Positions 1 through 64,000 of a stretch of DNA of 64,000 nucleotides are shown in pieces. The translations under genes were made by a program, and so were the position numbers. Every line of letters starts with the position of its first letter. Position 1 is the first letter of the stretch. Under the pieces are notes generated by a model. It had not been told where the DNA came from, made no database searches, and worked only from the letters and a program-made list of their open reading frames with translations. This DNA is from Choricystis sp. odSpoLacu1 (lineage: Eukaryota > Chlorophyta > Trebouxiophyceae): assembly GCA_958009055.1 (NCBI GenBank), contig OY253650.1, forward strand, positions 1,240,001-1,304,000. The letters run 5' to 3'.

Positions 1-1034
1 GCAGGTCTTCATCCGTGCCAAACGCGGTGCGGGCGGCATCCAGGGCGGCCCCCGGGAGGCGCAGCGGGCCGCGCGCGGCAGTGGCCGCGGGGTCACGCAG
101 TGCAAAGGTGTGGGTCACTGGATCGTAGCCGCACAGCACGACGTAGTGGCCCATGTAGCCGGTGGAGGAGGAAGAGTGGGGTGGAGGCGGGTGGTGGGAG
201 GCAGCGGCAGGACAGTCATTTTCATGCTCGTCGTCACTCGCGCTGCCACACCCCCACGCTGCCGACGGCGGCCAAGCCGCCGCCAGGGCGCGCCTGTCCA
301 CCAGGGCCACCACCAGCCACTCGCCACCGAGTAGGCGGGCTCCCAGCTCGCCGGCTGCGACGTGGCGGCGCTGGACGGCGACGCCCGCAGCAGGGGCAGC
401 AGCGAAAAGGGCCGACACACGGGCAGCGTCGTCGGCCAGGGTGGGAGAGTAGAACGCCTCCCTCTCGTACGCGGGGTTGGCGCCCGGCATGGTGGTGGTG
501 AGTGTGACGGGGACGCCGGCCGCGGCCAACAAGTGAGCAACATCGATCGTCCACACGCTGCGCGTGGCCACCGCGCGCCGCAGCGTGGCGAGAGACGTCT
601 CAGGCCCCGCCGCCCGCGCCGCACGCAGCACCATGAGAGCGCAGGCCAACCCGCAGTCCCACGTGAACGCTTGGCGGACGTGGGGCACGGGGATGAGGGT
701 GGGCGCGGCGGCGGGGGCGGACGGAGGCAGCAAGCCTGCCCCCGCCACCAGCGTCTGCCATGGGGCGCCCCCGTCCGCGGACACGGGGCGAAGTTTGCGA
801 GTCGAAGACGATGTCTCGGATGCGCGGGGCGGGGTGGAGGGCGAGGCGACGGTGGGGCTGTGGGGACGGGGAGGGTTGTTTGACGTCAGGCGGTTGGCTG
901 GCATAAAATCGGAGGCGCGGCGCTGCCCATCCTCCCCACCTCCCCCCCACCAACAACCAAACTAACCCTTTGTCGACGTCCATGGCACCCTCGTGTGCGT
1001 GTCGCCGCGGCGACGCGGCGGAGGGAGCGCTCAT
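1..1034 (-). CDS. GUCD1: GUCD1-like protein (C39/papain-like fold), partial
   Basis: Two exons are visible, 967-1034 and 857 down to the left edge, where the C-terminus is cut off. The intron 858-966 has donor GTTAGT and acceptor CCCACAG, and splicing restores one frame. The start at 1034 sits in CCCACCATGAGC. After a low-complexity leader the protein reads VPHVRQAFTWDCGLACALM, then a Ser/His-rich loop, then GHYVVLCGYDP and LRDPA. This is the pattern of the GUCD1 family (guanylyl cyclase domain containing 1), which resembles C39 cysteine peptidases: the Cys of WDCGLAC, the His of GHYVV and the Asp of LRDP would be the triad. No reaction is established for the family. It is divergent from the DUF4211-like gene. 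Family assignment is from motif memory and is fairly secure. Confidence 0.8.
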
Positions 1035-1537
1035 GGTGGGCGCTGTGTTGTGCTGGAAGAAGGGGATGGTGGCGGGGGTGGTTTGTGAGCTGGTGTCGCC
1101 CCGCGCGCACCTTCCTCTGCCCCACACACGTCCCAAGCGGCGTAGTTTGAGGCTGGCCACGAGCGCTGGGGGCGGGACGCGCGAAAGGCGTGGCCAATGC
1201 CGCAGACACAGGGCGCGCCGCGCCGCCAGCGTCTCTCGCCCATGTTGGCGAGCACCGAAAAAAGAGGTCGCGCCCCCTCCCCACGCCCTGCCACGCGCAC
1301 ACGCCCCGCGCGCGCGGCGGCGGTGTCGGTGTGGTGTCCCTCCACGTACCTGAGCAGGCTGAGAGAGAAGGCCGGAGACCCCGTGGTCTCCCCGGCGCCA
1401 GAGAAACGAGGGCCGAACAAAAAACGAGACTGGCCAGGCGCTGGCGAAAAATCTCTCTCCCCATTCCCTTTTTCCTGTGCTCTGGCGCCAGGTTTGCGCC
1501 AGACGCGCGCTCCGCGTGGACTCCCGTCTTGCACGTC
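1035..1537. other. intergenic region between divergent GUCD1 and DUF4211-like genes
   Basis: About 500 bases between two divergent start codons. Open frames run through it on both strands, but their composition (alternating CGCG/CACA tracts, no recognisable motif) does not look coding. It probably holds both promoters and 5' leaders. No TATA box or RNA gene was seen. Confidence 0.4.
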
Positions 1538-2831
1538 ATGCCGCCCAAAAGAACGCGCAAGCGCCCACGCCCCCCCCCCCTCCACCCCCCCCCGCTCCAC
1601 GACCGCCACGCCCGCCGGCACCCCCTCCACCGCGCCGAGGCCCACCGCCCTGGACAGGCTGCGCGCCCATGCAGCGGGGTGGCTGGAAGCTGACGACAGC
1701 GACGGCAGTCATGGCGGCAGTGATGAAGAAGAGGGTGTGTCGGACGTGCCTTCCTCCGAGCAGAGCGACTCCCCCTTCATCGTGAGCGATGGTGATGATG
1801 TGGACGACTCACAACCGTCTGGATCGGCGCTACCATCATCATCCTCGCCACCCGCGCGCGCGTTCTTTGCGGCGGTGGCAGACTCGCAGCCGTCGCCGCG
1901 GGTGGGTCGCGGTGCCACCACCACAATGGATGAGACCGACGCCCACGCCGCCTACGTGGCGGCTGCGATCGCGGCCACTATCGACCCGGGGCACCGGCCC
2001 ACGGGGGCAGCGGGAGTCGCAGTGGATTTGATTGAGCGAGCGCTCGCGCGTGCGCGGGAGCTCGCAGTGGCCAGCCAAGCCTGGAGGAAGGCGGATCCCG
2101 CGCTCTTGCTGGCTTTGGAGTCGTGCCCTCACGCGGTGGCTGCCGCACCGTCCTCCGCCGGGCGCGGTGGCGGCGGGCGGCCGTGTGCTACGTGTGGCCG
2201 CGCGCACGCGGCCGCGCCGCGCTCCTCCCTCACCCTCTCTGGCGGCCCCGCTTCCCCCTTCCACCTGCGGTCCCCACCCCGCCGACTGGCCGACGTGGAT
2301 GCTGGTGTGGCGGCCGCGTTGTCAGGGCGAGAGAGCGAGGGCGGCGCCGCCAGGGGGGGCACGTGGTTGCTGGGCGACACGTGCCTTGCTCGCCTCCTCC
2401 TTTTTCACGCGCTCGTCTGGTACGGCACCCGCGTGGCGGACGCGGCCCGCACCCGCCTGGCGGTCGCTGCACGCACAGCTCCCCCCCCTGGTGCTGCTTT
2501 AGACGCTGCCACCGCGGACGCTGGCCTGGCGGTGGTGCTGTATCGAGACTACGCATCCCTTGCGGCCGCAGCCGACGCTTGCTTGAGACTGCACAGCGAC
2601 GATGGCGACGGCAGAGGGGGCGCCACCGCCCGCGCAGCCGCCTTCCACAGCCGCGTGGCGAGGGCGGTGGCGGCCTTTGATGAGCCGCGGTATGGGGGCC
2701 AGGGGCGGGCTGTCAGTGAGTGGTGGACGCAGAACGGCGTAGCACGCGCGGTGGCGACCGTCGACGCCTCCACCCAGACGGGCGGGGGTGGTGGGCGGGG
2801 GGGGGCGGTGATTGAGACTGATTCAGACTAG
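1538..2831 (+). CDS. nuclear acidic protein with DUF4211-like region
   Basis: The likely start at 1538 (MPPKRTRKRP) gives a basic, nuclear-localisation-like N-terminus. This frame must shift within the C runs at about 1570-1593 to join the long frame that ends with TAG at 2829-2831. A Ser/Asp/Glu-rich acidic stretch follows (about 1690-1820), then a helical region from MDETDAHAAYVAAAIA. A zinc-knuckle-like CATCGRAH (about 2184-2207) is followed by LTLSGGPASPFHL, and then by a folded C-terminal part containing LLLFHALVWYGTRVAD and EWWTQNGVARAV. The Cys-x-x-Cys plus SGxP arrangement with flanking helices resembles the DUF4211 region of fungal and QSER1-like chromatin proteins; this match is tentative. 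The same-strand methyltransferase gene follows 487 bases downstream. Function unknown. Confidence 0.6.
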
Positions 2832-3318
2832 AGAGGGTGTGGCCTGTGCAAAAAACAGGGGCGCAGACGAAACGAGAGGAGAGAGGGAGGGACAAGTCGC
2901 CACAACAACCGAAGAGCAAGCGGGGCCGTGCGAATTTTCGCTCCCCACGCACGCCCTCCCCCTTCCGTCCCTTTTCCCTCCTCCACACCCAATGCGTGCC
3001 ACACGCACACCAGCGTGTGCGCGCCGCGCGGCGGCACCCGCGCTGCCCGCCGCGGGTGCGCGCCGCGGCCGCACCGCCGCACCGCCACAGCGGGTGGCGC
3101 CCGGCCGGAGCGCGGTGCGTTTGCGTTTCGTGCCGCCCAATGGAGTGAGAGACTACCTCAATCTGCATTGCGGGCGGGGCAGGAGTGGCCGCACCGGCGG
3201 CGCGTGTGGCGGAGACAGCGCCCCTCGCCACACACCAGATCGCTCACCCCTCCCCCCCCCCCCACGCAACACACAGCCCCCGCCTCCCACCGCCCTGCCC
3301 GCGGCCCTGACCGCCGCC
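2832..3318. other. intergenic region upstream of the methyltransferase
   Basis: 487 bases between a TAG stop and the CCGCCATGG start of the next gene. The frame entering the methyltransferase exon is open upstream to 2812, but the text (Arg/Pro/Ala repeats, C runs) lacks conserved content. It is read as 3' UTR plus promoter and 5' leader. Nothing else was recognised. Confidence 0.4.
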
Positions 3319-4769
3319 ATGGACGCTGTGCGGTCATGCGTGTCCCCCCTGCTGGCCAGCCCGGCCGGCGCGGCGGCGGTGGTGGGGGCGGTGGTGATCG
3401 CGCTCGCCATCAAAAAAGTGCTCGACACCCCCTCCCGCACGTACGACCCCGCCAACCCCAACGTGGGGTCCGAGTATGATGCGTGGACCAAGTGAGTGTG
3501 GTGTGGGAACGAGGGAGGAGGAGGGAGGAGACAAGGTGGTGGCTTCATTCAACACACGACGCACACCGCACACTCTCACACACACACCTTTTTCTTGTCC
3601 ACCACCAGCGAGGGCATCCTCGAACACTATTGGGGCGAACACATCCACCTGGGCTACTACACGCCCTCCGAACGGGAAGCAGGGTACTTGAAGAAAGACT
3701 TCAAAAAAGCAAAGATCGATTTTGTTGATGCCATGCTGTCCTTCGCCGCGCCCTCCCGCCCCCCCCGCCGCATCCTGGACGTGGGGTGCGGCATCGGGGG
3801 CACCTCCCGCCTGCTGGCCGCCAAATTTCCGGAGGCGTCGGTGCAGGGCATCACGCTCTCCTCGGCGCAGGTCATGCGCGCGACCCAGCTGGCCGCCGCG
3901 CAGGGCCTCGAAAACGTCGCCTTCCGCGTCATGGACGCGCTGAACATTGAGTACGAGGAGGGCACGTTCGACCTGGTGTGGGTGAGTTGTGGGCACGGGG
4001 GGGGGGGGGGCAGGGTATTGGGAGGGAGGAGGCAGGGGAGAAGTGCGAGGCAGAGTGAGTGGCAGAGGTGGCGTTTGCCCCCACCCCCCAACACCCCCCG
4101 CCCCACCCCTTCCCCCCCCCCCCTTTCCCACCCCTCCCCACCCTCCAGGCCTGCGAATCAGGTGAGCACATGCCCGACAAACAGCGCTACGTGGAGCAGA
4201 TGACGCGCGCCCTGGCCCCTGGGGGGACACTGGTCCTCGCGACGTGGTGCCAGCGGGAGGCCGGCGTGAACGGCGCCCCCCCCCTCGACGCCAGCGAAGC
4301 CGCCCGCCTGCAGTTTCTGTATGATGAGTGGGCGCACCCCTACTTTGTGAGCGTGGAGGAGTATGGGCGGATGATGCAGGTGAGAAAGGAGGAGAGGGGA
4401 GGGTTGGTGTGGGGACGAGAGAGCGCGCACACAAAACACACACACACACACACACACACACCTCCTCCTCTCCTTCAGTCCACCGGCGCCTACTCCGCCA
4501 TCGACCTGGCCGACTGGACCGCCCCCACCCTGCCCACGTGGCGCCACTCCAACTGGGTGGGGGTGTTTGATCCGTGGCCCGTGATTGTCGCTGGCCCTCG
4601 CGTCTGGTACAAAGTGGTCCGCGAGATCGTCACCCTGGAACGCATGCACCGCGCATTTGCGTGTGGGCTGATGGTGTACGGCATGGCGAGGGGTGTCAAG
4701 GCGGGTGGAGGGGGGGTGAGGGAGAGGGTGGGGGCGGGCGCCGTGCCGGCTGCGGCGGTGGTGCAGTGA
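3319..4769 (+). CDS. tocopherol (gamma-TMT-type) SAM methyltransferase
   Basis: Four exons: 3319-3491, 3609-3981, 4149-4379 and 4479-4769 (1068 nt, 355 aa). All introns are GT-AG and splicing keeps frame. The start has an excellent context (GCCGCCATGG). Residues about 12-31 are a hydrophobic anchor or signal-like segment. Then come EYDAWTN, EGILEHYWGEHIHLGYYT, the SAM-binding motif I ILDVGCGIGGTSRLLA, LVWACESGEHMPDK, and a C-terminal region ending near LERMHRAFACGLMVYGM. These are hallmarks of the gamma-tocopherol methyltransferase group, which methylates the chromanol ring in plastids of photosynthetic organisms. Whether this enzyme prefers gamma-tocopherol or an earlier quinol intermediate cannot be told. 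Intron 3 holds a long CA repeat, and a 25-base G tract begins one base after the stop. The hydrophobic N-terminus would suit plastid import through an ER-type signal or a membrane-bound enzyme. Confidence 0.88.
4428..4462. repeat. CA dinucleotide microsatellite in methyltransferase intron 3
   Basis: A run of CA units interrupted once by AAA, inside the 99-bp intron 4380-4478 just before its pyrimidine-rich acceptor. Similar CA tracts occur at 5619-5646 and 18480-18499, in front of other starts. Confidence 0.85.
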
Positions 4770-4794
4770 GGGGGGGGGGGGGGGGGGGGGGGGG
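4770..4794. repeat. 25-base poly-G tract
   Basis: An uninterrupted run of about 25 G bases immediately downstream of the methyltransferase stop codon. It would lie in the 3' UTR and could form a G-quadruplex in RNA. The exact length is unreliable for any sequencing method. Confidence 0.8.
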
Positions 4795-5697
4795 TGCGCA
4801 CTTTTTTTTGTGTCCACTGTTGTTTCTTGATTGCAAAACTGAGAAAGCCTGCCGCCACACCATGTGGTTGGCAACCACGTCGCGGGAGAGGGTGTGCGGT
4901 GTGCTGTGAAAGGTGGGGCAGGCCGACAGCGAGCGCCAACGGAACGAAGCCCGACCGGCTCACTCCTTTTCTTCCGCGGCGGAGGGACGCCCTCCTTGCC
5001 CGTTTTCCCTCGAGGTGAGACACCGGCGCCACGCCCCTACTTGACCAGAGCTCATGCGTGTGCGGCAGGACGGGCGCCCGCTGGCGGGGGGGGGGGGGGG
5101 AAGAGAGGCGCGCACACCCACCCGCTGGCAGAGCCGCATGCCCCAGCCGTCCTGCCCCCCCCCCACGCGCCCCCTCCCGCGTCCTCCGAGACGGCGCACG
5201 CCCCGTTGACGTCTGCCTGACCACGCTCCACCCGCCCTGGGGCGTGCCGAGGTGGTGGTGGCGGGCCCCGGTGTCGAAACCGTCTGCGCCAGGCCGCAGC
5301 CCCCGCGCCTCGGCCGGCCACAGCGGTGTTTTGCAGCAGTGGGGGCGTGGCCTGTGTGTCGCTCCTCCTCCCGCCCGCCCGAGGCGGGTCACGGTGGCCA
5401 GCCCTGCAATGTGGGCGGCGCGACGGAGGGGGCGCCGGGATGGGGCCCGGCGGGCAAAGGGGGAGGCGTTGGGAGAGAGAGCGAAGAGCCAGCAAGAGGG
5501 GCGTCCCCCCCCACTCACGCCCCCACGCTCACTCGACCTTCTTCTCTCACCCGCACACAGGCCCCGCCCCGCTATGGCGCGCACCACCTGAGCCAGTCGC
5601 GCTCTAAAAAACCCTAAGACACACACACACACACACACACACACACCGTCCGTCTGTCTGCTCTGTGTGTTTTTTCCTGCGTTTTTCCGACAACACA
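4795..5697. other. gene-poor stretch before the ubiquitin hydrolase
   Basis: About 900 bases without a recognisable gene. It may contain a 5' UTR intron of the downstream gene: a donor-like GAGGTGAGA at 5015 and an acceptor-like CCGCACACAG ending at 5560. After this acceptor lies a 5-codon upstream reading frame (MARTT, from about 5575) and an (AC)14 repeat at 5619-5646, just before the start at 5698. Both the intron and the upstream frame are inferences. Confidence 0.35.
5619..5646. repeat. (AC)14 microsatellite in 5' leader region
   Basis: Perfect alternating AC repeat about 50 bases upstream of the ubiquitin hydrolase start codon at 5698. Confidence 0.85.
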
Positions 5698-8600
5698 ATG
5701 GCCGGCCCACCCAAAAAATCCAAGTCCAAAAAGGACAAGGCCAAGTCCGCCCCCTCCCCCTCCAACGGTGGCGGCCCTGCTGCTGGTGGTGGCGGGGGTG
5801 GGGATCGCGCCCCGCCGCCGGTCGTGGCCGCCGACCCAGTCGACCGCGCGGCTGCGGCGCGTGAACTCTGGGAGTCGCTCCCCCCCCCCGACCGCGTCGC
5901 CGCCCTGACGGTGGCGGTGGACGACCTGGCGGAGCGGGCGGCGGCTGCTGCCGCCGCCGCGGAGCCACCCCCCCCGCGCGGCGACGGGAGCGGCGGGTCG
6001 CCCGCGCGCGCGCGCGCGTGCCGCCGCTGCCGCCCGCGGCCGCCTCGGTCGTTGAAGTGGATGGCGACCCCGCCACCCTGCCCGCCGCGCTGGCGTCCAC
6101 GCTGGCGAGGCTGCGGGCGGGGGCGGACACGTGGAAGCTGTGGACGTGGCCGGACGGCGGCGACGGTGAAGGTGACGTGGAGAGCGCGACTCCGGCCGCC
6201 GACGCCGCCGAGCCCGACGCGGCCGCCTCCGCCCCACCGACCACCACCGCGCGCCACACTTTTGAGGATGGCACCGCCTTCCGCGAGTGGGCGCGTGCCC
6301 ACGTGCTGCCCGCCGACCTGGCGGCCACGTACCTTCCGCCTGTGGAAGCACCCGGCGCGCCACGCGCGCCGGAAACGCCCGGTGAAGCCGCTCTCCGCGA
6401 ACGCATGGCCCGCCTGCTGGCACGCGTGCAAAAGGTGCAATCCGCGCCCGCGGGGTGCGTGGGCGACGACAGCGATGATGAGGCGGCAGGCGACGAGGCG
6501 GCGCCCGCGCCGCCCGCGCGCGGCGGCAAAAAGAAAAAGACGGCCGCGGGCGACGCGGCCAAAGACGGCGCCCCGACCGACGGCAAGCCGCCCCCCGCCC
6601 ACGCCCCGCCTCAGCCCCCACCCGACCCCTCCCAAAACATGGCTGCCGCCATGGAGGCGGTGCGCGGCCTCGAAGCGGAGCACGAGTTTCTGTACGCCGC
6701 GATTGCGGCCCCTGTGGCCGCATTCGTCTGCGCGTGCCTCCCCCCCAACCGCCGCCTGTCCACCCCCACCGAACTGGTTGCCGACGACTTTGCGTCCCTG
6801 GCCCCCGACGACGTCGCCAAGCTGGCCGACTGGTTGATTGAGAAGGTGGACGCGTTGGGAGCGAAGACGCGGCTGGACGACGACGATGACGCGGCCGCGC
6901 CCGCCACCACCGGCGACGACGACGACGGCGACGACGAGTCCATCGGTGACGTCGACCTGTTCACGCTGGTGGAGGCTGCCGACGCGATCGGCGGCCGCCC
7001 CGCGCTCACAGTCAACCCGAGGTGGCTCGCCCACCTCTCGCGCCGCGTCCTCGGCGACGACGGCGCGCCGCGCCCCGCCCGCCCGGGCGAGGACCCGCAC
7101 ACGTGCGGCCTGGTGCTGGAGTGGGTGTATGGCACCATTGTGTCGACCGCCGAGAAGGCGAGGGACTGCGCGCGCAAGCGGTTGGGGCCGCACATGCCGA
7201 CGCGCGTTGCCGCCGGCGACGCGTTGGCGGCCGCCCTGCGTGCTCAAGCCGACCGCGACGCCCGCGTCACCGACTCGACGCAACTGTTGCGCGACGTACT
7301 GACGTGCCGGCGCCGCGTGTGGGAGGACCGGGAGGCGGGGCACGACGTGTCCCCCGTGGCGGCGGGTGTGCCTGCGGCCGCCGGCGGGGCGCCCGCCGCG
7401 GCTGCCGCGGCCGCTGCTGCCGCGGCCGCCGCGTCGCGCGCGCCCGTGCCCGGCGCTCCCGCCTCCAACCCGCTGCCCCCGGGCGCCCCCCCCCCCTCCC
7501 GACGCCGTGCTGGCCCGCGCTGCCCGCCGCGAAGTCCTGCTGACACGGGCCAAGCTGGCTGTGCTCGCCGCGAGACGCGCCGACGCCGACGTGCGCCTGC
7601 GCCGCGCGCGCGCCGCGCTGCGTGCCGCAGAGCCCGAAGTTGAACGCGCCCGCCGCGAGCTGGAGGCGTTGAAACAGACCAAGCCCGTGCCTCCGCCGGG
7701 TGCCCCGGGCGGTGGTGGCGGCGACCGCCGCGGCGGCGCGGGGGACGCGGTGTCGAGCCACGTCGACGCGCAGGCCGCCCTCCAGCGCGCCTCCGCCCGC
7801 CGCAACAAGGAGCACGCCGCCCTCGTCCGCGCCCAGCAGGACGCCATCCGGGCAGACAGAGAGCACGCCGCCCTGGTGCCGTGGCTGGGCAATGCGGCCG
7901 ACCTGGCGGCCGCGCTGGAGGCGCTGGCGGAAGGTGGGGATGTGCCGCGCCCGACCGCACCCGGCGCGCCCACCGCGGGCGCAGCTTCATCATCTCCCGC
8001 GCCCGCCAAAACGCCCACCGAGCTGCGCGACGCGTTCATGGGCCCCACCCGCGCCCAGCTGTACACGGATGCAGACGACGTGGCCATCGTCAAAGAGCTC
8101 TCCGCCGTCCTCAAAGCCGAGCGCGCCGCCCTCGCCGCGGGGCGCGCCGCTCTGGCCGCCCTGGAGAACGCGCTGGCCGCCCTCGCGTGCGATGACCCGG
8201 GCGCCCGCGTGGGGTCGGTCGTGGCGTTGCCGTTGATCGCAGAGCGACTCGACGCGGCCGCCGCCGCGCGCGCCGACGCGCGCGCGCACTCGGCCGCCGC
8301 CGACCTTCTGGCCGACGTCCAGGCCGAGGAGGAGCGTGCGGCAGCTGACAAAGAACGGCGCCGCGCCTCCCGCGCGCGGGAGGCGGAGAAAAAGCGGGAG
8401 GAGCGGGAGAAGGCGGAGCGCGAGAAGGCGGCGCGCAACGCCGACGCAGCGGCCGCGCGCGCAGCGGCCGATGCGGCGGCCGCGGAAGCCGCCGCCGCCG
8501 CCGCCGCCGCCCGCGACGCGGCGCGCGCAGAGGCACTGGCCGCGGACGATGCGGCGCGAGAGGCACGGCGGCTGGAGCTGCTGCATGATCCCGCGTTCCA

Positions 8601-10482
8601 GGCGGAAGCCGCCGCGCGCGCGGCGGCAGACGCGCGCGCGCGCGCGAGCTGTTGACGGGGGGTGGCGGCGCTCGCCGCGCCAGCGGCAAGGGCGCGCGCA
8701 CCCCGTCCGCCGACACGACGCCCGCCAAGCCGGGCGCGCCGGCCGACGCACCGGCCCCGGGGACGCCGCAGCCCGCGCTCGTGCCGCCGCCCGGGGCGCC
8801 CGCCGCCCCGCCGCGCGGGAGTGGGGAGAGGGGCACGCCGTCCCCGCCGACCGCGTCCCCGCCGCACAGTGGGCAGCAGGCGGCGGCGGCGGCGGTGCAG
8901 GCGGTGCAGCAGGCTGTGTCGTTTGGGGCGGGCGCTGCGCAGGGCCAACAACTGTACGCGGTCCCTCTCTACGGCGCCCCGCCGCCCCCCCCCCCCCGGC
9001 TACTTCCCGGCTACGGGGCCGCCCCCGCCGTACGCGGGTCCCCGCCCCGGGAGGCCGGGGCGGGGCGCGTTCCCGCCGGCGGCGGCGCCGCCGGCCGCGC
9101 CGCTGTCGCCGGGCGGCAGTGGTGCATCCACCGCGCTGAGAGCGTCGGCCGCCCCCTTTGTTCCCTCCACCTCCTCCCCGCCGCCCGCCGCACCGCCCCC
9201 CTCCCCCGCCAGACTGGCGCGCGGCCTGGCCAACGAGGCGGGCGACAACTCGTGCTTCCTCAACGCGGCTGTTCAAGCGTTGTGGCACCTGCCGCGCGCT
9301 CGCGCCGCACTGCTCGCGCTCGACCCCTCCTGCCTCGCCGCCGCGGGCGCCCCCCCCGCCGAGCTGGCCGTCCTGGCCGAGCTGCGCGCCCTGCTGGCCG
9401 CCCTGGCGGCCCGGGCGGCGCCCACGGCGCCGACGCCCGCGCCGCCGGCGAGCGCCGCGCGCTTGCGCGCCGCAGTTGCCGCCCTTGGCGGCGCGGCCGC
9501 CGCCTTTGGCTCCACCGACATGCAGGACGCGGCCGAAGTGTTGGGCGAAATTCTGGCCGCCCTGCACCGCGCGGAGGCGGTGGGCGGGGGGCTGGACCCC
9601 CTGCTCCCGACGCGCGCGCCGCTGCCGCCGGTCGGCGCGGCGTTGCCGCCGCCGCGCGCGGCTGCCTCCACCGTCGTCCGCCTCTTTGGCCAGGATGTGC
9701 TGGCCCCCGTGGGCGGTGGCAAGCAGGTGGGCGATGAGAGCAGCGCCGCCGCCAGTGGCGGCGGCGGCCGGGGCCGCAGGACGCGCGACGCCAACGGGTG
9801 GTCATCGGCCGTGACGCCGTCGCCGTCGCCGCGCGACCGGGGGGCGGCCGAGGCCGAAGCGGACGCGGCGTCCGCGTCCTCGTCCCCTCCACCCGCCCCG
9901 CGCGACGGCCTGCAGTATGTGCAGTACTTCAAGCTGGTGCCCGCCGCCGGGCTGCGGTCGGCGGCGGAGGCGGCGCCCCCCGGGACGCCGTTTGAAAGCG
10001 TGTTGAGAAGCGCGACGCGCGGCGGCGGCAGCCGCGGCGTGCGCGCGCCGGCGTCCAACGGCGCCTCCGCCCCACCCCAGGTGGCCGCGACCGCGCCCAC
10101 CGCCGTCTCGGGCCCCACCCTGCTGCGCCGCCCTGCTGTCCTCGCTCTGGCGCTCGTGTGGGACTCTGCTCGTGCAGCCCCCGCGGCCGTCGCGGCCGTC
10201 GCACGCGCGCTCTCCCCCACCCTCGACGCCTCCTCCCTCTTCGACGGCGCGCCCGCCGGCCCCCCCCACACCCTGCGCTCTGTGGTGTGCTACTCGGGCC
10301 ACCACTACCGCGCGTACGCACAGGAGGAGTGCGGCGGCGGCGGCGGCGGCGCGTGCTGGACGCGCCTCGACGACGCGTCGGTCACCCATGTGGGTGGCTG
10401 GCCCGACGTGGCCGCCGCCATCGCGGCGACCGGGGAACAACCCGCCCTGCTGTTTTACGAGGACGCGGACGCGGCGGCGTGA
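5698..10482 (+). CDS. large ubiquitin C-terminal hydrolase (USP/UCH, plant DUF627/DUF629 type), frame-broken
   Basis: Starts MAGPPKKSKSKKDKAK (Lys-rich) and ends TGA at 10480-10482. One protein of roughly 1,590 residues is read through five segments in shifting frames. Breaks lie near 6002-6017 (CG repeat), 7487-7500 (C run), 8635-8650 (CG repeat) and 8987-8999 (C run). The order is: disordered Pro/Ala leader; a helical middle; a long Glu/Arg/Ala coiled coil at about 8300-8600; a Pro-rich linker; then a C19 peptidase domain. The Cys box is GLANEAGDNSCFLNAAVQAL, with Cys codon 9253-9255. DMQDAAEVLGEILAALHR follows. The His box is VVCYSGHHYRAYAQEE, with the catalytic His codon probably 10303-10305, then LDDASVTHVGGW. 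The Cys box followed by the DxxEVL motif matches the land-plant UCH-related proteins. It should remove ubiquitin from proteins; the active site is intact. The breaks look like indels in the sequence, not decay. Confidence 0.82.
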
Positions 10483-10974
10483 AGCTGTGGATTTCGGTGT
10501 GTGTTTTGGTTTCGGTGTTTTTATTTCCTTTTCTTGGGCCTCACTCAAGAGAGCACTCCCCCCCTTCCCCCTTCATTGCCCATTCCTCTGATTTCATCGT
10601 CCCGAGTGTGTGTGGGCGGGTGTGTGCAGATGTGTGCTGTGGTGTGGGGCGAGAGAGAGAGAGAGAGAGGCATCAGCAAAAAAAAATCTTTGGGTCGATG
10701 TGCGCACGTGTGATTTCATTTGTTTTCTTTTGTCGTTCTCCACGGCGTGTGTGTGCAAACCCAAAACCCCAAAACCCCAAAACAAGCCAGCTGCTGAGAG
10801 ACACACAACGAGGATTTAGGTGAGTGTGAGGAAAAAGAAGAAGGTTTGAATACAAGAAGAAAAATCAAGTTTCTTCCGTTGTGTGTTTTTCTCCCCCCGC
10901 TGCAGCGTGTGAACTACCCTCCCAGAAAAAAGAAAAAACAACAAACAAAAAAAGAAAGGAAAGAAAAACCAGTG
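10483..10974. other. convergent 3' UTR region with AC4 repeats
   Basis: 492 bases between the stop of the ubiquitin hydrolase and the stop of the CDKL kinase, so both 3' ends lie here. It is far more AT-rich than the genes and holds a GA repeat (about 10650-10668), A-rich runs and three to four CCCAAAA/CCCCAAAA units at 10757-10783. No coding region was seen. Confidence 0.5.
10757..10783. repeat. short CCCCAAAA tandem repeat
   Basis: Three to four tandem C3-4A4 units in the 3' UTR region of the ubiquitin hydrolase. They resemble an interstitial telomere-like motif but are too few to be more than a microsatellite. Confidence 0.6.
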
Positions 10975-13226
10975 TCACCTCCTGGCCAGCGCGCGCCCCG
11001 GGGACGCCATGACGCCGACGCAGCCGACCGGGCGCGCGGGCGTGTCGGGCGACGACGCGTCGTCGTCGACTGCCATCGCGGCGTCATCGTCGTCCGAGGG
11101 GGCCTCGCACTCGTCCTCATCCAGTCCGGGGGACGTGCGAAAGCCGGCGACCACGCCCAAGCTGGTGGCCAGGGCGGCCTGTCTGGCGCCCCAGCCACCA
11201 GCGCCGGGGGCAGCGGGCGGGGCGCCCGCGACCGCGCGCCGCGGCGGCGACGCGTCGGCGGTGGGGGGGGCGGGGGCGCGGGACGGGGCGGCGCCTCCAC
11301 CCACGCCGGACGCCACCAACGACACGGTGGGCACCCGCCCAGCGGCCAGCTTGGTGGAGGAGGGTGCGCGCCGGGAGCCAGGGGCCGGTCCGACCGCGCC
11401 GCGCGGCTTGGCTGCAGCAATTGTGGCACCCTTGACCAGCAGGCCACTGGGCGACCGCACCACCAGCAGTGCAGCCTCGTCGGGGGCGGCCGCCGCGTCG
11501 CCGGCGTCGGTCAGGGGGCCGAGCGGGCGCGCGCGCGCGCGGCTGCCGAGGATGCGCGTTCCGCGTGCCACGCGGGCGAAAACGTCTCAGCCACCCCCGT
11601 GAAATACGGGTGAGCCAACAAGGCTGCCGCGGACGCGCGTTTGGAGGGGTCGGGGTGCAGGCAGGCGGTCATGAAGGAGACGAGGCGCGGGTCTTGCGCC
11701 GCGTAGCGTGCTGCAAGGCTCGCAGCTGGGTCCCCCCCTCCCCTCGTCGCAGCCGCAGCCGCCACGGCAGCCGCCCCACGCTCCCCTCCAGACGCGGACA
11801 GGTGCGGGTTGGCGCAGGCAGCCGCTCTGTGGGCGCGGGTCAGCCCCCCGACACAGCGGACAACCCTCGCCAGCTGGTCTGCGTCGCAGTCGCCCGGGAA
11901 CAACGGCCGCCCCGTCGCCACTTCAGCCGCCATGCAGCCCAGCGCCCACACGTCGACGGGGGGGCCGTAGCCTCGGTCCCCGACGAGGAGCTCGGGGGCG
12001 CGGTACCAGCGGGTGGCCACGTAGTCGGAGAGCGGGGTCGTGGCGGCTGCGGCGGCCGCCGCGCGCGCGGACGCCGCCCCACCCCCCGGCAACACGCGCG
12101 CAAACCCAAAGTCGCACAGTTTGACGAGACCGGTCGCAGACACGAGCACGTTCTCGGGCTTGACGTCGCGGTGGACGACGCGGCGCGAGTGGAGGTAGGC
12201 CAGGGCTGACGTCAGCTGCCACAGCAGCCGCCGGGTGGAGCCGGGGGAGAGGCCGCCGGGGGAGGACTCCAGGTCGTCCAGGAGGCAGCGGTCGACGTGC
12301 TGAGGGGAGTGGGGAGGGTGAGTGAAGAGAGGGCGCAACCCTGGGCACCCGCCCGCACGAACCCTCTACTCTCTCCTACTCACCTCCAGCACCAGGTGCA
12401 GCCGCCCCCCGCTGTTGAACCGGCCGCGCAGAGCCACCACGTGGTCGTGGTCCATGGCGGCCAGGACGCGGGCCTCGCGCAGCGCGGTTTTGCGGACCTG
12501 CTGTGGGAGTGAAGAGGGCGAAACGCGTCAGCGCGCTTTTTTCGCTCGCCAACCTCCGCGCAAGCTCGCCCATTCGAGGCCTCCTCCTGCCCAGTGTACG
12601 GCCTTGCACGCCCAATTTCCCGCCCCACACGTCAAACCCTTATCTTGTGCATGCGTAGGGAGGCGGTGAGGCGGCGTCCGCCCCCTCAGTCTCCTCTACC
12701 ACGCGCCGCCGCCATTCAATGGCGCCATTGGCGCCGCCTCTCGCCCTGCTCCCCGCCCTCGGCCCAGCCTCGACGCCCCTGTATGCGTAGCCACCACTCT
12801 CCTCTCTCACCTGGTTGGAATCGTCGGACGCTTCCTTGAAGCGTTTGACCGCCACCAGCTCCCCGCTCGCGCGGTGTTTGGCGCGCAGGACGACGCCGTA
12901 CGTGCCCTCCCCGATGCGGCCCAACGAGTCGTAGGCCTGGGGTGGGGTATGTGGGGTGTAGTGCGGGTGGGTAGGGGATGTGGGTCAGGGTTTTAGGGGG
13001 GCGAGGGCGTCAGGGGGGAGGACGCCGAAGAGGTGCGGTTGACCTGCATGCCGCCCTCCCTCAAACGGCGCGACCGTGCGCCTGCGGCCGCCGCCACCCC
13101 CACCAAAGCTCGGGGTGGATCAACTAGTGGCAACCATGCCGGCGTTTTACGGCGGGAGGGGCGGGTCAACGCTCGGTGGGCGCTTGGAACGGCAACCCAA
13201 TGGCGGGCAAAACAACTCACCTCCAT
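10975..13226 (-). CDS. CDKL-family (CMGC) serine/threonine protein kinase
   Basis: Exons on the minus strand: a six-base first exon ATGGAG at 13221-13226 (donor GTGAGT), then 12811-12936, 12384-12500 and 12299 down to 10975. Joined, the start reads ME-AYDSLGRIGEGTYGVVL. The glycine loop is GEGTYG, the lysine is VAVKRF, the catalytic loop is VVHRDVKPENVLV, and KLCDFGFARVL replaces the usual DFG context with the DFGFAR typical of CDKL kinases. The activation end is VATRWYRAPELLVG, followed by VDVWALGCMAAEV. The kinase domain ends near 11590. A CG repeat at about 11530-11545 shifts the frame. Without correction the protein stops at SAP (11511); with correction it gains a 180-residue Ala/Ser/Pro tail with an acidic patch ending at 10975. 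CDKL kinases are linked to cilia and flagella in other eukaryotes, so a flagellate stage is possible (inference). Confidence 0.85.
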
Positions 13227-13422
13227 TGTTGTGGTTCGCGTCTCCCCGCGCCGCCGGGTTTCTCTCTCTAGGGGTGTGGTGCGCTGGAGAAACCGACGCG
13301 CTGGTTCAAGTCTCCATTGTGCGTCTTGTGTGGGGCGCGAGAACGACCCAACTTAAAAAAGAGAGAAGGGTTGTGCGGCGGTTTTCGCCGGCGGTTTGCA
13401 CCTTTTTTCCCTCTCTGCTCTC

Positions 13423-15719
13423 TCACCGCCGCTTGCCGCCCCCCTCCTCCCCGCCCGCCGCCTTGCGCTTGCGCGCGCTGGCTCGCGTCGCACGGCCGGT
13501 GGCAGCGGGCGGCGCCGCCACCTCCTCGGCCGCCACCGCGGGTGGCGCCGCCGCCTCGGCGGGCGCCACGGTCGGCGCGCTGCCCTCCTCCCCTCCCTCC
13601 TCCTCCACCACCTCAAAACCGCTGCTCGACGCCGCGCCGTCGGCCTCCTCCTTGCCATCCTCCCCCTTCTCCGCCGCGATCGGCGCCTGCCCCTCCAGCA
13701 CAAAGCCTTCCGGGCTTCCCTCCTCATCCCACGGCGCCACGTGGGCCAGGGTCACCGCCACCGTCACCGCCTGCGCGTTGTCGGTCACCGTAAGCACGGT
13801 GCCGTCGGCCAGGCCGCCTCCGGGGAGGGAGGCGAGGGGGAGGGGGCGCAGGGCGGTGTAGGTGGCGATTTCATCTGCATCCAAATCCTCCCCCTCCTCA
13901 TACAGGAAGCCGCCCGGGGCGGCGAGGGTGGGCTCCACCATGGCGAGGCGGGCTTTGAGGACCTGGAGGGAAGGAAGTGTGTGTGTTTGGGGGTTTAGGG
14001 TGGTGGTGCGTCGTTGTTGCTTTTTTCCCTCCCCACCCCTCTTTCCCTCCCTGCCCTCTCCCTCCTTCTCACCTTGTTCACCAACTCCCCCAGCGTCACC
14101 ACCCCACAGTCCAGGCTCACCCTCACCCCCGCCGTGCCGCACACCGCGCACCCGGGGGCGGGGGGCGGGGGTGGGCCGGCTGTCAGGAGGCGGCCGGCAG
14201 AAGGGGCCGCAAACAGAAACGTGGCCCGCAGCTGGGAAGCCGCCACCCGGGCCACCAGCTTCAACGCTTCCACGGACACCAGCCCCGCCACAATGGCGTT
14301 GGTGGTGGCCACCGCGTGCACGATGTTGCCGGCCGCGCCGCGCGCGTCGAAGAAGGAGGGGGGCGGGATGGCGTGGCCCGCGCAGCGCAGGGACGTCGCG
14401 GCGGCGACGAGCTCCGCGGACAGGCGGTCGTCCTTGTCAAAGGTGGCGCCCCCCACGTCAGCAGTCCGGTGCGTGTGAAAGGCAGCGATCGCGCCCACGA
14501 ACACGGCCGCCGCGGCGGGCGGGGGCCAGGGGGTGTGGTCGTCGGCGGTGGCGGCGTGGGCGCGCGCGACGCCGCGCGTCGCGGTGGCCGCGTCCGCGGT
14601 GGCAACGGCGGCGGCGGACGCGCCACGGTCGGGCAGCAGGTCGGCCAGGCGGTAGGGGGTGGGGCGGGGGCGCTTGGTCCAGAGGTCCTGTGCGTGGGGA
14701 GGAGGGTTTTTGTCGGGTGGGGGAAGCGTTTTTTGTTTCGACCCTCCTCACTCCTCCGTTCTCCCTCTTTCCCAAAACTCACGTCCATCGCGCGCGTGCG
14801 CTCCACATCCTCCCCAAACACGCGGTCAAACACGCGCTCCGCGTAGGTGAGGATGTCCTCTCCGTCTGCCCGCAGAAAGGCGGCGGCAGCAGAGGAGGCG
14901 GCCGCGTCGCCGTCTCCTTCTCCTCCTTCTCCTCCGTCGTCCAGGTCGGTCACCGCGTCCACCGGCCCAAGCAGGCGCGCATACAGCAGCTCCTTGGCCC
15001 ACACGACGGCGTGGATGGGTTTGTCGGGCGTGCTTCGAATTGTGCACACGGGGAACGTCTTCGGAGGCGCTTTGGGAGCACACTCGTAGCACTCGGTGGC
15101 GTCCGCGTCCCCGCCCAACGCCACGCCGCGCGCGTGCACGGTGACTTGGCCCAGGACGCCCGCACTGCCGGACTCGACGAGGGGGACGCGCGCCGCCAGC
15201 GCGCACCGGTTGACGTGGCGCCGGGCGTCCAGGTTGTCCAGCCCGTTGACGATGAGGGTGTAGGAGGCCAGCGCGACGGGCGTGAACGAGGGGGAGGTGC
15301 GCACGTCGGCGCGGTGGGGGGTGATGTGTGTGGAGGGTGCAAAGCGGGAGGCAGACGCCGCTGCCACCGACGCTTTGGAGGCGCCCACATGGGCCCGCCG
15401 AAACAGGAACTGGCGGTTGAGGTTGGACACGTCGATGGTGTCGAGGTCGACCTGTGAGGGTGGGAGGGAGGATGGTGTGAGGGTGGGCGAGGAAGCGACG
15501 GCGTTTCGATCGGCGCCCCATTCCCTCCCTCCCTCCTCCCACCGCACTCACCACGTCGATGTTGCGAAACCCGGACAGCACCAGCGTCTTCAACAGCTCG
15601 CACCCGATGCCGCCCGCGCCCACGCACAGGACGCGGGCGGCCGCGACGCGGGCGCGGAAGGCCGGGTCGGAGAGGCACGCCGGCCAGGGGAGGGACGGGG
15701 GGGGGGTGTCCTCGGCCAT
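13423..15719 (-). CDS. UBA2: SUMO-activating enzyme E1 catalytic subunit UBA2
   Basis: Four exons, 15552-15719, 14783-15451, 14073-14687 and 13423-13962 (1992 nt, 663 aa), all GT-AG and in frame. The adenylation fold begins ARVLCVGAGGIGCELLKTL and continues VDLDTIDVSNLNRQFLFRR. The zinc ligands are CYEC and, late, CAVCG. The thioester Cys lies in FPVCTIRSTPDKPIHAVVWAK (Cys codon 15044-15046), the exact UBA2 signature. A ubiquitin-fold region follows exon 3. The tail is acidic and ends in ASARKRKAAGG, a nuclear localisation signal as in animal UBA2. The enzyme activates SUMO with ATP in a heterodimer with AOS1/SAE1 and passes it to UBC9. It lies 251 bases from the divergent CCDC124 gene and 197 bases upstream of the CDKL kinase start in tandem. 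Confidence 0.95.
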
Positions 15720-15970
15720 GTGTGTGTGGGCTGGGTGCTGCGTCGTCCACACGTTCAGTCGTCTGGTCGCTCCCAGGCGAGGCGCGAGAGGGAAGAGGCC
15801 GAAGAAACCAATGCGCTGTGCCCATGTCGGCTCCACACTTTCAACCAAATAACACTCGCCTCCCTCCTCTTCCCCTCTCTCCGTGTCGGCGCCGCCCACC
15901 CTGCTCGGCACGACACTCTCTCCCTCTTTTGTTGCCCTCCCCCGCGTCCCGCGGCGGCGCCAAGTGGCAA
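15720..15970. promoter_or_regulatory. bidirectional promoter region UBA2 / CCDC124
   Basis: 251 bases separate the two divergent start codons, so both promoters and leaders must fit here. No TATA box was seen. This is inferred from gene arrangement only. Confidence 0.45.
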
Positions 15971-16942
15971 ATGGCCAAGAAAAAGGTGGCCGCCAACCCG
16001 AAAGCCGTCGGTGCGCGCGAGCGCAAGGAGGCGCGCACCGCGGTGGCGACCGCGGCGTCGGCGTCGGCGGCCGAGGATGCGTACTGGGAGGCGGCGGGGG
16101 AGGGGTCCAAGTCCAAGGCGGCGGCCAAGCGCGAGGAGCAGGTGAGTTGGAGTGAGTGTGGGGGGAAAACACGATAACAAAACCCTGGCCTCTGGCCCCT
16201 CGCCTTGTGATAGGAAACACGCGAGACTAGTGCGAGTGTGGGGCGGATGGGAGGGAGGGTGCGAAGGCGGGGGGGAGGAGAAAGGGTGACGAATTTCGCG
16301 ACGGCGTCACCCGCCCACGGTGACCGGACGTCTCTCGACCCACCCTCTGTCGTCTCACCTCAATCCCACACCCCACACACCCATCCCACACAGCAACGCG
16401 CCCGCGCCGAAGCCGCCGCCAAAAAAGCGGAGGCCAAGCGGGAGGCGGAGGCGGAGGACGCGAAAGCGGCGGCCGCGCTGCGCAAGGCGGGCGGCGGCGC
16501 GTCCACGCCCGCCCGCCCAAAAGTCACGTTCCACCAGCTGGCCAAAGCGGCTGAAGTGGAGGTGGCGGCGACGGCGGCGGCGGCGGCGGTGGCCGCGCGC
16601 AAGGCGAGGCGGGAGGTGGGGGCGGACGAGTATGCGGCGGCCGTCGAGTCTCACGACGCCACCGCCCACCGCGCCACCGGGGACGAGGGCGTGGACGCTC
16701 GCTCCCTGGATGCCGCGGTGGCAGCGTTGGCGCTGGCTGATGCGGCGGGTGGAGCAGGCGCGGACGAGGATCGGCGGCCGGAGCGGCGCGCGCGCGCCGC
16801 GTACACCGCGTTTGCAGACAGGGAGCTTGCCCGCCTCAAGTCGGAGAAACCAGGGCTCAAGCTCTCCCAGTACAAGGAGCTGCTGTGGCGGGCGTGGCAA
16901 AAGTCGCCCGACAACCCGATGGTGGTGGCGGGCAGAGTGTGA
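15971..16942 (+). CDS. CCDC124: CCDC124 / Oxs1-Lso2 family ribosome-associated coiled-coil protein
   Basis: Two exons, 15971-16141 and 16394-16942 (720 nt, 239 aa). The start is MAKKKVAANPKAVGARERKE. A long Lys/Glu/Ala coiled coil spans the splice site (KREEQ-QRARAEAAAKK). The C-terminal block RRARAAYTAFADRELARLK, then LKLSQYKELLWRAWQKSPDNP, is the conserved CCDC124 domain ending in SPDNP. Family members (human CCDC124, yeast Lso2) bind idle 80S ribosomes in the cytosol. The stop lies 105 bases from the convergent DnaJ gene. Confidence 0.92.
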
Positions 16943-17047
16943 GCTTGTTTTGTAGGGGGGGGGGCGTTTTCATGGCGTGTGGGCTGCTGTTTTTTTTTTT
17001 TTTCAACACAAAAGAGCCAACAACACACCACACAACACCCCACGCAA

Positions 17048-18330
17048 TCACGCTGCCTTGCGCTCCCCTCGCCTGGCGCCATCGCACTCCTCCCGCAGCG
17101 AGGCGAGCAACTCCTTGGCACGCGGCGTGAGGGTCGCGCCACGTGGCACCCGCACAGAGATGACCACATACTGGTCTCCCCGCCCTCCACCCCCCCTCAA
17201 CCGCGGCAGCCCATACCCCCGCATGCGCAGCCTGTCCCCCGGCTGAGTCCCGGGTTTGAGAGTGAGCTCACGTTCACCGTCCAGGGGGGTGGGGACGCGG
17301 ACTGATGCGCCGAGAGCAGCGTCCCACACGTCCACGTCCGTCCTGACGGTGACGTCAGCGCCGGCACGGTCAAATATGGGGGAGGGGGTGACGTCGAGTT
17401 CGACGAGGAGAGCGCCGGACGGTGTGCCGGGTGGCGCCCCTGGCGGCGGCGGCGGGCCGCGCCCCGCCAACCGCAGCACAGCGCCCGTGTCGACGCCGGC
17501 CGGTATGTCCAACTCAACGGACACACCGCCCACAGTGATGGTGCGGCGGCCGCCGGAGGCGGCCAGGTCAAAGGGGATGCGCAGCGACGCGCGCGCGTCG
17601 GGCGCACGCGTCGAAAACCCGCCAAACGGGCCGCCGCCCGCCCACGCAAAGCCGCCGCGGCGGCCGCCGCCGCCGCCGCCCAGGCCGCCAAAGAAGGCGG
17701 CAAACACGTCCTCCACGTCGGGCGGCACGCCGACGCCGCCGCCGCCGCCGCCAAAGCCGCCAAACGGGCCGCCACCGCCGCCGCCACCACCCCCTCCGCC
17801 TCCCTTCTCCACGCTTTCATACGCGTCCGCCGACCCCAGCGAGTCATACAGGCTGCGTTTTTGGGGGTCGCGCAGCGCGTCGTACGCTCTGGTGGCTTCC
17901 TGGAACTTTTTGGCGGCGTCCGCGTCGTCAGCGTTTGTGTCGGGGTGGTGTTGTTTGGCCAGCTTGTAGTACGCCTTCTTGATGTCACCATCGGACGCAT
18001 CCTTGGACACGCCCAGCACGTCGTAGTAGTCGCGGGCGAGGGCGGCTGGGGAGAGGGAGGAGGGGAGTTTGTTTTTTCGGTCGGAGGGCGCGTCGGTGTG
18101 TGTGCCGGCGCATTCGCCTTCGCTCCCTCCACCCCTCTGCCCTCTCTCTCACCTGAGCTCCCATGCACCGTCCTCGTCCACGCTGTGGCGGCCGAGCAGC
18201 TGGCCACGCCGCCCCGCGCCAGCGTGGGCGGCGCCCGCGCGGACGCGGTGGCGGCGCAGGACCCACCGCCGCAGCCGGCGCGCGTGGCTCGCGACGCTGC
18301 GGTCACGAGGGCGGCTGCTGCGCGACGCAT
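17048..18330 (-). CDS. DnaJ/HSP40 co-chaperone, type II, probable mitochondrial
   Basis: Exons 18153-18330 and 17048-18045 (1176 nt, 391 aa). Residues 1-60 ([19 protein letters not shown]...) are rich in Arg, Ala and Ser without acids, as in a mitochondrial presequence. Splicing gives [17 protein letters not shown], and the J domain carries HPD in [11 protein letters not shown] Gly/Phe-rich linker with FGGF repeats follows, then the two C-terminal substrate-binding domains from [18 protein letters not shown]. The CxxCxGxG zinc finger of type I DnaJ is absent. The protein stimulates HSP70 ATPase and delivers clients. It is divergent from the LYR-motif gene, another probable mitochondrial protein, with 170 bases between the starts. 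Confidence 0.9.
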
Positions 18331-18500
18331 GGCAGGAGTGCGTGTGTGTAAACGGCCACGAAATGCGCGGGCTCTGCCCCCGCACCGAATGAAAAGGAAA
18401 CTTGCTTCTAGTGGTCTCTGAAACTCAATTCTCTGTTTTCAACGCCTCCCGCGCGCGCGGGGCGCGCGGGCCAACACAGACACACACACACACACACACC
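18331..18500. promoter_or_regulatory. bidirectional promoter region DnaJ / LYR-motif protein
   Basis: 170 bases between divergent start codons of two probable mitochondrial proteins, including a CA repeat at 18480-18499. Inferred from arrangement; no defined element was seen. Confidence 0.4.
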
Positions 18501-18737
18501 ATGCTTCCCCCCTCCCTCACAGACTTCATGCAGGCCGCTGCCGCGCGGGCCCTGTACCGAGAGTTTGTGCGCGCGCTGCGCTCCGCGCCCCCCTCCGCCC
18601 ACCCCGACGCCGCGGCCGCGGTCAAGGCAGGCTTTGTGGCGGCCGCAGGAGCGCGGGACGGCGCTGCCAAGCACGCGCTGGTGGATGGGAGGCTGCAGTT
18701 GAAGCGGGTGAGGGAGATGTTCGCGATGATGATGTGA
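18501..18737 (+). CDS. LYR-motif (Complex1_LYR) small protein, LYRM2/LYRM9-like
   Basis: A 78-residue single-exon protein starting at CACCATGCTTCC. It begins LTDFMQ, has the LYR tripeptide with downstream Arg in ALYREFVRALRS, and ends GRLQLKRVREMF. Length and order (LT-x-x-FM near the start, LYR about residue 18, a GR-x-QLK helix near the end) fit LYRM2/LYRM9-type proteins. LYR proteins pair with the mitochondrial acyl carrier protein and serve in assembly of respiratory complexes. The exact subfamily is uncertain. Confidence 0.82.
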   Translation: MLPPSLTDFMQAAAARALYREFVRALRSAPPSAHPDAAAAVKAGFVAAAGARDGAAKHALVDGRLQLKRVREMFAMMM

Positions 18738-18980
18738 GGAACGGGTTGTTTTGTTGTTTCCAGTGTTTGTTGACGTTGTGTGGGACTTGTGCAGAGAGAA
18801 CTAGAGAGAATCGGATGGATGGATGTGGTGGCGCGCGGAGGGTGGAAAGAGAGGGTAAAACAAAACGACAAGAACACACACACCGCGCTTTCCGTCGGAG
18901 AGAGGAGGGTGTGTGTCGGACGCCCTTCTCTCTCTCCACACCCGCTCGACAAACCGCCACACAGAGCAACAGCCAGCACC

Positions 18981-19731
18981 ATGCCCCCCCCGGCCGCCCC
19001 GGCGCTCGCCCCCCCCGCCACCGACGCTGCTGCCGCGGACGTCGCGCGCGCCCACCACGCCGCCTTCTGCTTCGCCTCCCTGGCCGCCCACTACGAGGGG
19101 GGGGCACCCTCGGAGCCCGACTTTGATGAAGCGCACTGGTGAGAGGGTGGGAGGGGGTGGAGGAGGGTGAAAAAAACACGCACACACGCGAATTGGGCGC
19201 AAACCCCGACGCATGCTCCCGACCCACCCTCCTTCCAGCCCCCTCTTCGTCACATGGAACAAGGACGCCCGCCTGCGCGGCTGCATCGGCTCCCTGGACC
19301 CCCGCCCGTTGCGCTCCGGCCTGGCTCGCTACGCCCTGGCGTCCGCCCTCTCGGACTCTCGCTTCCCCCCCGTCGCCAAAAGCGAGCTCCCGTCCCTCGC
19401 CTGCACCGTCTCCCTTCTCCGCGCCTTTCAACCCGCCGCCCACGTGCACGACTGGACGCCCGGCACCCACGGCATCGTGCTGCACTTCGAGGACGGGGCT
19501 GGTGGGGCGCGGTGTGGCACTTATCTTCCCCACGTGGCCACGGAGCAAGGGTGGTCGACTTCTGAAGCGGTTGACTCGCTCTTCCGCAAGGCAGGCCACA
19601 CCGGCCCCATCACGCCGTCCATGCGGCGGGAGGCGCGGGTGACGCGGTACAAGGCGACGACGGCCAGCCTGGACTATGGGGGGTGGGCCAAGTGGGGGCG
19701 GGGGGGTGGGGCGGTCGGAGGGTTGGCGTGA
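18981..19731 (+). CDS. AMMECR1: AMMECR1 domain protein
   Basis: Two exons, 18981-19138 and 19239-19731 (651 nt, 216 aa), joined as EAHC-PLFVTWNKD. The AMMECR1 signature LRGCIGSLDP is intact, followed by YALASALSDSRFPP, SLLRAF, HGIVLHFED, TYLPHVATEQGWS and a C-terminal TRYKATTASLDY. It has the typical length of one AMMECR1 domain with a short N-terminal extension. The domain is conserved from archaea to humans and its biochemical role is unsettled. Confidence 0.95.
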
Positions 19732-19924
19732 AGGAGGGGAAAAAGGTGCCGCCCCTCCCTCTTTTGCGCCGGAAAAACCATATCTTTCTTCTCTTTTTTA
19801 TTAGGGCGGCACCGCGTTCATTCATCTATTTCTTTCACTTCTTCTGACGCGTCTTTTTTTTTCGAAAAACGAAGTTCTTTTTAAGCCCGAAAACCAAACC
19901 AAAACAAACCACCCCAACTTTCTT

Positions 19925-20791
19925 CTACACCACCTGCCCACTCCCCCCCGGCCGCGCCTTCATCATTAACTGCAGCTCGCCCTCGACTCCCCAGTCGGGG
20001 CGGGCGCCCACCTCCACCTTGCGAAACCCGGCGCGCGTGTATAGCCTAGCTGCCCCCGCGTTGGCCGCGCCTACGTGCAGCGCCGCAAACCTGCAGTCCC
20101 ACTCCCACAGGCGGTCCAGGGCGGCGTGGAGGAGGGAATTGGCGACACCGCGGCCACGGGACGGGGCGGCGACAGCGAGATTAGAGATGTAGCCAATGCT
20201 CGGCCTCTCTACCCGCCGCGTGGTCCCATTGCGGCGCAGCGTGCGGGGAGGGAGTCGCCCGCCCTGTGCGTCCACGACAACGCAGCCCAGTACGCCGGCG
20301 GCGGCCGGGTCGGCGGCGAAGTCGGCGGCGAGGGACGGGGGCAGCCAGCGTAGGAGGAAGGGGACGTGAGAAGACTCGTCGTCGTTGTCAACCACCCTGC
20401 CACCGTCTGCGCTGACTGCCACCATGCAAGCAAACGGCCCCCGTGCCAGCCGCGTCTCGTTGGTGACGCCTTGGGCGAGGCCTAACACTCGATCAAGCCG
20501 CAGCAGGGGTGTCGCGAGCGAGGCGCGCGGATAGAACGCGTCGCAGTGCAGGGCCGCCACGTGCCACCACTCAGTGTCAGGATCAGCATCCCGCACGGTA
20601 AATGGCGGGGTAAAGGTGGTCGGATGGGGGGAGGGGGTGGGTGAGGGATAGGGCGCGCGCGCGGTTGGCGCCGCAGCGGCGACAGGCGGTCGCCGCGGCA
20701 GGTGCGCCGGCGTGCGACCAGTGGTGCTGCCGATTGGTGGCCGCATCGTGGACCGAGGCAGCGGGGCACGCGCGACGGGAGGGAGCGACAT
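19925..20791 (-). CDS. GNAT-family N-acetyltransferase, probably plastid-targeted
   Basis: A single exon of 288 residues. The first about 50 residues (MSLPPVARAPLPRSTMRPPIG...) are Ser/Thr/Arg/Pro-rich without acidic residues, like a transit peptide. The acetyl-CoA-binding region reads SIGYISNLAVAAPSRGRGVANSLL (the RGRGVA loop), then LHVGAANAGAARLYTRAGF, the GNAT motif B. The substrate is unknown; plant plastid GNATs acetylate protein N-termini or lysines. A mitochondrial presequence is the alternative. The start is 147 bases from that of the divergent RlmN gene. Confidence 0.8.
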   Translation of the reverse strand: MSLPPVARAPLPRSTMRPPIGSTTGRTPAHLPRRPPVAAAAPTARAPYPSPTPSPHPTTFTPPFTVRDADPDTEWWHVAALHCDAFYPRASLATPLLRLDRVLGLAQGVTNETRLARGPFACMVAVSADGGRVVDNDDESSHVPFLLRWLPPSLAADFAADPAAAGVLGCVVVDAQGGRLPPRTLRRNGTTRRVERPSIGYISNLAVAAPSRGRGVANSLLHAALDRLWEWDCRFAALHVGAANAGAARLYTRAGFRKVEVGARPDWGVEGELQLMMKARPGGSGQVV

Positions 20792-20938
20792 CAAAAAAAG
20801 GGTCGGGTGTTTGTGTCGAAATTCGACGCACACAAAACACGCTCGGGTTTTTCCACACGCCGCGCAGCGGGGTGTGGATTCCCGTCTTCGGTGTTTGGCA
20901 AGGCACACACACACAACCACACACATCAAACCACACGA
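20792..20938. promoter_or_regulatory. bidirectional promoter region GNAT / RlmN-like
   Basis: 147 bases between divergent starts of two probable organelle proteins. It contains a short CA repeat. Inferred from arrangement only. Confidence 0.4.
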
Positions 20939-22408
20939 ATGCCGGCCCCACGGCGGCCGCCCGCCGTCCCCGCGTCGATCTGGGACGAGGCCGCCCTCAC
21001 GTCCGCCCTCGAGGGCGCCGGTGTCAAGGCGGGCGTGCACGTGCAGAAGATCTACAGGTTGGTTGGTGTGAAATGGGGAGGAGAGTGGGGAGAGAGAGTC
21101 CGGGGGGGGAGAACACGATGCGCCGGCCGCCGCCTCAACCAACCCCCCCTCCCCACAGCCACCTGCTGCGCGACCCGCACGCCCACCCCGCCGACACGCC
21201 CGGCCTGCCCCTGGCCGCTGCGGCCCTGGTGCGCCAGCACTTTGTGCGCCGCACGTCCTCCCTTACCGCTGCCTCCTCCTCGTCTGGCGGCGCCACCAAG
21301 CTGCTGCTCCGCCTGGCCGACGGCCTTGAAGTGGAGGCCGTCATCATGCAGTACGACTCCAGCAAGGCGCTGGGGCGGGAAGCCAGTGGCGGAGGGGGCG
21401 GCATCCGCCGCACGCTGTGTGTGTCATCACAAGCAGGGTGCGCCATGGCCTGCACTTTCTGCGCAACGGGGTCCATGAGCCACCTGGGCGACTTGACGGC
21501 GGCCGAGATTCTGGAGCAGCTGGACTGGGCGGCGGCGGTCGTGGCAGAGAGGGAGAGGGATGGTGGTGGTGGTGGTGGTGGTGGTGGTGGCGGCGGCACG
21601 ACACGCGCGCGCGCCCCCCCCCCCCATCCGCAACGTCGTCTTCATGGGCATGGGAGAACCCCTCAACAATTACGGCGCCGTTCTCACTGCTGCACGCGCC
21701 ATGACGGACTCCAAGCGGTTTGGGTTGAGGGCGGGCGGCGTGACGATTTCGACGGTCGGCATCATCCCCCGGATTAGATCCCTGGCCACTGACCTCCCCC
21801 GCGTCTCGCTGGCCCTGTCCCTGCACGCGCCGACCCAGCCTCTGCGAGCCCGCATCGTGCCGAGTGCGCGGGCGTACCCGCTGGACAGGTTGATGGTGGC
21901 GGTGGCGGGCTATCAAAAGACAACAAAACGGAGGGTGTTTGTGGAGTACGTTTTGTTGGCGGGCGTCAACGATGCCCCCTCCCATGCAGCCGAGTTGGCG
22001 GCCCTGCTGGCGGGGCGGGACGTCGTCGTCAACGTCATCCCCTGGAACCCGTTCCCACCGGACAATGGAAAGGAGGGTGGCGGCGGCGGCGTCGCACCAA
22101 CCGACGCGCCCGAGCCGCCAGAACTCTTCGCCGCCCCGGACACCGCCGCCGTCGGCGCGTTTGTGGATGTGCTGCGGGCGGCAGGCCTGCCCGCCACCGT
22201 GCGCCAGGAGAAGGGGCAGGATGTGGCGGCTGCATGTGGCCAGCTGGCGTTGGCGAGTGCTGGAGTGAAGCAGCGCGAAAGCGGGTGCGCCACCACCACC
22301 GCCGCCCGGCCCCAGCCAGACATGGAGGACTTGGTGCCGCCGCCCCCCACGCCGGCGCCGGTGCGTGGGCTGGCTGCCCGGGTCAAGGCCGCGATGTGGG
22401 GGGGGTGA
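20939..22408 (+). CDS. RlmN-like radical SAM RNA methyltransferase, one frame break
   Basis: Exons 20939-21057 and 21159-22408, joined KIYS-HLLRDPH. The N-terminal helical part leads to LCVSSQAGCAMACTFCATG, whose CxxxCxxC (about 21436-21462) binds the 4Fe-4S cluster. A poly-Gly loop encoded by GGT repeats and a C run at 21614-21625 shift the frame by one base. Reading resumes at RNVVFMGMGEPLNNY, then SLALSLHAP, FVEYVLLAGVND and VVNVIPWNPF. The second catalytic Cys is in VAAACGQLALASAG. Bacterial RlmN makes 2-methyladenosine in 23S rRNA and some tRNAs; both cysteines needed for that chemistry are present. A nuclear gene of this kind probably serves plastid or mitochondrial RNA. The short N-terminus shows no clear targeting signal. 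Confidence 0.88.
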
Positions 22409-22664
22409 TGTGGAGAGAGAGAGGGTGGTGTGTTTTGATTTGTGACCGTGAAAATGATGACTGCCTCTGAAAATTCTTTGAAAAAAACGCACCGTGTGCT
22501 GGTTGAAAACGTTGTGGGGGGATTGCACGTGTACAAGAGGATGGGTTGAAAGAAAAAAAAGGGTGAAAAAAGGGGGGGTCGTTGTGTTTGAGCACACAAA
22601 GAAGGGGGGGTTGATTTTTTTTGGTCGTTTTTTTCGCTCTCTCTCCACACACCACACCACTCTC

Positions 22665-25600
22665 TCACGCGTCCGACGTCAGCCGAATCACGCCCGCCCC
22701 CGCGTCCAGCACAAACCCTGCCGCCGCAAACTCGGGCGCCTCCAGCAACGGTGCCAAGTCGGACACACCGTATTCGCGTGCGCGCTCCTCCAGCGCGCGC
22801 AGCGGCACACTCACGCCGCCATCGTCCGCCGCCCCCACCAGCGCGTCGAAGCGGGCGTGCTCCCGCGCCAGCCCCTGCAGCGCGGCCAGCAGCAGCTCCC
22901 GGTCCCCAGACGCGGTGGTGAGGTAGCGCCCAAACTTGGCGCGCATCGCTTTTTGGGCGGCCAGCTTCTGCGTCGCGATGAACGACCCCAGCATCACCCG
23001 AATCGCGGCATCCACGTCGGCATCCGACACGTGGTCGCGCAGGTGCATGGCGGCGTGCGCTTCCGCCATGCGGATGACGGACTCCAGGTGGCGCACGGCG
23101 ACCGGCATGCCGGAGGCGACCGCGGACTCGGCGCGCAGCCGCCCATACACGGCGGCCACCTTCTCCACGTCAGCATCCGACAGCTTGGGCTTGACCGCCT
23201 GCTTGGCGTACGCCACATACTTGCGCAGCGTGTCCTGGGGCAGGGGCTCGATGCCGGGGGGGAAGGCGTGCGGCATCGGGGCCGCGCCCGCGTCGTCGTC
23301 GGTCGGGCCGTCGGGGTGCGCGCGCGCGTGCGACTCCACCACGAAGCGGGCCAGCCGCCCATCAGCCACGGGGTCAACCGTGTCCCGCACCACAAACAGG
23401 ATGTCAAAGCGGGACAGAATGGGTTCGGTGAGTTCGACGTTTTCGGCAAACGTGCGCGACGCGTCGTAGCGCCCGCCGACCGGGTTGGCGGCCGCGATCA
23501 CGGCGCACCGCGCCTGCAGCTGGGTCACGATGCCCGCCTTGGAGATGGAGATGGACTGCTGCTCCATGGCTTCGTGGATGGAGACACGGTCGGAGTCGTT
23601 CATCTTGTCAAACTCGTCGATGCAGCAGACGCCGCGGTCGGCGAGGACGAGCGCGCCGCCCTCGAGCGTCCACTCGCGCGTGACCGGGTCTTTGTGCACG
23701 GCGGCCGTCAGACCCACCGCGGAGGCACCCTTGCCCGTGGCAAACACGGCGCGTTGGGCCACTTTCTCGACGTACTTGAGGAACTGGGACTTGGCGGTCC
23801 CAGGGTCGCCCAGGAGAAGAACATTGATGTCGCCGCGCAGCCTGTGCGCGCCGCGCGCTTTCTCCTGCCCCCCAAACAATGCCAGCGCCAGCCCCGCCTT
23901 GATGTTGGCGTGGCCGTAGATGGAGGGCGCGATGGAGGCGGCGACGCGGTCCCCGATGCGGGGGTCGGAGGCGAGCGCATGCATCTCGGCGCGGTCGTCG
24001 TCTGTGAGTCGGAACGCGGCCTCCGCGTCGGAGCGCTTGGCCACGTGGTTGGCCTCCAGCAGCGTCGCAAACACGGGGAAGCCGTGGCGCGCGTTCAGGC
24101 CGGTGTCGTAGGCGTGGGAGTAGATGCCGGTGACGTCGATCAACTCGCCCGGGCGCGCGGCGTCGATCAAATCATGGCGCAGAATCACTTCTTTGGACCG
24201 GGGCAGGCGCCCGGGGGGCACACTGCCCGGCGCCTCCTGCACCGTGATCTTTTGGTAGTTTTGGTACAGCGTTTCAGCGGAGTTGACGGTGAAGGGGCCT
24301 TTCGATTGACAGTTGGGGCACGACCCGAGCTTGGTGGAGGTGCCGTCGTCCGCCTGGGCAAAGGGGCCGATGACGTAGCGACACTTGACGCAGTCGTATT
24401 TGACGAGCTGTCATGTGGGGTGGGGGTGAGTGGGTTGAGTGTGGGAGAGAAAAGCGCGCGCGCACACACACTCTCTCTCTCTTCAACCCTCTCCTCTCCT
24501 CTCCCCACAACTCACCTGCAGCATGGGGAACACGCCCGTCCGCCGCGTCGCCACCCCCGACACCCGCACCAGCTTGTTGAGGTGGTACTGGCGCAGGTCG
24601 CGCACCGAGTCCTGGATGGGCAGGTCCGAAATGCGGACAAACACTTCGCGCCGGATGGACGCAAACTCGGGGAACTCGGCCACCGCCACCTCGTACGCGG
24701 CGCCATGCAGAATGTCCAACAGGGCGCGGGGCGCGTCCGCCGCCCACACCGCGATGGTGGGCAGCGTGGAGCAGAGGTGGGTGTAGGACACGACGAGGGA
24801 AGAGGCGTTGGCGGCGCACATATCGCGCACCCTCGCCCGGTACACCCTCTCCCCCGTCCCCCCCGGCTCCACAAACGTGCGCAGGAAGCGTTTGAACTCG
24901 GCTGCGACGGCGCGGCGGACAGGGTCCTGGGCCAGGTACTCGCGCGGCGGGCCGCGCGCATTCGCGAGGTCGACGCCCACGTCGGGCAACGGGGCGCCCT
25001 CGTCGTCGTCATCTTCCGCGGCTTGGGCGGCGTCGACGCGGCGGCGGCGGGTGGGGCGGCGGTCGTCGTCGGAGAGGTCGTCTGAGTGGAGGGGTGGGGA
25101 GGGGGGGTTGTGGGGCGGGTTCGGTGGTCGCTTTGCTCTCTGCCCGCGAATCGGCGGGAAAAAAAAACGGCGGCAACCCTTTGCCCGCGCTTGCTGGCTC
25201 TCCCCTCCCTCCTCTCCCCTCCTCCCCCCTCCCTCACCCTCCTCCACTCACCCTCCAGCACGCCCGGCAGGCGGGACCGGCGCCCGCCCGCCACTCTCCC
25301 CTCGCGCGCGTCGCGGCGCGCCATCGCGCGCTCGGCCGCGGCGCGCGCGTCGGGGGCGACGTCCGCGTCGTCCACGTCTTCGTCCAGGTCGGCGGTGTCG
25401 TAGGCGTCCAGGGCGGGCATGGGGCGGTAGTCGCTGTGAGCAGGAGGAGGGAGGGAGGAGGGGTGAGCGCCGGCCGTCGCATCAGTTCGGCGCCATCACG
25501 CAGTCGCGTTTGCGCGGGGACGTGCAACGCGGGCGCGCCTCCCTGCAGCAACTTTCCCGATGCTCCGCCCGCGTCGCACGGCCGTGCAAGCGAGACGAGC

Positions 25601-25973
25601 TTGGGGAGCCCAGGGAGCCAGAGAGGGGCGGGAGCGCGCCTCGCGCACGCGCCGATTTTTTCGGCGGGCGGTGCAATCGCCCCCCCCCCCCCCTCTCCCA
25701 CAACTCACCCCTCCATGTTCTCCATCAAGTCCTCGCCCTCGGACTCATCCTCCGACCCCGACCCGCGGGCACCGACGTCGTCGTCGCCATCGTCGGCGTC
25801 GGACACCGCTCGCGAGTCGACGTCGGACGCGTCGTCGGCGGGGGGGGGGAGCGCAAACTCGTCGTCCACGGGGCGATCCGCCTGTGAGGTGGAGGGGATA
25901 TGTGAGTGTGTGTGAGATGGCGTGGCGTGTGGAGGCTCTCGAGAGGCGGCGCGGGGGCGGGAGGACGCACCAT
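22665..25973 (-). CDS. MCM2: MCM2, replicative helicase subunit
   Basis: Exons: 25971-25973 (ATG only, donor GTGCGT), 25709-25881, 25252-25433, 24516-25081 and 22665-24408. The N-terminal part is acidic (ADRPVDDEFALPPP, then GDYRPMPALDAYD), then LEDDLSDDDRRPTRRRR. The zinc finger is YDCVKC with SCPNCQ. A run of four T bases (24360-24363 on the plus strand as A) puts the text one base out of frame at GPF-AQADDG. The AAA+ core has Walker A GDPGTAKSQFLKY, Walker B CCIDEFDKMN, EAMEQQSISISKAGIVT, AANPVGGRYD and the arginine finger ILSRFDILFVV. All match MCM2 closely. It forms the MCM2-7 helicase in the nucleus. The ATG-only first exon is my inference; an alternative is an unspliced start at 26049. 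Confidence 0.95.
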
Positions 25974-26175
25974 GGTCGATGAGAAGAAGAAAACGATTCT
26001 TTGTTGTGGGCCGACTGCTGCCGCTTTTTTCCCTCCCCTCTCCCTCCACCCCGACTCAAAGCAAGTATGTCAGTGCGTGCTGTTTTTTACACCCCTCCCA
26101 AACCCTCAAGTGCTAACTGAAATCAAGGCAAGTAAAAACAAAACAAAAAATCGATCAATTTTTTTCACCCTCTCT

Positions 26176-26960
26176 CTAACCTCCCACCTTGCACGCAAGC
26201 AGCAGCGCGTCCCCCCCATCCCGGTAGTACCGCTTCCTCCTACCTGTTTCCACGAACCCATAGGACGCGTACAGGGCGCGGGCGGCGGTGTTGGAGGCGG
26301 CCACCTCCAAAACAATCGTGCCTCCCGCTGGCGCGCGCGCAAGCACTGCCGCCACCAACGCCGCCCCCACCCCCTGCCGCCGCCACGCGGGGTGCACCGC
26401 CACCTCCAGCAGCTGGGCTTCGTCAGCCACCGTCCACACGACGGCCAGGCCGCGCACGCGGGGGGACGCGCCCGGGGTGGTGGGGGCGGGGGGGGGGGCG
26501 TCGGCAGAGGGGGGCTGCGGCGACGGCTCCATGTCCAGGGAGGGCGCCTCCGCCAGCAAGACGGTGGCCAGGGCTGACTTGAGCTCGTGCTGTGGGAGAG
26601 GGGTGAGGCAAGGGAGGGGTGAGTGGGGGCGCAGTCGCCAAGCGGGCGCCTTGTTTTCTGCCTGCCCTCCCCTCTCCTCCCCATCAACTCCACTCTCACC
26701 TTGATCGCGTCCCGCCCCCACTCATAGTTCCCGCACGCCACCTCGACATCTGACAGCCCATCCAGGTCGGCCAGCGTCGCCTCCCGCACGCCGTGGTCGC
26801 GCGCCGCGGCCGCGCTAGCGACGCAGCGCGCGTCACGCAGCGCGTCGGGGGGGGGCGACCGCGCGCACACGCGCAACGAGGTGCGGGGGGGTGGAACGGC
26901 GTGCCCCTGGGCCACGGTGGTCATCAGGCAGGTGACGCGGCGGCGGGGGGCGGGCAGCAT
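26176..26960 (-). CDS. RimI-like N-alpha-acetyltransferase (GNAT)
   Basis: Exons 26700-26960 and 26176-26589 (675 nt, 224 aa), spliced as DAIK-HELKS. The start at 26960 (MLPAPRRRVTCL) gives an Arg-rich, organelle-type leader. The core reads AQLLEVAVHPAWRRQGVGAALV, where RRQGVG is the acetyl-CoA loop, then VLEVAASNTAARALYASYGF and GRRKRYYRDGGDALLLA. That last block is the RimI/Ard1-type ending. RimI acetylates the N-terminus of ribosomal protein S18 in bacteria; plant homologues act in plastids. It lies in a run of four minus-strand genes with 200-base gaps. Confidence 0.85.
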
Positions 26961-27173
26961 GGGGGAATGGAATACGCGCAAGCGATGCAAAGGCGGCGCG
27001 CTGCTGCGCGGGGCGCGGCTGGCGGTGGCGCCCCGGGTGGATGTCGGAGGGTAGTTGTGGGCCGCCCTTGGGTGGCGGTGGAGCGAGTGTTTGGGGTGTG
27101 GCGGAGACGCGAGGGGCGACCGTTATTTGAATAAGATGTGTTGTCTGTTTTGCACTCTCTTTTTCCCTCTCTC

Positions 27174-27833
27174 TCACGCCACAGCCGTCCCTTTCTCCCG
27201 CACCGGCGTCCCCACCACGCCCCCCACCCCCAGCATCGCCGCCAGCCGGGCCGCCCCGGCCACCAGCGGGGCCAGGGCGGCGGCAGCGGGCGCGGGCGGG
27301 GTGGCGTCGGCGACCGTGGCGCTGCCTCCGACCGCAGGAATCGTGTCCTCCGCACGCCCATCTGCGCCGCCAGGCAGCAGGGCGGTCACTCCGGTGACGG
27401 GAGAAGCCGCCGCGGCCGCCGCGGCCGCCACCGCCCTCGGCGTCGCGTCCGCGGCGCGCTTGCCTGCGCCCGCGTCGCCGCGCCCCGCCGCGGCGCGGGC
27501 GGCTTGGGCGGCCTTGTATTTGAGCACGCACAGGGGGGGGAGAGCCACCGCCCCAAAATCGTAGGCCGCCGACACGCGGGGCGCGCGCAGGGGGCGCGGT
27601 GCGCCGCCGCCCCCGCCACCCGCACGGCGCGCGGCGGCCAGGCGCACCGCAAAAAAGGCCAGCGCGGCCACGTGGGCCAGGACGGCCACCGTGAGCCAGG
27701 TGGAGCGGCCGGGCAGGTGGTGGTCGGCGGCGTGGGGGTCGTGCGCGGCGGTGGTGGTCGCAGCGTCGACTGTCGCCGCGGCGGCCGCAGCCACCGCCTC
27801 TGGGTGCACAGCACGCTGCAGCAGCAGGCGCAT
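27174..27833 (-). CDS. uncharacterised single-span membrane protein
   Basis: A 219-residue open frame from ATG at 27833, Ala-rich, with one clear transmembrane helix (STWLTVAVLAHVAALAFFAVR, about residues 44-64) followed by a basic Arg/Ala segment. A second conserved-looking patch is AAYDFGAVALPPLCVLKYKA. The remainder is low-complexity Ala/Pro/Gly. I do not recognise the family. The start lies only 39 bases from the stop of the upstream ZSWIM7 gene, so the true start or first exon may lie elsewhere. Confidence 0.5.
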   Translation of the reverse strand: MRLLLQRAVHPEAVAAAAAATVDAATTTAAHDPHAADHHLPGRSTWLTVAVLAHVAALAFFAVRLAAARRAGGGGGGAPRPLRAPRVSAAYDFGAVALPPLCVLKYKAAQAARAAAGRGDAGAGKRAADATPRAVAAAAAAAASPVTGVTALLPGGADGRAEDTIPAVGGSATVADATPPAPAAAALAPLVAGAARLAAMLGVGGVVGTPVREKGTAVA

Positions 27834-27846
27834 GCTTGTCTATCTG

Positions 27847-27852
27847 TTTATT
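27847..27852 (-). promoter_or_regulatory. AATAAA polyadenylation-type signal
   Basis: On the minus strand AATAAA lies about 20 bases after the ZSWIM7 stop codon and about 14 bases before the ATG of the membrane protein. It fits a poly(A) signal for ZSWIM7 in the 39-base spacer. Inferred from motif and position. Confidence 0.45.
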
Positions 27853-27872
27853 AAAACCCTTTTTTTTGTCTC

Positions 27873-28573
27873 TCAGCCGGTGATCAGCAGGCGGGCCAGC
27901 ACCTCGTCAGGCACTCGCTCGATCCTCTGAAACTCTCCTTCCTCCCCAATGGCACTCGCCACAAACGCAGCCACGCCGTGCTTGCAGGTGGCGGCGTCGC
28001 CTCGAGCCACGACGTCGAAGTGGAAGGCTTCGCAGTCGCAGTGGTGGGGGGGCAGCGTGGCGTGCCGCGCGCCGCCGGGGGCGCCGACGACGCAGAGGGT
28101 GCGGCCTGAGCGGGCGCCCACAAAGGACGTCACGGCTCCCGCGTCAACCAGGGCCAGGCCGCGGGTGGCGTTGCGGTCGAAGAGGGTGGAGAGGGCGAGG
28201 AGGGCGTCGTCAGAGACTGAGGGAAAAGGGGAAAAGGAGGGGGAAAGGGGTGAAAAAAATAATAGAAACACGCCACCCGCGCGTTCATGCACACACACTG
28301 CACACGCACACACACTCACGTTGACGCGGGGTGGATGTGGACGCGGTGGCGAGGACGGCGGCCGCGATGCTGTGGAGTGGGTGGGGAAAAAGAGAGGGAA
28401 AAAGGTCGGTTTTGAATTTCCGGGGCGCATTGGCTCAGCAGCCTCCACACGCTGCGCCGTGCTCCCCGCCGCCCTCTCCCTCCCGACACTGTCGTCGGCC
28501 ACGTGCTCCCGGCGGCAGAGGGCCAACGGCAGGCTCACCTGGTGACGGACGGCAGGGGTGCGCCGTCGGCCAT
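27873..28573 (-). CDS. ZSWIM7: ZSWIM7 / SWS1, SWIM-domain homologous recombination factor
   Basis: Three exons, 28539-28573, 28320-28369 and 27873-28216 (429 nt, 142 aa; human ZSWIM7 is 140). Joined, the start is MADGAPLPSVTSIAAAVLA. Then come LSDDALLALSTLFDRNATRG, LALVDAGAVT and the SWIM zinc site CDCEAFHFDVVARGDAATCKH, where Cys-x-Cys and Cys-x-His bind zinc. The C-terminal ELARLL-type helix follows. SWS1 acts with RAD51 paralogues in the Shu complex to promote homologous recombination. Exon 2 is only 50 bases. The gene is divergent from the polyketide synthase. Confidence 0.92.
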
Positions 28574-28885
28574 GCAAGTGTCTTTGGATGGACAGAAACG
28601 GGCGCCCCACGCGGGATTGTGCGCGGGCTCGCGGGGAGAGAGGGCGATGGACACGGCCGAGCGTGTGTGTGTCGAGAGAGAGAGAGGGGCGTGCTGCAGT
28701 TTTTGCGGGGCGTGGAAAAAACGAGAGTAAAGCGAACGCGTCGTCGGCGTTCTCACTTCAGTTGAACCTCTCTCAAGGCGCAAGCACCTGACAAAAAAAC
28801 TGCCACTTGTCGCCTGGCGAAAAACATACACGACCCGCGCACGCCAGGGCGCTTCCTTTCCACTCTAATCACTTGAACAATCAAC
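28574..28885. other. intergenic region between ZSWIM7 and the polyketide synthase
   Basis: 312 bases between two divergent start codons, with GA repeats (about 28674-28687) and a moderately AT-rich stretch at 28780-28880 just before the synthase start. It should hold the synthase promoter. No defined element was recognised. Confidence 0.4.
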
Positions 28886-31575
28886 ATGGCGTCGTCGCCG
28901 GGCGTGAGTTGTGGGGGGGAAAGGATTGTGTGTGAGGAGGCCTGCCCCTCTCGACCCTCGACTCACCCGCCCACCATGCTCGGCCTTGATGACGACGACC
29001 TGGCCGCCCTGGGCCTGCTGGACGTGCCCCCTCCTCCTCCGCCCCCTCGGGCCGCGCCGCCGCCGCCCCTCGCGCTCACAGCGCTCGCCGCGCGCACCCC
29101 CCCCTCCGTGGCCGGCGTCCCTCCCTCCCGCTGGCCGGCCGACGCACCGGGCGCCCCTCTGGCCACCCGCTTCGTGGCGGCGTTGCCGGGGGTGGCCGCC
29201 TTCGATGCGGCCGCGTTTGGTGTGAGCGCGGCGGAAGCCGCGGCCACCGACCCCCAACAGCGGCTGCTTCTGGAGGCGGTGGGGGCGGCGTTGACGCGGG
29301 CGAGTGCGCACGGTGAACGTGAGTTTGTTTTGGAAAGAGAGTGTGGGGGGTGCTCAGGGGTGGCGTTTTTTTTGTGGCTCGACGCCTCAACCCATCCCAC
29401 CCCCACCCACCCAGCCTTCGACCCCGCCTCCGTCTCCGTCGCCGTCGGTATCTCCTACGTCGAGTACGCGCTCGACGTCGCCGCCGAGGGCGCCTCCACC
29501 CCGCACACCGCGGCCGCGGGCACACTCTCTGCAGCCGCGGGGCGCGTGTCGTTTGCCCTCAACCTGCGCGGCCCCTGCGTCGCGGTGGACACCGCGTGCT
29601 CGTCATCGTTGGTGGCACTGCACGTGACGGGGACGTTGTTTGTGCACGGGAGTGGTGGTGAATCAAGCACAACGACACCCACCGGCCGCGGCGGCGGCGT
29701 CGCGGCGGGCGTCAACCTGTGCCTCCGCCCTGCCACCGCCTCCATCCTCGCCCGCGCCTCCATGCTGGCCCCTGACGGCCGCTGCAAAACGCTGGACGCG
29801 GCAGGGGATGGGTACGGCCGAGGGGAGGCGGTTGTGGCGGCGGTGGTTGAGGAGTGGCGCGGCGGGGGCGGGGGCGGCTCTCCGCCCCCGCTCGCGCTGC
29901 TCGCCGCCACCGCGGTCGCCCAGGACGGACGCTCCGCCTCCCTGAGCGCGCCCAGTGGGACGGCCCAGCAGGCTGTGCTGCGCCAGGCGCTGGCTGTGGA
30001 GGCAGGGAGTGGTGGGGGTGGGGGTGGCGTGTTCAGCACACCCTCGCCCGCCTCGCCCTCCTCCTCCTCATTCGAACTGCATGGCACCGGCACCCCCCTC
30101 GACCCCATCGAGCTGGGGGCCGCTCTGGCCGTGCTGGCCCCTGTCGACGCTGGCACTGTGCTGACCGTGACCGCCGCCAAGGCCGCCACCGCGCACGGCG
30201 AGCCCGCCGCGGGCGGCGTTGGCGCGGCGGCAGCGTCGCGCCGCGCGCGCGGCGGCGCGCTGGCCCCCCTCCCCACCCTGCGCACCCTCAACCCGCACGT
30301 GGGGGCAGCGGCGGGGGCTGTGACCCGGCTGGCCGCGCCTCGGGCGGTGGCTCCCGGGCCAGGGAGTGGTGTGTGTGGCGTGAGTGCGTTTGCTTACCAA
30401 GGCACCAACGCGCACACCCGCCTCGCGCCGCCTTCTTCTCTGGCACCACAGACCACATCCATCGATGACGCGTCCCTCACGCTGTGGCGGAGGGCGAGGC
30501 ACTGGTTCAGGCCTCGGGCGCACGCGCTCGCGGCGCGCGTCGCGCGCGCGTCTGCGGCGGGTGCTGGCTTCGACGCCCCACTGGCCTCCCCCTCCCTCGC
30601 CTGGCTGGCCCAGGCCGTGGTGGCGGGCACGCCCCTCGTGCCTGTGTCCGCCCTGTGTGAAGCCGCGGCCGGGGCGGCGGCCTCGCTGGCGCCGCAGGCT
30701 GGGGCGGCGCCGGGTGTTGCGATTGTGTTTGCCGCGCTTTCCGCCCCCTTGCCCACCCGCGGTGGCGCCCGCCTCACCGTGTGGGTGGGTGGCGACGGCT
30801 TCGTCACCGTGGGCGGCGGAAGCGGTGTCGTATGCTTGACGGCAGTGGTGGCGACGGTGGCTGGTGGGACTGCTCCCGCTGCGCGCTCGCGCCGCCGCTG
30901 CGCGCTCGTGCCCAACCTCCCACCCCCCACCGCCGCCTGCGTCGCTGACCTGGACGTGCGCTGCGCCCCCCGGTCCGCATTCTGGGCGCACCCCGCCCTG
31001 GGCGAGGCAGCGATGCACCTGGCGGCTGCGGGTGGGGCGGTGGCGGGCGCCTCGGTGCCAGCGTCTGTCGCCTGTTACGCGCCGCCCGCGCCCGCGCGCG
31101 CCGCCGCCGCCCACGCAGCCGCATCGGCACGGCGTGGGGCTGCCGGTGGCGCTCTCGCCACCATCACCGCGTGCCTGTCGACCGGCGACGATGGCACGCC
31201 GCACGCCCTGGCAGCGGGCGCGGCGCTGCGTGCCGCGGGCGCGGTCGCGCCTCAGCAGCCGGCTAGGGCTGCAGCCCCCGCTGCCGCCACAGTCGCCGCT
31301 CCCACCGGCCCCCGCCCCTCGCACGACGCCATTCTGGCCACTGTCATGGCGGCTGTGGCAGCCGCCGCGGGCGGTGGCGGCAGTGGTGGTGTGGCCCTGG
31401 CCGCGACGACCCCGCTCGCAGATGTCGGTCTCGACTCGCTCGGCGCAGTGGAACTGCGCGACTCCCTCGCCTCCGCCCTGGGCGTCCCCCTGCCCGCCAC
31501 CCTGGCGTACGACCACCCGACGCCTGGCGCGGTGGCGGCTTACATTGAGGGCGTGCTGAGCGGCGGGGAGGGGGC
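28886..31575 (+). other. PKS module 1: KS-(DH)-ACP, first module
   Basis: KS1 spans about 29080-30425 and is interrupted by intron 29319-29414. Its Cys codon is 29597-29599 in VDTACSSSLVALH. The first His motif reads ELHGTGTPLDPIELG, lacking the Gly that every other KS has in PLGDP, and the second is TAHGEPAAG. A DH-like domain follows (about 30480-31080), but its site reads AQAVVAGTPLVP without the His. ACP1 is 31325-31560, with the phosphopantetheine Ser (codon 31436-31438) in DVGLDSLGAVEL. There is no KR and no recognisable starter-loading domain, so how the chain starts is unclear. Confidence 0.85.
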
Positions 31576-34500
31576 TGGTGCGGTTGCGCCGCTGCTTCCA
31601 CCGCCGACCACCACCACCACCACCGCCATCGCCGTCTTGTCAGTCGCCTGCGCCGCTCCCGCCCCGCCCGCGCTGGTTGTTCCTGCCCGCTCTGGCGCCA
31701 CCACCTCGGATGCTGCCTCCGCGGCGGCGTCCCTGTTTACGGGCGTGGACGCAGCCGCGCGCGTCCCCGCCGCGCGCTGGACGCCCGACACCGCGCCGCG
31801 CCGCGCGCCCCGCTTTGCCTCCTTCCTGGCCCAGCATGCAGCCTCCTTTGATGCAGCCGCCTTCAGGATGAATGCTGCCGATGCGGCGGGGGCGGATCCA
31901 CAGGCCCGGCTGGCGCTGGAGTGTGCGGCGGGCGCGCTGGCCGGGTCACACGCTCAACCTGCCACGACTGCCGCGGCGGGTGTTTTCATCGGCGCCGTCT
32001 TTCACGAGCACTACACCTCCCTCTCCACCTCCGGCGAGCCCGACACGGCCGCCACCCTGACCGGCACCGGCCTCCACTTTCTGGTGGAGCGGGTGTGCTA
32101 CCAGCTGGGCCTCATGGGCCGTGCGTCGGGCTCGACACCGCGTGCTCGTCCGCGCTGGTCGCGGCGCACGCGGCCGCCGCCTCCATCACGCGGGGCGACG
32201 CCCCCCTCACCCTGGCGGGCGGCGTCAACATGATACTGCTGGCGTTGACGTCGGCCCGCCTGGCGGCGCTGGGAGCGTTGGCGCCCGCGGGGCGGTGCGC
32301 CGCGCTCGACGCGGCCGCCGACGGGTATGGGCGCGGCGAGGGCGCCACGCTGCTGGCGTTAGCGCCCGCGGGCGATGACGCCGCCTCAACCGCTGCCGCC
32401 ATCCTGGCCTCCACCGCGGTCAACCAGGCGGGCCGGTCGTCCGGCCTGACCGCGCCCTCGGGGCCGGCGCAGGCCGCGCTGCTGGCGAGCGCGCTCGCGT
32501 CGGCGCGCGCGGCCCCCGCAGACGTCGCCTCCCTGGTGCTGCACGGCACGGGCACGCCTCTGGGCGACCCCATCGAGATGGGGGGCATTGGAGTAGCGTT
32601 TGGTGGCAAGGAAAACGCTGGCACGCTGAGGCTGGCTGCCTCCAAAGCGGGGTGGGGCCACACAGAGGGCGCGGCGGGAGGGCACGGTGCGGTCGTGGCA
32701 GCCGCGTCGGCCGCCACCCTTGCCACCCCCCCCGTCCTGCACTTGACCACCGTCAACCCGTACGTGGTGACCGCGTGGGACGACTGGCGGCGCGGAGGCG
32801 GCCTGACGGCGGCCGTCGCGCGCGCGCGCGCGCCTGCCGTGGAACCGCGGGCCGCGCCCCTGTCAGCTGTGTCCTCCTTTGGCATGAGCGGCGTCAACGC
32901 GCACGCCTTGCTGTCAGCGGACGCGTCTGGATGCGCGCCCACGCCGTGGGCTGCCGCCACGCCGCTGCAGTGGCGCCGCGCGCGGCACGCGGCCGCCTCC
33001 GACGCGCGCTGGTTGGCCGCGCGCGCGCTGCCCGCTCTCTCCCCCCCAATCGCCGCCCGCTTCGCATCACCGCTGGGCGTGCCAGCTCTGGCCCATCTGT
33101 GCGACCACGTGGTGGGAGGGCGCCCCATCCTGCCGGGCGCAGCGATGCTGAATGCGGCGGCGGGCGCGGTGGCGGCGCTGTCGCACGGTTTCTCTTCTTC
33201 CTCCTCCACCGCCGCCCTGGTCGCAGTCGCGCTCCCTTCTCCCGTGCCTCTGGTCTCCGACGCCAACGGTGCCTTCCCCATCCTTGAGTGCGCCGTCGGC
33301 CGCGACGGCGGCGTGAGTGTGGGCGTGGCGGGCAAGGCCGCGTGTCTGAAAGCGACGGCGGCGGTGGTGGTGTCCGTGGCGCCCGCCCCTCGCCCCGCCC
33401 GCCGCCACGCGCTGGGGAGGGTGATGATGGTGGCGGTGGCGGTGACTCCGTCTCGGTGGATTGGTGAGTTTTGGGGGGAGAGAGAAGAAGAGAGTGAGAG
33501 AGAGGGAACGGAGACCCCCCCGCACGTGTTTCCCACCGCCCCTCCAACCCCCACCCAGCCTCCCTCCCCCCCACCGCCTGGCCTCGCTCCACCGGGTTCA
33601 CCCCCCCCCCCCCCCGCCCTGGATGCCGCCATGCAGTTGGGCCCCGCGTCCGGGGCGGACGCGCTGCGCAGGGCTGCAGAGCGGGGTGACCCGCCCTCCG
33701 CGGGGGGCCCCTTTGTTGTTGCAGGCGTGGGCGCCTTCCTTGCCTCACGCCCACACGTGGGCGCGGGCCTGTGGGCGACCTGCGACGGGGGCCCTCCCTC
33801 GGGCGACAGGCTGGAGAGCGACCACTGGCTGCGCGGCGCAAAGGGAGGCCGCGGCGCGGTCGCCACCCGTCTCCTCGGCAAGCGCGCGCCCCGCCCCCCC
33901 TGCCCCGCGGACGCGGTGACCGCCCCCCACACACTGTACGTGACGCAGTGGCGTGTGGATGAACCCGTGGTCAGGGTCGAGGCACGTGGCGCGCGGCGGG
34001 CGCGCGTGTGGCCGGCAACGGTTGTCGCGTCAACAGCGCGCGGCGCCCTGCAGCCGCGCACCCCCCCGCCCGGCCTCACGCCCTGGACCGCGGCCATTGC
34101 CGCCGTGGCTGACGTCCAAGCTCGCGGCCTGTCGTCCGGCCGGGCCACCCTGCGCACCGCGGGCGCGGTGGGCGCGCCGCGCGGCGGCCCTTGCCGCTCC
34201 GCAGCGCCGCGCGCCGCGGCCGCGGGGGCGGCGGCGGCAGGCTTGCTGCGCGTGGCGGCGGCTGAAAATCCACACATGGACATGCGTGTGCTGGATGACG
34301 CGCCTGAAGCGGTTTTCTCGGCCTCTCTGGCCACAGCCGCCCCCGCAGCCGACGCGCTCGCGGTCGTCGGGGGTGCCATCACCCGCCCCCGCCTCCTCCG
34401 CGCCCCTCCCCCCCGCACCACCGCCCCCCTGGACCCACCCGGCCACGCCACCGACTGCATGCTGATCACGGGGGGCATGGGGGCGGTGGGGTCGCTGCTG

Positions 34501-37500
34501 GGGGCGTGGGCCGCCGCTTCGGCGCGCGGGCGGGCGGCGCGCGTCGTCCTGCTCGGCCGCACGGGGCGGCCCTCCTCCGACACCGTGCTGTTGCCGCACG
34601 CTGCACCGCCCGGCGTCGTGGCCATCCTGGCAGCCGCAGACGTGGCCACAGCCGCCGGGGCGGCAGCCGCTTTTGGCGCGGCGTGCGGGGCGGGCGCGCC
34701 GTCTCCGCTGCGCTGCGCCCTCCACGCGGGGGCGGTCCTGGACCCTGCCGTGGTGGCCAACGTGACGCCCTCCACCGCCCGCACCGAGTTTGGCGCCAAG
34801 GTGGCGGGTGGCGCCCGCCTGCTGGCGTCGGCGGGCGTGGGTGCCGCCCCCCTGACGGGTGGCGCGCACGCGTTTTCATCGTTGGCCGCGTTTGCGGGTT
34901 CTGGGGGTCAGGCCGCCTACGCCGCCGCCAACTCGGCCCTGGACGCTGCCGCGTCGGCAGCGTCCGCCGCCGGCCTCCCCCTCACCACCGCCCAGTGGGG
35001 CGCGTGGGGGGGGCGCGGCATGGCGGTGCGGACGGCCGGGTTTGCGGCGCGCGCGGCGCGGGCGGGACTGGGCGTCCTCCCGCCCTCGGCGGGCGCGGCC
35101 GCGCTTGCCGCGTTGTTGGCCGCCTCGTCCGGAGACCCCGCCTCTTCCGGCCGCCTCGCAGGCCAGGCCACCGTGGTGGCCAACGTGTTCCTGTGGGGGC
35201 GGCTGCCCCGAGTCGATGGGGGCGGCCTGTATGGCGAGGTGTGGGTGGAGGCGACACAGCGACAGCGCCCGCGCCCGCGCCGGCGCCGCCCACCCCCCGC
35301 CTCCCTTCCTCCTCCTCCCCTCCCTCCTCCTCCCCAGCCGGCGACGCCCTCGCCACCGCCACGGCCATGGTGTCCACCGCCCTGGTCACCGTGCTGGGTG
35401 GGGCGGCGGCGGCGGGCCTGGCGTCCACCGCCCCACTCTCCGACGCGGGGCTCGACTCGCTCGGCGCGGTCGACCTGCGCAACGCGCTCGCGTCCGCCCT
35501 GGGGGGTGGCGCCGACCTGCCCGCCAGCCTGGCGTTTGACTACCCCACACCCGCCGCGCTGGGGGCGTATGTGGCGGGGTTGATCGGCCAGCGGGGTGGT
35601 GGTGGTGGTGGTGATGGCAGCGACACCGCCGCCCCCCCCTCTCCCTCCCTCCCTCCCTCCCTCCCCTCCTCAGCCCCTCCCTCCTTTGACCTCGCCATCA
35701 CGGCAGCCGCCGCCGAGTTTGGGTCCACGCGGTCCCCCCTGACCGCGTTGAGTCTGGCGGGGGATTTGGCCGTCGGCGGCGACTCGGTCGCCCCCATCCC
35801 TCCCGGCCGCTGGCCCGCCGACCCCCACTACTCCCCTACCGCCTCCCCCGGCCGGGCCAACGTGCGCCTGGCGGCTTGGCTGCCGTCCATCGACCGCGTG
35901 GATGGCGCCGCCTTTCGCCTGGCCCCGCCCGATGCAGCGGGGCTGGACCCGCAGGCGCGCAGGCTGCTCGAGTGCGCGGCGGCCGCGCTGGCCCCTGTGC
36001 CCCTGCCCCCCGCCGACTCTGCGGCCGGGGGCGGGGTGGGGCTGTATGTGGGCGTCATGCATCAAGAGTTTGTGGCGGCGGTGGCAGGTGCGTGTTTGGA
36101 GGGGAGAGCAGGAGAGGTGTGTGTGAGCGAGCGCGCTCCTCTTTGTCCTCACCCCCTCCCCCTCCCTCAGCCGTCGGCGCCCCCGTCACCCCGCCCGTCG
36201 TCACGGGGTCCGGCATGGACTTCCTGGCGGGCCGCGTCTCCCACGCCCTCAACCTGGCGGGTCCCATGGCCGCCGTGCACACCGCGTGTTCTTCATCGCT
36301 CGTCGCGCTCGCGCTGGCCGCAGCCTCGGTGCGCGCGCGCGACGCGGCGGCCGCCCTCGCGGCCGGCGTCCACATCATGCTGCTGCCCGGCACCATGGCC
36401 GGCATTGCAGGCCTGGCCGCCCTGGCCCCCGACGGACGCTGCAAATCGTTCGACGCGGGCGCCGACGGGTATGGGCGGGGGGAGGGGGTCGGCGCGCTGC
36501 TGGTCGCGCCCGCCTCCCCCTCCTCCTCCGACCCACTCGCCATCCTGCGCGGCGCGGCGGTGCTTCACGCCGGCACCGCCTCCTCCCTGACCGCGCCCTC
36601 GGGCCCCGCGCAGGCGGCGTGCGTGCGCGCGGCGCTGGCGGGGGCGGGGGTGGGCGCGGCGTCTGTCGCCGCGGTCGCGACCCACGGCACCGGCACGCCT
36701 CTGGGCGACCCCCTGGAGCTGGGCGCCCTGGCTGCCGCTTTGGGGGGGGGGCGCCACGCCCCCCTCACCCTGGCCGCCCCCAAAGCGCGGCTGGGGCATG
36801 CGGAGGGCGCGGCGGGCGTCGCGGCCGCGCTGGTCGCGCTTGCTGCGGCCGGCACGGCCGCCCCCCCCCCCGTCTCCCGTCTGGCCGGCCTCAACCCGCA
36901 CGTGTGCGCCGCCCTGGATGATTGGCGGGCCAGGGCGGGTGGCAGCGTGGCGGCGGCTGTGCCGCGCGCGGCCGTCCCCGCGCCCTCCGCGTCCTCGTCC
37001 GCCATCGTGGGAGCATCCTCCTTTGGCATGAGCGGCGTCAACGCGCACGCCGTGCTGGACGTGGTGGCGGGCGCAGGCCTGGCCAGGGGGCGGGGCGGGT
37101 GTGGCACCTACCGCCGCACCACCGCGTGGCCCGCGCCGCGGCCGACGCTGTTGGCGGGGCGCGCGGCGGTCGCGGCGGCGGCGGCGGCCGTCGTTTTCGA
37201 ACTCGACCTCGCCTCCCCCCGCCTCGCCTTCCTGACGCACCACACGGTGGGGGGGACAGCTCTGCTGCCTGCGACGGCAGCCCTGGAAGCCGCCGCCGCG
37301 GCGGCTGGGGCGCTGCTGCCCCCCGACTCGGGCGTCGCGATCGTCGGCGTCGCGCTGAGCGCGCCGTTCGTGTTGCCTCGTGCCCGCTCCACCGCCTCCT
37401 CCCTCCTGGCCGTCACCATCGACGTGGCCACTGGTGAGGTTTCCATTGGACGTGCGCGTGGTGGCGCGCCCACCGCGCGCGGCCGCGTGGCGCCGCCTCT

Positions 37501-40500
37501 GTCTGCGCCGCCGCCCGCGCCGCGCGGTCGCCGCCGCGCGCTGCGCCCGCGCCGCGGCCGCCCCCACCCCCGCCGCCGAGCGGCGGCCGTCGCCTCAGTC
37601 GCCCCCCCGCTCGGCGGTGCGGCCGGCTTCCTGGCCCACCCCGCGTCCGCGGACGCCACCCTGCACCTGGGCGCCGCCCTGGGGGAGGGTGGGCGCACGT
37701 TGATTCCGGCGGTCGTTGGCTCGGCTGTCCTGCGCCGCGCGCGCGGCGCGGCCGACGCGCCCGCGGGCGCGCTGCACGCTGCCGCGACCGCCGACATGGA
37801 TGCTAGAGACGACACCGCCACCCTGGGAGCCAGCGGGCGTGCCACTGGGCATGCATCGGGGCGCCCTCCGCCGCGCGCGGCAGTGGCACTGGCCGGCGTC
37901 ACCGCGCGCGCCGCGCCGCCGCCGCCGCAGTTGCCGGTGGCGGCCCTTGTCGACGTGTTTTACGAGACGTGCTGGCAGGTGGATGACGCGCTGTCTGCAG
38001 TGGTTGGCTGTGGCGGAGCGCTGCCGCGCCTGGCGTGCTCTGTCGTGCCTCCGCTCACACACAGACACCCCGTCGCGGCCGCGGCTGCCGCACTCGCCGC
38101 AGCGCGCGGCGCGCGCACCGTCGGCGTCGTCGCCGCCGACGCCGCGTCTCCCGCCACCGCGTCCGCGGCCGCCCTGTTGCGCGTGGCCGCGTCGGAGGCG
38201 CCCCCGGGGGCGCGGTGCGATGTGGTGCTTGTCGACGCTCGCGCCACCACGCACGCGCGCGCCGCTGCGCGCGCGCTCGCGTCCTGCGCCTCCTCCGCAG
38301 GCGCCGCCTTTGGCACCCGCGTCGCGGGCGGCGTGACCGCCACCCCGCGCCTCCTGCCCGCCCGCCCCCGCCCCCCGCCCACTCGCTGGACGCGGCTGGA
38401 GCCGCGCCCTCGCGGGTCGCTCGCGTTCCTCGCGCCTGCACCCCTCCCCACGCCCCACCCACCACCCGGCACCCTGCGTATCTCCGTGCGCGCGGTCGGA
38501 CTCAACTTCAGGGACGCGTTGAATGTGCTGGGAGCTTATCCAGGTGCGGTGGATGTGGGGCCGTTAGGCGGCGATTTCGCGGGGGTGGTGGCCGAGATCG
38601 GCGCCGGCGTCCGCGGCTTCGCCATCGGCGACGCCGTCGTCGGCCTCGCCTCCGGCGCCCTGGGGCGGGCGGTGGATGCTCCCGCCTCCCTGGTTGTGCG
38701 GGCGCCGCCAGGGATGGACCCTGCTGACGTGGCCACGCTGCCGACGGTTTACGCGACCGTGTTTGCGGCGGGCGACGCCCTCCCCTCCGGCCTGCCCTCC
38801 TCGGCCTCCCCCGCCCCCGCCCTCATCCATGGGGGCGCGGGTGGAGTCGGCCTTGCCGCCCTGCGCGTGCTGACCGCTCGTGGAGCGGCCTCTGTGACGA
38901 CGGCGGGCGCCCCCGCGCGCCGCGCCGCCGCGCGCGCGGCGGGGGCAACCATCGCCCTGAGCTCGCGCGACACCGCGTTTGCAGACGGTGTATTGGTGGC
39001 GGGCGGGCGCGCCCCATCCTTTGTGCTTAACTCGTTGACGACGCCTGGGTTCGTAGCTGCTTCGCTCGCCTCTCTCTCGCGCAACGCCTCCTTTGCCGAA
39101 ATCGGCAAGCGCGACATCTGGTCCCCCGCCCGCGTCTCCCAGGACCGGCCCGACGTGGCGTACGCCATTGTGGCCATCGACGTGCTGGCGCCGACCAAGC
39201 TGGGGCGGCTGCTGCGGCGTGTGGTTGCGGGGGTTGCGTCCGGTGTGGTCGTCCCTCTCCCCGCCACCCGCCACCCTCTGGCCGCCGCCCGCACCGCGTT
39301 GCGCGATGTCGCGTCCGCCAAACAGGTGGGCAAAGTGGTGGTCACCGTGCCCGCCCCCGCCGCCCCCTCGCGCGGCCGCGGACCGTCGCCGCACGCCGCC
39401 TGGCTCATCACCGGGGGTGGCGGCTCCCTGGGCGGCGTGGCTGCACGCTGGCTGGCGTCCCAGGGTGTGAGAACGCTGGCCCTGGTGGGGCGGGATGGCA
39501 GGTTTGGGCGGGTTGGAGACGCGGTCGCGCTGGCCGCCGCGCGCGCGCTCGCGCCCGCCGTCGTCGCCTCCCACTGCGACGCGGCCACGCGTGCCGACGC
39601 GGCCGATATCGTGGACGTCCTGACCCAGGGCGGCTCCGCTCCTGGCCTGGCTGGCGTCCTACATTGTGGCGGCGTGCTGGCGGACGCGCCGCTCGGCAGC
39701 GTCGCCCCGTGCGCGCTGCGGGCGGCCGCAGCGCCGAAAGCCGCGGCCGCGGCCGCCCTGGGCGCCCCTCTGGCCGCCCACCCCCTCTCCCACACACTCG
39801 CCTTCACCTCCAGTGCTGCCGTGTTTGGCGCGCCCGGCCAAGCAGCCTACGCCGCCGCCAACGCGGCGCTGGATGCGGCGATCGCGCGCGCCGCGCGCGG
39901 CGGCACCCCCGCTCGCGCGCTGCAGTGGGGCGCCTGGGACGTCGGCATGGCTGCCACGCCCGCCGTGCGAGCCAGGATGAAGCGGCAGGGACTGACCCCG
40001 CTCACGCCGGATGCAGGAATGGCCGCGCTGGAGGCGGCGTTGGCGGCGGGTGAGACGGCTGGCCGCGGTGGGCGCGCGCACCCACCCGCCATCGCTGCCG
40101 TGATGCTGGTCGACTGGGGCGTGCTGCTGGGTGGGGGCGCCCCCGTGCCCTCCTTCTTTGACGAGTTGAAGCCACGGCAGGTGAATGTGGCGGCGGCTAT
40201 CGAGCCGGCGCCAGTGGCGGCCGCTGCAACCGCCCCTCACGCTGTGCCCGTGCCGCGCCGCCGCCGACGCACCCGCACCGCCCGCCCCCCGCCCCCTCCC
40301 CGCCCGCCCCCGCCCCCCGCCTCCCTGCTCCCCACCGTGCTGGACGTGGTCACCAGCGTGCTCGGCACCCGCCCCCCTCCCGACGCCCCCCTGGTTGCCA
40401 CCGCGGGCCTGGACTCGTTGGGCGCAGTTGAACTGCGCAACGCGCTCGCCGCACGCTTCTCCCTCCCTGACCTTCCCGCCACCCTTGTCTACGACGCCCC

Positions 40501-43500
40501 CTCCGCCACCGCCATGACTGCCCTGGTGGAGGCTGGGTTGAGCGCGGCGGGTAGGTGGCCGCCTCCGGCTGAGGAGGCGGCTGCGGTGGAGGCGTCCAGT
40601 GAGAGCGAGAGCGAGGAGAGTGACACCGACGCGCCGCCGCTACAGACCGCGGTCGCACTCTCTGTGCCCGCCCCCCTGGCCCCGCCTCCACCGCCGCCGC
40701 CATCCACCATCTTCGTCTCGGCGTCAGCCTGCCTGCTGCCAGGCTCCACGCGCCCCCCCTCCCTCGACACGCCCACCGACGCCGTCACCCCCGCCCCCCT
40801 CACACGCTGGGACGCAGATTCCCCCTCCGTCCACCCGCGCGGCCGGTTTGGCGCGTACGTGGCGGGTGTGGCGCGCTGCGACGCGGTGGCGTTGGGCCTG
40901 TCCCGTGCGGAGGCGGCGGCCACGGATCCTCAGCAGAGGCTGCTGCTGGAGCTGGCTGCCGACGCGCTGGCGTCCGCGGGGCCCCTTGCCGCTGCCTCCA
41001 CCCCCACCACCCGCCTGCCCGTCGGCACCTATGTCGGCATCGGCACCGTCGACTTTCCCGACGTTGCCGCCCCGCTGGGCGCCACCGCGCACACGGCCGC
41101 GGGGGCGGCCGCGTCAGTCGCGGCCGGCCGCCTCGCCTTCTCCTTTGGCCTGGGCGGGCCCGCGGTGGCGGTCGACACCGCGTGCTCGTCCGCCCTGGTG
41201 GCAGCCCACCTGGCGTTTGTGGCGTTGATGGGCGGCGGAGGAGGAGGGGATGTGGCGTCCATCGCACGTGCTCTGGCCGCGGGCGTCAACCTCACCCTCT
41301 CCCCAGGCAAAGCCGCCGCGTTTGGGGTGACGGGCATGCTGGCCCCCGACGGCCGCTGCAAGACTCTGGATGGCAGTGCCGACGGGTATGGCCGGGGTGA
41401 AGCTGTCACGGTGGTGGTGCTGGACAGAGCAGAGAGCAGCGCGCCGCCGCGCGCGGCGGCGTCCGCTTCCGCGCTCTGGCTTGCCTCCTCCGTCAACCAG
41501 GACGGGCGGTCGGCCTCCCTGACCGCGCCCTCTGGGCCCGCCCAGTCCGCCGCCATCTCCGCCGCTCGTGCGGTGGCGGGCGGGGCTGCGGTCCGTGTCA
41601 CCGCCCTTGCGCTGCACGGGACGGGCACCCCTCTCGGTGACCCCATCGAACTCGGCGCCCTCGCGTCCCCCCTGCCCGACGCCCGCCTCACTCTGGCCAC
41701 CCCCAAAGCAGCCACCGCCCACTCAGAAGCCGCGGCGGGGGGCGTGGGGGTGCTGGCGGCAGCCGCGCGCATTGTCGGCCGCGCCGCGCGCGACTGTCTC
41801 CACCTTCGCTCGATCAACCCTCACGTTGCAGCCGCACTTACCGCCCGCCGCCGCGGCAGCGCCGCCGCCGACCCTGGCTCCGTGTTTGTGCCACGTACCA
41901 GCGCCCCCGCCCCTTTGGAAGGAGCGGTGGGCGTCAGCGCGTTTGCTTTCCAAGGCACCAACGCGCACGCGCTCGTGGCAGCGGGCCCCTCCGTCCCTGC
42001 CCTGCCTCCCGCCCCGCGCCCCTGGCGCAGGGCGCGAGCGTGGCCGGTGCCGCCCCACTGCTCCCTGCTGGCATCGGTGGCGTCGGTGGCAGGCGGGGGC
42101 GCTGTGTTTGGAGTGCCGACGGCCGCGCCGCGGCTGGCAGCGCTCACAGGCCACGCCGCGGGTGCCGCCACCCCCGCCCTGCCGCCTGGCGCCCTGCTGG
42201 AAGCCGCCACCACGGCTGCGCGTGCGTTGTGCATGACGGGCGGCATGGAAGCGCCCCCGTTGCTGTTGGTGGGGGTGGCGCTGGGCGCGCCGCGCGGGGG
42301 GAGGGGCGGCGTGTCAGTGCGTGCCGATGCAAGCGGCGCCGCCGTCGTGGCCGCTGGGGCGGCGCGCCTGCTATCGGCTACCGTGGCTGCAGCGTCCACC
42401 GCGCCCCTGCGCTGCACCGTGGCCCGGCGCTACAAGTCGGCGCTGGTGCGGCCGCGGCGCGGTGTCGGCGCGCGCGCGGTCGCGTCGCTGGCTCTGTCGC
42501 CCGCCGCCAACCCAGCCTTAGCACGCGCCGCTGCTGCCGATGCAGCCCTGACACTGGCCACCGTGCAGGCCGCACCCTGCGCTTCCCTCCCGCCTGACGC
42601 CGCGTGGCCGGCCGCCCTGGCGGCTGCCGCGCGGCCGCCCGCGGTCGGACTGCGCGGCGGCGGTGGTCTGCCCGCGGCTGCCGTCACCGCCGGCCCCGGC
42701 GCTGGCGCCGTGGCGGGCGGCGTCACGCTGACCGGCATCAAGGCAGTGCCTCTGCTTACTCGTCCTTCCACCAACGCGGTCGACTGGAGAGTGACGTGGG
42801 CGCGCGTGCCGCCGCCTCTGCCGCTGCGCGGTGCTCCCTCCTCCCCCGTCTGGCTGGCCCTGGCCTCCACCCCCATCACGCTGGCCGATGTGTGTGACGT
42901 CACATCCGACACCTGCACCCCCGTCCTGGTGGCCGCGGTGCGGGGAGGCGGCAGTGATGCCGCTGCCCTCGCGGCGGCGGGCCCGCCGCGCGGCCCCATC
43001 CTCACACTGGGCACCGACGCCCACGCGTCCCTGCTGCTGGCTTCAGCCAGGCGCAGCGTGGACAGGCTGCTGGCGGTGCAGACGCCTGGGTCGAATGATC
43101 CGTTGGCGCTGCTGTGGGCGTTTCGGGCGGTGGCCGCGGCAGCGGCGACCGCGAACGACGCACGCCGCCTGCCCCCCCTGGCCACGCTCACGTTTGGCGC
43201 CCCGGCGGCTGGGTCGGCTGTGGACCGCCCCCCCCATGACGCCGCGTCTGCCACCGCTGTCGCCCTGGCCCGCACGCTGCGCATGGAGGCGCGGTCGGCG
43301 CGGGCCCCGCGCTCGACCTTCCCCGCCCCCCCCTCCGCGCGGCCGCGTCCGCCGTGGCGGCCGCCACCCAACCGTCCTCCGGGTCCCGCCTGGCCCTGCG
43401 CGCTGGTGTGCTGCTGGCGGAGCGGCTGGTGCCGGCTCCACCGCGCGTGCCGCGGCCGGCGCGGAGCCGCGCACGCGTGCGCGGGCGCACCGTCGTCGTC

Positions 43501-46500
43501 ACCGGCGGCACGTCCGGCCTGGGGCTGGCGGTCGCCCACGCCGCGGCTGCGGCAGGGGCGACTGCACTGGTGCTGGTCAGCCGGTCGGGCGGCGTGCCGG
43601 CGGGTGGCGCGGCGGCGCTGGCAGCACACGGCGCGGCTGTCGTCTGTGTCTCGCTCGACGCGACCGCGGGCGACGATCCACTGCACTCGCTGCTGGCCTG
43701 GGCCAGAGACACGCTGCCCCCGATCGCCCTCATTGTGCACGCCGCCGGCAGTGTGGCGTATGACGAGGTGGCGGGCTTGACGGAGGGGGCGGCGTCAGCC
43801 ATCGCCGCACCCAAGCTGGCGGCTGCAGCCGCCGTCGCTGCCGCAGCCGGACCCCACCGCGCCGCCCCCACCGCCGACGTGTGGCTGCTGTCCTCCACTG
43901 CGGCGGCGTGGGCTCAACCTGGGGCGGGGCACTATGCAGCTGGCAGCGCAGCTCTCGTGTCTGCGGCTGCTGCCGCAACCGCCGCCGGCCAGCCCGTCTC
44001 CGCCCCCATGCTGGGCCCCTTCGGAGGGGCCGGCATGGCGGCCTCGCTCTCCACCTCCATGTCCGCCCTGGGGTTGAGGCCGCTGCCGCCGCGGGAGGCG
44101 CCCCGCGCGCTCGCGCGGTGTGTGGGCGCGCCACCCGGCGCCGTCGTGGCAGCCCTCGACGGCGCCCGCTTTGCCGCCGTCAACACGACACGCGGGCCGT
44201 GGGACTATGTGGAGGCTGTGGGGTTGGTGGTGGATGATGGCGATGGTGAGCGGGAGGCAGAAGTTGAGCCAAGTGCGCTGCCTCCTCCACCTCCACCCTC
44301 CTCCTCCACCCCCACCCTCACCCTGGCCGCCATCACCGTCGCCGTCCTCGCCGCGGCGGCCGACGTACTAGGTCGGCCCCTGCCCCCTGGCGGCCGCTTT
44401 GTGGACGCGGGCCTCGACTCGCTGGCTGCCGTTGAGTTGGCGGCCTCAGTCAGCCGCGCGACGCGCGCGCCCCTGCCGCCGACCGTCGCGTATGACTGCC
44501 CCACCGCCGACGCGCTGGCGGCGCATGTGCATGGCGTGCTGGAGGCAGACAGACGTGAAGGCGATGGCGGCGCGATAGCAGCCGTGCCTCGGCCGGTGGT
44601 TGCGGCTGCACAGGCGACCACTGCCACCAACCCTCCGGTCACCATCGCCCTCTTTACCCGCCTGCCCGCCGGCTTTACCCGCGACGCCGCCCGCGCCGTC
44701 CCTCTCGGCCGCTGGGATGCCGACCCCCCCCCCGGCCGCCCCCGCGCCGCCCGCTTTGGCGGCTGGCTGGCGGGTGTGGCTGCCTGCGACGCGAGCGCGA
44801 TCGGCCTCGCGCCGCCAGAGGCCGCGACGGTCGACCCCCAACAACGCCTGCTGCTAGAGGCTGCGGCCTCGGCTCTGACGTTTGCGTCAGACGCCTCAAC
44901 CACCACCACTGCTTCCGTGTTTGTGGGCATCCAGCAGATGGAGTATGGTGGCCTATCCGCGCGCGTGCGGTCCCCGCTCACCGCCTACGCCGCCACGTCA
45001 GCCGCCTCCGTCGCCGCGGGGCGGCTAGCCTACACGTATGGGTTGACCGGGGAAGCCGTGGCCGTGGACAACGCGTGCTCGTCCGCGTTGGTGGCGGCGC
45101 ACCTAGGGGCGGCACGCGCGCGCGCGACTGCGCTTGCGACTGCGCGCGGCTGCTCTCTCGCGGCCGGCGTCAACCTCGCCCTCGCCGAGACCACGTCCGC
45201 TGCCGCCACGCTGGCCGGCATGCTGTGCGCCGACGGTCGCTGCAAAGCGTTGGACGCGGCGGCGGATGGGTATGGCCGCGCGGAAGCATGTGTCGCGCTG
45301 TGGTTGGAGTGTGGGAACGCCTCCTCCTCATCCCGCCCCCTGCTGGCCGGCTCCGCCGTAAACCAGGACGGCCGGTCCGCAGGCCTGACCGCACCCTCGG
45401 GCCCCGCCCAAGCCGCCGTGCTGACCGCGGCGCGCGCCGAGGCGGGCGCGCCCCGCACGTCCCTTGAGCTCCACGGCACCGGCACCCCCCTCGGCGACCC
45501 CATCGAGCTGGGGGCGGCGGCCAGTGTGTTGATGAAGGGGGGTGGATGCACCCTCCTGCGCGCGGGCGGCGCCAAATCGAGGGTGGGGCACGCCGAGCCT
45601 GCCGCGGGCGCGGTCGGCCTGGCCGCCGCCATCGCGGCCGCCACTGGCAGCCCCACCCCGCCCCTGCCCCTGTTGCGGTCTGTCAACCGCACGTGGTGGC
45701 ATCCCTGGACGCGGCTGGTGGGGCGGAGGCTGGGTTGGTGCTGGCTCGGGCGGCCGCGCCGGGCGATGGTGGCAGTGGCGTCGGAGTGAGCGCGTTTGCT
45801 TTTGCTGGCACCAACGCGCACGCGGTCGTGCTGCCTGCCGTGGATGGGGGTGGCTCACGCGCAACCACTCCTGCTGCCCTCCCCTGGCGTCGGGCGCGGG
45901 CGTGGTTTGCGCCGCCGCCGCACGCGCTGCTGTGGCGCGTCGCGGCCACAGAGCGCGCGACTGTCTTCTCGCTCCCCTCGCTCGCCACCACCCCGGCCAC
46001 CGCCTACCTGCACCAACACGTGGTCGCAGGCGTTCCCCTGCTGCCCGCGGCCGCCATGCTGGAAGCCGCCGCCGCGGCGGTGCGGTGCGCTGGCGGCGGC
46101 GGCGACGCGCGGCCGTCGCGGTGCGTGGTGTCGGGCGCGAGCGTCGCGGCGCCGTGCTGGTTGGCGCGCGACGCGCCCTCGCCAGCGGTCAGCGTCACCG
46201 TGGCTGACGATGGTGGCGTCACTGTGGCCAGCAGCGCTGGCCGCCACCTGGCGGCGCGCGCGGTGTGGGTGGGGACGGTGGCGCAGCGCGCACCGCGCCG
46301 CTGGGCCGCGTTCGCGCCGCGCCTCCCGCCTCCCCCCCCTCCTCGCCGAGCCGTCGGCACCCTCACCCCTGCGACCACGGGTCAACCTGGGGCCCACTGG
46401 CACCATCCCGCGTGCCTGGACGCCGCCACCCATGCGGCCGCCGCCACCGCGCGCGGCGATGACGCGGCCACGCCGCGCGTGCCGGTGTCGGTTGCGGCCG

Positions 46501-49500
46501 CCTGGTTGGCGGCCCCCGCCCGCGCCACCGGCTGGGCCACCGCCGCAGTGTCGCCCACCGGCCGCGAAGTGCGCGCTGACGTGGGCGTGCCGGGCGGCGG
46601 CGTGTTGGTTGGGTTCACCGCGCGCGCGGCTCGCGCGCTCAAGGCGCCGCGGCCGGTGGTTGCTGCTGGCTTGGCGCCCCACCTGCTGTACGACACCGTG
46701 TGGCAGGTGGAGGAACCGCGGGAGCATGTGGCTGCCGCACCACCGTCCACCGAATTCGCCTGGTTGACCGCCACCCCCGCTGCGCGGCGCGCCGCCCGCC
46801 GCCGCCGCACTGGCGGCCGTCGCGGCCGCGCGCCGCGGCGGCCCCGCCTCGATGCGCTCCCGGACGGGCCCCCTGCCAGACATGGCAGGGGGCCCCTGTG
46901 GTGCTGTCCCCGCTCCAGTCGCCGCGTCTGCTGCCGCGGTGTGGGGCGTGCTGCGGTGTGCGACGCAGGAGGCACCCACCGCGCGCTGGGCAGCGGTGGC
47001 GGTGGCGCCGGGCGAGCCTCGCCCGCCGCCGCCACCCATGGCGGGCGATGCCTACGGCGCGGGAGTGGGAGCGGGGGCGACGTGGGCGCCGCGCCTGTTG
47101 CGCGCGCGTGCGCGCGCGGCCACGGCGCCACTTCTGCCGCCCACCCCTAACGCTGCCTGGCTCATCACGGGCGGCGGCGGTGGCCTGGGCCGCCTGTTCA
47201 CCACGTGGGCAGTGCTGGGCGGGTGCACACCCCTGATCGTCTCCCGCCGCGCGCGCGCCCAGCCGCCGCGCGCGGCGGCCGCGCGCGGCGCGACCGTCGC
47301 GGTCGCCGACGTCGGCACACGCGCCGGCGCTGCCGCCGCGGCCCACCTCCTCCTTACCTCCACCACCCGCCCCGCGGGCGCCCTGCATGCCGCGGGCGAG
47401 CTGCGCGACGCCCTGCTGCCGCGCCAGGGGGTGGCGGGCGTGCGCGCGACACTCGCAGGAAAAGTCGGCGGCGCGGCCGCGCTCGCGGCCGCGACCGCCA
47501 CCACTCCCCTCCCCTCCCTCGCCTTCTTCTCCTCCATGTCCACCCTGTTTGCCCCGTCTGGACAGGCCAACTGTGCTGCCGCCAACGCAGCCCTGGCTGC
47601 CATGGCACACACCGGCGGGCGCGCGGGCGCCCCGACCTGCGCGTTCCAGTGGGGCGCGTGGGGTGGGGTCGGCATGGCGGTCGACCACGGCCTGCTGCCG
47701 CGCGTGGTGGAGGCGGGGCTGGGCGTGCTGCCCCCCGCGGCCGGGGTGGGCGCGCTGGAGGCGTGTGCGGGCGCCGCCGACGTGTCGCCCTCGCCCCTCG
47801 TCTCCCCCCTCGACTGGCGCCGCATCATGGCGCGCGCGCCCGCGGTGGCGCCCACGTTTGCCGAGTTTGCCGAGTTTTGGGGTGGGGGGAGGGCACGCGC
47901 GGCGCCCGCGCCCGCGCGCCCCGGAGTGGCCGCGCCGTCGGCTGCCGCCCTGCGCGCCGCTGTCCGGTCCGCCGTCACCGCCGCTGTCGGCCCCATCCCC
48001 GACGACGCCCCCCTCATGGACGCTGGCCTCGACTCAGTGGCCGCCCTGAACCTGCGCACCGCCCTGGCCGCGGCCCTGGGCGCGGGCGACGACGTGGCCG
48101 CGCTGCCGCCCTCGCTCGCGTTTGACCACCCCACCGTGGACGCGTTGACCGCGTTCCTGGTGGACTGGGTGGCAGCACGCGTGGCGAGGGGTCGTGTGGA
48201 GGTTGGTGCTGATCAAGGGGTGTCCGTGTGGGCTGGCGCGCCTGCCGCGTTTTCCTCCCCTTCGCCCTCCGCCTCGACCCTCTCAGTCGCCGCCATCGTG
48301 GACGCCGCCCTCACCACCGCCCTCGGCACCCTGCCCGACCCGCACGCCCCCCTCACCGATGCTGGCCTGGACTCGGTGGGCGCGGTGGATGTGCGGGCGT
48401 CCCTGGCGCGCGCCGTGTTTGGGGGGGGGGGGCGCGGCAGACGCGCTGCCAGCGTCGTTTGTGTTCGACCACCCGTCGCGCGCCGCGCTCACGGCCGCCC
48501 TGCAGGCGCTGGTGGACGCGATGAAGGGGGGGGCTTCGGCGGCGTCACCACTCTCACTCCCGCGCACCCTGTCCGTTGTCGTGCCACCCACCGCGGCCGC
48601 CGCGTCCATCGCGGCTGTGTCTGCGCGCCTGCCCGGCGCGCACCGCGGCGGCGGCGCGTGGCCCCTGCTCTCCGCCGGCGCCGACACGGCAGCCCCCGTG
48701 CCCCCCGCTCGCTGGGATGCGGACGCTTTCTATGAAGCACCAGGCGCGTCCTCCTCCTCCTCGCTGCCGCCGAGCGCTGTGAGGGCTTACGCGCGGACCG
48801 CGCACTGGTGCGACGCGGTCGACACGTTTGACGCTGCGTCCTTCGCCCTCCCCCCCCGCCGATGCCGCCGCCACCGACCCCCAAGCCCGCCTGCTGCTGG
48901 AAGGGTGTGCGATGGCGTTGGTGGGCGGCGGTGGGCTGGACGCCGCCGCGCGCGGGCGCACTGGTGTTTTCACAGGGTCGATGTACCAAGAGTTTGCCCA
49001 ACTCCACCACGAGCTAGGGCTGCGGCTCACCCCCGCCCCCGCCACGGGGGCGGGCATCTCCTACCTGTGCGGCCGGGCATCATACACGTTTGGCCTGCGC
49101 GGCCCCTGCGTTGGTGTCGACACCGCGTGCTCGTCCTCGCTCGTGGCGACTCACCTCGCGTCGCGGTCGCTCGCGTCAGGGGACGCTCTCGCTGCCTTGG
49201 CGGCCGGCGTCAACGCCATGACGCTGCCCGTCACGACCGCCACCATCTGTGGCCTGGGTGCCCTGGCCCCCGACGGACGCTGTAAGACGCTGGACGCGAG
49301 CGCCGACGGGTATGGGCGCGGAGAAGCATTTGTTGTGGCCCTGCTGCGGACCGCAGGCGACGCCTCCTCTTCCACCACTCCCTCCCTCGGCACCATCGCC
49401 GCCTCTGCCGTCGGCCAAGACGGACGCTCCTCCTCCCTGACCGCGCCCTCGGGGCCCGCTCAATCAGCACTCGTCGCGGAGGCGGTACGCGCCGCGGCCT

Positions 49501-52500
49501 TTGACCCGCACGTCGACCCCCTCGCGCTCGCCCTGCACGGCACCGCCACCCCGTTGGGCGACCCCCTGGAGTTGGGCGCGTTGGCCGCCGTGTTTGGGGG
49601 CAAGGGGTCGGGTGGCGGGGGTGGTGTGCCCCCCCCGCCGCCTCTGACGCTCGCAGCTCCAAAAGCATCAGTCGGCCACACTGAAGGCGCGGCCGGCGTC
49701 GTGGACTTGCTGGCCGCCCTGCTGACCCTGGATCAAGCAGGTGCCCTGCCCAACCTGCACGCCCGCACCCTCAACCCGCACGTGGGGGCCGCGCTGACCG
49801 AGTGGGCGGCCCGGCGCGGCGCCGCGTGCGTGGCCGCGGTCGCGCGCGCGCGCGCGCGCCCGCACACACCCTTGCCCTCGCTGGCGCCTCCTCCTTTGGC
49901 ATGAGCGGCACCAACGCGCACGCGTTGGTGCGGCCGGCGAGTGGTGCCGCTCCCCGGCCCACAGACACAGTGCTGCCATGGCGGCGTGACCGCGCGTGGC
50001 CTGGGCCGCGGCCGCCTCCGTTGATTGTCTCCGCGTCCATCGACCCCCACCACGGTGGCGTCGAGTACGCGGTGAGTTTGACAGGTCCCTCCCTCGCCTG
50101 GTTGCTGGACCACAGGGTGGGCGGCACCGCGTTGCTGCCGGGGGCGGCGATGGTGGAGGCCGCGACTGCCGCAGCACTCACACTCGTTGGCGATGGTGTG
50201 CGCGCGGCTCCCGCACTCGCTCTGACTGGCATCACATTTGCGGTGCCCCTGGTGCTGGATGGCGGGGACCGCGCGCCTGCCACCGTGCGCCTGCTGGTGG
50301 ACGCGGGCGGCGGCGTGGCCCTGGTCAGCACGCGCGGCGGCGGCGGCGCGCGGTTGACGCACGCGGCGGCGCGCGCGGCGCGCGTCGCGGTGTTGATCGC
50401 ACCCCGAACCCGCGCCACGTGCTGCCTGCAGCGGCTCACAGTTGCTTCGAAGCCATCCCTCACCCCTGTTGCCATCGCGGCAGTCGCTGCCCGCTCCGCC
50501 GGCCGCGGGTTTGCGTGCGGCCCTGCTGCTCTTGACGCGTCACTCCACCTCGGCCCCTCCCTCTACCCGGCCGGCACGACCGCCCGCGTGCCCACGGGAG
50601 TGGCGGCTGTCCGCCTGCCGCCGTTTGCGGACGTTGCTCCGTCCACCGGATGGGCGGTCGCTGGTCCGCGTGGCGATCCGCGTGGCCTGAGTGACCACAC
50701 CCTCGCTGGCCGCACCGGCGCCGCCACGCTGGCGGGACTGACCAGCGCCACCGCGCCAGCCTCGAAACGGAGGCGGTCACCCTGGCTGTACGACATGGGG
50801 TGGCAGGTGGACGAGGTGGCGCGCCCCATGTGCGCGCGCCCTGCTCGCGCGCTGCCCTGCCGCCGCCCCAAGCGAGCGCTGGCGGCCGCCCTGGCTGGCC
50901 TGCAGCTCAATGCACGCCACAATGCGCCCACCCACCTGGTCGTGTGGGGCGGGGATGCTGCTATTGGTGACGGCCCCGCTGGGCCGCCACGCGGCGGCAC
51001 TAGCGGCGCGGCAGTTGCCGCCCTCGCCCGCGTTGCGGCTGGTGAAGGGGCGCCCGTGTCTGTGGCGGAGATGGATGCGCTGTCTGCAACCTCCAGCGTG
51101 CCGCCATCCTACGACGCGTTTGGCGCGGCGGCTGGCGGGGGCGCGGTCTGTGTGCCGCGCGCGGCGCCAGCACAGGTCTCCTCCCCTGCTCCCGCCGCCA
51201 CCGCCCACCCGCACACCGCCCTCATCGTGGGCGGCCTGGGCGGCTTGGGGTCGCTGGCCGCATCCTGGCTGACCGCTGCCTGTCCGGGCGCGCTGGCGAT
51301 TGTCGCGGGGCGGACCGCGCACGTGCGCCCGCCTTCCACGCTGCCCAACGCCGTCGCCGTCGCTGCCGACGCGTCCACCCGGGCGGACGCGGCCGACCTG
51401 GCGACCATGGTGCCCCCCAACCGCACCTCCCTGGCCCTGCTGGCGGCGGGCGTGCTGGCCGACGGCGGCGTGGCCGGCGCGACGCCCGCCGCTCTGCGTG
51501 CTGCAGCCGCGCCCAAGCCCGCCGCCCTGGCCGCCCTGACTCTCGCCTGGATCGCGGCCGCGCCACGTGCAGGCGTGCACATGTACGGCTCCATCGCGGC
51601 GGTGGTGGGGTCGGCGGGGCAGGCTGCTTACGCAGCGGCCAACGGCGCCACAGCGGCCGCGGCCGCGACCCTCGTGGCACGTGGCACACCCGCCACCACC
51701 CTGCAGTGGGGCGCGTGGAGTGGAACCGGCATGGCTGCCTCGTCTGCCTCCGCCCTGGCGCGCGCCGCGCGGGCGGGGCTGGGGGTCGTGGTTCCGACAC
51801 ACGGCCTCGCAGCACTCGCGGCCGCACTCGCAGGCCGCCTTGCGTGGTCGGTCGCCCCGCTGGCGTCGCCAATGGCGTGGGACGCGCTGGCGCGTGCCGC
51901 GGGGGCGACAGGGCTGCCTGCTGCGCTGGCATCGGGCGACGACAGCGAGCCTGTGGCGGCGGCAGAGAGAAAGGCTGCAGAGGCTGTCCCCTCTCCCCTC
52001 CCCACCCGCCGCGTCACGCGGGCCGCTGTCGCCGACATCGTTGTCACCACGCTGGCCTCCATCCTGGGCACCACTCTGCCCCCCTCCGCCCGCCTGATGG
52101 ACGCGGGGCTGGACTCGCTGGGCGCGGGTGAACTGCGCGCCGCGCTTGCCTCTGCTCTGCGCGTACCGCTGCCCGCCACCCTGGCATTTGACTGCCCCAC
52201 CCCGGAGGCGTTGGTGGATGGTTTGGTGAAGTCAGTCGCGCGGCAGAGGAAGCAAAGAGTGTGGAGACGCTGGCCGTGCGCGCTGCGCCGCGCGCCGCGC
52301 CGCCCGCCTCCACCCCCTCTGTCGCCGTGCTCGCCGTCTGCGCCCGCGTCTCCGGCTCCCCGTCCTCTTCCACCCTGGCAGACTTCGCAGCGTCTGCGCA
52401 CGACGCGACGTCCCCCACCCCCGCCGACAGGTGGGACGCGGACGCGCTGTACGGGGCGCGGGCGGCGCGGCCGGCACTGTACGCGCGCCTCGCCGTGCAC

Positions 52501-55500
52501 GACCCTCTCGCCGCCGCCTTTGACGCGCCCGCCTTCTCCCTCCCCCCGTCCGAAGCCGCCGCGCTGGACCCCGGGGTACGCCTGCTGCTGGAGGGGGCTG
52601 CGACGGCGTTTGGACGGGCGGGTGGGAGCATTCTCGCGCGTCCCCAAACCGTCGGCGTTTTCGCTGGGTCAATGCACGCCGCCGCCTACGGTGACCTCCT
52701 CAACCGCTGTGGCGCCCCCCTCACCCCCGCCGCCGCCACCGGCAACTCGCTGGCCTTTCTAACCGGCCGCCTGGCCCACGGGTTTGGGTTGGGGGGGCCT
52801 GCGGCTGCGATCGACACAGCGTGTTCATCGTCGCTGGTCGCCCTGCACCTCGCCTCCCGCGCCCTCACCTCCCGCGACGCGGCCGCCTCCCTGGTGGCGG
52901 GCGTCAACGTCATGGTGTCGGCGTCCGCGGCGGCGGCCACGTGCGCGCTGGGGGCGTTGGCGCCGGCCGGGCGGTGCCGCGCGCTCGACGCGGCGGCCGA
53001 CGGGTATGGGCGCGCCGACGGCGCGTTAGTTGTCGTGCTGGGTGGGGCAAGTGACAGTGAAGCCGCCGACTCTGACGCCCCTCCTCTGGCACTCATTGCG
53101 GGCAGTGGTGTCGGCCTGGCTGGCCGCGCCGCGGGGCTCACCGCGCCCTCTGGCCCCGCCCAAGCGTCCGTGGTCGCGGCCGCGCTGCACGCGGCGGGCG
53201 CGACGCCGACCGACGTGGCCGCCGTGTCTCTGCACGGCACGGGCACACCGTTGGGCGACCCCATTGAGGTGGGGGCGCTGGTGGGTGGGCGCGAGGCGTC
53301 GTCGTCATCGTCGTCGTCGGCGCCCCCTCTCACCCTGCTCGCGTCCAAAGAGTCCCTCGGCCACGCTGAAGGCGCGGCCGGCCTGGTGTCCGCCCTGTTT
53401 GCGGCTGCGGACGCGGGCGGCGGCCCCCGCCCGGGAGTGTTGCACCTGCGCACGCTCAACCCGCACGTGGGCGCCGCGCTCGCGCCCGGCGCAACCGCGC
53501 CGCGCGCAGTTGGCCCCTCCCACGCGTCCTCCGCCCTGCGCGGCGCGTCCTCGTTTAGCATGAGCGGTGTGGACGCACACGCCATTGTTGTTGGTGCGGG
53601 TGGCACCGCCCAGCCGTCCATGGCCACTCCGCAGTGGCGCCGCGCCGCCGCGTGGCCCGCGCCGCTGGTTGGGTCTGTTGCGTCAGCCGTGCTGACCGCC
53701 ACCCCTCACACCGTCACGCTGGCGGGCAGTGTGCGTGGTGACGACCTGGCTACCCTGATCGCCGCCCCCGTGGCCGCCGCGGTCGCGTGTGTGCGTCCTG
53801 CCGGCGCGCGCGGCCCGCTGCTGACGCGCGTCGCCTGCATCGCCGCCGGCCGCCTGGCGGCACACCCGGTCACAGTGACTGTGGCCACTGGTGGTGGCGA
53901 CGTCACCGTGCTGTGTGGCGGGGTGCCGGCGTTGACAGCGTCAGTGGCGGCAGTCGCGGCGGTTGCCGCAACCGCGCCCCGCCCCTCCCGCCGGCACGTG
54001 CTCGCGTCGGTGTCCTTGCCCGCCCTGCCATCTGCCTCTTCTGCAGTCACCACTCTGACCACCCCTCCCGGCCTGCGTCTGGACGGCGTCGGCCGGTCCC
54101 TGCTGGCCGACGCGGCCACCGCGCTCGCGGCCGCGGTGGGCGCCGACGGCGGCCGCCTGGCCACCGCGGCCGCAGTCGTGCCGCTGCCGACGCAGCTGAC
54201 GGGCGGCAAACACACCGTCACAGCGCGGCTGGATGGGAGGGGCAGGGTGCACGCTGTGGCCGCGACGGCTGCCACGGTGGCCGCCACGCTCGCGCCGCCC
54301 GCTGCGCCCGCCACACCGCTGGCGCACGCCACGCACGCGCTGGCTTGGCGCAGCATTCGGCTTACAGGACGCTCTGTCGATGAGCGCCAGCGTGTGTGGG
54401 CCATCATTGACTGTGGCGACGCTGTGGCAACGGCGTCGCTCACACTCTGCCGCCATCGTCCACGCCTACCGATCTGGCCACCCTGCGCCCATCCCGCATC
54501 ATCATTGTGGCGCAGCGCGGTGGCCAGGACCTCACCTCTGAAGCTGGCCTGGCGTCTGCTGCCGCGCTCGCGCCGCTGCGCGCAGCGGCGACGCTGGCAG
54601 CCGGCGCGGCCGCCCCGCCCCGCACGTCCCTGGTCACGCGCGGCCTGTGTGGCGTGTTGGTCAGTGACACCAGTGACGAGGCGGGACCCGGCGCGGCTGC
54701 CGGCCTGGCCAGGGCCCTGTTTTGGGAGGCGCGCGGCGCGGCGGGCGCTGCGGTCGACCTCCCTGCCGCCTCGCCGCCGGCGCCATCCACCCTGGCCGCC
54801 GCCCTGACCAGCGACGAGTACAGTGTCGCCCTGCGTGGCGCTGGTCACGCGTTTGGCGTGCGGCTGGTGCCGACCGTGCAGCCTGCGCTCGGCCGCGCCC
54901 CACCCTCCCTCCGCGGACGCACCGCCATCGTGCTGGGCGGCTCCGGCGGCCTGGGCGCTGAACGCGCGCGCCAGCACGCGGCCGCGGGGGCCGCCTGCAT
55001 CGTACTGGCGTCGCGGTCGGGAGGCGTGGGCGGCGGGGGCGGCGGCGCCGCGCGGGTCGCGGCGCGCGGCGGCTGCGGGGTGATCGCGGCCGCCCTCGAC
55101 ACAGCCAACGCGGCCGCCGTCACCCGCCTGCTGGCCTGGGCGCGCGACCACCTGCCCCGAGTTGCGTGTATCGACGTGGCGGCCGGCGTGTCGGGGTTCG
55201 ACCTGGTGGCTGACACCCCGGCGCCCACCCTTGCCCGTGTCGCGGCCCCCAAGCTGGGCGCGGCGGCCGCCCTGGTCGCGGCAGCGCCCGCCACCGCGGC
55301 CGTCACATTCTTTTCGTCCACGTCGGCCGCCTGGGCGCAAGCGGGGGCGGGTCACTACTCGGCTGCGAATGCTGGAGTCGACGCGGTCGCAGCTACCGCG
55401 CGCGGCGCGGGGCGCGCGTTTGCTGCTCCCCGGCTGGGTCCATTCTCGGGCGTCGGCATGGCGGCCTCTCACGCCGACCAACTGACGGCGTTGGGCATTC

Positions 55501-58500
55501 GCCCCCTGCCCGCGTCCGCGCTGGCGTCAGTGCTCGGCGCGGGCGCGCGTGGTTCGGGCAACGCTGTCGTCGCCGCCCTGGACCCCGGCCGCTTTGCCGC
55601 GGTGTCCATGGCGCGGAGTGGCTGGAGACTGCTGGACGAGTGGGACGTGGTGGAGGCTGGCGGGGAGGTGGCAACAGCGGCTGTCGCTGCTGCGACTGCC
55701 GCTGCTCCATCCGCCCCAGCCTCCTCCCTCCCGTCCCTCGCCTCCATCCGGTCCGTCGTCCTCACAGCACTCACCTCTGTCCTAGACCCGTCCATTCCTC
55801 TGTACGACGGTGACGGCGCCTTCCCTGCGGGCGCCCTGGACTCGCTGGCCGCCGTCGAAGCCGCAGCCACCGTCTCCTCCGCTGTCGGTCTCACCCCGCC
55901 CCTGCCGCCGACGGCGGCGTACGACTACCCTTCCGTGGCCGCCCTGGCGGCGCACGTGCACGGCGTGCTGGCCGACAAGGCGGGCGTGGCGGAGAGGGTT
56001 GTGGCGGCGCCCCCGGTGCCGCTCCCTTTAACCACCACCTCCCGCCCCACCATCACGCTGCGCACCGCCGCCCGCCTGGCCGCCCCACTGGACGCTCCTG
56101 ACGCTCCCTCCATCATCCCTCACGCGCGCTGGGACGCGGACGCGCCCCCCCGCGTGGGGCGGCGCGCACGCGTGGGGCCGCCGCGCCGGTTTGCGACCTG
56201 GCTGCCGACCGTCGACGCGTTTGACGCGGCCGCGTTTGGGGTGCCGGCCCCCGAGGCGGATCTGATGGACCCCCAGCAACGGTTGCTGCTGGAAGGGGCG
56301 GCAGCTGTGTTGGCTGGAGGGGGTGGGGATGGCGCTGCTGCTGCCACCACCCTTTCCCTCCGCTCCCGCTCCGGCGTGTAGGTCGGCATCCAGCAGATGG
56401 AGTATGGCGGCCTGGCTGCCCCCCACCTGGACGCGGTGGGCCCCTACTCTGCGACGGGGGGGCCCTTCTCCGTCGCGGCAGGGCGCGTCGCGTTTGTGTT
56501 TGGCCTGACAGGCCCCGCCGTCGCCGTCGACACCGCCTGCTCGTCCGCCCTAGTGGCCACCCACCTGTCTGCCCGCCACCTGCGGGCAGAGGGAGAGGTT
56601 GGTGGTGGCGCCCTGGCCGCGGGCGTCAACCTGCTGCTCGCGTCGGCCACCACCGCCGCCGCGACGGCCGCCGGCATGCTGACCCCCGACGGCCGCTGCA
56701 AAGCCCTGGACGCGGCCGCCGACGGCTACGGCCGCGCGGAGGCGTGCGTGGTGATGTGGCTGGAGAGCGAGGGGGAGGGAGGTCGCGGTGGCGCGCGCCC
56801 CCCGCGCGCGCTGCTTGCTGGCTCCGCCGTCAACCAGGACGGCCGGTCCTCCTCCCTGACCGCGCCCAACGGGCCGGCCCAGCAGGCTGTGCTGCGGGCT
56901 GCCGCCGCAGACGCGGGAGGCCTTGGCCTCGCTCACGCAGAGCTGCACGGGACGGGCACGGCGCTGGGTGACCCGATCGAACTCGGCGCCGTGTGGGCAA
57001 CGACCGCCACGGACGCCACAGGCCAGGGCACACGGCTGCTTCCTCTCGCAGTGGCTGCCGCCAAGTCGCGCCTCGGCCACTCGGAGCCGGTGGCGGGCGC
57101 GGTCGGCGCGGCGGCGGCCGGCGCCGCCGTCACGTCCGCCGCCCTGCTGCCCACCCCCTGCCTGCGCACCCTCAACCCGCATGTGCTAGCACTGCTGGAC
57201 GGCCCCGTCAGCGGCCGCCGCCCCCTGGCCGCGCCGCGGACTGGCGCGCCGCGCGCGGCGACCGGCGCGGCCGGCGTCAGCGCGTTTGCTTTCCAAGGCA
57301 CCAACGCGCACGCCGTGTTGACAGCCGCCAGTGGGGACGGTGGCCCGACTGATGCAGCCTTGTCCCTGCCCTGGTGCCGGGCGAGGCACTGGTTTGCGCC
57401 CGCGCCGCCGGGCGCGCTCGCGCGCCGCGTCGCGGTCGCAGTGCCCACCGCCGCCACCTTTGCTGCTCCTCTGGGCGCCCCGTCTCTCGCCTACCTGTGG
57501 CACCACGTGGTGGGGGGCACCCCCCTGCTGCCAGCCACCGCCGCCCTGGAAGCCGCGGCCGCGGCGGCGCGGTGCGTGGTGGTGGCGCGCGATGATGACG
57601 ACGCACGTCCTTGCATCGTCGCCGTCGCGCTCGCCGCGCCGCTGCCGCTCGCGCGCGACACCACGCTGACTGCGCGCGTGGGCGTGGCGGGAGATGTGAC
57701 TGTGTCATCGGCATCCTCCTCCAAAGCGCACGTCACGGCGCGCGTGGCGCGGGTGGCGCGTGTTGTGGGCGCGCTGCCGCGCGCCGCGCCGCGCCGCTCG
57801 CCTCTGCGCACTCAGCTGCCGCCCCCGCGCGCCGCAGCCGCCACCGGCTGCCTGGCGCCCCCGCCCGCCGGCCCAACCGGCGCCCACACGGGCGTGCACC
57901 CCGCCTCCATGGATGCCGCCACCCACACTGGCGCCGCGCTGGCGGGGGGCAAGGAGAATGGCAGTGGTGTGCGCGTGCCGGCTTCAGTGCGCGCGTTTGA
58001 CGTCTGCGCCCCCTCCACCCCAGCCACCCGCGTGGCCGCCTCCCTGGCCGCCTCCCTGGATGGCGGCGCGGTGGGCCACTTTGACACGCAGCCCGCCCGA
58101 CTGGCGGGCATCGTGTTCAAACGGGCGCCTGGGCTGGGGGGTGGGACTGTGTCGCAGCCGCGCTCGGCGGCGGCGACTGAGGCACCATCCACCCGGCCGC
58201 CGTGGTCGGCGCTGACCGTCGACTGGGCGGCTTCTGAGCCCGCGCCTGGACGGTCAGCGTCGCCGTCGACGTCTGTGCCACCCTATCCGCATGTCACGCT
58301 GGCGTCGCTGCAGCGCGGTGGCGGCGCGCTGTCGCCGCCTGCGCGCGCACTGCTGGGCTGCTTGCCAGCCGCCATCCCATCGCGCCGCGCCGCTGACGCG
58401 GCCGCGGCAGCTGCCATCGCCCGCGTGGCTGCCCGCGAAACTCGGCGCCCCGCCCCCCTGCCCGACGCGGAGGCGGGGGTGCGGCACGCGCCGGCGCTCG

Positions 58501-61500
58501 CGCCGACGCGCGAGCACGCACGCCGCGCGCCCACCCCTCACCCCGGCGCCGCCATCGCCATCGGTGGCGCCAGCGGCATTGGCGCGCTGGCGTTGGCAGA
58601 CCATTCAGTGACCACAGGCGGCGCCACGCTCGCCGTCGCACTGCGCGCCGACGCGGCTTGCGCGGCGGGCGCGTCCGCGGTCGCGGCCGCCTCCCTCGCC
58701 CTGCCCAACCGTGTAATTACGTTGCATGCAGCTGGCGGCGTGCTGGCCGATGGCTTGCTGCCTTCCGTGCGCCCGACCGCGCTGCGCAGCGTTGCCGCCC
58801 CCAAGCGCGCCGCGCTGGCCGCGCTGGGCGCGACCCTGGCCCCCGCCCCCCTGGCCACGCTGGCCCTGTATTCTTCACTGTCCAGCGTGCTGGGCACACC
58901 GGGTCAGGCTGCGTACGCGGCCGCCAACGCGGCGCTGGACGCCGCGACGGTCGCAGGCGCGTCTGCCGGCCTGCCAGCTGCCGCCCTGCAGTTTGGCCCC
59001 TGGAGCCTTGGCATGACGGCTGGCACGTCCACAGCTGCGTTGGCCTCCCGGGCCCGCTTTGCGGCGGCGGGGCTGGGCGTGCTGACGCCGGTGGTGGGGG
59101 CGCGCGCGCTCGCGCGCGTCGGCGGCATCGCCGGTCCCCTCATCCTGGCCTCGCTGGCGCCCCGGTCCACCGACCGTGTGCCGCTGGATGAGCTGGGGTT
59201 GAGCGAGCTGGAGGATGTCCGCACAGAGGGGGCTGCAGTGACGCCGGCCGCCGTGGCGGGCGCCCCTGGTGCTGGCGCGCCCCCGCCCCGCGCCGCCGCT
59301 GCCCCTTCCACCGCCACCACCACCGCCGCCTCCGCCCTCGTCGACACCGCCCTGCGCCGCATCCTGGGGTCCCTGCCCGACGCCCACACCTCCCTCACCG
59401 TGGCGGGGCTGGACTCGCTGGGCGCGGTGGAACTGCGAGATGCGCTTGCAGCGTCCGCACATGTCGACCTGCCCGCCTCCCTGGCGTTTGATGCGCCCAC
59501 GCGGGCTGAGCTGGTGGTGGCTGTTGATGCAGCCCTGGCGGAAGCGGCGGGGGGCAGCGTTGAGCTGGCGGCGGCGGAGGAGTGTGCCACGGCCGTGGCC
59601 ACCCAGCCGGCCGCGCTGGCGCCGCCACCCACCCTCGCCCCTCCCCCCTTCCCGTCCACCACCATCGCCATTCTGGGTGCCCACACGCTCTACCCGGGTG
59701 CGGCCGACGGCCCCGCCGGCCTGGCCGCCTGGCTGGCCAGTCCACGGGACGCGGCCGCGCCCGTGCCCCTGGCGCGCTGGCCGGTGGACGCGGCCTACTC
59801 TCCCACCCCCCGCCCCGACGGCTCCGCCTCCGTGTACGCACGGATGGCGGCCTTCCTGCCCAGCCTGGTCGCCTTTGACGCGGCCGCGTTCAGGGTGCCG
59901 CCCCCCGAGGCGGCCGCGACCGACCCGCAGCAGCGGTCGTTGTTGACGGCGGCCGTGGCAGCAGCTGTCGACGGCGGCGTGGCCCCTCTGCCCACCGACA
60001 CGGGCGTCTACGTGGGGTGCATGTACCACGAGTACGTGGACGCAGCCGCAGAGGTGGCCCCCGCGCGGCGCGGCGCCGCGGGGCCCGCGCTGCCCCCCGC
60101 CTCGTACACCGGCACGGGCGGCGCCTACATGTGCGGGCGCCTGGCCCACACACTGGCGTTAACAGGCCCCTGCGTGTCCACCGACACCGCGTGCTCGTCA
60201 TCGTTGGTGGCGGTGCACCTGGCGGCTGGCGCGGTCGCGTCCCGGGCCGCCACGCGCGCGGTCGCGGGCAGCGCCAACGCCGCCCTGCGCGCCGCCACGC
60301 ACGCGGGCGTGTGCGCGTTGGGCGCACTGGCGCCCGATGGACGCTGCAAAACGCTGGACGCGACCGCTGACGGATATGGGCGGGGCGAGGCGGTGGCGAT
60401 GGTGATTGTCGGTCGGTCGACCCCCGCCCGCCCCCCGCGCGCGCTGCTCGCTGGCTCCGCCGTTGGCCAGGACGGCCGGTCAGCGTCGTTGACCGCGCCA
60501 TCTGGCCCCGCCCAAACCGCAGTCGTGCGGGCCGCCCTGGCGGAGGCGGGCGGGGCGGACACCGCGCGCGTCGCCGCGGTTGTGCTGCACGGGACGGGGA
60601 CGCCGCTGGGTGACCCCCTTGAACTCGGCGCCCTGGCGACCGCGCTGGCCCCTCCACCTCCTCTGCACGCACAACCCTGGCCCTGGTGTCCACCAAAGCC
60701 GCCCTGGGCCACACGGAAGGCGCGGCCGGAGTCACGGGCGTGCTGGCGGCAGCCGCCGTGGCCGCGCGCGCGCCCGGCCCGCCGTCGCGCCACCTGCGCT
60801 CGCTTAACCCGCACGCGGGCGCCGCCATCGACGACGCACGCCGCAAGGCGGGGCGGATGGTGCAAGCGCCCCGGGCTGCGTGCGGGTGGCCGGCAGCGGC
60901 CGGTGGCGCCGTCGGCGCGTCCTCGTTTGGCATGAGCGGCGTCAACGCACACGCGGTCGTTGTGGGTGCGGACGCTACCGCCACCACAACCACCGCCCCG
61001 CCCCTGCTGTGGCGCCCGTCGCGCCACTGGTTTGCGCCGCCTCCTCACGCCCTGGCCCGCGTGTTCGTGGCGGGTGGCGGCCACGAGGACTCTGTGTTTG
61101 AGTCGCGGACGGAAAGCGCGTGGGCGGCCTGGACGGCGGCGCCCGGCGCGCCCGCCGCCGTCGCTCTGGAAGCCGGCACAGGGGCAGTGGCCCTGATGCT
61201 GGGGGATGGGGTCGACGCACCCACCCTGGCGAGCGTGACGCTGGGGGAGAATGCCAACGATGACTCTGTGCTGCCGCTGCGTGTGTCTGTGTCCCGCCGC
61301 GGCGGCACTCTCTCCGTCACTGGAGGCGGCTCCCACCTGCTGGCAGCGACCGTGGTGGCGACAGCGCCCAAGGTGGGTGGCGGCTGTGGCCAACACCGGC
61401 GCCGCCTGGCGTCGGCGCCGCGCCGCGCGCTGCCCGCCGCTGCCGCTGTCGCGACCATCGACGCGCCCTGCCCATCCCTGCTCGACCCTGTGCGCCTGCA

Positions 61501-63266
61501 CCCTGGCGCATGGGCGGGCGCCATCACGCTGGCCGGACTGAGCCAGCGCGGTGCTGTGACCGCGCTGGCCGCCGTGTCGGCGGTGGCGGCGCCAGTGCCT
61601 GCTGCCGCGGCGTCTGTGTGCTGGGTGGCCGCCGCGTGCGCAGCCGTGCGCGTGGCGCCCACAACAGCCGCCCTGCTGCGCCCGACCGTCAGGCGTCAGG
61701 CCGCCATCTCCAGCACCGCCGCCCGCGCTGCGGTGGCGTGTCGGTACGAGCTGGAGTGGCGGGTGGACGTGCCTGGCGACGCGGCGCGCGCTTCCGCCCG
61801 CCGCCGCCGCCACGCCCCCTCCATCCCCACCATCACGGCCGTCGTCGCGGCCGCCCGCCACCTGGCGGACGCGCCTCCCGGCGCCATCGAGCTGGCATCA
61901 TCACACGGCGCGTGGGCCGCGTCGGTCGCGCCCACGCGCACACACGCTGGCGCCGCGGCTGCTGCTGTCGCGGCAGTCGTGCGCTGCCTGCCGTTTGAGA
62001 AACCCGACCTGCGGGGCACGGTGGCGGATGGGGAGGGGGATGTGGGCCCCGGTTTGGCCCCACCGACCGCGCCAACCGCCGTCGACCGCGCGGCGCGCGG
62101 CGTCGCGGTCCGCGTGCCGCGCCTTGTTTATGCTGCCGCCACCCCATCCACCCCCTCCCTCCCCTCCCCCGCCACCGCCCTCATCACGGGTGGCGGCGGC
62201 GGCCTGGGCCTGGTGGCCGCGGGCGGCGCCCTGGCACGCGGCGCGCGCGGCATCGTGCTGCTGGCGCGGTCGGCGCGCGCGCCGCCGTCCGCGGCGGCCG
62301 CGCTTGCCGCGGCCGCTGCCACGGCTGCCGTGACCCTGGCCGCGTGCGACGCATCCTGCGCGGCTGATGTGGCGGACGCGGCGTCGGTGTCTGCCGCAGC
62401 ACCATGCCGCCTGGGCTCCCTCATCCATTCGGCCGGCACGCGCGGCGCGGCAGCACTGGCCCGCCTCGCCCCCCTCCGACGCGCGGGCCGCGGTCGCCCC
62501 AAAAGCCACCGCCCTGGTGATGCTGGGGCGGGTGCTGACGCCTGCGTCCCCGATGAACTCCGCAGTCACGTTTTCGTCGGTGGCTGCGACGGCCGGGTAT
62601 GGCGGCCACGCCGCGTACGCGGCCGCCAACGCGGCGGCCGACGCACTGACCACCGCCGCCGCGGCCGCCGGCCTGCCCACCACCTGCATTCAGTGGGGTG
62701 CATGGGGCAGCGTCGGCATGGCGGCCGACCGCGTGTCGGCGGACCGGGCAGCGAGCGGCGCGACGCTGACGCCGGTTGTTGGCGCGGCGGCGCTCGAGGG
62801 GGCGTTGGCGACGACGGGGCTCCACTCCCCGCCCGCTGTCACGGGGGCGGTGCCGCGTCCCTACTGGCAGGCCCTGGTGGATGGCGGTGGCGGGGGCGCC
62901 GTGCCCCCGCTGCTGCAGGACGTGGTGTCGAAACGCGAGTTTGTGCGCGTTGCCGCAGCCGCGCCCGCCGCCGCGCCCACCCCCACCCCACCGCCCCCCA
63001 CGCCCACCACCACCGACGACGTCACCTCCTTCCTCACCGCCGCTGTGACCGACTTGACAGGGGCGCCGCCGCCGTTGTCCGCGACCGCGCTCGCGGCTTC
63101 AGGCGTCGACTCACTCGCAGGCGTCGAGCTGCGCCGCCGCGTCGCGTCCCGCTTTGGCGTCGATACCCCCTCTGGCGGCGGACGGAGCAGCCACGGTGGC
63201 CAGCATCGCGGCCGACGTGGTGGCCAAGGCGAGGGTGGGAGGTGGCAACGGACGGCGGGGACGTGA
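28886..63266 (+). CDS. giant AT-less modular type I polyketide synthase, nine modules
   Basis: One plus-strand gene of about 34 kb encoding about 11,300 residues. Exons are 28886-29318, 29415-33463, 33559-36087 and 36171 to the end. A second in-frame start is at 28976. Nine ketosynthases each keep the Cys-His-His triad, and there are eight ketoreductases, one enoylreductase, hotdog dehydratase-like domains after every KS, and ten acyl carrier domains. No acyltransferase (no GHSxG block), methyltransferase, loading ligase or thioesterase was seen, so malonyl units must be supplied in trans. Single-base frame breaks lie near 32117, 33600-33615, 35250-35340, 43322-43336, 45690, 46790, 48421-48431, 48850-48858, 49843-49860, 52240, 54440, 60660, 62468 and 63167, plus an in-frame TAG at 56379. 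The end is uncertain: TGA at 63264-63266, or TAA at 63319-63321 if the last carrier domain is completed in the next frame. Repeated RRARHWFAPP-like linkers join KS to DH. The product is unknown. Confidence 0.93.
31576..35620 (+). other. PKS module 2: KS-DH-KR-ACP
   Basis: KS2 is about 31625-32930, with Cys codon 32143-32145 in LDTACSSALVAAH, then VLHGTGTPLGDPIEMG and GWGHTEGAAGG. One C appears missing at about 32117, where GLMGPCVGLD is expected. DH2 is about 33040-33900, with LCDHVVGGRPILPG and the second motif ALDAAMQLG. Intron 33464-33558 and a C run at 33599-33615 lie inside it. KR2 is about 34455-35020: MLITGGMGAVGSLLG, catalytic Ser and Tyr in SSLAAFAGSGGQAAYAAAN, and QWGAWGGRGMAV. ACP2 is 35350-35580 with DAGLDSLGAVDLR. 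All sites look active, so the module should leave a double bond or a hydroxyl. Confidence 0.85.
35621..40580 (+). other. PKS module 3: KS-DH-ER-KR-ACP, the only fully reducing module
   Basis: KS3 is about 35690-37065, with intron 36088-36170, Cys codon 36287-36289 in VHTACSSSLVALA, ATHGTGTPLGDPLELG and RLGHAEGAAG. DH3 is 37195-37740 with LTHHTVGGTALLPA. A structural (non-catalytic) KR half lies at about 38050-38350. ER3 is 38470-39345: RISVRAVGLNFRDALNVLG, GGDFAGVV and the NADPH loop HGGAGGVGLAALRVL. KR3 is 39390-39965: WLITGGGGSLGGVA, SSAAVFGAPGQAAYAAAN and QWGAWDVGMAA. ACP3 is 40330-40530 with TAGLDSLGAVELR. The gene is uninterrupted by frame breaks across this whole module. It should leave a saturated two-carbon unit. 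Confidence 0.88.
40581..44580 (+). other. PKS module 4: KS-(DH)-KR-ACP
   Basis: KS4 is about 40705-41985, with Cys codon 41183-41185, ALHGTGTPLGDPIELG and ATAHSEAAAGG, ending SAFAFQGTNAHAL. The DH-like region 42060-42750 reads LTGHAAGAATPALPPG, where spacing around the His is altered and the second DH motif is not clear, so it may be inactive. A structural KR half is at 42780-43300, then a frame break in the C run at 43322-43336. KR4 is 43470-44060: TVVVTGGTSGLGLAVAHA, STAAAWAQPGAGHYAAGS (Tyr kept, the following Asn replaced by Ser) and LGPFGGAGMAAS in place of WGAW. ACP4 is 44300-44545 with VDAGLDSLAAVEL. Confidence 0.82.
44581..48545 (+). other. PKS module 5: KS-DH-KR*-ACP-ACP, tandem carriers and mutated KR
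   Basis: KS5 is about 44635-45840, with VGIQQMEYGGL, Cys codon 45076-45078 in VDNACSSALVAAH, ELHGTGTPLGDPIELG and RVGHAEPAAG. One C appears missing at about 45690 (SVNPHVVASL expected). DH5 is 45975-46660 with LHQHVVAGVPLLPA and HPACLDAATHAA, apparently intact. KR5 is 47150-47690: WLITGGGGGLGRL is normal, but the active-site block reads SSMSTLFAPSGQANCAAAN with Cys (codon 47572-47574) instead of Tyr. Two carrier domains follow, ACP5a (47950-48175, DAGLDSVAALNL) and ACP5b (48275-48520, DAGLDSVGAVDV), the second broken by a G run at 48421-48431. Confidence 0.83.
48546..52240 (+). other. PKS module 6: KS-DH-KR-ACP
   Basis: KS6 is about 48565-49935, with frame breaks in a C run at 48850-48858 and a CG repeat at 49843-49860. 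Its Cys codon is 49128-49130 in VDTACSSSLVATH. The first His motif reads ALHGTATPLGDPLELG, with Ala for the usual second Gly. The second is SVGHTEGAAG, and the domain ends SFGMSGTNAHAL. DH6 is 50060-50760 with LLDHRVGGTALLPG and AALDASLHLG, apparently intact. KR6 is 51215-51740: ALIVGGLGGLGSLAA, YGSIAAVVGSAGQAAYAAAN and QWGAWSGTGMAA. ACP6 is 52010-52230 with MDAGLDSLGAGEL. Confidence 0.83.
52241..55995 (+). other. PKS module 7: KS-(dh)-KR-ACP
   Basis: KS7 is about 52305-53590, with Cys codon 52822-52824 in IDTACSSSLVALH, SLHGTGTPLGDPIEVG and SLGHAEGAAG, ending SFSMSGVDAHAI. The region 53640-54340 has the length of a DH but lacks the HxxxGxxxxP motif. A frame break lies near 54440 in the structural KR half. 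KR7 is 54895-55465: TAIVLGGSGGLGAERA, SSTSAAWAQAGAGHYSAAN (Tyr and Asn present) and LGPFSGVGMAAS. ACP7 is 55730-55975 with AGALDSLAAVEAAATV, where GLDSL reads ALDSL. The predicted output is a hydroxyl. Confidence 0.82.
55996..59565 (+). other. PKS module 8: KS-DH-KR-ACP, with in-frame TAG
   Basis: KS8 is about 56035-57330. In-frame TAG at 56379-56381 sits directly before VGIQQMEYGGL, at a position where other KS domains have Phe or Tyr. Downstream the frame is unchanged: Cys codon 56538-56540 in VDTACSSALVATH, ELHGTGTALGDPIELG, RLGHSEPVAG and SAFAFQGTNAHAV. DH8 is 57460-58115 with LWHHVVGGTPLLPA and HPASMDAATHTG. KR8 is 58545-59025, short, with AIAIGGASGIGALAL, SSLSSVLGTPGQAAYAAAN and QFGPWSLGM. 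ACP8 is 59330-59545 with VAGLDSLGAVEL. Confidence 0.82.
56379..56381 (+). other. in-frame TAG inside KS8 of the polyketide synthase
   Basis: The reading frame is the same on both sides of this codon (RSRSGV before, VGIQQMEYGGL after). Sister domains read VFVGIQQMEYGGL and VYVGCMYHEY here, so TAC or TAT (Tyr) would be expected and a single base change explains it. TAG also ends the DUF4211-like gene at 2829-2831, so TAG is not obviously reassigned. Confidence 0.8.
59566..63266 (+). other. PKS module 9: KS-(dh)-KR-ACP, last module, no release domain
   Basis: KS9 is about 59650-60970, with Cys codon 60192-60194 in TDTACSSSLVAVH, VLHGTGTPLGDPLELG, a frame break near 60660, ALGHTEGAAG and SFGMSGVNAHAV. 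The region 61030-61740 is DH-sized but lacks the His motif. KR9 is 62170-62720, with ALITGGGGGLGLVA, a C-run break near 62468, SSVAATAGYGGHAAYAAAN and QWGAWGSVGMAA. ACP9 begins at about 63010 with AASGVDSLAGVELRRRV, and its last helix (ATVASIAADVVAKA) is in the next frame after the C run at 63165-63169. No thioesterase, reductase or condensation-like release domain follows. Confidence 0.82.
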
Positions 63267-63667
63267 GGGGGAGAGGGGAGTCTTTTCATTCACTTTTCAT
63301 TTTTTTTTCTTCAATTTGTAAGGCCGATCGGTCTTCTTTGGGGAGAGTTGATATCAACAGAAAGGGCTTGGCGGGGCGCGCAGACACACAGAAAAAGAGT
63401 GAGAAGAAACAATGATCGCGCTCACTCTCACACCTCGCCCTTCATTTTTCTGGTCGCCTCGCCTCGTCCCCCCGCCACAAAAGGTGAGTCCCTGCGTGTG
63501 CCTTCCCCCACCGACCGCCACAGGTCGGCACGGACGCACCAGAACAGCCAACAGCGTGTGGATTGTGGGGGCGGCAGGACGCGCGCGCGGCCGGGGGGGT
63601 CGCGTACACGGCGCGAGGCGACTCTCACCTTGTTTCTTCCACACCCTCCCCCCCCAGCCCTCCCACC
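63267..63667. other. intergenic region with probable 5' UTR intron
   Basis: 401 bases between the synthase stop and the next start. An AT-rich 3' UTR (about 63280-63420, with TGTAA at 63317-63321) is followed by a probable 5' UTR intron of the next gene, 63484-63657: donor AAGGTGAGTC and acceptor CCCCCCCAG ten bases before the ATG. No other feature was seen. Confidence 0.5.
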
Positions 63668-64000
63668 ATGCGTTTCGCCGCCCTCTTCCTCGTCCTCATC
63701 CTGGCCCTCTTTGGCCTGTTTTCCGCCGGCGAAGCCGCGGCCTCCGCTGGCGCGTCCGGCGGCGGCGGCTCGACGTCGACGACGGCCGCTGTGTCATCCC
63801 GTTCTGGGCTTTTCAACCGGATCGGCGGCTCCAAGCAGGGCGGCGGCGGCGGTGCCGCCAAGCCGGCGAAGCAGGGTGGTGGTGGACTGTTTGGCCGCGG
63901 CCGCTCGACGCCGGCTGCCGCGGCGTGCGGCGCGGCCGCCGGCGGCGGCGCGTCGACGACAGGCGCGGTCGGCGGCGGCGGGGGCCAGCAGATGCGCAGC
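63668..64000 (+). CDS. secreted Gly/Ala-rich protein, partial
   Basis: Starts CACCATGCGTTTC and runs open to the right edge (111 codons). Residues 1-about 22 are a classic signal peptide (MRFAALFLVLILALFGLFSA). The rest is Gly/Ala/Ser-rich with a repeated short motif, RSGLFNRIGGSKQGG and KQGGGGLFGRGRS, i.e. a G-L-F-x-R unit. It could be an extracellular or cell-covering structural protein, or a signal-anchored protein cut off by the window. Function unknown. Confidence 0.6.
   Translation, partial: MRFAALFLVLILALFGLFSAGEAAASAGASGGGGSTSTTAAVSSRSGLFNRIGGSKQGGGGGAAKPAKQGGGGLFGRGRSTPAAAACGAAAGGGASTTGAVGGGGGQQMRS

Follow-up and report, generated by a model that had tools for sequence, protein, structure and literature searches.

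How does a polyketide synthase (PKS) with nine modules and no acyltransferase (AT) in any of them come by its malonyl units? The question is raised by a gene in a 64,000-nucleotide stretch of DNA (the window; positions 1240001-1304000 of contig C2) in an assembly of 14.6 Mb and 19 contigs, and it touches two standing questions about green-algal megasynthases, namely what they make and which enzyme loads them. The explanation that we favor, with considerable confidence in the whole, is that the gene encodes a chlorophyte non-iterative trans-AT type I PKS which is served by a free loading enzyme, most likely an ankyrin/MCAT fusion encoded on another contig (AT2, below), and whose product is released by an enzyme encoded elsewhere.

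Pfam scans of the ORF pieces, together with the coding bias in three frames, place PKS domains on the plus strand between ~28.9 and 63.3 kb of the window, and the gene span is set at 28886..63318, with 13 frame changes and one TAG. The scans and motif reading yield nine KS, ten carrier domains, eight KR, one ER and five DH with intact motifs (DH states are a by-eye reading of the HxxxGxxxxP region), the same numbers of KS, carriers and KR that a sequence-only reading of this DNA had given. Module 1 (KS-DH-ACP) consists of KS1 (29111..30420; DTACSS, HGTGT, AHGE), the first ~33 profile positions of which were not found, a DH-like region (30527..30791) whose HxxxGxxxxP motif lacks the catalytic His, and ACP1 (31397..31546); KR was not found in this module. 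Module 2 (KS-DH-KR-ACP) contains KS2 (31712..32910; frame change at ~32.12 kb), a DH with an intact motif (33055..33252), a KR with intact S-Y-N (34459..35010) and ACP2 (35388..35573). The sole ER found (38465..39343) belongs to module 3 (KS-DH-ER-KR-ACP), together with KS3 (35694..37050), which holds an intron, an intact DH (37160..37393), a KR (39398..39940) and ACP3 (40334..40525). Module 4 comprises KS4 (40712..41970), read in a single frame, a degenerate DH region, KR4 (43489..44019), in which the Asn of YxxxN is replaced by Ser, and ACP4 (44341..44529). Module 5 (KS-DH-KR-ACP-ACP) has KS5 (44680..45820; frame change at ~45.7 kb), an intact DH (45972..46595), KR5 (47155..47664), in which Cys replaces the catalytic Tyr, and a tandem ACP pair (47947..48420; ACP5a found by Pfam, ACP5b by motif). 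The combination between 45972 and 48420 of an intact DH motif, a KR without its catalytic Tyr and two adjacent ACPs is an odd one.

In the second half of the assembly line, module 6 (KS-DH-KR-ACP) has KS6 (48608..49920; frame changes at ~48.85 and ~49.84 kb), an intact DH (50018..50305), a KR (51215..51721) and ACP6 (52040..52219); module 7 has KS7 (52318..53580; single frame), a degenerate DH region, a KR (54921..55424) and ACP7 (55836..55958); module 8 (KS-DH-KR-ACP) has KS8 (56100..57312), an intact DH (57417..57692), a KR (58635..59006) and ACP8 (59346..59516); and module 9 has KS9 (59661..60950; frame change at ~60.65 kb), a degenerate DH region, a KR (62171..62708; frame change at ~62.46 kb) and ACP9 (63033..63170), 3' of which no thioesterase (TE) was found. 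The active-site Cys, the His of HGT[GA]T and the [GA]H.E-type His are present in 9/9 KS, the last His of KS9 sitting in the next frame, with variants in KS3 (HTACSS), KS5 (DNACSS), KS6 (HGTAT), KS1 (AHGE) and KS4 (AHSE). A full KR motif is present in six of the eight KR, KR4 and KR5 being the exceptions. The KS core pieces are 47-65% identical among themselves, which fits modules related by duplication.

Is an AT truly missing, or is it concealed? The AT profile (PF00698) is absent from the scanned ORF pieces of the PKS, and a six-frame search of the whole genome with it found five AT places, none inside the window, which rules out an AT in another reading frame. In all nine modules, the distance from the G[TV][ND]AH motif to the [WY][RC][RP] linker is only 18-23 residues, and the KS-AT linker profile PF16197 is matched partially, over at most 38 of its 111 positions in any one piece; by contrast, a cis-AT PKS on contig C8 of the same genome matches positions 1-108 of 111 and follows with a 317-residue AT match. 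The sequence-only reading had claimed that no module carries an AT and that a short linker joins KS to DH; both claims are borne out, the first by the very check proposed against it, a search for an AT in the protein. It had also pointed to a missing GHSxG block: the absence of AT stands, but the missing motif is by itself a weak test, because both free transacylases of this genome carry GLSLGE, and the profile search is the stronger one. Likewise supported is its reading of a nuclear algal gene with a trans-AT layout, although among multimodular chlorophyte PKSs this architecture has already been described as the predominant one (PMC4661987).

What kind of PKS is it? Relatives of the longest ORF were ranked among the 8000 candidates sharing most words with it, the only ones scored. 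None of the seven best among the 120 listed (P0001-P0007) has PF00698 among its precomputed domains (0/7); only some of the seven bear an algal name or id, P0003 being named Monoraphidium minutum and P0005 carrying an id that we take to be that of Tetraselmis. P0002 has a source name of "acyl transferase domain-containing", yet AT is absent from its Pfam list. Lower chlorophyte-named matches (Haematococcus P0017, Tetrabaena P0048, Parachlorella P0051 and Raphidocelis P0084) are also without PF00698, and the bacterial-named matches among the 120 mostly contain it. Across 13 AT-less homologs (P0001-P0007 plus six hand-picked lower matches), the G[HL]S.GE motif occurs in 0/13, as against 2/2 bacterial-type controls; by eye, 18 of their 23 KS ends enter a basic/aromatic linker within ~45 residues, of which a strict linker pattern catches 4/23.

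These features have precedents. According to Shelest et al. (2015; PMC4661987), an integrated AT is absent from almost all of ~30 non-iterative PKSs of algae, and in chlorophytes the trans-AT kind predominates. The gene in the window is a further member of this known group, the chlorophyte multimodular trans-AT type I PKSs, rather than a new kind of enzyme, and its source is most likely a green alga. The window gene is like the enzymes described there in being multimodular, without integrated AT and made of modules that resemble one another, and a methyltransferase (MT) match is likewise absent from the window pieces; it differs in species, in its nine KS and one ER, and in that a release domain was not found. 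Chlamydomonas reinhardtii PKS1 (CHLRE_10g449750), in the account given in parts of PMC7073580, is also an AT-less line of about ten reducing modules; its N-terminal adenylation domain and C-terminal TE were not found in the window. Bacterial trans-AT PKSs share modules without AT and an AT encoded apart, but the free ATs of this genome are not clustered with the PKS: one lies ~0.9 Mb from it and the other on a different contig. The bacterial enzymes also typically keep the KS-AT linker (PF16197), in which they differ from the window gene with its fragmentary match.

If the PKS has no AT of its own, which gene could provide one? Three of the five AT places lie in loci with KS matches (C8, C15 and C10), and two are free-standing genes of the FabD type, in whose scanned ORF no further Pfam domain was seen. 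The "single free transacylase" expected by the sequence-only reading is therefore not borne out, since there are two. AT1 (C2:372954), ~0.9 Mb from the PKS, is a plastid-type FabD: it just passes the fabD equivalog (263.2 bits, cut-off 260.9), and its neighbors in the tree are plastid-type MCATs from algae and land plants. AT2 (C3:907406; gene C3:907180-909087, minus strand, 3181-5088 of locus L012) is an ankyrin-repeat/MCAT fusion, the main piece of which scores 158.9 bits on fabD, under the cut-off. From its exons we read ankyrin-type repeats, a conserved GDWWALYDYG stretch and an MCAT that carries GLSLGE; the minus-strand segments L012 5088-4888, 4793-4695 and 4594-3181 can be aligned to P0124 and P0159, each of which combines ankyrin with PF00698, and the frame is broken near the 3' end. 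By our own count, an ankyrin-type Pfam family accompanies PF00698 in 90 of the 120 listed AT2 relatives. The eukaryote-named relatives listed are green algae, including C. reinhardtii (CHLRE_02g088250v5, P0180); some others, Picochlorum included, are presumably green-algal to judge by their record ids.

The two free transacylases are of different types. In a tree of 48 rows chosen from the listed relatives of AT1 and AT2, 26 ankyrin-MCAT rows including AT2 fall on one side of a branch with support 100/100, and 18 plastid-type plus four short FabD-type rows (one named bacterial) on the other. A first tree of 50 rows, two of them cis-AT domains from this genome, suffered from very long branches and broke up the ankyrin rows; it was rebuilt without these two domains. 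Both lists of relatives include Chlorella vulgaris, Coccomyxa sp. Obi, Raphidocelis, Bryopsis, Gonium and Chlamydomonas sp. UWO 241, and C. reinhardtii has another fabD, at Cre14.g621650 (PMC8448359). The N-termini of the two types differ too: 21 of 25 ankyrin-MCATs begin at or no more than ~11 residues from the conserved block (the other four look cut short), which suggests, from sequence, that these proteins have no transit peptide, and the 14 plastid-type AT1 relatives checked have an N-terminal stretch ahead of the FPGQG block. Among the AT1 relatives, a Brassica cretica record (P0244) outranks named Chlorella and Coccomyxa proteins and is possibly an algal contamination of the plant assembly.

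The remaining AT places are of the cis type or like it. At C8:52744-62784 (L007, minus strand) lies a cis-AT PKS with a 3347-aa ORF (KS-AT-DH-MT-ER-KR-ACP), ~850 C-terminal residues of which match no Pfam family above cut-off; a second cis-AT PKS (KS-AT-DH-ER-KR) is at C15:58-65 kb (L010, L048). KS and partial AT matches at C10:349-351 kb (L047), with two TGA codons inside one KS match, mark a third cis-AT-like locus, perhaps frame-broken.

AT2 is the most likely trans-AT of the window PKS, a candidate that would act in the cytosol; it is preferred because AT1 groups with plastid enzymes. A broader proposal, that the green-algal ankyrin-MCAT serves the giant AT-less PKSs of chlorophytes as their dedicated cytosolic trans-AT, docking to them via its ankyrin repeats, seems to us evenly balanced between right and wrong. 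In dinoflagellates, most trans-ATs carry GLSLG and have no targeting signals (PMC7159223); in Symbiodiniaceae, the motif of the trans-ATs is GLSxG, and fusions with HEAT, ankyrin or PPR repeats are frequent among monofunctional PKS or NRPS domains (PMC6361889). The ankyrin-fused trans-ATs of dinoflagellates (PMC7159223, PMC6361889) resemble AT2 in that the repeats stand upstream of a GLSLG AT and no targeting signal is reported, and we infer the role of AT2 from this resemblance; AT2 differs in being green-algal, and the likeness is one of features. In a passage of PMC7073580, the AT of a chlorophyte PKS is only "presumed to be encoded as another gene"; a dedicated ankyrin-MCAT, if true, would fill this gap and parallel the dinoflagellate proposal. 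In the PMC literature searched, we found neither a description of a green-algal ankyrin-MCAT fusion as trans-AT nor work on the green-algal ankyrin-MCAT gene Cre02.g088250.

Does the fusion occur where such PKSs occur? Auxenochlorella, for which PKS1 homologs are reported in part of PMC12633428, and Picochlorum, for which PKS genes are reported in part of PMC6811619, are both among the listed AT2 relatives (Picochlorum by id), and we count this for AT2 as the trans-AT. Trebouxia, Dunaliella salina and Micractinium conductrix are further algae with the fusion among the listed relatives; zero T1PKS clusters are recorded for Trebouxia gelatinosa, D. salina and M. conductrix in Table 1 of PMC7073580, which makes the co-occurrence of AT2 and PKS doubtful, but the same table also gives zero for Volvox and Chlorella variabilis, both listed with such PKSs in PMC4661987, so the survey misses known cases. 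Asterochloris is listed without a type I PKS in the portion of PMC4661987 that covers it. Ostreococcus and Micromonas have such PKSs, and neither name turns up in the list of 120 relatives of AT2; AT2 itself sits on a different contig (C3) from the PKS (C2).

Could AT1 do the job instead, with AT2 serving another carrier, e.g., a mitochondrial one? This is possible, if a good deal less probable than loading by AT2: AT1 is the one that clears the fabD equivalog, if barely; the tie between AT2 and the PKS is inferential; and the fusion turns up in algae without a type I PKS in one survey (the table in PMC7073580). On the other hand, the enzymes with which AT1 groups are plastid-type ones from plants and algae, and the 14 plastid-type proteins with their N-terminal stretch contrast with most AT2 homologs, which start right at their conserved block.

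With AT2 as the preferred loader, the assembly line would operate as follows. A PPTase would (i) arm the ten ACPs, upon which (ii) the free malonyl-CoA:ACP transacylase, most likely AT2 acting in the cytosol, would load malonyl onto each ACP, and (iii) KS1-KS9 would lengthen the chain by nine C2 units. A genome search for PPTases and free transacylases, as the sequence-only reading had advised, returned two places with a PPTase domain (C4:1010529 and C11:308570) beside the two FabD-type genes. The β-carbon would be left unreduced by M1, processed to the enoyl stage by M2, M6 and M8, to saturation by M3 and to the hydroxyl stage by M7 and M9; the outcome for M4 and M5 is uncertain, given the Asn missing from KR4 and the Tyr missing from KR5. 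The finished chain would be released by an enzyme encoded elsewhere, since no TE was found: PF00975 matches three places in the six-frame genome search (C1, C5 and C11), none in the window, and a TE near the PKS gene was rejected. A nearby adenylation or loading domain was rejected as well, adenylation/ligase PF00501 matching 15 places in the same kind of search, none on contig C2.

By the usual PKS logic, a mixed polyol/polyene chain extended by nine C2 units is expected if each module acts once, and the product is probably a lipid-like chain of this sort; by analogy with Chlamydomonas PKS1, it possibly has a role in the cell wall. In this small genome, the presence of a single locus with several KS and of two free transacylases narrows the loader to two candidates, and the same candidate gene is present in Chlamydomonas (CHLRE_02g088250v5), open to knockout. 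Confirmation of AT2 in this role would mean that green algae and dinoflagellates have ankyrin-fused trans-ATs in common.

Is the gene functional at all? The PKS sequence as assembled is not one open gene: its frame map has 16 pieces and 15 boundaries, made up of one convincing intron, one in-frame TAG (at 56379, within KS8) and 13 frame changes. The intron (36088-36170, plus strand, GTGCGT...CTCAG) lies inside KS3, and the "only three introns" of the sequence-only reading are thus reduced to one, the 13 frame changes having no credible intron. GT..AG gaps that a codon-phase script offered at several frame changes were not accepted because their donors are atypical: nearly all (GTCTGT, GTCGCG, GTTTGT, GTGGCA and others) differ from the starts of this genome's HSP70 introns (GTGAGT, GTAAGT or GTGAGA). 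The gap at 49826 has a donor (GTGCGT) like that of the accepted intron, but it was rejected for its ATGAG end and an adjoining GC repeat. At three of the frame changes (KS2, ~32.12 kb; KS6, ~48.85 kb; KR9, ~62.46 kb), the domain profile continues without a gap.

Base-calling error is the likeliest cause, because conserved housekeeping genes of the assembly show the same kind of lesion. An HDEL-tailed, BiP-like HSP70 (C1:1347298-1348811, L040) changes frame without an intron, two class-I tRNA synthetases shift frame over 14- and 19-base gaps (C6:813339/813354 and C13:155557/155577), and the C15 PKS has a frame change within its KS C-terminal domain. The cause is ambiguous for an HSP70 relative on C5, with two gaps of 82 and 84 bases that lack typical intron donors, and for stop-holding matches on C6, C10 and C5. 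One CobN/Mg-chelatase gene and the C8 PKS are free of breaks, and a second CobN/Mg-chelatase gene has a 100-base gap that fits an intron.

That the PKS is instead a decaying pseudogene in this strain is unlikely. True damage would explain why 13 frame changes and a TAG crowd into 34 kb, as against at least three breaks, plus some ambiguous gaps, in ~38 kb of control matches (HSP70, Mg-chelatase/CobN, class-I tRNA synthetases and the C8 PKS; listed lengths summed), and why the AT2 frame break recurs in a second public record, P0121 (1,010,850 bases); these two observations keep it in play. Yet the BiP-like HSP70 and both tRNA synthetases are broken too, the PKS retains its nine KS triads, its ten ACPs and the motif in six of its eight KR, coding bias is continuous through the span, and three of the 13 breaks coincide, by eye, with a run of G, a run of C and a GC repeat. 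Less probable still is a head-to-tail row of several separate PKS genes, the ends of which could be masked by frame changes (borders 5/6 and 6/7 each contain one) and for which there is precedent in chlorophyte megasynthases that are split in some cases (PMC7073580), because at six of the eight module borders (1/2, 2/3, 3/4, 4/5, 7/8 and 8/9) a single frame stays open from the ACP to the next KS.

The base composition of the window is uneven: GC is 0.74-0.79 across the PKS and 0.66-0.71 over most of the first 30 kb, with 0.77-0.80 at 6-10 kb. No Rfam or tRNA matches were found in the window. Upstream of the PKS, and with no obvious partner for it among them, ORFs at 8656-10482 and 19925-21262 match ubiquitin hydrolase (UCH) and GNAT acetyltransferases.
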